Of a stretch of DNA of 64,000 bases, positions 1-64,000 are shown piece by piece; positions within the stretch are counted from its first letter, which is position 1; each line of letters begins with the position of its first letter. The notes below the pieces were generated by a model. That model was not told the DNA's origin. It did no database searches and was given only the letters and a program-made list of their open reading frames with translations. This DNA is from Deroplatys truncata (taxonomy: Eukaryota > Arthropoda > Insecta > Mantodea > Mantidae), in NCBI GenBank assembly GCA_030765065.1, contig CM060990.1, positions 456,590,321-456,654,320 on the forward strand, given 5' to 3'. The position numbers and the translations under genes are program-made.

Positions 1-744
1 TTAGTCCGGCAACACTTCAAACACATATGTATTATTTTATAACTTACGCATTATGTTACTAACAATATTTTAAGTAAATTTTAACACACGCACACACAGG
101 AAGAGAGAAAGGAATTGGATACCTCTGTGTGCCTTACTACTAGCAACGAAAAGCTGTTTGATTATCTGTGCTTACAGTTCACAAATGAAGTCAAGGCCAG
201 AAAACCGCCCTTTCTCTGATATCGGTTTGAATAATTAATATTATTCTCCGTACAGAATATCAGCCTTCTAAGCTGACAGATGATTCGATCTGTGTTTCAT
301 AAGGGTGTTGTTTGTGCCATGGTTTTAATTTTCTTACTTTTTTCACCTTCGCATATAAAAAAGTTTTATTCAAGTTTACACGCATTGAAGCCCTTAAATA
401 AAATAGTTTATATTTCGCGAATTTATTTTTCAAGTACCTACTGAAATGCTCTTTCATAATTGTCAACTGCAATTCTTAATACAAAATATTTATATTAGTA
501 TTAAATATTGGAAATTAACAATTTATATAAAGTTGAAGTTATTGTAACCAAATTCGTAATTACAAGTAAGCTTCAGATTGCCAGCATTTAAAAAAAATTG
601 CAGTGTTTGTAAGACTTGTACGTCAGCATTTAATTCTCTTAAATTCAGGGAGTGAAGTAGAATAAACTATATTTAAAACCTATTTTTTATATTGTAAATA
701 CATTTTCAAATTATCATAGGCTTTCACTGTAACATCTCTTAAGT
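1..744. other. AT-rich flank, no recognised gene
   Basis: This stretch is AT-rich with short poly-A/T runs and a short CA run near 88-100. A minus-strand open frame at 260-472 (70 codons, lysine-rich) has no recognisable motif and a composition expected of AT-rich noncoding DNA, so I do not call it a gene. Confidence 0.6.
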
Positions 745-1180
745 GTACCAGGTGGCTCAACAGCGCCGCCTTTCACGTGTGCAGATATTCCTTCGTGCCT
801 TAAAAGAGTTGCAGAACTCAACGGAGCAAATCGAAGTAAACTCAGCTCAGTGGGGAACTGACGTATTAGCATGAGCGTTACCTTCCCTCTACTCTGCTAT
901 CAGCAAAGACGATGAGCGGGTTGCATTCATTGAGAGTCAGTTCCCAGGCTTGCACTAGAGTGTAAAATTGTTGATGATATACAAGAACAGTGTAAACAGA
1001 CCCAAAACGTCATAGAAAGTTTTCCACTTCAGTTACAGGGACTTTATTTTCCAGGAAATAAACTCACCTTCTAAAATGACAAATAATTAAAATGTCTTTA
1101 TTGGATCTATCACCATGCGCCCATAGCTATATTTTCATTGTGTTTACGCTGTTCTTATCTAACATTGCGGATTCTAGCTA
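745..1180. repeat. Dispersed repeat, inverted partner at about 27840-28240
   Basis: The segment matches 27840-28240 in reverse complement. Shared landmarks are GGTGGCTCAACAGCGCCG (751-768) against CGGCGCTGTTGAGCCACC at the far copy, AGCGAAAACGATGAGC-type text, AACAGTGTAAACAGACC, and a CATAGCTAT block. Divergence is substantial, with many substitutions and indels, so this is an old pair. It lies just outside the giant palindrome on each side. It may be an unclassified transposable element that happens to sit on both sides, or a remnant of a wider inverted duplication. I see no protein similarity. Confidence 0.6.
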
Positions 1181-1308
1181 TTGTAGAGTTAAATGAAATC
1201 ATTATTTTTGTTATCATCATAATGGCCATAATTTGTTTATTATAATATTATTATTATCGCCAGTACCATTATTATCTAACTGTACTGTTATGCTGGCTTC
1301 ACTCATAG

Positions 1309-1314
1309 AATAGG
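1309..1314. repeat. 6-bp target site duplication, left (AATAGG)
   Basis: AATAGG directly precedes the first base of the inverted terminal repeat (AGTAGAAATA). The same six bases directly follow the other end at 26037-26042. A 6-bp duplication with ends beginning AG is the published hallmark of Polinton/Maverick integration. Confidence 0.8.
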
Positions 1315-2180
1315 AGTAGAAATAAAAGGTATGTTCTGGCGCAAGGGAAGATGCCGACAATCGATAAGGTTCTTTGTTCTACGCCGACAAGCCCGCCCCC
1401 TCCCTTTGAGGGCTCACATGCCGCCAGGTCTCGTGTCGTTAGGCCCCGCCCCCTCTCGCTTTGTGTGCTTACCTAATGCCGACAGTGTCTGTGCCGACAG
1501 GTCCTAACCCCTCCCCCCGTGCGTTCTACTGTGGCGTCCTGACTTCAGGGAATTGTTTTATTGAGGCCTGCCGCCCCTCGGCAAATTAATTAGGTAATGT
1601 TCGTCAAACATTTTTTTATGACTACTAATGCACGCATATCTAAGGCTCCTCGAGCAACTAAGTTTTTTGAATAATGAATTGTTGACTCGAGTGTGAGTAT
1701 AAGTAGTCTGCTCACGGGAACAGTCTGTAATGTAATGAAAACACTGCAGCCTTCTTCTATTTGGGGAAAGCGCTTGTCCATTAGCTGGCCATGTTAGACG
1801 CTTTCACCACATTAATAGACTTTTAAGTTTGCATTCCGGATCTGTTTACGTACATTAGCGAACAATAACCTACTTCTGCATGGTGGTAACGGTGACCTAC
1901 ATTAGCTGACCACGTTAGACGCTTTCACCACATTAGCGAACAATGTCAGTAATTGTTTTCCTAAGTGCTCTGCCCAACACTCAACACTTCAGATCTTAGC
2001 GATGGAAATGATATAAAAAGCAGCAGCTTCTCCAATGAGTTCCAAGTTGACCAGGATGGCCAGGATCGAATCCTACGAGTGATTACAAATTCAGCTTCTA
2101 ATAACTCACAGACTAATTACGATAAAGACGTCAAATAAAGTTTATTACATTAATGTCATTAGATAGTTTCTTGTGAATGT
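1315..2180. repeat. E1 left terminal block
   Basis: Outer part of the long inverted repeat, mirrored at about 25160-26036. A GC-rich core (about 1336-1570, with GCCCGCCCCCTCCC) is followed by AT-rich DNA. A short motif, TTAGACGCTTTCACCACATT, occurs at about 1795 and again at about 1915, and both copies are mirrored in the right arm near 25420-25560. No coding potential is recognised; the 63-codon frame at 1590-1781 on the minus strand overlaps these repeats. Confidence 0.75.
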
Positions 2181-3900
2181 ATATTTGGGTACATGGTGTC
2201 CAGGGTTCGAATACCGATAAAATGTAATTTAATTATAAATTTAATAACTCCTAAACTAATTAAGATAAAGACACCAAATAAACTTTATTGCATTTATGTT
2301 ATTAGGTAGTATCTTGTGGATGTACACTTGGGTACCTGGCATTCTGGGTTCAATCCTTAATTTTTTAAATCGTCATTATCTCAGAAACTAAGAGAGGTAG
2401 AGGAGTGAACCAAAGCATGATTGATAGCTCCTATGATGGGTAATTAATACTGTATATAATTTTCAATCAGTTGTCCTTATTTCGAATCCCGATCTTTCAA
2501 TCACTTACTTATTTTTCTCTATACTCTAGAATATATCACTTAGATTGATGCTGTAACTGCATACAGCACCTTTAAACATATCAAACTAATATTGTAAATA
2601 ATTTTGTTTCTGGTATCCAGGGTTCGAATACGGATAAAATGTATTTTAGTTATAAATTTAATAACTTCTAAACTAATTAAGATAAAGACGCCAAATAAAC
2701 TTCATTGCCTTTATGTTATTAGGTAGTATCTTGTGGATGTTTAGTTAGATACCTGACGTTCTGGGTTCGATCCTAATGTTTAAATCGTCATTATCTCAGA
2801 AACTAAGAGAGGTAGAGGAGTGAACCAAAGCATGACTGATAGCCCCTATGATGGGTAATTAATACTGTATATAATTTTCAATCAGTTGTCCTTATTTCGA
2901 ATCCCGATCTTTCAATCACTTACTTATTTTTTCTCTATACTCTAGAATATGTCACTTAGATTGATGCTGTAACTGCATACAGCACCTTTAAACATATCAA
3001 ACTAATATTGTAAATAATTTTGTTTCTGGTATACAGGGTTCGAATACGGATAAAATGTAATTTAGTTATAAATTTAATAACTTCTAAACTAATTAAGATA
3101 AAGACGCCAAATAAACTTCATTGCCTTTATGTTATTAGGTAGTATCTTGTGTATGTCTAATTAGATACCTGACGTTCTGGGTTCGATCCTAATTTTTAAA
3201 TCGTCATTATCTCAGAAACTAAGAGAGGTAGAGGAGTGAACCAAAGCATGATTGATAGCTCCTATGATGGGTAATTAATACCGTATATAATTTTCAATCA
3301 GTTGTCCTTATTTCGAATCCCGATCTTTCAATCACTTACTTATTTTTTCTCTATACTCTAGAATATATCACTTAGATTGATGCTGTAACTGCATACAGCA
3401 CCTTTAAACATATCAAACTAATATTCTAAATAATTTTGTTTCTGGTGTCCAGGGTTCGAATACCGATAAAATGTAATTTAATTATAAATTTAATAACTCC
3501 TAAACTAATTAAGATAAAGACGCCAAATAAACTTTATTGCGTTTATGTTATTAGATAGTATCTTGTGGATGTGTAATTAGATACCTGACGTTCTGGGTTC
3601 GATCCTAATGTTTAAATCGTCATTATCTCAGAAACTAAGAGAGTTAGAGGAGTGGACCAAAGCACGATTGATAAGTTCTATACTGGGTGATTAATGCTGT
3701 ATATAATTGCCAATCAGTTGTGCTTGATTCGATTCCTCATCTTTTAATGACCTCCTTAATTTTCCTCTGTACACTAGAATATATCACTTAGATCGATGGT
3801 GTACCTGCATACAGCTTTGTTTAACATGTTGAGCTAATATCATAAATTATTTTGTTCAGGGTGTTCTGGGTTCGAATACCGATTCAATGAAATTTATTTA
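2180..3900. repeat. 416-bp tandem repeat, about 4 units (left arm)
   Basis: The landmark GGTGTCCAGGGTTCGAATA or a close variant recurs at about 2195, 2611, 3027, 3443 and (weaker) 3861, giving a period of 416 bp. Each unit has three GGTTCGA-like sites: CAGGGTTCGAATA, CTGGGTTCGATCC and TTTCGAATCCCGATC. These resemble the pol III B box (GGTTCGANTCC). Units in the middle are nearly identical and the edge units are diverged, as expected for unequal exchange. The mirrored array is at about 23470-25160. Confidence 0.9.
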
Positions 3901-4720
3901 CAAATTTAATAACGCGTAATCTAATTTAGATAGACATGTCAAGGTAAACGCAAAGAGAGTACCTAGTCCTTACATATCGTTATCATGACAAATATTACTT
4001 TAAAGTACTCAGATCGATTCCCGAAGGGATGATTTCATATATCTTCAAGGCTAGGGATCAAATCAGGTTCTAATAAAGATTAAATGCTTGATGCTGATGT
4101 GGGGGAGCTAAAATACATTTATTAAAAGTATTACCCGGTTCGATTTAGAAGCTTAGAATCTGTGCAACTATGGAAAGATTGCTTTACTCGTGATTGTAGT
4201 TAAATGTAATGGGCTTTCTGTGAGAAGATGGAAAGGAAGAATTGAAAAGGGAATGAAAACATGAGATAATTAAGTAAATAAGGGGAAAATCTTCTCGTTA
4301 CCTTTTAAGCTTTTACTTTAAGTATTGTGATAATACAGCTGGAATTAACCTTGGTACAATAGGTGGGGGTGGTGGTAGGCTTTGAATTTGAAATATATGT
4401 CTGAATGAGCGTGGGAGAATGCTTCTCTTGCTGGTGTGACAGCATAAGCAGGTAGTTATGAGATGAGTTTAAACGTGTTTGATGCTGTCAGACATCATGT
4501 CTCTAGGTGTGACGTCATAAACATCATGCTTTAGGGCGTGAGGTTATATGGCTGAGATTAATACACGTTGAGTGATCATATACAGCTGGTTATGGAGCGA
4601 GTTTATGATTGATCTAAAAGGTTCGTGCTCCCTCTATAAATATGTTATAGGGGAAAGGATGCTCTCCTGAAACATTAGGTCTCTAGACAGAAATTGTTCA
4701 CAGAGACGGAGACGTCAGGA
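3900..4720. other. E1 left arm spacer, no gene
   Basis: Mirror of about 22620-23470. It includes TTCGTGCTCCCTCTATAAATA (about 4625), a GGTGGGGGTGGTGG run (about 4362), and CATCATGTCTCTAGGTGTGACG near 4493. The block around the last motif also recurs in E2 near 63230. I see no coding frame. Confidence 0.7.
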
Positions 4721-5036
4721 TGGATGGGTGCATCTTATATATGAGAGAGGTAGGGGAATATGAGGAGAAGCGCTAGACTAGTCAGGAATATCTGAATGAC
4801 AGAGTATACGTCTATATGGGAAAAGATAGGGAAAACGAAGGTAGGTGCTAGGTTGAGAGAGTCTTCAAGGAGGAAAATGCATTTATATGAGAGCGCTAGG
4901 GCATACGAGGAGAGATGCTAGTCTAGACATGGTTTGAGGAGTAGAGTATACGTTTATATGGGAGAAATATGGAAAACGGGAGAGATACAAGGATAGACAA
5001 GGTTGAAGGAGGAGAAATGTAGGTTTATACTGTAAT
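4720..5036. repeat. Purine-rich minisatellite, about 70-80 bp unit (left arm)
   Basis: Diverged repeats share TTTATATGGGAGA, AGGGAAAACGAAGG, TGCTAGNNTAGACA and AAGGAGGAAAATGC. The plus strand is strongly purine-rich. The mirrored, pyrimidine-rich copy is at about 22030-22620, and a longer version with well over a dozen units occurs in E2 at 56150-57420. Confidence 0.8.
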
Positions 5037-5190
5037 ATAGAGAGTAATTCGATTATAAAACTTTTCTCATCCAGCGTTACAACACTTTTATATACTTATT
5101 TTCTAAACCTTACAAACTTTATATATGTTAAACACTAGTGCGCGAGACGAAGAGGGACAAACTGTATATCGGTTTACAGTGAAGTATACG
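5037..5190. repeat. Conserved Polinton subterminal block (copy 1)
   Basis: A block starting TAGAGAGTAATTCGATTATA and including CAACACTTTTATATAC and ACAAACTGTATATCGGTTTA. It recurs in reverse orientation at about 21900-22035 and in forward orientation at 58390-58545 (E2). It is the best-conserved sequence shared by the three arms and marks the transition from minisatellite to inner arm. Confidence 0.8.
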
Positions 5191-5224
5191 TCCTAACCTA
5201 TTCCCACCTTGTTTGTTCTGGATC

Positions 5225-5390
5225 TTTTCATTCCTACCATCATCTAACGTAACAAGACGTAACACAACGTAACATAACAGCATGACAAGACGTCATACTA
5301 AGTAACATAACCACGCAACATCACGTGACATCTCGTAACCAGAAACGTTACGTGAAAGCACCTATGTAACCAAGTAACAAAACGTAAGAA
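5225..5390. repeat. Degenerate GTAAC-rich short repeats
   Basis: Irregular repeats of ACGTAACA-type words, for example AACGTAACAAGACGTAACAC. They lie at the position that in E2 (58620-59075) holds a much larger array of the same words. The 21-bp satellite unit of E1 (…CTATGTAACAAC…) also carries the GTAAC word. Confidence 0.6.
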
Positions 5391-5399
5391 CTACACTCT

Positions 5400-6100
5400 A
5401 TGTGAAGAGTCGCTCACTTTGTAGGACTACAGGCGATTATGAAAATGAAGACGATATAACACAGAAATACCATAAATGTAGAGTTCTTAAATTCTGCAAG
5501 TGTAATAAAGCTACTTCCAAGTGCACTGTTTGTAAGAAAATGCACAAAGAAACCTGATTATAAATGTGTCAATTGTGTAGAGTATGAACTAGCTAAAATT
5601 GCTGTAAACGTGAATAATTCAATTTTTTTCTATGCAATTAAAACTAAGTAAACTCCCTCATTTGCTTTCTCTTGTTTGGGTTTTATGGTTTCAATGAAAT
5701 TTATTTATTTTTTAATAATTGATATTATTTGTGTTTTGTTGCAGAATTCACAATTCAGCATTTTAACTGGCATATAAATCATGTAAAAACATGAAAATAT
5801 TCTAATTGAATACAAATATAAATTTGAAATAATGATGCAGAATGTTAATGTTATATGGTAGGGGTCAAAATGGTCTTCTGGATGTTAGAAAGGGTAGGGA
5901 AAGGTCGGGCTGTCCTAGCGTTAATTGATAAATTAGAAAACTAGCAGTTCAGGGATTAACAAAGGCTTGAATCAATTCATATCTAAGAAACAGAACACAA
6001 TGTATTGAGATAAATTACATAAATAAGAAAAAATGAAACAATGGAAAAAACATAACACTTTACAAAAAGTAATGCAGACAACATTTATTTTATAAACATT
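5400..6100. other. Unique left-arm segment with a cysteine-rich coding relic
   Basis: This is part of the 1.7-kb segment present only in the left arm. On the plus strand, about 5470-5625 reads as a cysteine-rich stretch containing CKCNKATSKCTVCKK and then, after a frame change, YKCVNCVEYELAK, with stops between. This suggests a degenerate zinc-binding fragment, but I cannot assign a family. The rest (5640-6080) is AT-rich and empty. A short T-rich tract ending GTTTTGTTGCAG (about 5730-5743) looks like a splice acceptor but has no supporting exon. Confidence 0.4.
6084..6089 (-). terminator. Possible polyadenylation signal AATAAA
   Basis: TTTATT on the plus strand reads AATAAA on the minus strand, about 20 bp beyond the stop of the small frame at 6107-6310. 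It would suit a transcript running leftward from the zinc-finger ORF. AATAAA is frequent in AT-rich DNA, so this is weak. Confidence 0.35.
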
Positions 6101-6106
6101 ATGCTA

Positions 6107-6310
6107 TTACATTCCTTCACAAAAAAACATACATATTTCCCAAAGACAAAGGTGATAGTCTAGACATTCTAAACACCCAGTTATATAATCATATACATCA
6201 CACAGAAAGAGACCTGCATTATCAGTAAAAAAACTAAACATCTCAACAATGTCTGGGTGATGTATTTTATAAGTACACGTTTTTGATATTTCAAAGTTCC
6301 TGTTAACCAT
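6107..6310 (-). CDS. Small hypothetical protein, 67 aa
   Basis: An open frame of 67 codons starting MVNRNFEISK lies 34 bp downstream of the 155-codon ORF on the same strand. It is rich in aromatic and cysteine residues (…DYITGCLECLDYHLC…), which might indicate a metal-binding or membrane-associated peptide, but no motif is recognised. An alternative is that it is the diverged 3' region of the upstream gene's transcript. No counterpart exists in the right arm. Confidence 0.25.
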   Translation of the reverse strand: MVNRNFEISKTCTYKIHHPDIVEMFSFFTDNAGLFLCDVYDYITGCLECLDYHLCLWEICMFFCEGM

Positions 6311-6344
6311 GGCCGTAATTGATTAACACAATTTCTCGATCCTG

Positions 6345-6812
6345 TCATGCTATAACTTTAGAAGCTTTCAGCTTACTTATAATTTCCTCAATCTCTTGTG
6401 TGTGACTATTATTACCAGCGTCCCTCGACGCAATTAGTAACCTCAATATATTTACTAGTCTATTCGGATTTTCAAGCTTAGATATCACTGAATCGTCATC
6501 ATATGAAGATTTCATATTCTCGTAACTTCCGATGTATCCAGATTTTTCACCAACAGTAGTCTCCAGTGAAGGACAGAGGCTTGATCCGGTATAACATCCC
6601 CCTCTATACATCGTCGGATCTTCGAGTGTAGGGGAGAGAGTCGATTCGGTATAACATGTTGCTCTATGAAGCTTAAACCTTGACAAAGAACGATTCTTAA
6701 AAACCCGCCCGCATATACAACATCTAATAACGCGTTTTCCTCCATGTGTAATGTATGAAAAATTGTTCTTCTCATTCGTTAGTTGCACAGATTTTCTCGG
6801 GCAGTAGCTCAT
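6345..6812 (-). CDS. Zinc-finger-like protein, 155 aa, unique to the left arm of E1
   Basis: An intact frame from ATG (MSYCPRKSV) to stop. Residues about 29-52 contain CCICGRVFKNRSLSRFKLH followed by RATC, a CxxC…HxxxC arrangement close to a C2HC or C2H2 finger. The middle (about 55-105) has two related short stretches, CYTESTLSPTLE and CYTGSSLCPSLE, an internal duplication. The C-terminal part (about 115-155) is predicted helical, with RLVNILRLLIASRDAGNNS then EIEEIISKLKASK. Small proteins pairing a finger with such a helical tail occur in Polinton-like elements, but this comparison is from memory of general patterns and is not proven. It is the only clean frame of this size in E1 outside satellite DNA. 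DNA binding at the arms is an inference. There is no copy in the right arm or in E2. Confidence 0.55.
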   Translation of the reverse strand: MSYCPRKSVQLTNEKNNFSYITHGGKRVIRCCICGRVFKNRSLSRFKLHRATCYTESTLSPTLEDPTMYRGGCYTGSSLCPSLETTVGEKSGYIGSYENMKSSYDDDSVISKLENPNRLVNILRLLIASRDAGNNSHTQEIEEIISKLKASKVIA

Positions 6813-6899
6813 TCTAAAACTAAAAGAAATTAAATGAATACGTGAATGCTAACGCTCGAAGGAATTAAAAGCGAATGAATGAATTCATAACACGCAACT

Positions 6900-7361
6900 A
6901 TGTATATATCCAGGATGAGGACGACGGAGGGAATTGCGATCTATGCATAGCATTGGGAAAGGATACTCTCTTGAAACATTAGTCATCTAGACAACTATTG
7001 TTCACGGAGCCCGTAGACGTCAGGTTGAATGGTACAGACCTAATGTTCAAATCTTTAAGGGCACGGACCCCGCCTTTTGCCTGTCATGTATACTAAACCA
7101 TCCTAACAGCGTAACATTACGTTACAACGACACGTAACCAGAACATGGCGAGTGCGAACATGGAAAAAAGGATGCTCTCTGGGAACATTCGTGAAAAAAG
7201 GATGCTCTCTGTAAACACTAGTCATCCGCACAACGGGTTGTCCCTAACATTTCCAGATTTCGGGTCGTTCAACATCGTGACGCGCCCCTGTCATCTACAT
7301 TTCGACGAAATTTTACCTCCTGAATTAAAGTTTGGTGATCTGTATAGACCTGTACAACATG
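6900..7361. repeat. Inner arm block, mirrored at about 21330-21905
   Basis: Shared with the right arm in reverse complement, for example GACGGAGGGAATTGCGATC, TCATCTAGACAACTATTG, CCTTTTGCCTGTCATGTATA and TTACCTCCTGAATTAAAGTT. A frame at 7145-7405 begins ATGGCGAGTGCG and has a partner in the right arm (21361-21615 minus). However, it contains an internal duplication (MEKRMLSGNIREKRMLS) and runs into the satellite, so coding is doubtful. The repeated GGATGCTCTCTG words suggest small tandem duplications. Confidence 0.6.
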
Positions 7362-10300
7362 CATTACGCTATGTAACAGACTCATCACGCTATGTAACAA
7401 CCTGATCACGCTATGTAACAACCTGATCACGCTATGTAACAACATGATCACGCTATGTAACAACCTGATCACGCTATGTAACAACATGATCACGCTATGT
7501 AACAACATGATCACGCTATGTAACAACCTGATCACGCTATGTAACAACATGATCACGCTATGTAACAACATGATCACGCTATGTAACAACCTGATCACGC
7601 TATGTAACAACCTTATCACGCTATGTAACAACATGATCACACTATGTAACAACCCGATCACGCTATGTAACAACCTGATCACGGTATGTAACAACATGAT
7701 CACGCTATGTAACAACCTGATCACGCTATGTAACAACCTCATCACGCTATGTAACAACATGATCACGCTATGTAACAACATGATCACGCTATGTAACAAA
7801 CTGATCACGCTATGTAACAACATGATCACGCTATGTAACAACCTGATCACGCTATGTAACAACATGATCACGCTATGTAACAACATGATCACGCTATGTA
7901 ACAACATGATCACGCTATGTAACAACCTGAGCACGCTATGTAACAACATGATCACGCTATGTAACAACATGATCACGCTATGTAACAACCTGATCACGCT
8001 ATGTAACAAGCTGATCACGCTATGTAACAACATGATCACGCTATGTAACAACCTGATCACGCTATGTAACAACCTGATCACGCTATGTAACAACATGATC
8101 ACGCTATGTAACAACCTGATCAGACTATGTAACAACATGATCACGCTATGTAACAACATGATCACGCTATGTAACAACATGATCACGCTATGTAACAACC
8201 TGATCACGCTATGTAACAACTGATCACGCTATGTAACAACCTGATCACGCTATGTAACAACCTGATCACGCTATGTAACAAGCTGATCGCGCTATGTAAC
8301 AACATGATCGCGCTATGTAACAACCTGATCGCGCTATGTAACAACCTGATCACGCCATGTAACAACCTGAGCACGCTATGTAACAACATGATCACGCTAT
8401 GTAACAACATGATCACGCTATGTAACAACCTGATCACGCTATGTAACAACCCGATCACGCTCTGTAACAACCTGATCACGGTATGTAACAACATGATCAC
8501 GCTATGTAACAACCTGATCACGCTATGTAACAACCTCATCACGCTATGTAACAACATGATCACGCTATGTAACAACATGATCACGCTATGTAACAACAAG
8601 ATCACGCTATGTAACAACATGATCACGCTATGTAACAACCTGATCACGCTATGTAACAAGCTGATCACGCTATGTAACAACATGATCACGCTATGTAACA
8701 ACCTGATCACGCTATGTAACAACCTGATCACGCTATGTAACAACATGATCACGCTATGTAACAATCTGATCAGACTATGTAACAACATGATCACGCTATG
8801 TAACAACATGATCACGCTATGTAACAACATGATCACGCTATGTAACAACCTGATCACGCTATGTAACAACTGATCACGCTATGTAACAACCTGATCACGC
8901 TATGTAACAACCTGATCACGCTATGTAACAAGCTGATCGCGCTATGTAACAACATGATCGCGCTATGTAACAACCTGATCGCGCTATGTAACAACCTGAT
9001 CACGCCATGTAACAACCTGAGCACGCTATGTAACAACATGATCACGCTATGTAACAACATGATCACGCTATGTAACAACCTGATCACGCTATGTAACAAG
9101 CTGATCACGCTATGTAACAACCTGATCACGCTATGTAACAACATGATCACGCTATGTAACAACCTGATCACGCTATGTAACAAGCTGATCACGCTATGTA
9201 ACAAGCTGATCACGCTATGTAACAACCTGATCACGCTATGTAACAACCTGATCACGCTATGTAACGACATGATCACGCTATGTAACAACCTGATCACGCT
9301 ATGTAACAACATGATCACGCTATGTAACAACATGATCACGCTATGTAACAACATGATCACGCTATGTAACAACATGATCACGCTATGTAACAGCATGATT
9401 ACGCTATGTAAGAACCTGATCACGCTATGTAACAACTGATCACGCTATGTAACAACCTGATTACGCTATGTAACAACCTGATCACGCTATGTAACAAGCT
9501 GATCGCGCTATGTAACAACATGATCGCGCTATGTAACAACCTGATCGCGCTATGTAACAACCTGATCACGCTATGTAACAACATGATCACGCTATGTAAC
9601 AACATGATCACGCCATGTATCAACATGATCACGCCATGTAACAACATGATCACGCTATGTAACAACATGATCACGCCATGTAACAACATGATCACTCTAT
9701 GTAACAACATGATCACGCTATGTAACAATCTGATCACTCTATGTAACAATATGATCACGCTATGTAACAACCTGATCACGCTATGTAACAACAAGATCAC
9801 GCTATGTAACAACCTGATCACGCTATGTAACAACATGATCACGCTATGTAACAACATGATCACGCTATGTAACAACCTGATCACGCTATGTAACAAACTG
9901 ATCACGCTATGTAACAAACTGATCACGCAATGTAGCAACCTGATCACGCTATGTAACAACATGATCACGCTATGTAACAACCTGATCACGCTATGTAACA
10001 ACCTGATCACGCTATATAACAACATGTTCACGCTATGTAACAACCTGATCACGCTATGTAACAACATGATCACGCTATGTAACAACCCGATCAAGCTATG
10101 CAACATGATCACGCTATGTAACAACATGATCACGCTATGTAACAACATGATCACGCTATGTAACAACATGATTACGCTATGTAACAACATGATCACGCCA
10201 TGTAACAACATGATCACGCTATGTAACAACCTGATCACTCTATGTAACAACATGATCACGCAATGTAACAACATGATCACTCTATGTAACAACATGATCA

Positions 10301-13300
10301 CGCTATGTAACAATCTGATCACTCTATGTAACAACCTGATCACGCTATGTAACAACCTGATCACGCTATGTAACAACATGATCACGCTATGTAACAACCT
10401 AATCACGTTATGTAACATGATCACGCTATGTAACAACATGATCACGCTATGTAACAACATGATCACGCTATGTAACAACCTGATCACGCTATGTAACAAC
10501 ATGATCACGCTATGTAACAAACTGATCAGCTATGTAACAACCTGATCACGGTATGTAACAACATGATCACGCTATGTAACAACCTGATCACGCTATGTAA
10601 CAACGTGTTCACGCTATGTAACAACATGTTCACGCTATGTAACTACCTGATCACGCTATGTAACAACATGATCACGCTATGTAACAACCCGATCACGCTA
10701 TGTAACAACATGATCACGCTATGAAATAACATGATCACGCTATGTAAGAACATGATCACGCTATGTAACAACACGATCACGCTATGTAACAACATGATCA
10801 CGCTATGTAACAACCTGATCACGCTATGTTACAACATGATCACGCTATGTAACAACCTGATCACGCTATGTAACAACATAATCACGCTATGTAACAACCT
10901 GTTCACGCTATGTGGAAACATGATCACGCTATGAAACAACATGATCACGCTATGTAACAACATGATCACGCTATGTAACAACATGATCACGCTATGTAAC
11001 AACCTGATCACGCTATGTAACAAACTGATCACGCTATGTAAAAAACTGATCATGCAATGTAACAACCTGATCACGCTATGTAACAACCTGATCACGCTAT
11101 GTAACAAGCTGATCGCGCTATGTAACAACATGATCACGCTATGTAACAACCTGATCACGCTATGTAACAAGCTGATCACGCTATGTAACAACATGATCAC
11201 GCTATGTAACAACCTGATCACGCTATGTAACAACCTGATCACGCTATGTAACAACATGATCACGCTATGTAACAACCTGATCAGACTATGTAACAACATG
11301 ATCACGCTATGTAACAACATGATCACGCTATGTAACAACATGATCACGCTATGTAACAACCTGATCACGCTATGTAACAACTGATCACGCTATGTAACAA
11401 CCTGATCACGCTATGTAACAACCTGATCACGCTATGTAACAAGCTGATCGCGCTATGTAACAACATGATCGCGCTATGTAACAACCTGATCGCGCTATGT
11501 AACAACCTGATCACGCCATGTAACAACCTGAGCACGCTATGTAACAACATGATCACGCTATGTAACAACATGATCACGCTATGTAACAACCTGATCACGC
11601 TATGTAACAACCCGATCACGCTATGTAACAACCTGATCACGGTATGTAACAACATGATCACGCTATGTAACAACCTGATCACGCTATGTAACAACCTCAT
11701 CACGCTATGTAACAACATGATCACGCTATGTAACAACATGATCACGCTATGTAACAACAAGATCACGCTATGTAACAACATGATCACGCTATGTAACAAC
11801 CTGATCACGCTATGTAACAAGCTGATCACGCTATGTAACAACATGATCACGCTATGTAACAACCTGATCACGCTATGTAACAACCTGATCACGCTATGTA
11901 ACAACATGATCACGCTATGTAACAATCTGATCAGACTATGTAACAACATGATCACGCTATGTAACAACATGATCACGCTATGTAACAACATGATCACGCT
12001 ATGTAACAACCTGATCACGCTATGTAACAACTGATCACGCTATGTAACAACCTGATCACGCTATGTAACAACCTGATCACGCTATGTAACAAGCTGATCG
12101 CGCTATGTAACAACATGATCGCGCTATGTAACAACCTGATCGCGCTATGTAACAACCTGATCACGCCATGTAACAACCTGAGCACGCTATGTAACAACAT
12201 GATCACGCTATGTAACAACATGATCACGCTATGTAACAACCTGATTACGCTATGTAACAAGCTGATCACGCTATGTAACAACCTGATCACGCTATGTAAC
12301 AACATGATCACGCTATGTAACAACCTGATCACGCTATGTAACAAGCTGATCACGCTATGTAACAACCTGATCACGCTATGTAACAACCTGATCACGCTAT
12401 GTAACGACATGATCACGCTATGTAACAACCTGATCACGCTATGTAACAACATGATCACGCTATGTAACAACATGATCACGCTATGTAACAACATGATCAC
12501 GCTATGTAACAACATGATCACGCTATGTAACAACATGATTACGCTATGTAAGAACCTGATCACGCTATGTAACAACTGATCACGCTATGTAACAACCTGA
12601 TTACGCTATGTAACAACCTGATCACGCTATGTAACAAGCTGATCGCGCTATGTAACAACATGATCGCGCTATGTAACAACCTGATCGCGCTATGTAACAA
12701 CCTGATCACGCTATGTAACATGATCACGCTATGTAACAACATGATCACGCTATGTAACAACATGATCACGCTATGTAACAACATGATCACGCCATGTATC
12801 AACATGATCACGCCATGTAACAACATGATCACGCTATGTAACAACATGATCACGCCATGTAACAACATGATCACTCTATGTAACAACATGATCACGCTAT
12901 GTAACAATCTGATCACTCTATGTAACAATATGATCACGCTATGTAACAACCTGATCACGCTATGTAACAACAAGATCACGCTATGTAACAACCTGATCAC
13001 GCTATGTAACAACATGATCACGCTATGTAACAACATGATCACGCTATGTAACAACCTGATCACGCTATGTAACAAACTGATCACGCTATGTAACAAACTG
13101 ATCACGCAATGTAGCAACCTGATCACGCTATGTAACAACATGATCACGCTATGTAACAACCTGATCACTCTATGTAACAACCTGATCACGCTATATAACA
13201 ACATGTTCACGCTATGTAACAACCTGATCACGCTATGTAACAACATGATCACGCTATGTAACAACCCGATCACGCTATGCAACATGATCACGCTATGTAA

Positions 13301-15321
13301 CAACATGATCACGCTATGTAACAACATGATCACGCTATGTAACAACATGATTACGCTATGTAACAACATGATCACGCCATGTAACAACATGATCACGCTA
13401 TGTAACAACCTGATCACTCTATGTAACAACATGATCACGCAATGTAACAACATGATCACTCTATGTAACAACATGATCACGCTATGTAACAATCTGATCA
13501 CTCTATGTAACAACCTGATCACGCTATGTAACAACCTGATCACGCTATGTAACAACATGATCACGCTATGTAACAACCTAATCACGTTATGTAACATGAT
13601 CACGCTATGTAACAACATGATCACGCTATGTAACAACATGATCACGCTATGTAACAACCTGATCACGCTATGTAACAACATGATCACGCTATGTAACAAA
13701 CTGATCAGCTATGTAACAACCTGATCACGGTATGTAACAACATGATCACGCTATGTAACAACCTGATCACGCTATGTAACAACGTGTTCACGCTATGTAA
13801 CAACATGTTCACGCTATGTAACTACCTGATCACGCTATGTAACAACATGATCACGCTATGTAACAACCCGATCACGCTATGTAACAACATGATCACGCTA
13901 TGAAATAACATGATCACGCTATGTAAGAACATGATCACGCTATGTAACAACACGATCACGCTATGTAACAACATGATCACGCTATGTAACAACCTGATCA
14001 CGCTATGTTACAACATGATCACGCTATGTAACAACCTGATCACGCTATGTAACAACATAATCACGCTATGTAACAACCTGTTCACGCTATGTGGAAACAT
14101 GATCACGCTATGAAACAACATGATCACGCTATGTAACAACATGATCACGCTATGTAACAACATGATCACGCTATGTAACAACCTGATCACGCTATGTAAC
14201 AAACTGATCACGCTATGTAAAAAACTGATCATGCAATGTAACAACCTGATCACGCTATGTAACAACATGATCACGCTATGTAACAACCTGATCACGCTAT
14301 GTAACAACCTGATCACGCTATGTAACAACATGTTCACGCTATGTAACAACCTGATCACGCTATGTAACAACATGATCACGCTATGTAACAACCCGATCAC
14401 GCTATGTAACATGATCACGCTATGTAACAACATGATCACGCTATGTAACAACATGATTACGCTATGTAACAACATGATCACGCCATGTAACAACATGATC
14501 ACGCTATGTAACAACCTGATCACTCTATGTAACAACATGATCACGCTATGTAACAATCTGATCACTCTATGTAACAACATGATTACGCTATGTAACAACC
14601 TGATCACGCTATGTAACAACATGATCACGCTATGTAACAACCTGATCACGCTATGTAACATGATCACGCTATGTAACAACATGATCACGCTATGTAACAA
14701 CATGATCACGCTATGTAACAACATGACCACGCTATGTAACAACCTGATCACGCTATGTAACAACATGATCACGCTATGTAACAAACTGATCACGCTATGT
14801 AACAACCTGATCACGCTATGTAACAACATGATTACGCTATGTAACAACCTGATCACGCTATGTAACAACATGTTCACGCTATGTAACAACATTTTCACGC
14901 TATGTAACTACCTGATCACACCATGTAACAACATGATCACGCTATGTAACAACCCGATCACGCTATGTAACATGATCACGCTATGAAACAACATGATCAC
15001 GCAATGTAAGAACATGATCACGCTATGTAACAACACGATCACGCTATGTAACAACATGATCACGCTATGTAACAACCTGATCACGCTATGTAACAACCTG
15101 ATCACGCTATGTTACAACATGATCACGCTATGTAACAACATGATCACGCTATGTAACAACATGATCACGCTATGTAACAACCTGTTCACCATATGTAACA
15201 TGATCACGCTATGTAACAACCTGATCACGCTATGTAGCAACATGATCACGCTATGTAACAACATGATCACGCTATGTAACAAACTGATCACGCTATGTAA
15301 CAACATGATCACGCTATGTAA
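7362..15321 (+). repeat. 21-bp satellite array 1, about 380 units
   Basis: Tandem repeats of ATCACGCTATGTAACAACATG with a main variant ending CCTG. Unit junctions form TGATCA. Minor variants (CACTCTATG, CGCGCTATG, ATGTTCACG, CACGCCATG) recur in register and define higher-order structure. Occasional 19- and 20-bp units shift the phase. Because 21 is divisible by 3, one frame on each strand stays open for hundreds of codons: NNMITLC repeats on the plus strand, LLHSVIM repeats on the minus strand. These frames are artefacts of the period. The same satellite lies inverted at 18755-21318. Confidence 0.97.
8221..14260. repeat. Higher-order tandem duplication of about 3.16 kb inside the satellite
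   Basis: Variant patterns repeat with an offset of about 3160 bp. For example, the CGCGCTATG triplet at about 8285 recurs at about 11445, the one at about 8935 at about 12095, and the one at about 9500 at about 12640 (offset 3140 after small deletions). The unusual stretch with ATGTGGAAACATG near 10911 recurs near 14090. An inner unit of about 650 bp (8221-8870 against 8871 onward, and 11381-12030) is also visible. The first and second copies are almost identical, so the duplication is recent. Confidence 0.85.
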
Positions 15322-15339
15322 ATAGGGAGGACCATTTAA
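15322..15339. other. Left half of the palindrome apex, with TTAA
   Basis: Immediately after the last satellite unit comes TAGGGAGGACCATTTAA. The right array is preceded by TTAAATGGTGCTCCCTA (18737-18753). Joined at TTAA the two halves give a near-perfect dyad with one mismatch pair and no spacer, so the arms of E1 originally met here. Confidence 0.85.
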
Positions 15340-15665
15340 GTTGAGGCTATACAATATATCCAAAACTAAGCGTTGTAGAAAGAAATGGCTTTAATAAAAC
15401 TTGCTTGATATTATGGCGAAAGTAAATGCCGCTAGTCGTGTTTTGTTTGGAGGACGTTGTGATGGTCATTTCAGGGTCTTTTTAAATGGGACCCTAATTG
15501 TAGGTTCCCATTTAAAAAAAATAAATTGACCCAAAATGACCCTCATAACGTCCTCTAAACAAAACACGGCTAGCGGCATTTACTTTCGCCATAATATCAA
15601 GCACGTTTTATTAAAGCCATTTCTTTCTACAACGCTTAGTTTTGGATATATTGTATAGCCTCAAC
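15340..15665. mobile_element. Foldback MITE, 326 bp, flanked by TTAA
   Basis: The element begins GTTGAGGCTATACAATATAT and ends with its reverse complement. Arms of about 150 bp pair almost perfectly around a short loop near 15491-15514 (GGACCCTAATTGTAGGTTCCC region). TTAA lies at both ends (15336-15339 and 15666-15669). It has no coding capacity. TTAA duplication fits the piggyBac, Kolobok or Sola3 groups. Its ends differ from those of the adjacent 3-kb element, so that element is not obviously its driver. Confidence 0.85.
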
Positions 15666-15669
15666 TTAA

Positions 15670-18600
15670 GGGGACCTAGGACAGATTATATGATTTTCTA
15701 CAATTTTTTTTCAATCTTATTAAAATTTTGTATGTTGGTTTCCTTGATTCTAAATAGCATTATGTGTAAATTTCAATAAAATTGATTAAGTAGTTTTTCA
15801 GATATGAGTTATTTTCTGTTTTTCATATCGCGATATTTGAAAATTATAAAATACTCCATGCGGGACAAATTCTATTTTTCATCAGTACCACTTTGTCACA
15901 TTAATATTTGAACTCCTTACAAATTATTCTAGTATGCTTTTTTCATTTTGTGCTTTGAATAACAAATTATTAATTATAATCATTAATGCAGATATTACAG
16001 CCTAAAAACTAAAAATGTTTAGGGTTAATAGCCCACTGTGTCCAAGTTTTACATAGTAGCCCAAAAATGATACTACAACTTCTTTAGATAGAACAGTAGA
16101 ACTATTATGCCAAGTTTCATGCAAAACTAAAGAAAACTATCCCGCATGGGACATTTGACATATTGAAAAATGTCGTTCTGAGAAAACTTAAATTTTATAT
16201 TGAGAACATCTATACAGGCTAATGTACCTGGTGTAAAGGGTTAAAATTGTACAGAACCATAGCTCTTTCCCTCCTTCTTCTTCTTAGCCTCTTCTGCTTG
16301 CAATTTCAACACCTTCTTCTTCTTTCTGGTGGACTTCTGCTGTTGTAATGTGGAGCGGCGACTTTCATACTTTCTGCGAGAATCCCTTTTCAGAGCTATT
16401 TTTCTTCCTATTCCAGTAATTTCTTCTCCAGTTGAACTGGCGTTTACTTCTTGTGAAGTAATGCATCCCATATTATATTCAGAAATGGCACCAATTACTC
16501 CTATGTCTAACCTTTTCTTGGAAACAAAGCTTTCCTTAGGACACTTTCTCCAAATTGAAGAATGCAAACTTTCATTTGCATTCTGAGTTCCACCTTGGGT
16601 GCATCTTGACAAAAGTTCAGTACAGGCTAGTCTTTGGTACAATGGTAGTATTTTTACTAGCATAGCAGAAGAAAACTGTATAGACATAACCTTATGGCTT
16701 TCTGGTTTTTTTTATTCTGCAATACTTCTATTGTAGAAGCACCATGAATCCTTTCCAGAAGGACATTTACTATGTTTTGGGCTTTAATCAGTAGATGAGC
16801 AATGATACAAAGTGGCATAGATGGCAGATTTCATCCTATCAACATCAGGTAAATTAGAGACAATGGCATTCCTATAATAATTGGTTAACTTGACAATATT
16901 AGCTTCTTTTAGTGTTCCTGGTCCTCGCCCACCAAGTTGAGTGCCTTTTGCTTTCCATTCCTGTACCAAATTCCTTAATCCTGTACCCATCCTCTTGGCA
17001 ATATGGTTAACACACTCTTCTTTTATAATTGTGGTATCTGATCGATATATAGCTTCCTTTGTCAGGTGAAGGAATATTTTGGCATCACCGTCAGATAATA
17101 GAGTTGTGTAGCGCATGGAACACTCACTTACAGACCTCTTCCATAAGATATCTGCTGCAGAAACTTCCATAGCAACAGATGAACCAGAGTAATTCCTACA
17201 GCATTCTCCAGGTATACTTTTATGTCCTCTAAGCCATATGTTATACTCTGGAGTATCTTCTCCCAGTTCATTTTGAGAGAGGACACACATGGGGCAATAT
17301 TTTGATAAAATTTCAAAGTCAATGACTAATCCAGTTAAAATATCAATTACTATCCCTATCCCATATAGAGATCTGAACCCTCTTTTGTGCCAGGTTCCAT
17401 CAAAAGACACAGCTATATCTATTACTTTCTTATTTATGTTTGCTGCATTCAGATCCTTATGGGCTTTATGCACTGCTTCTCTTGATTTGGAAAGAACATT
17501 TTTCTTATGGTCTCTGATTCATCTGCTAAGGCATGCATATGCTTAGTGAATGTTTTAGAATCTATTATATTCAAATTCATGCTCATGCAAAATCTTTCCA
17601 TTGTTCTGTGACCACCTCCAATTTTTAAAAATGACTCTATACATCTTCTATTTACATCAAAAACAGCCTTTTTACTTTTGGAATCAGTCTTTACTTTTGG
17701 GCTGGAGTAAACATCTGAAAATGTCTTGTCACAATTCTTACATTTTACAGTAAGCTTACATGCTAGACCCTTATTTTCTCCTGTTTCAATAATCAAAGAC
17801 TTTTCCCCACACTCATCACATACTATATTGCCACATAACTCATTCAGAACTTGTGAGTGAATTAAAATGTATTTATTTTCATATAGGTTAGGCTGTGTAA
17901 GTGGTGTTTCAAAATATCTGAGCTTTTTGTCACTGGCAGAAATTATTTCATGTGTACTGGTATGTGTGGGTAATGTATTATGTACAACAGAAGTAGAATC
18001 TGAAATTTCTGTACTACTATTTGAATCAGATAAAATACTTTTGTGATCATATGGCAATGTTGATGGGCCAGGTTGTGATTCTATAGTATCTTTGGGAACA
18101 CCTTTCCATCCTTTTTCAATATTTTTCAGAGTCTTTAGCTTCCTTTTACTCATCCTACCTGTGGGTTTCCTCCAACTTGCACTTAGTGTATGCATTTCAA
18201 TTACCAATAAATAAACTTGAAAGACACTGACAGTAATAACCTCACAAAACCAAGCTGCATGTATACATAACACATAATTATTTAAAACTTATAAAACAGA
18301 TAAAATGTTACAAATAAATTCTTAGAATATTTAATACTATAATAAAAAAATATTTTACTGATGTGAGACGGCTGTATATTTTGTTTCTAAAAAAATCGGC
18401 TATATTTTGAACTCATGAAGATGAAGTTTTGTTGTAGTTACAGTAATGAACACCAGATGGAAGCAACAACCAATACACACTGACTATGGTGCAAATTTGA
18501 ATGATTTTTTGGAAAGAAAGCAACTATTTTGCAAGCGAGAACAAAAATGGGCGTCGCAGGCATTTAAATTTCCGTGCAGTGGTTTTTAAAAATGGCTACC

Positions 18601-18736
18601 AAACCCTTTAAAAAGGTGCTTATCAGCATAAAATCCATTTAAATGTTTGACTAACATTATAAAGAGTTAATTTTTGCAGAAAACAAAAAATTGAAGATTT
18701 TGGCCATTTTCACTAAAAAATCTGTCCCAGGTCCCC
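15670..18736 (-). mobile_element. TTAA-targeting DDE DNA transposon (Kolobok-like), 3.07 kb
   Basis: Inverted ends GGGGACCTAGGACAGATT and GGGGACCTGGGACAGATT are flanked by TTAA at 15666-15669 and 18737-18740. The transposase lies on the minus strand. About 570 bp (15670-16240) downstream and 460 bp (18274-18736) upstream of the gene are AT-rich and noncoding. TTAA duplication together with the Mutator-like transposase domain type suggests Kolobok. Sola3 also uses TTAA and remains possible. The element sits at the exact dyad of E1 and directly abuts the MITE, so it inserted at the MITE's own TTAA. Confidence 0.85.
16241..18153 (-). pseudogene. Transposase with Mutator-like transposase domain, broken
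   Basis: The gene would cut and paste its own element. I start it at MSKRKLK (18153-18151) because the upstream extension is hydrophobic and unlike the family. The N-terminal part has paired cysteines (CDECGEKS and CKNCDKTF), probably zinc-binding. The catalytic region holds VSFDGTWHKRGFRS (first Asp, about 17407-17366) and LLSDGDAKIF (second Asp). The C-terminal part has GGTQNANESLHSSIW with the likely catalytic Glu, then a lysine-rich tail. It is damaged by one single-base frameshift in an A run near 17500 and by two in-frame stops near 16785 and 16710. Sense similarity continues across both stops (for example HSKCPSGKDSWC between them). Family identity is confident; the superfamily name is less so. 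Confidence 0.85.
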
Positions 18737-18754
18737 TTAAATGGTGCTCCCTAT
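18737..18754. other. Right half of the palindrome apex
   Basis: TTAAATGGTGCTCCCTAT, the mirror of 15322-15339. It is followed directly by the inverted satellite. Confidence 0.85.
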
Positions 18755-21318
18755 TTACATAGCGTGAACACGTTGTTACATAGCGTGATCAGTTTGTTAC
18801 ATAGCGTGATCATGTTGTTACATAGCGTGATCATGTTGTTACATAGCGTGATCATGTTGCTACATAGCGTGATCAGGTTGTTACATAGCGTGATCATGTT
18901 ACATATGGTGAAAAGGTTGTTACATAGCGTGATCATGTTGTTACATAGCGTGATCATGTTGTTACATAGCGTGATCATGTTGTAACATAGCGTGATCAGG
19001 TTGTTACATAGCGTGTTCATGTTGTTACATAGCGTGATCGTGTTTGTTACATAGCGTGATCGTGTTCTTACATAGCGTGATCATGTTGTTTCATAGCGTG
19101 ATCATGTTGTTACATAGTGTGATCGGGTTGTTACATAGCGTGATCATGTTGTTACATAGCGTGATCAGGTTGTTACATAGCGTGAACATGTTGTTACATA
19201 GCGTGAACATGTTGTTACATAGCGTGATCAGGTTGTTACATAGCGTGATCATGTTGTTACATAGCGTGATCAGGTTGTTACATAGCGTGATCATGTTGTT
19301 ACATACCGTGATCAGGTTGTTACATAGCGTGATCATGTTGTTTCATAGCGTGATCATGTTGTTACATAGCGTGATCCGGTTGTTACATAGCGTGATCATG
19401 TTGTTACATAGCGTGATCAGGTTGTTACATAGCGTGATCATGTTACATAGCGTGATCATGTTGTTACATAGCGTGATCAGGTTGTTACATAGCGTGATCA
19501 TGTTGTTACATAGAGTGATCATGTTGTTACATAGCGTGATCATGTTACATAGCGTGATCAGGTTGTTACATAGCGTGATCATGTTGTTACATAGCGTGAT
19601 CAGGTTGTTACATAGCGTGATCATGTTGTTACATATAGTGATCAGATTGTTACATAGCGTGATCATGTTGTTACATAGAGTGATCATGTTGTTACATTGC
19701 ATGATCATGTTGTTACATAGAGTGATCAGGTTGTTACATAGCGTGATCATGTTGTTACATGGCGTGATCATGTTGTTACATAGCGTGATCAGGTTGTTAC
19801 ATAGCGTAATCATGTTTTTACATAGAGTGATCATGTTGTTACATAGCGTGATCATGTTTTTACATAGCGTGATCGGGTTGTTACATAGCGTGATCATGTT
19901 GTTACATAGCGTGATCAGGTTGTTACATAGCGTGAACATGTTGTTACATAGCGTGATCAGGTTGTTACATAGCGTGATCAGGTTGTTACATAGCGTGATC
20001 ATGTTGTTACATAGCGTATTCAGGTTGTTACATTGCGTGATCAGTTTGTTACATAGCGTGAACAGTTTGTTACATAGCGTGATCAGGTTGTTACATAGCG
20101 TGATCATGTTGTTACATAGCGTGATCATGTTGTTACATAGCGTGATCATGTTGTTACATAGCGTGATCATGTTGTTACATAGCGTGATCAGGTTGTTACA
20201 TAGCGTGATCTTGTTTTTACATAGCGTGATCAGGTTGTTACATAGCGTGATCATGTTGTTACATAGAGTAATCAGATTGTTACATAGCGTGATCATGTTG
20301 TTACATAGAGTGATCATGTTGTTACATGGCGTGATCATGTTGTTACATAGAGTGATCATGTTGTTACATGGCGTGATCATGTTGATACATGGCGTGATCA
20401 TGTTGTTACATAGCGTGATCATGTTGTTACATAGTGTGATCATGTTGTTACATAGCGTGATCAGGTTGTTACATAGCGTAATCATGTAGTTACATAGCGT
20501 GATCATGTTGTTACATAGCGTGATCAGGTTGTTACATAGCGCGATCATGTTGTTACATAGCGCGATCATGTTGTTACATAGCGTGATCAGCTTGTTACAT
20601 AGCGTGATCAGGTTGTCACACAGCGTAATCAGGTTGTTACATAGCGTGATCAGCTGTTACATAGCGTGATCAGGTTGTTACATAGCGTAATCATGTTGTT
20701 ACATAGCGTGCTCATGTTGTTACATAGCGTGATCAGGTTGTTACATAGCGTGATCATGTTGTTACATAGCGTGATCATGTTGTTACATAGCGTGATCAGG
20801 TTGTTACATAGCGTGATCATGTTGTTACATAGCGTGATCAGGTTGTTACATAGCGTGATCAGGTTGTTACATAGCGTGATCATGTTGTTACATAGCGTGA
20901 TCAGCTTGTTACATAGCGTGATCAGGTTGTTACATAGCGTGATCATGTTGTTACATAGCGTGATCATGTTGTTACATAGTGTACTCAGGTTGTTACATAG
21001 CGTGATCATGTTGTTACATAGCCTGATCATGTTGTTACATAGCGTGATCAGGTTGTTACATAGTGTGATCATGTTGTTACATAGCGTGATCATGTTGTTA
21101 CATAGCGTGATCATGTTGTTACATAGCGTGATCATGTTGTTACATAGCGTGCTCAGGTTGTTACATAGCGTGATCATGTTGTTACATAGCGTGATCAGGT
21201 TGTTACATAGCGTGATCATGTTGTTACATAGCGTGATCATGTTGTTACATAGCGTGATCAGGTTGTTACATAGCGTGATCATGTTGTTACATAGCGTGAT
21301 GAGACTGTTACATAGGGT
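18755..21318 (-). repeat. 21-bp satellite array 2, about 120 units, inverted
   Basis: The same unit as array 1 but reading CATGTTGTTACATAGCGTGAT on the plus strand. It shares minor variants with array 1 (CATAGAGTG, GCGCGATC, GTGAACATG), and the region nearest the apex mirrors the end of array 1. The array is one third as long as its partner. Long frames on both strands are artefacts of the 21-bp period. Confidence 0.97.
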
Positions 21319-21905
21319 AATGCATGTTGTACAGGTCTATACAGATCACCAAACTTTAATTCAGAGTAACAGATCGTTGACATGAAGATGGTAGAGGCAT
21401 TCCACTAGCTGGAACGATTCAGGAGCTGGAAACGCTAGGGGCACGCAGCGTAATGCAAGTTGTGCAGTTCTATACAGAGCACCAAACTTTAATTCAGGAG
21501 GTAAAATTTCGTTGAAATGTAGATGACAGGAGCGCGTCACGATGATGAACGGTCCGAAATCTGGAAATGTTAGGGACAATCCGTTGTGTACATGACTAGT
21601 GTTCCCAGAGAGCATCCTTTTTCACGAATGTTCCCAGAGAGCATCCTTTTTTCCATGCTCGCACTCGCCATGTTCTGGTTGCGTGTCGTTGTAACGTAAT
21701 GTTACGCTGTTAGGATGGTTTAGTATACATGACAGGCAAAAGGCGGGGGCCCGTACCCTTAAAGATTTGAACCTGAGGTCTGTCCCATTCAACCTGACGT
21801 CTACGGGCTCCGTGAACAATAGTTGTCTAGATGACTAATGTTTCAAGAGCGTATCCTTTCCCCCTGCTATGCATTGATCGCAATTCCCTCCGTCGTCCTG
21901 ATATA
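21319..21905. repeat. Right inner arm block with a 140-bp internal duplication
   Basis: Mirror of 6900-7361. TACAGATCACCAAACTTTAATTC near 21338 recurs near 21478 as TACAGAGCACCAAACTTTAA, so about 140 bp is duplicated here but not in the left arm. A second small duplication repeats CATCCTTTTTTC near 21612-21655. Minus-strand frames at 21361-21819 follow the block but show no recognisable protein. Confidence 0.6.
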
Positions 21906-22035
21906 CAGTTTGTCCCTCTCCGTTTCGCGCACTAGTGTTTAACATATATAAAGTTTGTAAGGTTTAGAAAATAAGTATATAAAAGTGTTGTAATGCTGGA
22001 TGAGGAAAGTTTTGTAATCGAATTACTCTCTATAT
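21900..22035. repeat. Conserved Polinton subterminal block (copy 2, inverted)
   Basis: Reverse complement of 5037-5190: ATACAGTTTGTCCCTCTCCG, GTATATAAAAGTGTTGTAA and AATCGAATTACTCTCTATA. The left-arm unique segment (about 5180-6900) is missing at this junction. Confidence 0.8.
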
Positions 22036-22620
22036 TACCGTATAAACCTACATTCCTACTCCTTCAACCACTGTCTACACTTGTATCTCTACCGTTTTCC
22101 ATATATCTCCCATATAAACGTATACTCTACTCCTCAACCCTCTCTAGCCTAGCACCTCTCATCGTATTCCCTAACGCTCTCACATAAATGCATTTTCCTC
22201 CTTGAAGACTCTCTCAACCTAGCACGTACCTTCGTTTTCCTCGTCTCTCCATATAAACGCATACTCTGTCATTCAAGCCTTCCCGCCTAATACCTCTCCT
22301 CGGTTTGCTAGCTCTCTTATATAAAAACGCTATATTCTACCTTCTAGTACCTCTCCTCGTATTCCCTATCTCTTCCGTATAAAGCGTATCCTCTCCTCCT
22401 TCAGCATCAGTCTAGTCTAGCACGTCTCCTTGTATTTCCTTATCTCTCCCGTATAAGCCTATATTCCCGTCCTTCAGCATCTGTCTGGCCTATTATCTGT
22501 ACACGTTTCCCCTATCTTTCCCATATAAACGCATATTCCATACTTAAAACCCTGACTAGCCTAGCACTTCTCCTCATATTCCTCTACCTCTCTCATATAA
22601 GATGCACTCATCCATCCTGA
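22036..22620. repeat. Pyrimidine-rich minisatellite (right arm)
   Basis: Mirror of 4720-5036 and longer. It has repeats of CTCCCATATAAACG, TAGCCTAGCACCTCTCCTCG and TATTCCCTATCTCT at about 70-80 bp spacing. The plus strand is strongly pyrimidine-rich. Confidence 0.8.
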
Positions 22621-23470
22621 CGTCTCCGTCTCTGTGAACAATTTCTGTCTAGAGACCTAATGTTTCAGGAGAGCATCCTTTCGCCTATAACATATTTATA
22701 GAGGGAGCACGAACCTTTTAGATCAATCATAAACTCGCTCCATAACCAGCTGTATATGATCACTCAACGTGTATTAATCTCAGCCATATAATCTCACGCC
22801 CAGAAGCAGGATGTTTATGACGTCACACCTAGAGACATGATGTCTGACAGCATCAAACACGTTTAAACTCGTCTCATAACTACCTGCTTATGCTGTCACA
22901 CCAGCAAGAGAAGCATTCTCCCACGCTCATTCAGACATATATTTCAAATTCAAAGTCTACAGCCACCACCACCACCACCTATTGTACCAAGGTTAATTCC
23001 ATCTGTATTATCACAATACTTAAAGTAAAATCTTAAAAGGTAACGAGAAGATTTTCCTCCTTATTTAGTTAAATGTATGTATATACTACATTATCGCATG
23101 TTTTCATTCCCTTTTCAATTCTTCCTTTCCACCTTCTCACAGAAAGCCCATTACATTTCACCACAATCACTAGAAAAGCAATTTTTCCATAGTTACACAG
23201 ATTCTAAGCTTCTAAATCGAACCGGGTAATACTTTTAATAAATGTATTTTAGCTCCCCCGCATCAGCATCAAGCATTTAATCTTTATTAGACCCTGATAT
23301 GATCCCTAGGCTTGAAGATATATGAAATCACCCCTTTGGGATTCGATCTGAGTACTTTAAAGTAATATTTGTCACGATAACGATATATAAGGACTAGATA
23401 CTCTGTTTGCGTTTACCTTGACATGTCTATCTAAATTAGATTACGCGTTATTAAATTTGTAAATAAATTT
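22621..23470. other. E1 right arm spacer, no gene
   Basis: Mirror of 3900-4720, with TATTTATAGAGGGAGCACGA, ATGACGTCACACCTAGAGAC and a (CCA)n run near 22965. Related sequence occurs in E2 at 63190-63540. No coding frame is recognised. Confidence 0.7.
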
Positions 23471-25160
23471 CATTGAATCAGTATTCGAACCCAGAACACC
23501 AGGAACAAAATAATTTATGATATTGGCTCAACATGTTAAACAAAGCTGTATGCAGGTACATCATCTATCTAAGTGATATATTCTAGTGTACAGAGGAAAA
23601 TTAAGGAAGTCATTAAAAGATGGGGAATCGAATCAAGCACAACTGATTGGCAATTATATACAACATTAATCACCCAGTATAGAACTTATCAATCATGCTT
23701 TGGTCCACTCCTCTGCCGCTCTTAGTTTCTGAGATAATGGTGATTTAAAAATTATGATCGAACACAGAACGTCAGGTATCTAATTACACATCCACAAGAT
23801 ACTACCTAATAACATAAAGGCAATGAAGTTTATTTGTCGTCCTTATCTTAATCAGTTTAGAAGTTATTAAATTTATAATTAAATTACATTTTATCGGTAT
23901 TCGAACCCTGGACACCAGAAACAAAATTATTTAGAATATTAGTTTGATATGTTTAAAGGTGCTGTATGCAGTTACAGCATCAATCTAAGTGATATATTCT
24001 AGAGTATAGAGAAAAAATAAGTGATTGAAAGATCGGGATTCGAAATAAGGACAACTGATTGAAAATTATATACAGTATTAATTACCCATCATAGGAGCTA
24101 TCAATCATGCTTTGGTCAATTCCTCTACCTTTCTTAGTTTCTGAGATAATGACGATTTAAAAATTAGGATCGAACTCAGAACGTCAGGTATCTAATTACA
24201 CATCCACAAGATACTACCTAATAACATAAACGCAATAAAGTTTATTTGGCGTCTTTATCTTAATTAGTTTAGGAGTTATTAAATTTATAATTAAATTACA
24301 TTTTATCGGTATTCGAACCCTGGACACCAGAAACAATATTATTTACAATATTAGTTTGATATGTTTAAAGGTGCTGTATGCAGTTACAGCATCAATCTAA
24401 GTGATATATTCTAGAGTATAGAGAAAAATAAGTAAGTGATTGAAAGATCGGGATTCGAAATAAGGACAACTGATTGAAAATTATATACAGTAGTAATTAA
24501 TCATCATAGGATCTATCAATCATGCTTTGGTCAATTGCTCTACCTCTCTTAGTTTCTGAGATAATGACGATTTAAAAATTAGGATCGAACTCAGAACGTC
24601 AGGTATCTAATTACACATCCACAAGATACTACCTAATAACATAAACGCAATAAAGTTTATTTGGCGTCTTTATCTTAATTAGTTTAGGAGTTATTAAATT
24701 TATAATTAAATTACATTTTATCGGTATTCGAACCCTGGACACCAGAAACAATATTATTTACAATATTAGTTTGATATGTTTAAAGGTGCTGTATGCAGTT
24801 ACAGCATCAATCTAAGTGACATATTCTAGAGTATAGAGAAAAAATAAGTAAGTGATTGAAAGATCGGGATTCGAAATAAGGACAACTGATTGAAAATTAT
24901 ATACAGTATTAATTACCCATCATAGGAGCTATCAATCATGCTTTGGTTCACTCCTCTACCTCTCTTAGTTTCTGAGATAATGACGATTTAAAAAATTAAG
25001 GATTGAACCCAGAACGCTAGGTACCCAAGTATACATCCACAAGATACTAACTAATAACATAAACGCAATAAAGTTTATTTGCTGTCTTTATCTTAATTAG
25101 TTTAGGAGTTATTAAATTTATAATTAAATTACATTTTATCGGTATTCGAACCCTGGACAC
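23470..25160. repeat. 416-bp tandem repeat, about 4 units (right arm)
   Basis: TATTCGAACCCTGGACACC recurs at about 23900, 24310, 24727 and 25145, with a diverged copy at 23484. The spacing is 411-418 bp. This is the mirror image of the left-arm array, and the same B-box-like words occur on the opposite strand. Confidence 0.9.
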
Positions 25161-26036
25161 CATGTACCCGAATATACATTCACAAGAAAGTATCTAATGA
25201 CATTAATGTAATAAACTTTATTTGACGTCTTTATCGTAATTAGTCTCTGAGTTATTAGAAGCTGAATTTGTAATCACTCCTAGAATTCGATCCCGGCCAT
25301 CCTGGTCAACTTGGAACTCATTGGAGAAGCTGCTGCTTTTTATATCATTTCCATCGCTAAATGCTGAAGTGGTGAGAGTTGTGCAGAGCACTTAGGAAAA
25401 CAATTACTGACATTGTTCGCTAATGTGGTGAAAGCGTCTAACGTGGTCAGCTAATGTAGGTCACCGTTACCACCATGCAGAAGTAGGTTGTTCGCTAATG
25501 CACGTAAACAGATCCGGAATGCAAACTTAAAAGTCTATTAATGTGGTGAAAACGTCTAACATGTCCAGCTAATGGACAAGCGCTTTCCCCAGATAGAAGA
25601 AGGCTGCAGTGTTTTCATTACATTACAGACTGTTCCCGTGAGCAGACTACTTATACTCACGCTCGAGTCAACAATTAATTAATCAAAAAACTTAATTGCT
25701 CGAGGAGCCTTAGATATGCGTGCATTAGTAGTCATAAAAAATGTTTGACGAACATTACCTAATTAATTTGCCGAGGGGCGGCAGGCCTCGATAAAACAAT
25801 TCCCTCAAGTCAGGACGCCACAGTAGAACGCATGGGGGAGGGGGTAGGACCTGTTAGCACAGACACTGTCAGCATTAGGTAAGCACACAAAGCGAGAGGG
25901 GGCGGGGCCTAACGACACGAGACCTGGCGGCATGTAAGCCCTCAAAGGGAGGGGGCGGGCTTGTCGGCGTAGAACAAAGAACCTTAGCGATTGTCGGCAT
26001 CTTCCTTTGCGCCAGAACCGGCTTAATATTTCTACT
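25161..26036. repeat. E1 right terminal block
   Basis: Mirror of 1315-2180. It ends GCGCCAGAA … TATTTCTACT directly before AATAGG. The GC-rich core (GGGAGGGGGCGGGC near 25950) is retained. The frame at 25805-26308 on the minus strand crosses the element boundary into the flanking relic and is chimeric. Confidence 0.75.
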
Positions 26037-26042
26037 AATAGG
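26037..26042. repeat. 6-bp target site duplication, right (AATAGG)
   Basis: A perfect copy of 1309-1314, directly after the right end of E1. Confidence 0.8.
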
Positions 26043-27056
26043 GTTCGAAATTTTGCTCCTGTTGATTGATACGGCGTTCCAACCGTCTCCATGTATCTAT
26101 ATGGACATTTCTGAGAACCATTGTTGTGAGAGATGCACATGCTTGAACGACCCTTTGACGTAGGACCTCTACATTGAGGGGATCTGTTTGAACCAAAATA
26201 TTCTTGATGTAACCCCAACGAAAAAAAAGATATAATAGGGTTAGATAACGAGATCTTGGTGGTCAAAATAAGGGACCACCTCGGCCGATTCAGTACCCTT
26301 GATTTCAATGGACCCTGACTGGTGCATAATAGTACATAATGGTGAGATATGCACCATCGTATTGAAACTAATGTTGTACCGCCAGTCGTACTGGAACCTC
26401 ATCAAGAAAATCCTGCAGTTCAGTTTGTAGGAATTCCAAATACCGTGCTCCTCTAAGTCTGGGTGCGAGAAAGTAGGTCCGATAACATTTTCCCCAAGAA
26501 TACCACACCAGGCATTTAAGCCCCAACGGGTTTGTATGTGAGAATCTCGAACCCAGTGAAGATTGTGAGGGCCCAGTAGAGCATGTTATGTCTATTCACA
26601 GTGTCATCGTTGCTAAAATAGCATTCATCGCTCCAGAGAGCATTTTCAAGAAAGTCAGGCGTATTGAAAGTGTTTGCCTAACCCTCATACAATATCAGCC
26701 CTACGGGAAAAGTCATTGCCGTAGAGTTGTTGATTGGGATTAATGTTATACGGGTGCCACTCCCTTTTCTTCAACGTTCTTTGTAAAGATGATCTTGAAA
26801 CTAAAATCACTGAATTAATTATTCTTTGAACTAAAAGCATAAATTTAGATATCGAGTTCATACTTACAAAAATCTTAAAGTTCACAACAACGACAATAAT
26901 AATAATAATAATAATACTAATTATAACAAGTTTACTATTATTACGACGTGTAGTGTGTTCCCAAAAATAATGGAATACATGCTGTACGACTTCTTCATTC
27001 TCAGGTACTGGTCTCTTTCTTGCTTCTTGAGTAGTGAACGTTCCTTCTAGTCGCAT
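26043..27056 (-). pseudogene. Tc1/mariner-like transposase relic hosting the E1 insertion
   Basis: Minus-strand fragments in family order. N-terminal: MRLEGTFTTQEARKRPVPE and SLQRTLKKREWHPYNINPN. Middle: ALWSDECYFSNDDTVNRHN followed by YWA. C-terminal: IGRGGP, PPRS and a diverged LTLLYLFFSLG-type stretch. These correspond to the region after the helix-turn-helix, the first catalytic Asp (W-x-D-E) and the third catalytic block of the DDE domain. Several stops and frameshifts and an AAT-rich insertion (about 26880-26940) make it dead. The C-terminal codons run directly into AATAGG, so E1 inserted into or just at the end of this relic. Confidence 0.75.
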
Positions 27057-27839
27057 TTACATCTCTGTACGATTGAAAACGTGTACTTATGGTAAGCGAA
27101 GCATGGGATAAAGTCTCCGAGCTATGACAGCATTACATCGCCTCTCTATGTAGAGGAGAACAATATATGTGCATTCATCGTTTGTGAATAAACCAGCAAC
27201 ACCAACCATCTGATCGACAGTGTTCGCAACTTAATGACTGATCCTTTTACTTCGCCAGAAGCAAAACGACTTTTAATGGCGTCAAGGACTGTGTGTGAGG
27301 AAGAAAGGTTGTTCATTGGGCTGAACAGGTAGTGCTACGTAAGCGTGCCACGATAATATTCCTAGCTGCACTCTACTCTGTCAAAATGTCAAATGCACCT
27401 TTATAGGATGCGAGTGACATGAGGACAAAACCAAACCTCATCGGTTATGAAATAAACAATAGGTTTGTAGTTCTAATAAGGACCTTGATATCGCGTTGAG
27501 TAAAACAAAACAGTAGAATTAAGCAAAGAATTGATGACGTTTGTTGCATTACTAAGCTATGAAATATGTATGCACTAGTTTGCTTCCTGTTTTGTTTATC
27601 GTTAGCTTACGGGGCAGGTCTGGGGCTTTAATGCTTTGATTTAATCTACTAGGTATAGTGAGCAATAATAATAATAATAATAATAATAATATAATTATAT
27701 ACATAACAGTAACAATAATAATGATGATCATCTAAGCAAGGGAACAAATTTCAGTGAAACACTACCTACTCTCATGCTAGCATTGTTTTCTTTACGGCGC
27801 TTCAGTGTTTTGATGTAACTCTACATTGCGTACAGTCCG
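27057..27839. other. No gene; AAT microsatellite
   Basis: AT-rich DNA with an (AAT)n run at 27664-27692. Nothing else is recognised. Confidence 0.6.
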
Positions 27840-28240
27840 TAATGTTAAACAAAAACGGCGTAAACATAATTTTAAAAAATAGCTATGGGTTCACATTGAT
27901 AGCTCAAAGAAAGAAAAATGAGTATACTCCTTCGATAATAAAGTCTTTGTAACTGAAGTGGAAAACATTCTAAGATCTTTTCGGTCTGTTTACGCTGTGT
28001 TTGTCTATCATCACGGACTGTACACCCTACTGCAAGCCTGGAACTATCTCTCAATGAGCGCGTTGCTCATCGTTTTCGCTGATAAGGAAGAGCAGTAGAA
28101 CGAAGATCGCTCACGCTAAAGTGTCAGTTCATCACTGATCTGCGTTTACTTGGAATCGCCCCGTTGGATTCTCCAACTCTTTTAACGAGCGAAAGGATAT
28201 CTGCGCACGTGAGAAACGGCGCTGTTGAGCCACCTAGTAT
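27840..28240. repeat. Dispersed repeat, inverted partner of 745-1180
   Basis: Contains AATAGCTATGGG, GGTCTGTTTACGCTGTGTTTG, TGAGCGCGTTGCTCATCG and CGGCGCTGTTGAGCCACC, matching 745-1180 in reverse complement with many differences. Confidence 0.6.
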
Positions 28241-30815
28241 GCATACAAACGAAAATTGTTATAGAATAACTATAAGAATATGTTAAGGATGTTATTAACC
28301 ACAAGACTGGGGTATCTGTGATGGGTTACGAGTCGGATGAATGTCCCTGAACATCCCATGAATCTTTTGCTGCTGTTTTTGCTTTCTGAATTATCGGTTT
28401 CCGTAGGGACATAACTTTGTCCCAAGCTAGAATTCGCTGGCGATGTGTTTAAATCAGGGTGTTTCATCCATTAGTCACATTAGTGTAATTGTAATGCTTT
28501 CAATGGATTTTATACCATGTTTGAAGATCACTACAAAAGATGGAGTCGTTTATCAATAATAGTTTAGCACATATTCACAAATAGAGTCCACTTTCAGGGC
28601 ATTCTAGTTCTAACAAAACAATATAACACACCTTGACGCATCAGCTCTCCCTCGTGTGACGTTTAAACCTATGTGGAGAGAAAAGAATGCTCAATTCCCT
28701 GGATGTCAACAGTGTTTTTTTCTTCTGTAGTGTTTCCAGATTTACCTAATACCCGAATCCACGTAGCCGTTTTTCATGCTTTCTCTCTATTGCTGGCTTG
28801 AAATAAATGAAGCAATGAGTAATGTTATAAATGCTTCGAAGCGAACAGAGTTCATAAATAGCCTTTTTAATGAATTTTGCTCTGATTTGTACAGATAGGG
28901 AGAGATGGGCTAACTCAGTGTAATACGATTACCGGCTCGGCGTTGTAGAGTGAGGGGTTGTTGAGATTGAATTACCTGTATCGTAAAGAGTCACAGCAAC
29001 CACAACATTTATGCTAAACGTTTCTTCCAAAGCGAATGATTCTAAAGCTATTATCGGCGTCAAATATGCATGCTGTGCTGCAAGGACTGCTGAAGCATAT
29101 GACACACTTCGAAGATTGGATGCCATCTTTTGCTTCTGGAAAAATTGTCAAAAAAGCGCCTATAATAATGATAACAACAATACTTATTACACTGATTACA
29201 ATATCGGTTATTATTGTTATTATTATGGTTATTATTAACGTATTATATTATTATAATTGTGACACTGATATATTCTGGTAGTAAAAAAGCGCCGATAAAT
29301 GAATGGGCTATTATCTTCAGCGTTACTAACATTATCATTATTATTATTAACTTAGCGGTACTCAACTAGCGAGAGCATACCTAGTTACCTTATTGGCAGT
29401 GTTACCCTAAGTCCGTCTTTTGCGGTGAGGATTGTCAGTCAAGTTGCTAGAATTATTTAAGAGGGAAAAGATGGTCACGTATGGATATAACGGAGTTACA
29501 TGTTTCATTACCAACCTAAATCGTCCCGTTCCTGTTTAAACTTCCTTTGGCACACAAGTATACACTTAAGAATTCGATTATGCAATGTTTTATAAAACTC
29601 TTTCTCTTCAGGTAATGTTGGATAAAAGAAAGTGATACAATGCATACAGAATACCTCTTGCGGCAAAAAGAAGGCTTTGTTTTAAAAAAAAGTGAGTTTT
29701 AAAAAACTTTCCAAAGGTATGCACCTTGCATAAGGAGGAGAATGTAGTACCTACTCGAGCTTGTCCCTCTAATGCTAAATGCATTCTGCGTAAACTCGTG
29801 ATTTGAGATCACCCCCTTATGTTACTTATGTCGTTCACAATTGTAGTTTATATTACTTACGTCGTTCACATTTGTCGTTAAAAGAGTGCTATTTCTGCTG
29901 AAAGTGACATAGATCTTATTAGTTTTCTGTGATCGTAGAACGGCACAGTTTCCTCTCTGTGTCATCTTGTAGTCACAGAACGCCAATTGTAGCGGAAGTC
30001 ATAAACACAGGTCATTCGGAGGGCTAAGCGTACATCTCAGAGCACACAGATATCACCAGGAGCGATGAAACTAAACAAGTTCGTAAAGCTATGACTGCGA
30101 AAGAAGTCGGCGCTCCGACCACTATATCGATTGTTAAGAGTGAATTTGTCAAAACAATATGTAAACTTTATATGCACCTATGGTTCCCTAAAAGCCAGCA
30201 TTTCACACGACTAATAACCACTGAAGGCTTGTGGTAGATCAGAATGTGGTGCAAAATAAATGTAAAATAAGCAGTCATGCCTACTCTGTGCTGAAGCATT
30301 CAGTTTGCATGACATGGCCACAGAAACCACATGCAGACGAAGTTCTTCTGACTGCCGCGGTTTCAGTAGAAAGAAACACTGAGCTTGAATTGTTTTAAAA
30401 TGGGGAAATGTATTAGTTCTGAATAGTTAAAGAGTGAACTAAAGCATCTACCTTAGCAATACGCTAACTACCTGCGAGTTTTAGACGCGGCTTAATTGAA
30501 TTTGTGTCTACAATACCATAATGCAGTTGTAAATTGCTAATTCCTATTCATGTACTTGACGTAAGACATCTATACCTTTCTAATAAGAACATATATTAAA
30601 CAGTGTTATTTATAACTAAGCTGCAATAAGCTGCCTGAAAATGTATTAAAATGCTTTATGAAAGTCTAAAAAAAAATGCATGTAGATATGGTATGCCAGA
30701 ATAAAAGGGTAAATTATGTTTCAAAAGTGGCATTGTGGATAGTTTTCAGCCCTTATGTTAAGTTTGTCGTTTTATGTAAATGCTTTAGCGTACATTAGAA
30801 CCTGAACGTAAGTAA
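28241..30815. other. No recognised gene; short microsatellites
   Basis: AT-rich. ATT/TTA-type runs lie near 29160-29280 and 29325-29350. Short frames (28270-28467 minus, 28929-29126 minus, 29011-29281 plus) carry no motif I recognise. An A-rich purine patch (about 29680-29745) is also present. Confidence 0.55.
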
Positions 30816-30823
30816 ACCATTAC
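30816..30823. repeat. hAT target site duplication, left (ACCATTAC)
   Basis: Eight bases preceding the hAT end TAGTGCAAGGCATTT. The right copy ATCATTAC at 34203-34210 matches 7 of 8. Confidence 0.75.
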
Positions 30824-33800
30824 TAGTGCAAGGCATTTAATGAAAAATAAAAAATGATGACAAAATGCGAAATAAAATATATATTTATGACCCAAAATAG
30901 TTTAAAATGCCACTAAGTTAAAACAGGTGCCATGAAATTTATTCAGTATTACGTATAATGAATTTTTTTAAAAGTAATAATTTGATTTTAGAGGTCAATT
31001 TAATGGATGACAGTGCATCATTATGTTTAAATTTACAGTATAAAACACACTAATTTTGTTACTAACGAAGTAAGTAAATGAATGCTTATTGGGCACCTAT
31101 TGTGTCAAAATTGGCATGCCTTTCAAATCGCCCCTAGAAATACGTGTCATTTAAAATTTAATAACAAGAAATGTTTATTTTTCTATTAATAGAACACGAA
31201 CTGCAGTGCTTGTTTACAACAAATTTGTGTTGGAATGAGCGATGAAGACTTTGCGGAGATTCTCAAATGAATATGACTGTCTGTTGTCTACAAGTAATGA
31301 TTTGTACATGGAGAAGCTCCTTTCTGCCTCCATTAAAACAATTGATGGATATTGAAAGCGAAATATCTCCTGGATTTAGTTCACATCAGCAAGAGAAACA
31401 TTTCCACCTGACAAGACTTTAGCAATGGAGCACAATGTTTTATCCCACGTTCTTTTTCAACACCTTCTTCAATTGCACACATACAGCTTGACCCATTTAA
31501 TCACCGACACGATTCAGATCATTCACAACTTTATCCACAATTTGTGGCTGTTCCACTTGGAATTTTTATACAGCAGTTGTTGCATTAGGAATGAGACAGT
31601 AACTATGGTTATATATACCATATATATATATATATATATATAATACTGTGAATTATAATGTGAAACGGTATTAATGAGAAAAATACTTGTTGTATAAATA
31701 GAAGTTAAGGCATAAGTTTTATGTATGTGCAAGTGTAGCTGGAGCTGTGGAACCCTTGTTAAAAGCCGAAAAACATATCTTTGTGTTAGAATTAGGGCCC
31801 AGGCAAAAAGGACTTGTACGGGAAAGTCATAAAAGCCAGACCTTGTGTATTTGTGAAATAGAAAATGCGACAAGCGAACACAACATATGTTTGCAGAGAC
31901 GCCACATGTTTGCAAACGTAGAACAATAGCCGGGTAAGTCTTCTGGAAGGTTCCAAGCTGAACGAAGACAGACAATGAAATTTTAAGGAAGAATATGTTT
32001 AAAATCTTCAAGGGAAGAAATGTTAGTTCTAGCGTCTCCATCAGCCAGGGCGGTTGAGTATAAAGTGCTGCGATATGAATAAGATACATGTAAGCTCTCA
32101 GAAGCAGGCGATATTATTTACTTCTTATAATGTAGTAGGAACGGTGAAAGGTTATCGATTTAAAGGTCTATAGGAACGTGTGATAAATATTGCAATTATT
32201 TCTAGAGCACGTATAAAATACTTGATTGCTCAGCGACCGCAAGTTTGGCTTACGAACGTGGTAGGGCTCGACCGTTCTACAGCTCCAACTAACTTAAGCA
32301 CTGTGTAGAGTATTACTAAGACAGTAAATGCGTGTGCCATTAAAGCATAGTATTTTTCAATAACTTAATCTATTGTTAGATTTGTTACTTATTACCTTCC
32401 TTCCCGTATCACACCCTGCAAAGTTATACAAGCTCTACCAAAACCTAAATAACAGCAGCCGTGGCAAGAAATAAAAATAAACAATAAGAGTAACAACTAA
32501 AACATTAGATATTTAACAACATTACCATAGTTCATATATTAATATATCGGACATACTGCGAGCTATGCTCTCCCTCCACGAGTATACCGCAGGAAGAAAC
32601 CCAAAATTTATTCTTGTGTAGAAAAGTGTACCTGCAATTTGTTTGTCAGACAAAAGTTCTGTGCTGTGTTGATTGATGCAGCCTCAGTGTTGTCGAGGGA
32701 ATCGATCACTTTCTTCACAACTTGAAAGTTCTCGCAGTAATAACAAGCAGCCTCAATTCATGCTTCCAAGTTTGTCAAAACAGATGAAAATGGCAAGAGA
32801 ATTTCTGGAGCTTCTGCTTTGAATGCTAGAACTCCAGATGGGACTTTCAAGAGCACTTCCTTTATGCATCCAATTAACTTGTCAACCCGAGGAAAATTTA
32901 CACGTAACTCCTCCGCAGTCCGATGTAACGCATGGGCTAGACATGTGACATGCACCGTTTGAGAGGAGAACGCACCAACGAATCAGCAGCCTTTCCTATT
33001 GCTATATTTATTATTAAAATAGACACAATATAATTCCAAATGCCATCAGGCCACAATAAACTCAAAGATTGGTCAAATAATTTGCTGATATTGAATAGTT
33101 AACCTGGTCCAACTGCTCACAATGTAGTAACATTTCTCCAGAGTTCCCTGCTTCCAGAACTCCTACAATAACGTTGGCTATATATCGCTCTATCATGTCT
33201 GTGGTTTTATCTATGAATATCCATATGTTTCCTTCTACAACCCTTTTCCTTATTTCTTCCAATGTTGTGTTGTAGTACTTTCCAACATAGGTTCTTCTTA
33301 AAGTCCTGGGATCTGGAATTGTCTCCTCTTCTAGGAATGTGCGCAACTTCGAATGGTTCAATTTGTTCAGTGGAATATGGGCGCATAAATATGTTGTACA
33401 CTGGTTCTCACAAAACTGCGAAAATGTCGAACAAGTTTCCCCTATAAGTATCTGTTGTATGCCACGGTTTCTTATAACTTCAAGTCGCTGCAGGCGACGT
33501 TTAAGTTTCTCTCGCGACACATGGTGTTCAAACGCAAACTTTTTTCGGCGGAAACGCGCACATCACACACTGTACAAAACAATATTTTCCTATCAGTAGA
33601 AAAAAATGTATTCTCCAAATTGCGAAACAAATCACACCTTCTTTCACTTTGGGCACCTAACTCTTTTACATGTCATCGACAAAATACCTTACTCAACCCT
33701 TACTCACGGACGAGTGACACAGTGAAAATCCTTTCGATCTACCTGAAGGTAAGTAACAATGGACAGGCTTGGATGAATTCATTTACGCATTCATTAAAAG

Positions 33801-34202
33801 AATGGGAAGCAGATACTGCTTATACCATATTTTCTTGAAAATGTGTTCAAAATGCGCATTGCTTAAAAATAGGAGTAGCAATTATGCTGCAAGCCTACTT
33901 TGTTTCCTGTGGACATTATCTGCTTATAAAGTGATAATAGACAATCATAAAACAGAAGTAACAATGAAAAATTCAAAATATAGTCAAATTTGAAACTTTA
34001 CGGAATACTACAAAAATGCTGAAAATGACCTAAAACTGCCCAAAAATGACATATCTCTTAAAAATAACAAAAATGCAAAGAAATTCCCTAACAAATTGTC
34101 CTTATCTTATCAATTAATTCATGATAAACATTTGTATACTCATAATTGAGGTAGCTTTCAACCTTGATATAAAAAGCTGCAGTCATCAAATGCCTTGCCC
34201 TA
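30824..34202 (-). mobile_element. hAT element, 3.38 kb, decayed
   Basis: Terminal repeats TAGTGCAAGGCATTTAATGA (left) and, read inward from the right end, TAGGGCAAGGCATTTGATGA. Eight-bp duplications are diverged at one site, and the transposase is on the minus strand. Subterminal DNA is AT-rich with repeated AAAATG(A/C)C words on both sides (about 30850-30920 and 34010-34080), as in other hAT ends. A 1.1-kb stretch (about 31450-32580) with a TA microsatellite at 31619-31642 shows no transposase similarity and may be a later insertion or heavily decayed sequence. Confidence 0.8.
31237..33775 (-). pseudogene. hAT transposase (DUF659-like and hAT dimerisation regions), broken
   Basis: Minus-strand pieces in the right order. 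(1) A BED-like finger, ILFCTVCDVRVSAEKKFAFE followed by HH (about 33600-33530). (2) IPLNKLNHSKLRTFLEEE and IWIFIDKTTD, with the first catalytic Asp (about 33380-33205), in an open frame of 152 codons (33062-33520). (3) HVTCLAHALHRTAEELR, the conserved CxxH region (about 32950-32905), in a 65-codon frame (32758-32955). (4) YCENFQVVKKVIDS-type text (about 32740-32700). (5) The C-terminal dimerisation motif ERSFSMYKSLLVDNRQSYSF (about 31360-31300). About 100 codons are missing between pieces 2 and 3, and there are stops elsewhere. The order and the matching ends make the family call secure. Confidence 0.85.
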
Positions 34203-34210
34203 ATCATTAC
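34203..34210. repeat. hAT target site duplication, right (ATCATTAC)
   Basis: Follows the right hAT end directly. One mismatch to the left copy. Confidence 0.75.
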
Positions 34211-34844
34211 ATATGTTTTCAATACAGGGTAAAGGAGTTTTACAGTATGTAAGGTTTAAGTTGAAACCTGACCATTTTGACGCCACCTGACCGGTCTAGG
34301 AGGGGTGGTGTGCGCTAATGACAGTTCGAGTGCTGAGAAACCCTACTAAAGTCAGCCTACACTGCTTATCTCTCAGTGTAAGCTGTGATGCTGTTGCCGG
34401 TTGCACTCTTGGCAGTGAAATATGGAAAATATCCTGATATCCTCAGCCGTCTTTGCTTCGCTGGCTTTCGTATTGTTACAAGCGGGCGTTGGTTGTTCTC
34501 TTCTAAATTTCATGTTTCAAACTAACCCAGATTTTACATAATGAACTTCAATATTAAAGATTTTGAGATTAGGCAGTTAAGGATTGCCAACTGTCGTGTG
34601 GAGTAATGTGTTATCTCTTTCTGCTTTCCATATTGCAACTTATAGTAAATGCACTATAGATGCCATACTCTAAACTAGAGATAGATTTCGACGAGTACAT
34701 TGAGAAAATTCATAAATATTTGCTACTAACTTCATAGATTTGTAGAAAACGCATTAAATGCAGAGGTGTTGCAAATACTGCTCACAAGCCATAACCCTTG
34801 TTTAAATCACACCTTGATGCAGTAATTTGTATCACAAATTACTT
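34211..34844. other. No recognised gene
   Basis: Mixed-composition DNA. It includes GACCGGTCTAGGAGGGGTGG near 34289. No frame or repeat I can name. Confidence 0.5.
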
Positions 34845-35680
34845 AAATGTAAAGAGTGATTATAGTATGAATATGCATTATTATGTGGCATTAATTTGAG
34901 ATATTTGTTTATTGTAATTATTGTTGAGAAGTAAGTTTTTAATGCCTTACTGAAACTGACAATAATAGCGTGCAATAATGCAGCGAGGGGGTGAGCTGTT
35001 TATCATTATTGGAAACGAGGAAGTTACGTAATGTTGGCGCGTTTTTCTTTTCGAATTTGCTGGAACATTTCCCTAGAGCATATGTATTCATAATTTTCAT
35101 TGGATATAAAAATAGACGCTAATGTTGGCGCGTTTTATTAGCCAATTGCAGCTCAGTTGTAATCTTTAGGCATATCTGGGGTAGGAGTATAAAAGGTAGG
35201 TTAGAGGTAAAGACCCTGTCAGTTCATCAAATTTCTTTGTACACTACACGTCGCATTCCCGTCAGTTCGTCGAAAATATTTGTATGATACACGTCGCCTT
35301 CAGTCCAGCAGAAATATTACACGTCGGCTATCGATTCACAAGTTACGCGTAGCAGAATTATGAAAACTCTAAAGTGTTGTAAAGTTAATTATACAAAAAG
35401 TTGAAGTACGCGAATTAAGCGTGATCAGTAATGAAGTTATTATAACAGTTTCAGTTTGGCGAGTGTCAAGATCAATGTGTAAATGTGATAGTAAATGTGT
35501 TCGACAATAAAAGTGTAAAACAAATTCCTTCATCAGTGTTATCTTTGGATAAAAGATTCCTTTCCGTTTACACAACCTGTATAAAGAGAAGTGCTTGACC
35601 GAAAAGATCATAGCTAGCCGGAGGACAGTAAACCAAAATTAAATAAAAATAACAGTAGCATTCTTTCAAACAAACATTAA
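34845..35680 (+). mobile_element. Solo-LTR-like block with promoter and polyadenylation signals
   Basis: This block has LTR retrotransposon architecture. A TATA box, TATAAAAGG, is at 35188-35196. A putative start region has about 50-bp repeats containing CACGTCGC (35250-35330), followed by AATAAA (35506-35511) and T-rich DNA. It is then followed by PBS-like motifs (next entry). An internal direct repeat of TAATGTTGGCGCGTTTT occurs near 35030 and 35120. No gag or pol follows, and no second LTR is in the window. The exact ends are unknown, so the extent is approximate. An alternative is an unrelated promoter-bearing repeat. Confidence 0.45.
35188..35196 (+). promoter_or_regulatory. TATA box of the LTR-like block
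   Basis: TATAAAAGG lies about 30 bp upstream of GACCCTGTCAGTTC, a plausible initiator region. Weak on its own but consistent with the downstream AATAAA. Confidence 0.4.
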
Positions 35681-35950
35681 TACTACCGCAAATTGCTAAC
35701 ACCAGATGGAGCTACAAACCTAACAAAGAATTACGTCACAAAATGGCATCACCACGTGAAGTAAACACACATACACAAACATTATAAATAATACCGTCGC
35801 AAATTGACTCCCAACGTGGGGCTACAATAAATAAATAAATATAAAATAACACTAAATCACTCGCAAATTGGCACCACAATGTGGGGCTACAATAATGTTA
35901 AATAAACAAACATTAAAACACCCGCAACCTCCTGGTAACATCAAGCCTGC
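35680..35950 (+). repeat. Four diverged PBS-like repeats
   Basis: CGCAAATTG … GGGGCTAC units occur at about 35688, 35794 and 35860, with a weaker one at about 35921. The clearest has CCCAACGTGGGGCTACAATA, which resembles the primer-binding region of insect LTR elements. AT-rich AAATAAATAAA stretches separate the units. Confidence 0.5.
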
Positions 35951-36014
35951 CGCAGATTAAAAATGCTTGGTCTTTTGCGATATTGCTGCGAAGTTATTTC
36001 TGTATGGAGCGATA

Positions 36015-36018
36015 TTAA
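36015..36018. repeat. TTAA target duplication, left
   Basis: TTAA precedes AGGGGAACGAAACACAAAAA. The partner TTAA is at 40460-40463. Confidence 0.75.
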
Positions 36019-36334
36019 AGGGGAACGAAACACAAAAATCATGTTTCTTCCTAAATGAAGGATATGACCTATAAAATCAGTGCTAAGATTGTTTTCTTAC
36101 TCCGCCACGCCGTTACCGTTGCGCAAGCGAAATAATAGCCACCTAATACATCATCAGAGTGCGCTGGAAGCAATTGGGAGATCACAAGTCAGTCATTGCT
36201 GCACGTGCAGTTTTCAAAAATTGTTCTTGTTGGTATTTAAGCTCAAGAATAGTGTACTTGTGGCGGTGTTTTGGTGTTGGTGCTACTGAGCCAGCTTAGT
36301 ATTATACAAACAACGAAATATTGTTTAAAATAAA

Positions 36335-37440
36335 ATGCCTCAATGTTATGCATATAGCTTAATGTGAGAAGGGAAACACACACGTTTCCAAACAGAGACA
36401 AATCTCCCAAAATATATAGGAGATGGGATGAAATTTGCAAAAGAAATTTTTTTGCCTGGTCCCTGTGCTCGTTTATGTTCCTTCCAATTTAAGGACACAG
36501 ATTATGAACAGACACAGTTATTAAAAACGCCGCGTATGTCGGATGAACATTTCAGAGGGCCTTTATTAAAACCTGGAACTATTCCTACCATAGGAAAAAG
36601 AGGACAATTTCCAGATATCAGGCTCTGTAAGACAATTGATCCTTCACCATCTTTATCCAAGAGCAAAGACAAAGAACAGAACGATATGAGGCTAGAAATC
36701 GTAAAAGTATGGTTTCTGAGCTATGCGATAGTGTTACTTGCAACATCCACTGACAACGAAGGCGATGGTGATAAAGGTAGCGAAAGAGAATTCAGAATAG
36801 AAGGCGATGAAAAAACCAATAATTCAGAAGTACAAATGTGAACTGGGTACTGAAATTATAAGGAAAAATATATTATTGGAACCTGAAAATATCTACAAGC
36901 AATGATGAGGAAGATCAGGATAAGCTGAATGAAAGTTTCTAGGAACCTGATACTTCAGATTCTGATACAAGTGATAACAAGGAAGAAGAAGAAGAGACTT
37001 TCACCATACATGGGAATGAAGCTACAGGGAATATTTCATTGTTGCTTGGACATCTCTAATTTTATTTTTCAAGGTGTGTGTTTTATGTAAAAATGAGATC
37101 AAAACAATTCCTCATTACATTAAAGGGACACTGCTGTGTGTTATAACGTAACATATTCACTTGGAACTCACAAGATTCATCAGGAAAGAAACCGGAAGGA
37201 AATGCTTTAATAGCAAGTTCTTTATTATTATCTGGCATATTGTTTCAGCAATTTAAGTTCTGCAAATCACTAGGTTTGGCAACGTTTTCAAGGCGTACAT
37301 TCGATAAAACCATTCGAAACATGGCAGCACCAGTTGAGAGCATTTTGGGTTCAAGAAACAACAAAAAATTTGAATTCATTAAAAGGTTGTGGTATACCTA
37401 TATGGTTGGCAGGGGATGGGCAGTATGACTCCCCATGACT
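36335..37440 (+). pseudogene. THAP-domain transposase, N-terminal part, broken
   Basis: It starts at MPQCYAYSL (36335), typical of THAP starts. The THAP region continues in shifting frames with LPKYIGDGM-like text, LCSFQFKDTDYEQTQLLK and LLKPGTIPTI, the last being the usual THAP C-terminal P-x-[IL] end. A low-complexity acidic stretch follows (about 36950-37010, SDTSDNKEEEEE). Further on come ALIASSLLLSGILFQQFK and a diverged LAGDGQYDSP (about 37400-37435), probably the first catalytic Asp block. Stops and frameshifts are frequent. One open stretch of 137 codons (36428-36841) is part of this relic and not a separate gene. Confidence 0.7.
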
Positions 37441-38589
37441 TTGTAGCGTTTTGCCGCTACTTTTGTTGTGTTACTCTTATCTCTGCGTCGTTGTAGGGTG
37501 AAGTCTTCAGGACTCGAGATCGCCGATATCAGTCAGGAAGCACTTATGGACGTCGCATCTCAGGTTCAACTATCGGCGAGTCGGTCTGAAATCCCCTACT
37601 GTTATTGTCAAGGTAGGATTGCGGGAGGGTGACACTAGGATGTTACTCTTGAAGAAAACGTTTTCACTTCCTCACTAAAACGCGTATTCCTGCCAGAAAA
37701 CCTGCAAGATTCTTGTTCTTTTTCTACCCCGTACGGTTCTTATATAAGAATATTTTCACCCTTTGGTCCACTAACGTTTTGCTCCGGCTAATTATTTATT
37801 TATTTAAGGCGCTCTAACACCGTTATTTTGATTCCCGCGAATTTGAATTCATTAAGTTATTTATTATCTTGTATAAAATAATTTCAACGACAATCTAACA
37901 CGCTATATAATTATTGCACACGCATTACTTTATGGTTGCACTGTGGTGCGGCACTTCGTAGATTTTGGAACTTTTATTCTTTTCTTCTTTTTTTTAACTC
38001 AACGTGATGCGTGTTTCCTTACCAGAGAATGCTGGCAGACTGTCCTAAAACCATGCTCGCATTTACATATCTCAACAACTGCTCTCCTCACTGCGTATTC
38101 CTATGTTTCTATTGGTTCTCGCACTTATTCTCTACGTTTATTGGTTGCCTGGTTGAAAATTCAAAGCTTAACTGTAGGAAATGTCCGTTGCCTCATAGCG
38201 TCTGTTTGCTTGAAAGCTTGTCTCGCACCCACGAAATACAAAAGAAGGTTTAGATTTTTATGGCCCCACGCTCGGAAAACATAATGGACAGTCTAATACT
38301 AAGCTACTCTTATTCTTGCCTAAATCTTGCAGTTTTTCTCATGCAATTACGCCTTTATTTATTTTACAACATTATGGAAACTTAAAACACATTTACAGCT
38401 TATGAAGGGCTTTCGATTGATACAATTTTTAATCCTATGGCTTTAAAATTATGGAAATTTATTAAATTGAATGTTAATTAATTATTAATAATTCCTAGAG
38501 TTCCTTTTTATGTGTTCTTAATCGGCGGAAATGTCGCTATAATTCTCAGCCAAATGTTTAGTCTATTCTGTCATAGGTTTAAATTTCCG
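37441..38589. other. Insertion inside the THAP transposase, unidentified
   Basis: Interrupts the reading of the transposase right after its DSP motif. Composition shifts to C/T-rich patches (CTTTTTCTACCCC near 37717, TTTTCTTCTTTTTTTTAAC near 37980). Frames at 37943-38284 are cysteine- and leucine-rich but have no motif I know. No clear terminal repeats or target duplication are visible. Confidence 0.4.
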
Positions 38590-39290
38590 TAAAATTATTG
38601 ATTTTGAACTTGTTCAAAGAAGGCGATTTGGAACAAGCTGCTTGTGACAACATAATAACTAGGCTTGCAAAACAGGAAATGTGTAGAGTTGAAGTTTTTC
38701 TCTCCGACAGACACAAAGGTATAAGATGCCTGTTAAAAACTCAGTATCCGGAAGTTGAACATGAATTTGATGCATGACATTTGCCTAAAAGTCTAATGAA
38801 AAAAACTAAAATGGTATAAAAAGAATACACAGAGCTGATGGTATGGAAAGCCAGTATAAATAACCATTTAGGGTGTGCTGCGCAAAACTGTAATCAGAAC
38901 GGTAACATATTAATTGAAAAATTCACATCAATTCTTCATCATAAGAAATGAGCATAAATGGCTATAAAACGGTGATGGAAATAGTGTGAACATGATGAAT
39001 TGTTGGAAGAAGATCAAAGAAATAAATTATGGATTAAGGGCGAATCAAACGCCTATCATGCTCTGAAGAAAATTGTTTGGCTCAGTAAAAGATTTGGCTC
39101 ATATTCGACATTATATACATACTGACAGTTTAGAAAGTTATCACAGTCTTCGTCTCAGATATGCTCCGATAAGAATACATTTTTCACGTAATGGCCTTTA
39201 ACTTAGTTCCATGATAGTAGCGCTAGATCACAATTTCAATGTAAATAAAGAAAGACTGGTGTCAAAACTCAGTACTCCAAAGCATCTGGG
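38590..39290 (+). pseudogene. THAP-element transposase, C-terminal part, broken
   Basis: Diverged catalytic-core text in several plus-strand frames: VEVFLSDRHKGIRCLLKTQ (with the second Asp), then EHEFDA, LKKIVWLSKRFG, and a final YHSLRLRYAPIR-like stretch. It is in family order after the 36335-37440 relic. Multiple stops are present. Confidence 0.65.
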
Positions 39291-39540
39291 CCTTGGATCA
39301 TGAAAAATAAACATGAGAAATCTAACGAAGCATGGGAACTGCTGATAATGCATAAAACAAAACAAAAAAATCTCTACACGCACATTGTGAGAGTCCATTA
39401 CTGGACGCAGCAATTGATCTACCACTACCGAAGAATATAGCTCCCACACTTCGACCTCCATTGCAGTTACTACGATTGAAGCACTTCTCACGTTTTTACT
39501 CAACATAAGAAGGTTGGTCACAGACACGTTATACACTTTA

Positions 39541-39606
<66 letters not shown>
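39541..39606. repeat. AAT microsatellite
   Basis: About 22 perfect AAT units. Confidence 0.95.
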
Positions 39607-39607
<1 letters not shown>

Positions 39608-40459
39608 TTTGAATTTAAAGCTTACTATTTTAATTTGTGTGTTTATTAGTGAAGTTTCAAGCCTACATAATACTTCTGGAAAAACACTTTTAATACTAAG
39701 CACTACATATGATGGTATGACAACTCTTCTTTGTCCAATAGCCGTCCATGAATTAATCCACGCTGTAAGTTTGTAGCAGGGTCATATAAGCAGGATTGTT
39801 GGCGGTGATTACTTTCTTTTTAGCTCAACTTTCTGTTTCTAACACTAACTTATGCCTCAACATATTCAAAACATCACGATCCATAACTAATTTGTGAAGA
39901 GTGTTTTGTGATACAAAATCACTCTTCACAAAGTTTATGTTTTCATAGTCCGAGCAACACACACTTACCTCATCATTATTCGTAGGTGTACATTCCTTAG
40001 ACTTACATCAATGGATGGAACCAGCACGGTTTTCGGTGTTCACTCTGTCTCGGAATCGCTGACAGAATGGTGTAAATCTTCAAAACAGCTCTTTTTGGTT
40101 CAATTGATAAAGTCGGCTACCACGTTCACTCATTTTCAAAGCAGATTGTTGGACTACTGTTTATCATAGTGATGGGTATTAACTGGATTACGAAAAGTGA
40201 TTGACTAGCTTTAGCCTGACCTTTGTTATTCAGAGAAGTTATGAACTTCTAGTGGAATTAGCACGTAAACTTGTTAGTCATTTAAAGCACCTAGGCTGCG
40301 TACGTCTTGTCTGGGTGTATTGTGGCTCTTAGGACGTCTTGCGTCAGCGTAACCCGATAACCATTTCCCTTGGGATGAATTGCGTGCATTGTTATTTAAT
40401 CCTGACGACAAATAAACTAACGTGGTAAATGAAATATTTATTTTTGTGTTTGTTCCCCT

Positions 40460-40463
40460 TTAA
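40460..40463. repeat. TTAA target duplication, right
   Basis: Follows the right end GTTCCCCT of the THAP element. Confidence 0.75.
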
Positions 40464-41519
40464 CTTTGCTATTGGTTCTTTCATGTATATCCAGAAACGT
40501 GTTTAATGCTTAATGAACCAAAACCGAAATCACTTAATAAGTTTGAATGAAGCAATAAAAATATATAGTTTAACTTAAACTTTTATTTATTTTGCACTTA
40601 ATGTAAAAACCAAATATATACGGTACTTTATAATTATCAGACATAAAAATCTCAGGATTATCGAAATATTCAATGAAAAAACTGAGAAAAGCGGTATTAA
40701 TATTTAACAATTTAAGAAAATGGCATAAAACAACTTTAGTTAAATGTTTAATAAAGGGGACTACTAGGAGAATACCTTATTTTTTTACTTAAACGTTCAA
40801 CAAAAGGAAATAAAACCGACATACAATGTAGGCAATAATCTTTATACCGAAGTTACGAACACGTTTTACCGAGCGGGCAGGTATACCACAGCCGAGGTGT
40901 GTTATTTAGCCGCTGTTGCGACATCGCAACTTCCACGTAAATTACAAATGATAGAAAGCAAAAATGCTAAGTCAGACGCTTAAAAAAACAATACGAAAAT
41001 GACAAATGGTGTAGATTAGTTGCAGTTTCTACGGTATGTTTCAATAAGGCTTGAATTAAGCGTTAATGGAGTTAAAACGCGATGAATAGTATGGTAAATA
41101 TATGTTTTTGTGCTGAAATAAAACATCTGATGTGTTACACTCACATGACTTTCTCTACTCTTGTACAAACTATTTTTACAAAATCTTATTCTCCATCTAC
41201 TTCATATTAATCGAGATAAACATTTGCAGAAACGATCTTTTGACATGCAAAGAGAATTACATTTTACACATATCGACCAGTTCTAAAAATATTTGACTAT
41301 CGCTTAAGGCGTACTATGTTTCCCTTGTTTTGTATTTGCAACGGCAATATAAAAATACAGTAGCCTTCAAGCATAGACATATCTCTTAATAGATGGTTGC
41401 TATGCGCAGCTCCATTCTCTTTGCCACAGATTAATACTCTTTGCATATCCAAGACAAAAAAAATGAATAACGAATTCCAATTTGAGAAAATAAGCATTGA
41501 AAAATTTAAGGGAATAGCA
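40464..41519. other. No recognised gene
   Basis: AT-rich. A small GC-rich patch near 40865-40945 (CGAGCGGGCAGG, GTTGCGACATCGCAAC) contains a short perfect inverted repeat. The minus-strand frame at 41297-41524 has no motif. Confidence 0.5.
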
Positions 41520-42095
41520 AGCAATGTCTCGAAAATGGTTCACTCAACAAAAAAAAAATTTATATGACATAAATTGTGTATTTTAATGCGATTCACAGTT
41601 TTTGTGTAGTAAAATTTTGTCTATCGCTTATGGTTTACCAGTTATGCAAAAAGTCGTTCAGAATGAAGAATACTTTTGGAGAAATTCCCAGAAAATTCAA
41701 GATATACATTTTATTTGTCATGAAAATATCTTAAACACGTGATATTTTAATCAAAATCGTTAGAGCCATTTTTGAGAAAATTAAAATTTTCGAAAAATGT
41801 TCCATGTAAAGGGTGATCTGGGGTTGGGGGATTTTCTTGAAAACCTTTGTATCGAATGTCTGGAAAATATTGAACCTAAATACCAAGTTTGGTGTTTATC
41901 TGACTGTTCGTTTTTGAGTTATGCTGTTCACAGACACACAGACAGACACACACACGGATATGTTTCCAAAAATGCTTTTTTTGGATTCAGGGGGTCTCAA
42001 AACATATATTTCCGGTGAAATCTCGGTATGGAATTTTTGGGTGGAATACAATACTTCCCCTACTTACTATTCGTAGTAGAGAAAGTAATAAAATG
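41520..42095 (+). repeat. Dispersed repeat, inverted copy at about 51640-52255
   Basis: Characteristic text GGATTCAGGGGGTCTCAAAA, TATATTTCCGGTGAAATC and a CAGACACACAGACAGACAC run. The other copy has GTACCCTGAATCC and TTTCACCGAAAATATACG in reverse complement. Unclassified interspersed element; no protein is recognised. Confidence 0.65.
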
Positions 42096-43572
42096 TGCGG
42101 ACTAAAATTCTATTAACCTTTCATTCGTCTTGGAACATAGAAAAGCCTCTTAAAAATATGACATCTAGACATATAAATACTCCTAATGGATAATCAATAA
42201 ATAATTTATTATTTATTATTAGAATAAGCGTGAATAGATGTTAATGTATTTTTATTCTTAAAATATGGAAACTGCAGTACTACATCTGTACGTGACAAGA
42301 GACACTGCTAAGATCCTAGCTCCCTGGTTGACAATGAATAGCGTAATAACGCTTTTGTGTGCAACTTTTGGTCTCTCCGTACCCATAAAGTACATAAGCA
42401 TGCAGTTCTTATTTTACTAGCCACAATTCTTAACATTTTAAAAATGAAAGTATTTCCGAGCCACTTAGCAACTACATCTCAGTACTATAGAACCTAAGAT
42501 GTTGCGTGTTTGCATGACTGCGGACCATAGCAACAGCAAGTTGAATCCGCGGATCCATAACTTGTGAACGTACACCAAAACAAGTATGAAGTAAACGAAA
42601 CAAAAACAGTTTGGGCTCCTCAGCGTGGCCCAGATGGATATGGTTTACGATCCGAGGTGAGCAATGTGGAAGGGAGGGGATGCATGAATATTTTGGCCTG
42701 GGAGGGAGTGGAAGGATTTATTTGCGAGAGCAGTATTGCAAAACCGAACCTGAGTGATTGTTCTGTTCTGGTTGTAGCCACAGCAATCTCCGCAGGGGAA
42801 CCAGTAAATCTGACCCATTTCTGCCTGTGCGTCATGCGGTGTGGCAGCGATATGAATTGCAAGAAACGGTTCACTTTTTCATGCATTTTCAAAGTTGTAA
42901 TGTAATGCTTTTAATAAAGCTAGCGCAATACACGTACAACACCACGCTCTTCGAAAATCTTCACAAGCTAATTTCATTTCAAATGCACGGTTTACTACAT
43001 ACGCTGTCACTGCTCTGAAACCCATTTAGATGAAATTTAATGAGATTCAGAGAAACAAAATAGAAGTGTACTCCAAAACTGACAAAAACAGTCAACTTTC
43101 TAAATGTGTTCTTTTTTCTTGGCTTTAAATTTCTTCTTAATGTATTAGAAACATTATACATATCATTTCATAAAATGTGTGTTTTGCCCAGCTGAAATCT
43201 GCTAAGGTAGCCATTTTAACACAGTTTATTAATATCTTATATATTAGTTCAGCTTCAGAGTTCTTTTCTCAGGTATGACTTTATTTACATTCTATATCAA
43301 AGTTCCAGCTCCAAATAATATTAAGTTACAAAACTGATATTTTTCTCTATGCTTTTCAAATTGTGGGGATTATTTCCTGCTAAAATGTAACTCAGTTAAG
43401 TTGAAAACTAAGTTGAGGAAATTTAATTAGGGGAAAACTGAAAAATCATAACTTGTTGAGCATTTATTTTTTGTATTTTTTGGTTTACTGAAGCGTAAAA
43501 TAGTACACATTCATAGTAACTTTATAACTAATGTGCAGTACAAATTAAATCAGTATACATTAATTTTGTTTC
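42096..43572. other. No recognised gene
   Basis: Overlapping frames at 42564-43018 (113 codons plus, 90 codons minus) lie in locally GC-richer DNA but show no family. AT-rich elsewhere. Confidence 0.45.
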
Positions 43573-43639
43573 ACGGCCGCCGCAGCACGGACTCCCGCCG
43601 AAACATTTAAAGTATCCCCCGCAACCACCTCACGTGTCC

Positions 43640-44290
43640 TTCTCTATCCCACATGTCTGACTTCTAGGGAAATTTTTATTTACACTCAAGAGTTCAATAT
43701 CTAAAACTGAGTGAATTTCTTGCCTAACGTTTTCTTTTAGTTCTTCCAATGTATGGGAGGAGGAGGTTGCATACACTTCATTTTTAAAGTTCCTTCATAA
43801 ATGAAAATCGCATGCAGTTAGATCAGCGGGTCGTGAGGGCCATAATCCTTTACTAAGTACCCCATCTTCAGAAATTTCCTGAATTAAACTTAATGACTCA
43901 TCAGCTGTATGCACGGTAGCGAAAGTCTTGTTGGAAATATCCAGATTGACACTTAACGTAGGTCAGGTGTTCAAAAAACAGTATAAGCCATTCTTGTATT
44001 ATCCCTCTTTGTTTTTATTTGTTCAGAAAATATAGGTTCTATTATTATGTATGCATTTACTGCACCCACACACCAATTTTTGCGTCATGCAAGGGAATCT
44101 CGTGTATGAAATCGGGCTTCTCTGTGCTTCAGTATCTTTGTGACGGAATATAACCATACAAATAGAACCATGCATGTAACAGAAGAATATTAAGCGTGTG
44201 TCCTTTACTCTATCATTGTCATTTCGAAAAAATCCAATTACCCGACTCCAATGATTAAGTGAAAGGTAAAGTGTGTGCAACAAACCCCCA
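43640..44290 (-). pseudogene. Tc1/mariner-like transposase, C-terminal half
   Basis: Minus-strand pieces: YGGLLHTLYLSLNHWSRVIG-like (about 44290), ATVHTADESLSLIQEI (the second catalytic region, AHTA-like), GLWPSRPADLTACDFHL (third catalytic block, family form WPPRSPDLTPCDF) and HTLEELKENVRQEIHSV near 43760. The region between is frame-shifted, and stops are present. Confidence 0.65.
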
Positions 44291-44390
44291 TACATTGGAA
44301 GAGCTGATAGAAAATATCATGCGAGAAGTTCACTCAATTTCAGATATTGAACTCTCGAGTGTAAATGAAAATTTCCTGAGATGACACCAG
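44285..44390 (+). pseudogene. Second transposase C-terminal fragment, opposite strand
   Basis: PHTLEELIENIMREVHSISD followed by IELSSVNENFLR, clearly related to the minus-strand piece at 43660-43770 (HTLEELKENVRQEIHSVLDI). The two are therefore diverged inverted copies. Confidence 0.65.
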
Positions 44391-44577
44391 AGGTGTGTGG
44401 ATAGTGAAGGATGGCATTTCCCACCTCTTATTTTAACGGATGTGCTCATCAGCATTGCAATTTTAATTGTAAATATGAGAATGTAAGGCGGTTGCGCGGA
44501 TATTACATCTCTTTCGGCGGGAGTCCGACCTGTAGCGGCCGGTGCGGGAGTCTCCTTGCGATGGCCGCAGTGTGAAA

Positions 44578-45464
44578 GAAAAGCACTGTATATAAAATTA
44601 AAGGAGTTGAAACATTTGAAGGAAAATTAGTAACCCTTGGAGTTACAGAAATTAAATTCAAGCCGGATAAAACACGTTTGAATATTCAAATAGGACCACA
44701 GAACTACACTTGTAGCTAAAGCAGTTCAGAAAATGGTAGAGTTAGGTATCTTCTTAATAATGAAGTAAACAGTACGTTTACATAGCAGGACATAAAGATG
44801 TTAAGATGGCATAAATTCTTTCCTACAGTTTAAAGCTTTAATTCTGGAGGTTCTAATGGAATTTGAAATTATTCTGATAAATATTTCGTTGATCCAAAAT
44901 CTCTCTTTCTCTCTCTCATTACCTATGTATTATGCTTTCTGTGTGAATAACAGTATACAGATAATCCAATCCTTAAAAATATGAATAAATGTTGGTACAG
45001 GGATATAAAAATATGCCAGTTATATTGAAGCATTTCGGAGAATCGAGCCGTCAAAAATATAATCATGGCACCATTATAATTCTAGAATAACAACCCTCCA
45101 ACATTGCACTAACACGATTATTCCAATATTATTATAGCTGGTTCTGAAAGTAACGCTCTGATCGTAGAGATACGTTACCATATTTCATCTGTTACAAGGT
45201 GGGTATGATGCGAGATCTTGGAACCATCTCTGTATCGAAAGCTCCAACAGTAGTCTTCCTGCCAATCAGATTTAATTACGACTCTTCGAATACAACGCAC
45301 AAGACAACTAACTACCCAGATGTCATTTTGGAACATTTGTTAGTGTCATGTAAACAAATACATGACCGTTACTACTTATAAAATTGACGGGAATTCCTTT
45401 GATGTGAGTTAAGCGAGCAGTAATCATAAGTATATGGATGTATTGTGTTGACAATACATATATA
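44578..45464. other. No recognised gene
   Basis: AT-rich, with a short (TC)n run near 44902-44918. The 60-codon frame at 45199-45381 has no motif. Confidence 0.5.
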
Positions 45465-46961
45465 ACGGGAGAGCCAAGAAACTACGACCCGGCTGCGCGG
45501 TGTTTTTCCACTGGGGTGTGGAAACATGATAACGCACTGCTGATATAAACAAGGTCACGCTGTTGACGTGGTTTTGCTGTGAAGTTCAGTATTGAGTTGA
45601 TGGTGATGTGATGTAGTTCAGTTATTACAATTTATTTATTATTTTGTCCTGTACTTAGTCACAAAGTATATTATGGCTCAGCGTATTTTTTCTACTGCAC
45701 AGCCTGTATTTATTTATGATTCATATGTGTTAACTCAATCAGTTCACCAAGTGAAAGTACGATTTGCAGAAATATTTCCAGGTGTAAAAGTTCCAGGCCG
45801 TACAACAATCCATGAACTTTATAGCAAATTTCAGTCCACAGGAAGTGTTCAGTCTAAGAAATCTAAAAGACAGCGTACGGTTTTTACCGAAGAAACAGAT
45901 GACATCGGTCATCTTTGGAGGATTCCCCCCAAAAATTACCTAGGCGTCTTTCACAACAGGCAGGCATTTCTTATGGCTCTGCGCGAAGAGCTACCAAATT
46001 GCTCAAGTTAAAACCATATAAAACAACTGTGGCACATGCTCTTGAACCAAGTGATCCTGTAATTAGGCGCATATTTTGTGAGTGGAGTCTCAATTGTGTA
46101 CACAATGGTTAATACTTTTCAAGGATATCTGCCTTTTTAATAAACGAATTTAATTTGAAGAATATAATTTATTTAGTGTTTAACTATTTGGATATTTTAT
46201 GTTCTTGAAGTAGACCCATATTTAATATTTTTCACGGACGAGGCTTGGTTCCACCGTCCTGGATATGTGTGTATACAAAATAATCGTTACTGGAGCTTTG
46301 ACAAATCTAATATTGTTCATGAAGTACCCCTTCATGACGAACAAATTGGTTTATGATGCGCCATGAGCGGAGAAAGGGTTATAGGGCCAATTTTTTTCGA
46401 GTCAACAGTTGACGCCCGTACATATGTGAATAGAGTTTTGTCTCCTTTTTTTAGAGAATTAACAGACAGGGAGCGTAATTTTGCCTTTTTTCAACAAGAA
46501 TCTGCAATAGCTCATACGGCCAATATTTCGATGAGAACAATTGAAAGTGTATTTGAGAACAGAATTATTAGTAGAGATTTGTGGCCCCCTCAGTCCCCCG
46601 ACCTAACCCCTGCGATTTATATTTCTGGGCTAACTTCAAACATAAAGTGTACAAGACAAACCCACACACCCTGGAAAAATTAAAACAAAATATCCGCCAG
46701 GAAACTGCCAGCATTTCTCAACGTGAACTACGGCGAGTGATGGATAGTTTCCTAAAGAGGTGCCAAAAATCTATGGACAACGACGGTGGCCAGTTTCAGC
46801 ATCTACTTTCATAAAGTTGGTAAGTTGGCCTTTAAAAGTAGTTTTAAAAATGTTGTATTGTATCATCCGCGCCTTTCTATGACAGCAGCAGACGGCAACG
46901 AGCCGAGAACGCGGACAAGAAAAACATCGCGCAGCCGGTTCGTAGTTTTTTGTTCTCTCTG
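45465..46961 (+). mobile_element. Tc1/mariner-like element in TA, 1.5 kb
   Basis: Inverted ends both contain AACTACGA(C/A)CCGGCTGCGCG: the left near 45480, the right near 46930 in reverse complement. TA flanks fit at 45463-45464 and 46962-46963. A single broken transposase on the plus strand fills the element. The terminal bases themselves are diverged, so the exact ends are uncertain by a few bases. Confidence 0.7.
45673..46814 (+). pseudogene. DUF4817-type mariner-like transposase, broken
   Basis: The N-terminal helix-turn-helix region (DUF4817 type) starts MAQRIFSTAQPVFIYDSYVL and includes VKVPGRTTIHELYSKFQSTG (residues about 36-58). A frameshift near 45910 moves the frame to one reading SPQKLPRRLSQQAGISYGSA. 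About 46090-46210 is unrelated AT-rich DNA, either an intron or an insertion. The DDE part follows: FFTDEAWFHRPGY (first Asp), FFQQESAIAHTA (second; Glu replaces the usual Asp of QQDGA) and WPPQSPDLTP (third), with another frameshift there. It ends with ELRRVMDSFLKRCQKSMDN. At least three frame breaks and one changed catalytic residue make it inactive. Confidence 0.8.
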
Positions 46962-46963
46962 TA

Positions 46964-47620
46964 GAATCGCGCGAGCGTGGAGGAAGGAAAGAAGGGAGGG
47001 GAACACCGCCCTCCGATACTGGCATGAATAATAACGACTAAATTCAATTGAACCCAAAAAAGGCAAGTAACATAAGTGAACAAAGAGTATTTTGTTCTTA
47101 CGGTTCCGCATAAACACTCCTGGATGTACTTGGCTATTATTTTGGGATGGTTATTTGAAAGCGATTAGTTCTTTTTGAAGTCAAACTGTCGGAACTGTTA
47201 CTAAAAGTAATCATTTTTTATCTACAGTTAGTAACACTCCGTGTCAAGAAATATTAATGCTCTGACGTTTATTTTAAGTTTATTAAAGAATAAGATTTGG
47301 GACATGTCATGTTTTGACACCACCCTCAGTATTCCTCCAACTAATAAATGGTTTCAGTCATGCTTTGGAGTAATGAGATTCCCCTGATGGTCCAACACCA
47401 TTTGGGGAGGGTTAGAAATAACATTTAATATTCTTCTCAACAAAATTTAATGATTTCGAGATTATGTCGCAAAGTTTTGAGATTGGTTTTCGAATATTAA
47501 CTTTTCTCCAAATTACTGCATCGGTTTTATTTAGTAGTGTTTGAGGCCCGTTGTAACTGAATACGGACACCATATTCGGTGGACACTGATGATACATGAA
47601 ATGAAGTGTTATGGTAATAG
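46964..47620. other. No recognised gene
   Basis: AT-rich DNA without named features. Confidence 0.5.
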
Positions 47621-47624
47621 GAAA

Positions 47625-47815
47625 GGAAATTTGGGAAGAAACGTTTCAGGCCTAAGTTTCGGTTACCTCCCCGGCATTTGCAGTGATGACGACTGAGGAA
47701 AACCAGGAAAAAACCTCATTCAGGGTGAACGGTCCTGGCGGGATTTGAACCACAGACCCTCTGTTTACAGTCCGTGTCTTAACGAGCTCGATTAATTGTG
47801 TCGGTGCCACATCTG
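47625..47815 (-). mobile_element. tRNA-related SINE copy (minus orientation)
   Basis: Read on the minus strand it gives GTGGTTCAAATCCCGCCAGG, a good pol III B box. This is followed by GAGGTTTTTTCCTGGTTTTC and CTTCCCAAATTTCC at the tail. The same arrangement occurs on the plus strand at 49590-49835. Confidence 0.65.
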
Positions 47816-49585
47816 GTTTTTCTCACTTTTGTATGTTAACTGCGATTGCATATTGGACAGCAGGTTAAATTAAATTGCATTACTACTTACTGGTTTACGA
47901 CGAAGCAGATTTTCTGTTTTCCTGATGCTTTTGTGAGTTAATGAAGTTGGGAATTTCACAATATCCGGTGGAAAAAACAAGAACAAATTAGTGAAGTATG
48001 GGAACCTAATAAGCGAAAAAGTAATCTTGTGAGTATTCAGTGAACATGATAACATGATCTGCGAATCAACTAATTTATTAATTTCCGTTACTTTTCACTT
48101 TTAATTTAGAGTTGCCGTTCCGCTCTCATCACGTAAAGAGGACTCTTAGCGGGGCTCAAATTTTCTCTTAATTGGAATGCCAGTCATCATCAGATTTCCA
48201 GCATCCCCAAGCACCGAAATTAGATTATTCACTTCCTTCCCTTCGCCCTAAGACCCCTATCCCTATTTTGAGCTTTCACTCTTTGGCACAATCTCTTGAC
48301 TTCAGGAGCACTTCCTTATTTTTTGAAACCTCCCTTCTTGTTCATTATAACATTCATTTTTCTCGTATTTTTCTTCAATAGTCTCAGGAGGGCAAATGTA
48401 GCAAATTAGGGAAGTTTTCACGTATATACCTAACATTGAAACGAAAAAGCTAATCCGTCATTAATTACTGTACAGTGGTGCATAACTGATTAATAAAGTT
48501 AGTGCAAACATATATAGAGTAGATGCAAGCGCAGAAACTGGATGTTAGCACTCGCATTATAAATTAGTTCAGAAAGTATAAAAGCAGTAGTTTGTTAATG
48601 AAAAATGGCGATTCAAATTAAACGTCTGTTTATAGTAATTGTCATTTTCAGATTGCTTTCTCATGAAAAAGGCGATGTATTCAAGTCAAATTACATTTTA
48701 TGTAAAATAAAATAGTTTTTAAATGCATTTTAGTGTACAAGTGCTTCCATATTTAAAGTCCTAACCTAATATTCCAAAATTGAATCCAGATATGTTGAAG
48801 TCCCTTCTATTAAATGTAATCTACTAACATAATTTGGCTTTCAATTCCCAATACTAATTTTCTGTTCAGACAGTTTTGAAACCGACTTGTAACTTATATA
48901 AAGTAAGCATCTAGAATCGGCTCATTATTTTCACCAAAAAAAAAAAGAAGAAGCATAAATCCTCACCAAGTGTTCTGATGGGTGCGGGAATAATACTCAA
49001 ATGAGAATGTAAATATTGATTATTTTACAACACATTATAATATCTGTATTTTTCATCTCCTTATTGATGCATTTTGCTATGTAATTAATGTTGTTTATAG
49101 TTGTACCTATATTTTAACCCAATGGCTATCCATCTAACTTATGAATAAATATACTCGAAGTAGCGGCTCGCCGGTTGGTGGTCAGTCCATTATTGTTTTC
49201 ACTACTTTATTACGTGATCTTGAGGTTTAACATCCTCAGGGCAGATTCAGAGGCACTGTCCGTATTTCCTGGCATACTATCCACCTTGACAATAGCATAA
49301 CTAGTGCACCTAGTTTATCTTCCAACTTTTGTTTTGAGTTTCTGCGCTGTATGATGGTTAGTTTTATGAAATGTTTCTCAATGTTTTCTAAAACCAAAAG
49401 GAAGTAAGAGTTCGTGCACCACCAGTTCACCTTACCAGTCATCATTCTGCTCTTAATTAACATAAAAGCTTAACAATTATATAAAAAGTAAAGGGGATAG
49501 CTTTTTTTAATGAAAGCAACAAATAATATCACGCAGTGCCATACTTAATGCATTTCTACTGAAGATCTGAAACTGATATTTACGG
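47816..49585. other. No recognised gene
   Basis: AT-rich. Short frames at 47870-48055, 48172-48381 and 49236-49463 have no motif. Confidence 0.5.
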
Positions 49586-49589
49586 CTTC

Positions 49590-49835
49590 TCATGACCGAC
49601 ACGGGTACCGAGATCTTTAAGATATGAACCCATTAACGGGAAGTTCGCCGTTCAAATCTCGCCGGGATCTTCCTCCCTGACTGAGGTTTTATCCAGGTTT
49701 TCCTCAGACCTCAAAACTGGCAAATGTAGAGGGGTACCTTAAACTTAGCCTGCGACGTTTCTTCTCAAATTTCCTTTCCCAAATGTAACTTTTTTTCATG
49801 TATCTTCAGCAGGCTAAGGATCCGGGCAAGTTAAG
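49590..49835 (+). mobile_element. tRNA-related SINE copy (plus orientation)
   Basis: GCCGTTCAAATCTCGCCGGG (B-box-like), then GAGGTTTTATCCAGGTTTTC, CTCAAATTTCCTTTCCCAAA and a tail. It pairs with 47625-47815 as an inverted copy at moderate divergence. Confidence 0.65.
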
Positions 49836-50599
49836 ATTGAAGTGAAGTTTACTGTGCATCAAGTAGGGTAGAGTGAAGTGGTCCATTAGTATGTTGTTTA
49901 CCTATGAGGCCGTGTCCAACCCGCTTCGTGACTCGAGGTACAGTACAATGGATACATGACAGTTCCATCCCATGATATTTTCGCGCTGGTACAATTTAGT
50001 GACATTTCCGCTCGAGAGCTATTAACACTAATGTTTCCCAGAAATGGTGAACCCTATATCACCCCTCATCATCCCCACTTCGCTTGGTCAGTACCTGGTA
50101 GTGACATTCACTACCGCCTAATGAGTAATTCTAATGATTACCGCTCATTCTCCTTGTAGCTCTGCATGCATATACTTGTTAGCTAGCTTTTTGAGAAAAC
50201 CACTATTGAGATAGCAGAAACTACCAAAGGTAGGCCATTATTGATTTCCAATGGATAAAGAAAATAAGAAAAACCTAATCCACTGAATGTATAAATGAGA
50301 GAAATGGAAACTACAAGGGACGGATTTCAACAAAAAAGAAACTGTTTTAGGTGAATAGCCTCATAGTTGCATACCAGATGTAGCAGCATGTGAAGTTGCT
50401 GTGCAGTTGGCTAAAGCAAGAAAATGAGCCGGGGAGAGCGAGGATTCTATTTCAAAAATCTATCTTGAATAAGTGGGCCAGATTTTCAACAAAGGACTTG
50501 ATTTTATTATCCGTTTGTTGTCTCAAAATTCTGCTAAGCAGCCACTGCATCGGGTTCGTTACAAAATCCTGCTCACTCTGAAGATATTGTAATACCTGT
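49836..50599. other. No recognised gene
   Basis: Mixed DNA. Short frames at 49956-50159 and 50390-50581 have no motif. 50390-50581 may be flank or 5' part of the MULE relic that follows. Confidence 0.45.
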
Positions 50600-51540
50600 A
50601 GAATTGTTGAAGATGAATGACGGAGAATGCTTTCTTCTTCATGACGAACTCCTAGAACCAAGTGAGAGAATGCCTATGTTTGCTAGTGGAAATGGCAAAC
50701 TACTTTGACTCAGTGTAAACGTTTCTTTTTCGAGGCACTTTCAAAAGCTCCAGTAAGCAGTTTGAGCAAATATGTGTAATCCACGCGGGTTTAGGAAACA
50801 CCATGGAGGAAGCTAATGTGATTCTAGCTGTTTATTGCCTTCTTCCAAACAAGAAGAAAGAAACATATGATGGATTCTTCATCACCATCAAGGAACTGGA
50901 TGGTCTCGCGATTTAGCGGTCATGGACTTCGAGACACCTACTGTCGAATCCTTCAGGACCTTGTTTCCGGCTACAAAGTTCACCGGCTGCAGCTTTCACT
51001 TCAACCAGTGTTTGCGGAGGAGAGTGCAGCAACCTGGCCTTGTGAACAGCTACTATGAAGACGAAGAAGTGAGGCTGTACATTCGCATGTGTGCGCTTTG
51101 GCTTATATTTCGGCAGATGAAGTTGATGATGGATGGCTGCTCATACAAGAAGACACTCCTGAAAGAGAACAACTGAGAAGCTTCTACGACTACTTTGTAG
51201 AACAATGGATGGAAAACTAATATTCCAAGGCATATTTGGTGCTGCTATGGGGAACGACACAGAATTAACAACGTTGCAGAAGCCTGGAATACAAGACTAA
51301 ACGGAATGGTAACCAGAGCGCATCCTAATGTGTACACCTTAATTTCAAATTTTAGGCATGATGCTAAGTACTACAGTCACACATTTGATAGACAAGCCCT
51401 TCATTTAGACGGCAATAAGAGGAGAAAACAAGCAATAAGAAATGATAAGGCCCTGCTGAAAGCTCTGAAATCATTAAGGAATGCCGGAGAACTCAAAACA
51501 TGCTTGAAAACCATAGCCTATATACAGGAGCTTGAGTAAA
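50600..51540 (+). pseudogene. MULE (Mutator-like) transposase relic
   Basis: Plus-strand fragments follow MULE order: LLHDELLEPSERMPMFASGN, FEQICVIHAG-like text near 50760, VMDFETPTVESFRTLFPATK (second Asp and following) with KFTGCSFHFNQCLRRRVQ (the conserved CxFH region, about 50970-51020), then RINNVAEAWNTRLNG (catalytic Glu region, about 51260-51305), AHPNVYTLISNFRHDAKYY and a lysine-rich tail. Three or more frameshifts and stops are present. No terminal inverted repeats were found, so the element boundaries are unknown. Confidence 0.7.
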
Positions 51541-51639
51541 ATTTAGCATTCTAACTTAAAAATGCGTGTAAATATTTCTCTGTCTGCACGCACATAATAT
51601 TATGGTAAATTTCTTTGAGACGCAGCTTTAAAAAATAAA

Positions 51640-52255
51640 AACAAAAAAATATGGGCAACGACTAGAGACTACCTCCACGTGATGTTCCAGAGAAACGGCT
51701 TTTACGTTGGCTACGAGTTTCTTTAAAATATTTATGAAATCACCAAAATACGTCGAGGCTTCACTCGAATTATGTATTTTACTTTCTCCGCACCTAGAGA
51801 TGGGGAAATATTGTTTCCACCCAAAAATTGAATATCGAGTTTCACCGAAAATATACGTTTTGAGGTACCCTGAATCCAAAAAAAATAGAAAAAGATGCGT
51901 GAATTTGTGTGCGAACTGCATAACTCAAAAATGAAAAGTCAGATGAATACCAAAGTCCTGCACGAACTACCTTTTACATGAAAGAATTTTCATTAATTCT
52001 TATTTTCCCCAAAAGTGCTCTAACGATTTTTGTTAAAATGACAAATGGTTGTGGCAATAACATCATAACTAAAATGTATATTAGGAATTTTCTGGGAATG
52101 CACTGTGAGCTCTGCTTTACACTGAGTGGATATTAGAAAATGGAAGCCATAAGAGATAGGAAGAAATGTGTTTCCGAAAAAGAAACAAAAAAACATGGAG
52201 CTCATTAAAATACACAACTTTCCTTAAATAACCTTTTTCCTAGCTTCAAGCCGAT
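51640..52255 (-). repeat. Dispersed repeat, inverted copy of 41520-42095
   Basis: In reverse complement it has GGATTCAGGGTACCTCAAAA and CGTATATTTTCGGTGAAAC, aligned with 41980-42030. The CA-rich run of the other copy is replaced by unrelated sequence. Confidence 0.65.
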
Positions 52256-55200
52256 TCGATAAATTTCGTGCTCTATATTTATATTTTGCCAAGATTAAGT
52301 GAATTTGATAAAAATAGCTCAAAATTCGTGATTGTGTTTTTTTTACCGTAATGATCTCATGACAAGATGCAGTATCGCACCGTTGTTAAATAACCACACA
52401 TTATTATTGTTATTATTATTATTATTTCAATTAATAATATAATCATCATTATTATTAGATTATATAGAATAAACGCTTTTAATTCCCACGCTCTCGTTCC
52501 GAGCTTGAATTCTGCTTAGGCTTATCGGTATAGATCCACTGGCTCTTTTGTCATTCATTGTAATGTCATTCATATTACATGTCCTATTAAAATAAATTGA
52601 AAATTAATAATAAAAAAATGATGTAATGTAGTAATATTCAATAATAATAAAAATCATAATAAAATAGTATGTAATAATATTAATAGTAACTGTAATAATA
52701 AGGATAATAATAAATGGGACTGCTGATAAATAATAAAACAAAGGAAAAATAGATTAATATATTAAAGGATAAAACTAATCGCTATTTACATCAAAGTTAT
52801 GCTGTTGATTATAGTAAGCAGAACTGACAATGATCTAGGTGTACAATAATACAAATGATTCTTATATTAGCTAAGTTCTACACATAAAAACATACATACC
52901 TACGTTAATACAATATCTATATAATTCCTAAATTATGAGCTCAGTTAAAGAGTAATAATGAACAAAACGTGTAGGAAAAATTATGCGTCAATCCTGGGTT
53001 TCCTCAAGTACTCATTCATTAATAAGACAATTTGCTTCCATCTACTTGATGCCTATTCTAGCCCTTCTCTCAGAAAGAATTAGAATAGTATTTTATAATG
53101 TATAGATAATTTAAACGGGTCCATATTCTTGGTTCACGCCGAGTTCATGGATAATAAGATTATAAAACACAAAAGAGCAACATTTCAATAATTATATGTT
53201 TATTCCAGGCAGATGTTTTCTACACAACTCCGTGTTTTATCAAAAACGAATACTGCTAGAGAAATTCTTTTTATTTTATTGTATGTATACATAACTCTTT
53301 AGATTTTCTCGTGGAGAGGGGAAGTGAGGTTAGTTGAAGTGAGATTACCTGAAACCTGCTTTCGCCCAAACTAATTAAGAAAGAATGGTTTAGCGCGGAA
53401 ATGTCACAGTGTGAAAATGCCACGGTGCGTTAAGTCTCCCGCATCGCACATACACTTGTGTCTCTCATTTAGATGTATGTGTGCTACTTCATTTTACACC
53501 TTCACTGGACTGTACTTTCACAGTAGCAAATAAGGCAGCGCATTGGCTTCTTTATTTATATGAACAGTACTGTGTTTACGGAACTCTAATAAGGTTACTA
53601 ACTTGTCCTGGAGTGACCACCGCCTGTGGTACTCTATGCAGTAAGAGCGGGCGTTAATCACTACAAAAATTACAGTAATATTTTACTTGCATACCAATTT
53701 TACGAATATATTCATTTGTCTTTTCAAAATGTGTGTAGATAAAAAATCTTTATCTTCAGAACTCGCTAAATTCACAAGCTTTACAACTCACAAGAAACAA
53801 GAGTGACAATATTCACTAATTGTTTTAGTTTTTCTTTTGTGTTGAAATAATAAATTCGAATGGTTGTCATATGGAGTGTATGCATATACAGGAAAAATGT
53901 TCTTGTAGATTTAGAATCACAGTAAAAAAAACATTGATTTAAACGGGACACATGTGAAATCAAAGGGACAATCAGGGAGTGAAAATCATTTCATGAAATA
54001 AAATATTAATAATTTTCAGTCTATATAATGCATTTTATATCAGGTCTAAATAGATGTATGTAAAAACATTGTTTTTATGGTGTTAGGTGGTACTAGTAAG
54101 AAAGGAAGGCCACCAAACTTAATCACCGGCTGTATTTATGTAATTTGTAAATTAATATCTTTATTTTATTGTTCGTGGCATATAGTGTCAATAAGCGACA
54201 CAGGACGAGAGTATTTACAATAATATTAGTTACATTATAAGAAACTAAACATTTGTGTGATTTACAGGGAAAAGATTCCAATTATGTCGCAAAATACTGT
54301 CATATGGAAGTTAAAAGAGAGAGAAGGAGAGAGAGAGAGAGAGAGAGAGAGAAAAGAAAGAAGAAGCCGTTAGGAATTATCTGCTGACCCGTTCATGCCT
54401 ATATCATAACCCATCGATGCAATAACCAATTCAAAACAACTGGAGGGTATTTTATACACAATATATCAAAATAAATAGATCCCTCCATCAGTATACTACA
54501 TTTACAGAGATTTAGAGTTACTTCAAAACTTCGTACTATATTTAATTACATTCAAACTGCTCTGATGAAATGGCTTTCTTTTGGGTTTAGGAAGAGGTGA
54601 GTAAAATACTGAACTTAAACTAAGGAAAACCAAATAGGAGAAAACTTAAATAAATGAAAACCAAATAAATGAACAGGCAAATGGAGATATTTCCACCCCC
54701 TTTATGTCTACATATCAGGGCTCCTACTTACGTATTTAGTGAAACTCCGGATTAAAATTAAACCCAAAAGAAAACGACTGCAATAACCAGCCCAAAATAA
54801 AAAACATTGATTCTATAAAATATCGACTGACAGCAAAACGCTTTGCAGACATACAATAATAAATATTCATATTAGCACATCTACTCTAAGCTTTCTTGGT
54901 TCACTATAGAGTTTCGTCATCCAACTCGAATTATTTTACAACTTCTTTGGCAGCAACAGCTGTTCTATCCTTTTCGAACATTCGTGGCACTAGTTACGTC
55001 TTTTCTTATTCACCATTGAGATTCCATATTGCCTTTCTTAATGTTTCCAGTCCCTCTTAATGACTGAATGCTAAATTGAGCCCCGAGTGTATTAATTTGG
55101 TTACCAATAATGGTCTAATGAGGATAAACAAAAATCCCCTAATAAACCTTAACCAAGAGACTCGCCCCAAAACAAGACTGGAAATCGGCTTCTTCAGGTA

Positions 55201-56145
55201 AGAAGGTAGACGTACTACCCTTAGGAGGTGTACCTAAAGAAAACTGTCGTATCTGTACTAGCAATGTCTTGTTTTGAAACGGGATTATTTTTAGTGTATT
55301 CTTGTGATTTTATTTTTCATGTTATTTATGCGTGTAGCTTAAGAGTAAGGAAGATTTATTTATTATGAACACTGTATCTGTGTTTGTTTGGAACAAATTT
55401 CACAATTTAATATGTATTTTACACCAGGGTCGTATTTAGAGGGGGGTTTAGGTTTCAAGCCCCCCCCCGAAACTGCTGACAGTTTTATTTATTTAAATTC
55501 ATAGCAAACCAATATGGGAAAATGTCGTTACATAACAGTAGGTCTATTGCTAGTAGCACATTCACAAGAAAAAAGGAAGCTTAATACCGTCGCCTTACAT
55601 AGGTAAGGTGACCATACATTCCGGTTTTCGAAGCAGTCTCCATTTTTTGTGCTGTAAGGTGGAATATCCTCATTCTGGTGAGTTTTTCTGTCTATATAAT
55701 GTCTCCAAGCAATTTCCTTATTCATGTAACGACTATATACTACGGAACCGGTACATGGTAACTGTGTGGGGGAACTGTTAAGTTTAGATCTACTTGTGGA
55801 AAACCCTCCCCGAAATTTTTTTCTGGGTACGCGCATGTTTTCCACAATGTTTAGTATCATGATATATAGATTTTCATAGTATTCATGATAGTATTCATAT
55901 GGTATATTCATAGTATTCATAATATATAAAGCTATTTAAATTCGCAGTAAATAAATTTTCAAAAGAATCGTAGTAATCTACGGGACAGCTAATAATCCAA
56001 ATGTTGACTGTAAGACTAAACTGTGACAACCCCGGTCCTGTGTTCTGAAGGTATACTTGAATTCTTAGGTGAGAAGAAGTACACAAAGACATCCTTTATC
56101 GAACTTAGCTGTTATGTAGCTAGCCTAAACAAGTAGAATATTATA
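52256..56145. other. No recognised gene; microsatellites
   Basis: AT-rich intergenic DNA. ATT/TAA-rich low complexity is at 52400-52720, a (GA)n run at 54316-54354, and a C-rich run at about 55460-55470 next to CAGGGTCGTATTTAGAGG, which resembles a hAT-type end but has no partner. Direct repeats of TTCATAGTATTCAT occur near 55874-55925. The 130-codon frame at 55528-55920 (minus) has no motif. Confidence 0.5.
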
Positions 56146-56149
56146 GGGG

Positions 56150-57420
56150 AAGCTAGGCCACTTTTGCGTTTATATGGGAAAGGATAGGGAAAACGAAGGT
56201 AGATGCGACTGTTCAAGGAGGAAAATCCGTTTATATGGGAGAGATGGGGAATACAGGATTGATAATAGGCTAGACAGGGGTTGAAGGAGGAGAATGCGCT
56301 TTATATGGGAGAGATAGGGAATACGAGGAAAAGTGATAGGCTAGACAGAGTTTAAGGTGTGGAGTATGCGTTTGTATGGAGAGACGAGGAAAACGAAGGC
56401 AGATGTTAGGTTGAGTAAGTCTTCAAGGAGGAAAATGCGTTTATATGGGAGAGATACGAGTAGAGATCCGTGCTAGAGCAGGAGCTGAAGGAGGATCAAT
56501 GCGCTTTATATGAGAGAGGGGGGAATACGAGGAGAGCTGCTACTCTAGACAGAGGTTGAGGAGTACAGTATGTATTTATATGGGGAATATGTGGGAAACG
56601 GGAAGAGATGATAGGCTAGACAGGTACTGAAGGAGGGAAATGTAGGTTTATACAGGTGAGGTAGGAAACCAAGGAGAGCTGCTGGGCTAGAGATATGCTG
56701 AAGGAGGGAGTGATACGCTTTATACGGGAGAAATAGGAAATACGAGGGGAGATGCTAGACTAGACAGGGCTTGAAGGGTTAAATATGACTTAATATGGGA
56801 GAGATAGCAAACCGAGGAGAGGTATTAGTCTAGGAGGGTTTGAATGGCAGAGTATGCGTTTATATAGGGAGCGGAGGAAAACGATGAGAGTAGTTAGGTT
56901 GGAGGAACGTTCAAGGAGGAAAATACGTTTATATGGGAGAGATAGGGAAAACTAGGAGAGATCCAAGGTAGAGCAGGGCTGAAGGAGGGAACGCCCTTTA
57001 TATGATACAGGTAGGCAATACGGGGAGAGGTATTAGGTTATATAGAGGTTGAGGAATAGGGTATAGGTTTATGTGGGGGTAAACGGAGAGAGATCCTATG
57101 TTAGGAGAGAGTTGAAGGAGGGCAATGCGCTTTATATGAGGGAAGTGGGGAATACGAGGAGAGGTGCTAGTCTGAACAGAGGTTGAGGAATACACTACAC
57201 GTTTATATGGGGAATATATGTGAAACAGCGAGAGATGATAAGCAAGACAGATACTGAAGGAGGGGGCATGTAGGCTTATACAGGTAGGAAACCAAGGAGA
57301 GATTCTAGGCTAGACAGATGCTCAAGGAGGGAGGGATACGCTTTATACGGAAAAGAAACGGGAAACGTGGAAAGATGCTAGGATAGACAGAGTTAAAGGA
57401 GGAAGAGGTTTGGGACACAA
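56150..57420. repeat. Purine-rich minisatellite of E2, well over a dozen diverged units
   Basis: Repeats contain TTTATATGGGAGAGATAGGG, AATACGAGGAGAG, TGCTAGGCTAGACAG and TTGAAGGAGGA at about 70-80 bp spacing. The strand is about two thirds purine. It is the same family as the arms of E1. Confidence 0.85.
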
Positions 57421-58389
57421 AGACACCGCCAATTAAAGTTTGCAAATGGTTTGACACGCTTTGGACCTATTTTCTTGACACTGAGGGTGAAGTCCCTCGG
57501 CGCTAAAGCTCTAAAATATCTGTGTCAATCTATCAGGTAATGTTCGTCCATGCATAACATCATCTAACTCTATTGAAAAAAACAAGGATTTATACTGCTA
57601 ACGTCCCGGCATCGTGTCTCTAAAGGGTTGGACGCTGGTCGTCGATTGGTGAATACAATTATTCGAATTAAGTATTTTTGATTGATTAATATAAAGAGTA
57701 ATTGGGATAGTATCGTATATTGTGGCATGTGCACAGATAATAGGATACACGACTCTCTGGGCACCGAGATCCGAGACGGCAGTTTGTCTGTGAGTAGGGG
57801 TAAATCAGGGGAACTAAGTCTTAGGGAAGGGATAGCGTCAGTAACGCTTGAAGAGTTAGCGTTGGTTGGGGAGTCAGTAAGCAAGCCCCGAATAGCCAAG
57901 ACGTAGAACTGCTTTCTTCGTGCTCCGGCACGATGGCCTCGTCAACAGACAATGGGAAAAGAATGTAAGTAATGTAATTAGTCTTTATCTCATTAAACCC
58001 TTAGCCATCCACTCTTGACGGGTTTTAATTACGGTAGCGTAGAATCCTTCCTCTCCCTTAAAGCCAGGTATTATTCTGATTAGTAATATTTTCTGTATTT
58101 AAATTAGCTGCGTTCCCCGTCGTAGCCTCGCCATTTGCAGATCTTGTATAATTTGCCCGTACCTCTTGCAAGCGAGTGTTCTACCCTTCTGTTTCTGTGA
58201 AGTATTTAAAGAGAGGCTACGACAATATATGTAGGGAAAACCGGTTAGTATCACAAGTGTTCATGGTAATTCAGAGCAGCGATTCGTACCAGAGTTATTT
58301 AAGGTAATTTCCCATGATTCGGGTAGTATCAAAGGTATTTAAGTCATTTTAACAGACAATTCAGATAGCGTCACTGGTATTCATGGTAA
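57421..58389. other. E2 segment, no recognised gene
   Basis: Contains overlapping frames at 57570-57906 on both strands, without a recognised family, and GGTATTCATGGTAATAT-type short repeats (58255-58395). Confidence 0.45.
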
Positions 58390-58545
58390 TATAGAGAGTA
58401 ATTAGATTATAAACATTTCTCATCCAACGTTACAACACTTTTATATACTTCTTTCTAAATCTTAGAAACTTTTTATATGTTAAACAGTTAGTGTGCGAGA
58501 CGGAGAGTGACAAACTGTATATCGGTTTACAGTGAAGATATATAG
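58390..58545. repeat. Conserved Polinton subterminal block (copy 3)
   Basis: ATAGAGAGTAATTAGATTAT … CAACACTTTTATATACTT … CAAACTGTATATCGGTTTAC. Same order and orientation as 5037-5190, with a few differences. Confidence 0.85.
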
Positions 58546-58619
58546 AAGTATTCTAAACTAACCCCACACCGAACGCTCTAACCTATCCCAACCTTGACTT
58601 CTCATTGTCTATTCAATCC

Positions 58620-59075
58620 TATCATGATCTAACCTAACCAAAGTAACAAGACATCACACTACGTAACATGAGCACATAACCACGTGACAAGACGTAACAC
58701 CACGTATCATAACCACGTGACAAGACGTAACATAAGTACGTAACAACATAAGACAACGTAACATCACGTAACAAGACGTAACACCACGTATCATAACCAC
58801 GTAACCACTTAGCACCACGTAATATAAACACGTAACCACGCGATAAGACGTAACACCACGTAACATAGGCACGTAACCACGTGAAAAGACGTAACACAAC
58901 CACGTAACACCACGTTACATAAGCACGTAACTACGTGACATGACGTAACACTGCGTAACAAGACGTAACATGAGCACGTAACAACCATGTAACCACGTAT
59001 CATAAACACGTAAAATGACGTAAGACCCTGTGACATGACGTAACCAGAAACGTAACAAGACGTAACACCACCTAA
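58620..59075. repeat. GTAAC iteron-like array in E2
   Basis: Irregular repeats of CACGTAACA, GACGTAACACCACGTA and CATAACCACGTGACAAG, with a loose period near 33-38 bp. It occupies the place where E1 has the 21-bp satellite and its degenerate GTAAC relatives. Minus-strand frames here (58634-59036) are repeat artefacts. Confidence 0.8.
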
Positions 59076-59293
59076 TCTCCCTAGCCAGAGATAACCTCGA
59101 GTTTCTTTTGGTGAAATTGCGGCGTTTTAATCAGGTTTTATTACTTGAGTGTCTTAATTGAAAAGTTTTACATCAACATACCTTTATTTTAGTTCCTTGT
59201 ACGTGCCTCTCCCCTTTATCTAGGCTTGAAACTAGCACTAAGATTGTGCCTAATGGCAGAGTTAACGCCTCCCCTACCATCTTCTTATTCTTC

Positions 59294-59299
59294 TTTATT
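59294..59299 (-). terminator. Possible polyadenylation signal for the polymerase gene
   Basis: TTTATT on the plus strand is AATAAA on the minus strand, about 90 bp beyond the polymerase stop. Confidence 0.35.
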
Positions 59300-59389
59300 C
59301 ATTAGGTGTCTGCTAGGTGTATACACATCACATGGACAAACGTCCATTTTTTAAATTGTAGACACATGGAGAAAATCTTCATCCTCGAC

Positions 59390-61783
59390 TTACATTCCCT
59401 TATGCGCTGTTTTAATGCTGTAATGCCCTTATACATATGTAGTTATTGCATCCTCGGCAATAACTCTTTTGTCATCAAACGGATTCAATGTGATTTTATT
59501 GACTTGCACTGTGCTAACAGCATGCTCCCCGGACACGATCAGATTCATGGGCGTTCTGACGATTTCACGGGTTTCAAGACAGTCTATATATATCGGTCAA
59601 ATGTAATGTACTGCTTAATTGCACTACGGTTTATGCCTTTAATCGTTTTTATCATCGATTCTTGAATATCTAAGGCGTAGATCTTAGGTCGTATTCCAAC
59701 AAAGCGTAGAATGATTTTGCTATTAGCCTCATCTTTAAATTTTCCCAACATCTATTTGCTCTGAGTTGAGCGGCATATATGGTTGACAGGGTAATCAGCT
59801 GTATTTAGGTGTTCGAGAAAACGTAGCTTGTCCTGGTACACATCTTTAGTTGTCACACGATGAATGCATGAATTAGTGTCCATATACATAAACTTCAGGT
59901 TTTCAGCTGCATAATACGGTAACACACATCATAGTGATAGTGATGCATTAATGTCTTGGAGATGACCAACACACTCACACCGGTGTATATAGGCTTGTTG
60001 AACACAATCTGTCCTTGGGTGCCAAGCAGGTTTCGTTCAAATCATGCCATGACGAGACGTAATCATAGGGAAATACCCCTTACGAGTCATCAAATTCAAC
60101 TTGTCTTCTGCGAAGTGCTTCAGTGTTTCAGGATACGACGTCAGATTTTTCACCAGTTTATCCAAGATTGTAGCGAGGAACCGAAAGCTATCCACAAAAC
60201 CGAAGCTTTATGTCTGCTACATACTTGGAGAATGATATATAGCTTTCTTCAGAGCTAGGAATTACTTCCACCCTCTCACTTGTACATCCAAACTACTTAA
60301 CAATGAAGTGAAGGTCATACCTACTGAGGTTGTGCATGAAGACTGGAATATATTTAGGTGTTTTGCAGGCTAAAGTACATTCATTATGTAGACTTCCAAG
60401 ATATTCACCATTGATGTGATCATGATCGCGTACTTTGTAGTTCTCTTCAGTAAAGGTTTTTCCACAGAAGTAGCATACTATAGAGGAGTTGAAATCCTTC
60501 TGCTGTTGATCTGTAAGTTTCAGAGGCTTGGCAGATTTGTATATATTATTAATTTCCTTTGCAAGGAACGACAGGTATTCCATAAACTTCTGAGCAGAAC
60601 CAACACCACGATATGCATAAGGATGCTTAGGAAGACCAGTTTCCAGATGTTCAACGTCGAATGACAGTTTAACGTAAACGCAGAAACTCATGTGTACATG
60701 CTGCTGATAAGGGGTTGTATATGAAGTTTCTGGATTGAGGAGGCATGTATGACATGGCGCGAGAATGTTTTCAAAGTCTGCGTAGATGACGTAAGGTAGT
60801 TTAAACATCCTTTCAACATTTTTAAATTGAACAATTGATTTCTCCTTTGTAGGCATAACTACTTTTGCAACATCATGTTGATTACAGATGGATGCATGTT
60901 CTTGTAGTTATTTCAGTCCACTTCGTCCGCAATGATCATCAAAATGTGTAAAAACAACGCTTACAGGTATAAACTCGTTCTTTATGCTTAGTTCTCTGAC
61001 GATGAATAAGTTTTAAAAATTCTTTATACAAACGTAGTGATGTTTTCCACTACTGCCACTCAATAGTAGGAGGTCACGGTGTTCAGCTAGTTCAGTCTCA
61101 GCGACCTTTATTGGATACACTTCATGCTTCTCATCCAGGCCGAAGACGTTGATAGAAATCCTGTTAAGCTTCTCAAATTTAGATATTTGAGAAAGTGAAG
61201 TTGGATAAGAAACGCAGCTGAAGTCATATTTATTTTAAACTTGCTCGTATTTGCTCACGCGTTGAGGCTTGATGCTGACGAATACAGAATACATAAAGCA
61301 TAGATCATCAGTATAATTCTGGATGTTAATGCAGGCTTTTCTTGCTTCAACAGGTAGTGGCAGGAGTATTTAGCTACATCCTCGTAACGGATTGTACTTG
61401 TTAATACGAAGACGAATCCCTTCCGCAGCAAGCAGAGCCCAGTTGCTGCCCTTAAGTTGTGATTCCTCCATTTCAGTAACAAACTTCTGCATTTTCTTTT
61501 CCAGCATAGAGTCCAGATCCGTTTAGAGGAAAACAGCTTGATTCCGGGTTTTAAATGTTTAGTCGCAGGTTTCCCCGATACTGTTAACAAATCGACACTC
61601 AGCCAGCAGATTAACTTTAAAACTCTTGTGAATACCAAGCTCTTTATGTACAGCCTGCATTATTAGCTGTTTTGTCTCATGCAGGTACATATTCAGGTCC
61701 TTAGTTGATTCACAGCGTATAAAATATGATTTCAAACGTCCATCGAATGAAGTTTCATATTCTTTCATGTTACAGTCCCCCAT
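59390..61783 (-). pseudogene. Polinton-type protein-primed DNA polymerase B, broken
   Basis: A replicative polymerase of the family B, protein-primed type used by Polintons to copy themselves. N-terminal open piece 61559-61783 (MGDCNMKEYETSFDGRLKSY). A long intact piece, 60293-60856 (187 codons), holds the exonuclease I motif YADFENIL (about 60780), a zinc-binding CYFCGKTF, HDHINGEYLGSLHNEC, and the exonuclease II-like NLSRYDLHF near 60310. The palm motif C appears as YMDTNS (about 59872-59890), where the family has DTDS, so one catalytic Asp is Asn. Further on come GKFKDEA (about 59740) and DDKRVI (about 59470) before a TAA at 59390. Numerous stops and frameshifts lie between the pieces. The order and combined motifs make the family secure. 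No intact copy is in the window. Confidence 0.85.
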
Positions 61784-61829
61784 TGTAGATAATAACTCTT
61801 GTTTAGTAGGTTCTAATCTACGTTACTTC

Positions 61830-62055
61830 GCAGGCCTGTTTATTTCGCACGCATCTTTGTGTCGCTGAACCTTATACCTGTCTTTGTAAGTTGCATTACA
61901 GTATTTACATTTGAAGAGCTTCTTACAACGAAGCTCATGCCTTCTTTTATCATACCCCGTAAAAATGCCTTTCCTCATTTACCACAAGAATATCCAGAAG
62001 CACTAGGAATGATATCCTTATATAAGCACTTATTCATCTTTACTTTGATGTAATA
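61830..62055 (-). pseudogene. Zinc-finger relic upstream of the polymerase
   Basis: The minus strand reads FKCKYCNATYKDRYKVQRHK followed by DAC (about 61913-61848), a C2HC-like finger. A diverged finger-like stretch precedes it with GIFTGYDKRRHELRCKK. Fingers near the start of Polinton polymerases are common. Whether this was a separate gene or the polymerase N-terminus is unclear. Confidence 0.6.
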
Positions 62056-62184
62056 CCGTATTAACCCTTCTTCAAGGAAATGTACGCCTCCTGGCCTTGA
62101 TAACACTTTAGAAAACCGATTATTTTATGAGAGAACAACGATGTTGACACCTCAGAAATAATTGGCAGAATGAAGTCCAATGCC

Positions 62185-62240
62185 CGAGATCGTCGTATTT
62201 ATAGAGGAGGCATGAACATTATAGATCAATTATATACTGA
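62185..62240. repeat. E2 far-arm block
   Basis: TTTATAGAGGAGGCATGAAC then TTATAGATCAATTATA, matching E1 22690-22730 (TTTATAGAGGGAGCACGAAC, TTAGATCAATCATA). The match marks where the second arm begins, in inverted orientation relative to the left one. Confidence 0.6.
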
Positions 62241-62279
62241 AATTTAATACTAAAATGGTGATTAAGCGTCTAAGGTCCT

Positions 62280-62640
62280 ATATTTCAATATGTGTTACAC
62301 AGATGTTCGGATGCATCCGTAGGTCTTCGCGCATGTTCATGTATTTAGAGAGGCGCGCAGAGATGTTCATGTGTGATTGTACGTATTCGTAGGTCTTCGT
62401 ATAGCTTCGGGTGCTTGGGAGAAGTGAACGCGTGTATCTATGTCTTCGTAGGCCTTCGTGCAGGTTCGGGTGCATAGAGTGAGTAAGCGAAGTATTGCGA
62501 GGATGCATGTATTGTTCGGTGGTGTTCGGGCGTCTCCGTACAGGTTTGCGAGTATTCATGTATTGTTTATAGGTTTACGTGTCGATTCGGGTGCTTGAAT
62601 CGTGAGGGTGATGAACGATCCGTCTACCGAGCAAGGGACA
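62280..62640. repeat. Degenerate minisatellite (TTCGGGTGC/GTAGGTCTTCG)
   Basis: Repeats of CGTAGGTCTTCG, TTCGGGTGC(A/T)T and ATGTTCATGTA with irregular spacing of about 60-75 bp. Not found in E1. The frame at 62278-62559 follows the repeat. Confidence 0.6.
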
Positions 62641-62678
62641 AGTATCCTTGAGCAAGCATTCACCATACGCCGCGAAAC

Positions 62679-63146
62679 CTAGAAGCACAAAGATGAGAAT
62701 GAAATAGAATGAAAGGGAAAAGAAATCGTGGTAGCATACACCACTCCGGCATTCGCTTGCAAACCAGCGAAAACCACGAAAAATCCAAGGCTAGAGTGAG
62801 CGACCGACGGGAATCGATCCCGGGACCCTAGAAGTACACATAAAAGACGCATATGAAGTATACTGAACGGGAAAGGAAATCGTGGTAGCATCACTATTCC
62901 GGCATTCGCATGCAGACCAGCGAAAACCACGAAAAATCCGAGGTGAGAGTGAGCGACCGACGGGAATCGATCCCGGGATCCTAGAGGTATACGTGTAAGA
63001 TGCAAATGAAATAGAATGAAAGGGAAAGGAAATCGGAATCGATGAGAAACCATTAGCATTCGGCTGTTGACCAGCGAAAACCGCTGGTAACCTAACGTCA
63101 GAGTGGCCGATCCTACGGGAATCGATCGCGGGACCTCCGAATGCAA
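62679..63146. repeat. 150-bp tandem repeat, 3 copies, with GGGAATCGATCCCGGGA
   Basis: Units start near 62681, 62830 and 62983. They share GAAAGGGAAA(A/G)GAAATCG, GACCAGCGAAAACC and GACGGGAATCGATCCCGGGA. The last is a palindromic, B-box-like word. The 155-codon minus-strand frame here is a repeat artefact (GSRDRFPSVAHS recurs). Confidence 0.8.
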
Positions 63147-63189
63147 ACCACAGACGTTATCGCCTGAACCAATCCGTAAAAGCAGGTTT

Positions 63190-63545
63190 ATCCCATACCA
63201 CGCGTGACAATACTCTACCTCCGCGATATGACGTCACACCTGGAGGCAGACTGTCTGGTCACAGTCCGACATGTTTAAACGCGATTCATTTCTACGAACC
63301 AGATCAATAAAGAAGTATTCTCACACGATTATTTAGACAGATGGTTCCATTCAATGTCTACCACACCCACCACCGCGGCCCATTACACCAAAGTATCATC
63401 ATTTGTATTATCATAATACTTTAGAAATAGCGTAGATTTTCTCCCCTATTTAAATAAATTCATGTATATACCCTATTATTTCATGTTTGCAATCCTTTAT
63501 CATTACTTTCTTTTCATCTTCCCCTCATCCACCAGAGAATCAGTA
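63190..63545. repeat. E2 arm block shared with E1 (22810-23110)
   Basis: ATGACGTCACACCTGGAGGC, ACATGTTTAAACGCG, AGAAGTATTCTCACACG and CACCCACCACC … TACACCAAAG, then TTGTATTATCATAATACTTT. All line up in order with E1's right arm at low similarity. Confidence 0.65.
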
Positions 63546-63549
63546 CAGA

Positions 63550-63660
63550 ATATGACATTTTTATACGCTTAATGTCTATTTATCAGAGAAAACTGCGCTT
63601 AATACCCATTTATTACAGAAAACAACATTTAATACGCAGTTATCACAGAAAACGGCTAAA
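63550..63660. repeat. Short tandem repeat, about 32 bp, 3-4 copies
   Basis: Units like CGCTTAATACCCATTTATTA followed by CAGAAAAC recur near 63570, 63598 and 63630. Confidence 0.7.
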
Positions 63661-64000
63661 TTTTACCGAATAACGAGCAAAGTAATATTTTCCAGTTTTA
63701 ATCCGATTTTAAACTCGTAGAATCGTATTAGGAAATGCTTTAATAAATTTATTGTATTTTTACCTCTAAGTGTCTACACATCTTAAAGTCCCTGATCCCC
63801 GCTATTTGCATTTAGTCTAAAAACTTTCATATTTCATTTTTACGGCCGCCTTTGTTAAAGCTAATGTCTTTCAAACCACGGGGAATTGAGAGCACAAAGA
63901 GAAGCCGACAACTGATAACAGTTAATGTGATATCCTTTGTTTCACGCCGCCGGCCACTGCCCCCTCCTTTGTGGCCTGGTCTGAATGTTGGATGGAGGAG
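63661..64000. other. Right edge of the window; possible Polinton terminal-block similarity
   Basis: From about 63900, AGAAGCCGACAACTGATAA … TTTGTTTCACGCCG … GCCCCCTCCTTTGTGGCC loosely follows E1's left terminal block (GATGCCGACAATCGATAAGG … TTTGTTCTACGCCG … GCCCCCTCCCTTTGAGGGC). The orientation is that of a left end, so a third element could begin here. The similarity is weak and the window ends. Confidence 0.35.

What the first reader, a model, noticed from the sequence alone, without database searches (positions are those of the whole stretch)
1315..26036. A 24.7-kb foldback Polinton derivative with no Polinton core genes
Seen: perfect AATAGG duplications, matching AG-starting ends, and inverted similarity extending through both arms to the centre. 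Known: Polintons/Maverick elements give 6-bp duplications and have AG termini, but their inverted repeats usually span hundreds of bases to about 1 kb around a 15-20 kb gene core. Inferred: here the core is gone and the element is practically all arm. This is a giant non-autonomous, MITE-like Polinton, a form I do not recall being described.
Basis: partly seen in the sequence, partly recalled or inferred. Interest (0 to 1): 0.85.

Follow-up and report, generated by a model that had tools for sequence, protein, structure and literature searches.

The report
Giant foldback parasites of virus-like Polintons
This stretch is one copy of a large family of mobile DNA that is almost wholly two mirror-image arms, made by duplicating one end of a virus-like Polinton transposon, and it appears to live off the gene-bearing Polintons of the same genome, which it outnumbers.

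Summary
1315-26036 (24,722 bp) is flanked by perfect AATAGG duplications, begins AGTAG and ends CTACT; 19,852 bases lie in inverted matches. Seven fetched paralogous empty sites carry one uninterrupted AATAGG-like site. The same ends bound gene-bearing 16.4-16.7-kb Polintons here (PolB, integrase, ATPase, capsid) and other foldbacks. Of 45 element pairs along 253 Mb of one contig, 35 are foldbacks (median 17.3 kb), 7 integrase-bearing Polintons (16.7 kb), 3 unclassified, none both.

New: all 16 arms of the 8 foldbacks read carry subterminal sequence found only at the PolB-side Polinton end (about 60 bp in 12 arms, up to 670 bp in others). The element is thus an inverted duplication of one Polinton end, not merely a Polinton without core. 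Sister arms are usually each other's closest relatives; the window copy is a hybrid of two foldback subfamilies. Corrections: an unrelated Mutator-like transposon sits at the centre, and the left arm keeps 116 bp of a Polinton gene.

Best reading: a non-autonomous, snapback-like Polinton derivative copied and integrated in trans. Trans-mobilisation is well supported; snapback replication and packaging are inferred. Ten literature searches listed no description.

The parts
1309..1314 (.). left target-site duplication AATAGG
   Evidence: one AATAGG in 5 of 7 fetched paralogous empty sites, AACAGG and AATATG in the other two
26037..26042 (.). right target-site duplication AATAGG
1315..2044 (+). 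left outer end, homologous to the PolB-side end of gene-bearing Polintons, running about 60 bp past the part shared by both Polinton ends
   Evidence: 94.7% to L022 right end; side-specific stretch 44 of 49 matches
25312..26036 (-). right outer end, homologous to the same PolB-side Polinton end
   Evidence: 95.1% to L022 right end; side-specific stretch 48 of 53 matches
2194..3932 (+). 416-bp tandem repeat, 4.2 copies, left arm
23428..25162 (-). 415-bp tandem repeat, 4.2 copies, right arm (inverted)
4738..5343 (+). arm interior, collinear with the terminal region of a second, older long-TIR Polinton at 56132-68336
   Evidence: 13 of 13 HSPs on the same strand
5171..6914 (+). left-arm-only region; the corresponding region is in both arms of L023/24 and in neither arm of L029/30
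6342..6457 (-). 116-bp fragment (3' end) of the Polinton gene that lies just upstream of integrase, 86% identical, collinear with the Polinton
6345..6848 (-). 167-aa open frame ending in the Polinton gene fragment; open in 8 arm copies compared, pooled pN/pS 0.50; only a sub-threshold Pfam hit, no PHROGs hit
7370..15321 (+). 21-bp satellite array, left arm
18755..21314 (-). 21-bp satellite array, right arm (inverted)
15322..15669 (.). palindromic hairpin tip at the axis (about 362 bp with 18737-18754), seen in 5 of 8 foldbacks read (window, L023/24, L025/26, L029/30, L038/39)
   Evidence: inside 29 of 42 arm-mark pairs on contig C1
15670..18736 (-). nested, unrelated transposon with PF20700 Mutator-like transposase frames, inverted ends of about 18 bp with one mismatch (by eye), TTAA on both sides
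18737..18754 (.). remainder of the hairpin tip after the nested insertion
21315..23427 (-). right arm interior, mostly closest to the L029/30 subfamily (the left arm is closest to L023/24)
56132..64000 (.). second, older Polinton with long inverted arms (runs to 68336, outside the window); PolB relic 59411-61396 on the minus strand; not part of the foldback itself

Best explanation
It is one copy of a high-copy, non-autonomous Polinton family whose members are giant foldbacks. Shown: the element carries the ends of the resident gene-bearing Polintons, makes the same 6-bp duplications, and both its arms start from the same PolB-side Polinton end. Inferred with high confidence: it is moved by the Polinton machinery acting in trans (terminal-protein-primed PolB copying from the two identical ends, then the retroviral-type integrase joining them to a staggered 6-bp cut). 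Inferred with moderate confidence: it arose as a snapback product, when a polymerase copying inward from the PolB-side end switched to its own strand or to the displaced strand and copied back out. That would give a molecule with two copies of the same replication origin and no need for the other end. Repeated self-templating of this kind, or mismatch repair of the hairpin, would keep sister arms nearly identical from copy to copy. The arms also hold a 415-bp repeat, a 21-bp satellite and often a palindromic tip. The satellite can vary freely, yet length centres near that of the Polinton, which would fit a limit set by a capsid. The window copy is a hybrid of two foldback subfamilies and took a TTAA transposon at its axis.
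For: The 39 full-length rows other than the window itself, of 40 scored from 3,663 candidates, are 94-97% identical over the end. Perfect 6-bp duplications in 9 of 11 copies read at both ends (10 fetched plus the window), one mismatch in the other 2. Three of the 10 fetched copies are gene-bearing Polintons, 7 are foldbacks. The two Polinton ends share sequence up to 962-967 of the PolB-side end (coordinates); all 16 arms of 8 foldbacks go on along the PolB side, to 1027 in 12 arms, 1098 in L029/30 and 1641 in L036/37. The PolB-side-only stretch 975-1027 matches every arm at 44 of 49 to 52 of 53 positions, and the three capsid-side ends over no more than 14 bases. A 116-bp Polinton gene piece lies further in, collinear. 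35 of 45 TIR-mark pairs on contig C1 are foldbacks, 7 carry the integrase mark, 0 carry both; medians 17,272 and 16,676 bp. The arm mark has 712 forward and 712 reverse exact places, control 0; of the first 100, 90 form 45 convergent pairs. Integrase mark 222+199 and PolB mark 117+77 places; in the first 100 listed of each the smallest gap is 88 kb. Sister arms are nearest neighbours in 6 of 6 measurable non-window foldbacks at the end segment, 0.2-1.8%. 38 of 38 non-self hits of the joined flanks span the junction. A second, older Polinton here has inverted arms that include a PolB C-terminal piece on both sides.
Against: No movement, replication or particle was observed. In 12 of 16 arms the PolB-side-only part is short, about 60 bp. 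Only about 730 bp per end (about 1.3 kb of Polinton end in L036/37) and 116 bp match the young Polintons; most arm interior has another or unknown origin. No first-generation snapback (coding genes in both arms of the young family) was seen among the first 100 PolB or integrase places. Two weak matches to the capsid-side end lie below the cut: L029 1111-1191 (79%, 87 bp) and L036 3162-3351 (69%, 190 bp). Sister-arm likeness could also come from gene conversion, and for L031/32 the margin is thin (1.2% against 1.4%). L031/32 and L033 lack the two-sided satellite. Foldback lengths spread far more (10.2-24.1 kb) than those of the seven Polintons (16.6-17.0 kb), against a strict packaging limit. 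Kapitonov and Jurka 2006 is not held.
Confidence: 0.8

Rival explanations
1. TIR growth by gene conversion: an ordinary Polinton copy had its TIRs lengthened step by step by conversion or ectopic recombination in the chromosome until the arms met, as proposed for Galileo.
For: PMC3573991 proposes this for Galileo and says that expansion of inverted repeats has been reported for Polintons (passages seen). The older element at 56132-68336 has arms of 3.0-3.7 kb with a core still present, which could be a halfway stage. Subfamilies share arm modules in different combinations.
Against: Exact satellite variants mirror each other across the axis at 34 of 46 sites in 10 clusters, clear in 4 of 10, which asks for long conversion tracts. 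The window copy kept two unlike arms, so conversion in place is not general. Median length is close to the Polinton's, which conversion does not predict.
Confidence: 0.25
2. An unrelated foldback transposon (MULE/FB-NOF-like or P/Galileo-like) whose transposase is the Mutator-like gene at the centre.
For: PF20700 Mutator-like transposase frames lie at the axis; Drosophila foldbacks also have long internally repetitive arms (PMC3573991, passages).
Against: The Mutator-like piece belongs to a separate dispersed family (40 of 439 candidates scored, all 97-100%, no convergent close pairs among them by eye), is flanked by TTAA and is absent from the axis of L023, L026, L030, L036 and L038. The duplication is 6 bp and the ends are those of Polintons.
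Confidence: 0.02
3. Assembly artefact: two inverted copies joined wrongly, or an inverted duplicate made by library or assembly error.
For: The two arms are unlike (3-7% by segment) and the window copy is longer than all 35 foldbacks; no raw reads were available.
Against: AATAGG matches on both sides and 38 of 38 non-self hits run through the joined flanks. Many other foldbacks have the same convergent geometry, and those read have their own duplications. The arms differ by several percent, which a self-inversion artefact would not give.
Confidence: 0.02
4. Two Polintons inserted head to head and recombined once by chance in the chromosome; the product then spread.
For: It would also give two copies of one end and loss of the rest; composite arm interior shows that recombination between lineages happened.
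Against: It does not explain near-identity of sister arms in each copy nor a second lineage with the same kind of inverted end duplication.
Confidence: 0.12

Closest known systems
Polinton/Maverick elements (polintoviruses)
   Same: 6-bp duplications, AGT-type ends, TIR shared with resident gene-bearing copies, similar median length. PMC8097293 (passages) gives (AG)3 or (AGT)2 ends, 6-bp duplications, 12.7-24.6 kb with mean 16.9 kb and TIRs of 46-1,447 bp for intact vertebrate elements; PMC10045372 (passages) gives 6 bp for Polinton.
   Different: No PolB, integrase, ATPase or capsid gene found in the element; practically all arm; both arms from one end; outnumbers the gene-bearing form where counted.
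Foldback elements of Drosophila: FB (recalled) and Galileo (PMC3573991, passages)
   Same: Long arms with internal tandem repeats; copies made only of arms; chimeric copies.
   Different: Other superfamilies with other duplications (Galileo 7 bp in the paper; FB 9 bp, recalled). Galileo TIRs are about 0.3-1.2 kb in the paper. Its chimeric copies have unlike flanking 7-mers; the hybrid here has matching flanks.
Snapback subgenomes of adeno-associated virus (PMC8235507, passages)
   Same: Self-complementary genomes made from one moiety of a linear viral genome, copied with helper functions; the dimer is a head-to-head inverted duplication.
   Different: AAV is a parvovirus with hairpin ends and the subgenomes are found in particles; here they are chromosomal insertions and particles are unproven.
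MITEs
   Same: Non-autonomous, borrowed machinery, outnumber their helpers.
   Different: MITEs are usually under about 600 bp (recalled); these are about 17 kb.

Membership tests
Polinton/Maverick (autonomous) | 6-bp target-site duplication | tested here: met
   Perfect in 9 of 11 copies, one mismatch in 2; window AATAGG; empty sites
Polinton/Maverick (autonomous) | AG/AGT-type termini and TIR shared with bona fide Polintons of the genome | tested here: met
   AGTAG...CTACT; window ends 94.7% and 95.1% identical over about 730 bp to a gene-bearing copy
Polinton/Maverick (autonomous) | genes for PolB, integrase, ATPase, capsid proteins | tested here: not met
   27 frames of at least 120 aa touch 1315-26036; 22 are satellite, the other 5 were scanned with Pfam and none is such a gene. 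tblastx of the left arm against L021/L022 shows, beyond the outer end, only the 116-bp piece
Non-autonomous Polinton derivative | shares ends and duplications with resident gene-bearing elements | tested here: met
Non-autonomous Polinton derivative | moved by the Polinton integrase and copied by its PolB | not testable with these tools
   inferred from ends and duplications only
Foldback (FB/Galileo type) | long, internally repetitive inverted arms filling the element | tested here: met
Foldback (FB/Galileo type) | 9-bp (FB, recalled) or 7-bp (Galileo) duplication | tested here: not met
   6 bp
MULE / Mutator-like | transposase belonging to the element | tested here: not met
   PF20700 frames lie in a separate nested transposon
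Snapback defective genome | inverted duplication of one end of the parent genome | tested here: met
   16 of 16 arms carry PolB-side-only sequence; about 60 bp of it in 12 of them
Snapback defective genome | replicated and packaged with a helper virus | not testable with these tools
   median length near the Polinton's is compatible, not proof; the spread is wide

The most novel reading that the evidence does not exclude
These foldbacks are vertically inherited snapback defective genomes of a polintovirus. They are copied by protein priming from two identical origins, perhaps packaged in polintovirus capsids (hence a median length near 17 kb although the satellite could take any length), integrated by the viral integrase, and they may have interfered with their helper, which they outnumber about five to one along the stretch counted. 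An animal genome would then hold hundreds of fossil defective interfering genomes of a protein-primed DNA virus, and indirect evidence that its Polintons made particles.
Probability: 0.3. Interest if true: 0.92.

Novelty: new variant of a known kind. Interest (0 to 1): 0.82.

Why it matters
Non-autonomous forms are common among DNA transposons (recalled), but ten full-text searches listed no paper whose title or abstract start describes a high-copy, giant foldback form for Polintons; Repbase and most subscription papers could not be searched, and some listings were capped (for example 30 of 125 papers; 12 of 93). Here such a form outnumbers the gene-bearing one 35 to 7 in a 253-Mb stretch. The one-end inverted duplication is what a snapback error of a protein-primed genome would give, so the genome offers a replicated record of how such linear genomes go wrong. 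Particles of Mavericks have not been observed (PMC8097293, abstract start); if foldbacks whose length is free to vary still centre on Polinton length, that is a testable hint of packaging. Long, near-perfect palindromes in hundreds of places are also a puzzle for genome stability and a possible source of double-stranded RNA.

Tried and rejected
Rejected: the Mutator-like frames as the foldback's own transposase (nested, dispersed, TTAA-flanked). Rejected: simple core deletion with both original ends kept (all 16 arms carry PolB-side sequence). Rejected: artefact. The 362-bp palindromic tip was first taken for a common MITE; its 1,027 exact marks form on contig C1 38 loci, of which 29 lie inside a convergent arm pair, 4 near an unpaired arm mark and 5 in neither, so it is mainly a part of the foldbacks.

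Inconclusive: selection on the 167-aa frame. The first table is invalid for the pairs with the window because of a frame slip of mine; the corrected pooled pN/pS is 0.50 over 28 pairs of 8 sequences, which does not separate weak constraint from inheritance of a once-constrained piece. The penton-like and protease-like labels of Polinton frames come from their order and look (recalled); Pfam gave nothing for them, PHROGs nothing, and a search of solved structures with the penton-like frame only chance-level hits. A search for young snapbacks with coding genes in both arms found none in the first 100 places of the integrase or PolB marks; later places are not listed. Of the 15 element pairs seen, 11 were read from both ends (window plus 10 fetched); C12 was classified as a Polinton from loci at both ends, C22 as a foldback and C16:670 as a probable Polinton from one end each (the first try had the minus-strand loci the wrong way round); C10:228779801-228795148 stayed unclassified. 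L002 matches both the PolB-side end (92%) and the L036 foldback (98% over a shorter part) and was left out of the counts. Counts from exact marks are lower bounds, and some arms hold two arm marks. In the outer two of eight segments neither window arm is closest to L023/24 or L029/30, and in the first 600 bp both are closest to L038.


Full report
WHAT WAS CLAIMED AND WHAT IS THERE. All of this is in the sequence. AATAGG stands at 1309-1314 and 26037-26042, the element begins AGTAGAAAT and ends ATTTCTACT. The arms align from the ends inward at 88.8-93.4% in the main pieces; 19,852 of 24,722 bases lie in an inverted match, against 1,304 in an equal control stretch of the window. The larger parts without a mirror partner are 5171-6914 (left arm only), 15678-18735 (a nested transposon) and 68 bases at 22276-22343.

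ANATOMY. From each end inward: about 730 bp homologous to Polinton ends; a 415-bp tandem repeat in four copies (2194-3932 and 23428-25162); arm interior; a 21-bp satellite (7370-15321 and, inverted, 18755-21314); and a palindromic tip of about 362 bp at the axis. The tip is cut by a 3,067-bp transposon at 15670-18736 with TTAA on both sides, near-identical inverted ends (by eye) and frames matching PF20700, Mutator-like transposase (5.2e-36 and 9.6e-12). A probe from it hits 439 candidate places; the 40 scored are 97-100% identical and dispersed, so it is an independent element that landed here. TTAA would fit the Kolobok or piggyBac superfamilies (recalled, not tested).

A TRUE INSERTION. The window flanks joined with one AATAGG were searched in the same genome. 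40 of 1,796 candidates were scored: two are the flanks themselves and all 38 others run through the junction. Seven were fetched; they are continuous and carry one site, AATAGG in five, AACAGG and AATATG in the other two. The element therefore went into an old repeat and duplicated six bases.

THE FAMILY. The first 500 bp hit 3,663 candidate places; of the 40 scored, the 39 full rows besides the window are 94-97% identical, and many form convergent pairs. Ten copies were fetched. With the window that makes 11 copies read at both ends; nine have perfect 6-bp duplications and two (L031/32, L029/30) one mismatch. Three of the ten (L021/22, L027/28, L034/35) are gene-bearing Polintons with TIRs of about 620-645 bp and long open frames; frames scored in L021/22 match PolB (PF03175), integrase (PF00665), A32-like ATPase (PF04665) and double-jelly-roll capsid protein (PF21738). 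The other seven are foldbacks: six with 62-97% of each fetched half in inverted match, and the 5.9-kb L033. Ends held in search loci add a C12 Polinton (both ends), a C22 foldback and a probable C16:670 Polinton (one end each) and a lone foldback end, L017. The palindromic tip is present in 5 of the 8 foldbacks read and absent from L036/37, L031/32 and L033; L033 has no satellite and L031/32 has it on one side only.

NUMBERS. Exact marks were counted genome-wide, each with a reversed-pattern control of 0. TIR: 982 forward and 990 reverse. Foldback arm: 712 and 712. Palindromic tip: 523 and 504. Integrase: 222 and 199. PolB: 117 and 77. A 42-base satellite mark: 4,727 and 4,967. Among the first 100 arm marks 45 convergent pairs, 10 unpaired and no other neighbours within 25 kb were seen; among the first 100 integrase and the first 100 PolB marks the smallest gap is 88 kb. 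The first 100 TIR marks, all on contig C1 up to 253.5 Mb, give 45 convergent pairs and 10 unpaired marks. Of the 45, 35 hold foldback marks, 7 hold the integrase mark, 3 hold neither, none holds both. Scaled by length alone that is roughly 600 foldbacks in the 4.29-Gb genome, about 10 Mb (my extrapolation). Foldbacks have a median of 17,272 bp (10.2-24.1 kb), the seven Polintons 16,676 bp (16.6-17.0 kb). On C1 the palindromic tip lies inside an arm pair in 29 of 38 loci, with a median asymmetry of 1.3% of the span.

BOTH ARMS COME FROM ONE END. The Polinton has two ends that differ beyond the TIR: a capsid-side end and a PolB-side end. What both ends share runs to position 919-945 in the main alignment and, as a short further piece, to 962-967 of the PolB-side end. 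All 16 arms of the 8 foldbacks, left and right, go on along the PolB-side end: to 1027 in 12 arms, 1098 in L029/30 and 1641 in L036/37. So the side-specific part is about 60, 130 and 670 bp. The PolB-side-only stretch 975-1027 matches every arm at 44 of 49 to 52 of 53 positions, while the three capsid-side ends match it over at most 14 bases. No arm passes position 949 of the capsid-side end at the cut; two weaker matches to that side, 87 bp at 79% in L029 and 190 bp at 69% in L036, were seen at a looser cut. Further in, a 116-bp piece of the gene just upstream of integrase lies in the right order and orientation in the left arms of the window, L023, L025, L031 and L038 (80 bp in L036). So the element is an inverted duplication of one Polinton end with the body replaced, not just a Polinton with its middle cut out.

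ARMS ARE RENEWED TOGETHER. In the first 600 bp, the two arms of each of the six non-window foldbacks that could be measured are each other's nearest relatives (0.2-1.8%), while arms of different elements differ by 1.4% or more; for L031/32 the margin is small. In the satellite, exact variants mirror each other across the axis at 34 of 46 sites in 10 clusters; 4 of the 10 exceed all 200 random placements, the others do not clearly. The window copy is the exception. In six inner segments its left arm is closest to L023/24, and in five of six its right arm is closest to L029/30; in two outer segments the nearest are other copies. The left-only region 5171-6914 has its counterpart in both arms of L023/24 and in neither of L029/30. 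It is a hybrid of two foldback subfamilies. Its matching duplications mean that it went in as a hybrid or was converted in place; Galileo chimeras have unlike flanks (PMC3573991, passages).

A SECOND CASE NEXT DOOR. At 56132-68336, running out of the window, lies an older Polinton with AGTAG ends, a possible decayed duplication (TAAACA against TATGCA, 4 of 6), a PolB relic at 59411-61396 (tblastx 33-48%) and inverted arms of 3.0-3.7 kb whose aligned pieces are 89-94% identical. A C-terminal piece of PolB is in both arms (59590-59904 minus; 65416-65634 plus), so here too an end has been duplicated in inverse, reaching into a gene while a core is left. The interior of the foldback arms (4738-5343) is collinear with its terminal region (13 of 13 matches on one strand). 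A probe of its end finds 6,643 candidates; some of the 40 scored again form convergent pairs. Arms of the young foldbacks thus combine pieces of two Polinton lineages.

HOW IT MOST LIKELY WORKS. Shown: common ends, common duplication length, one-end origin, high number, sister arms alike. Inferred: PolB of resident Polintons, primed by a terminal protein, copies the foldback from its two identical ends, and the integrase inserts it. Origin by snapback fits best: the fork turns on itself and copies the same end back out, which yields two origins of the same kind. The nearest published parallel that I saw is the snapback subgenomes of adeno-associated virus (PMC8235507, passages). The near-Polinton median length may reflect packaging; PMC8097293 (passages) reads the 10% size spread of Mavericks as a constraint on genome size, but the foldbacks spread more widely. 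I put trans-mobilisation at about 0.9, snapback origin at about 0.5-0.6 and packaging at about 0.3.

KNOWN OR NEW. Ten searches of the held library listed no paper whose title or abstract start describes a foldback or high-copy non-autonomous Polinton; phrases such as 'non-autonomous Polinton' gave no hit. The Galileo paper states that growth of Polinton inverted repeats has been reported, in references I did not read. Kapitonov and Jurka 2006 is not held, and Repbase was not searchable. I therefore call it a new variant of a known kind.

Noticed in passing
window 56132-64000, continuing in L048 to 68336 in window numbering: A second, older Polinton with AGTAG ends, inverted arms of 3.0-3.7 kb and a PolB relic whose C-terminal piece is present in both arms; other copies of its end also occur in convergent pairs 2-22 kb apart (by eye).
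   Followed up: yes
15670-18736: A 3.07-kb TTAA-flanked transposon with PF20700 Mutator-like transposase frames sits in the palindromic tip; 439 candidate places, 40 scored at 97-100%. It may be a young family.
   Followed up: partly
5490-5560: A short stretch that reads like the C-terminal cysteine-rich domain of a piggyBac transposase (recalled, no search made), inside the left-arm-only region.
   Followed up: no
6345-6848: A 167-aa frame with cysteines, open in 8 foldback arm copies, its last 40 or so residues shared with a Polinton protein; it may be a chimeric gene of the foldbacks.
   Followed up: partly
L036:7640-7740: This foldback has no palindromic tip: two satellite units meet head to head at the axis, which may be the older state.
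   Followed up: partly
L033 (5.9 kb): A short foldback that matches the window arm only in the Polinton end and the 415-bp repeat, without satellite.
   Followed up: partly
33062-33562 and 45607-46011: Frames with a weak DUF659 match (below cut-off) and a DUF4817 match, likely relics of other transposons.
   Followed up: no
62698-63035: A 153-bp tandem repeat, 2.2 copies, in the core of the second Polinton.
   Followed up: no
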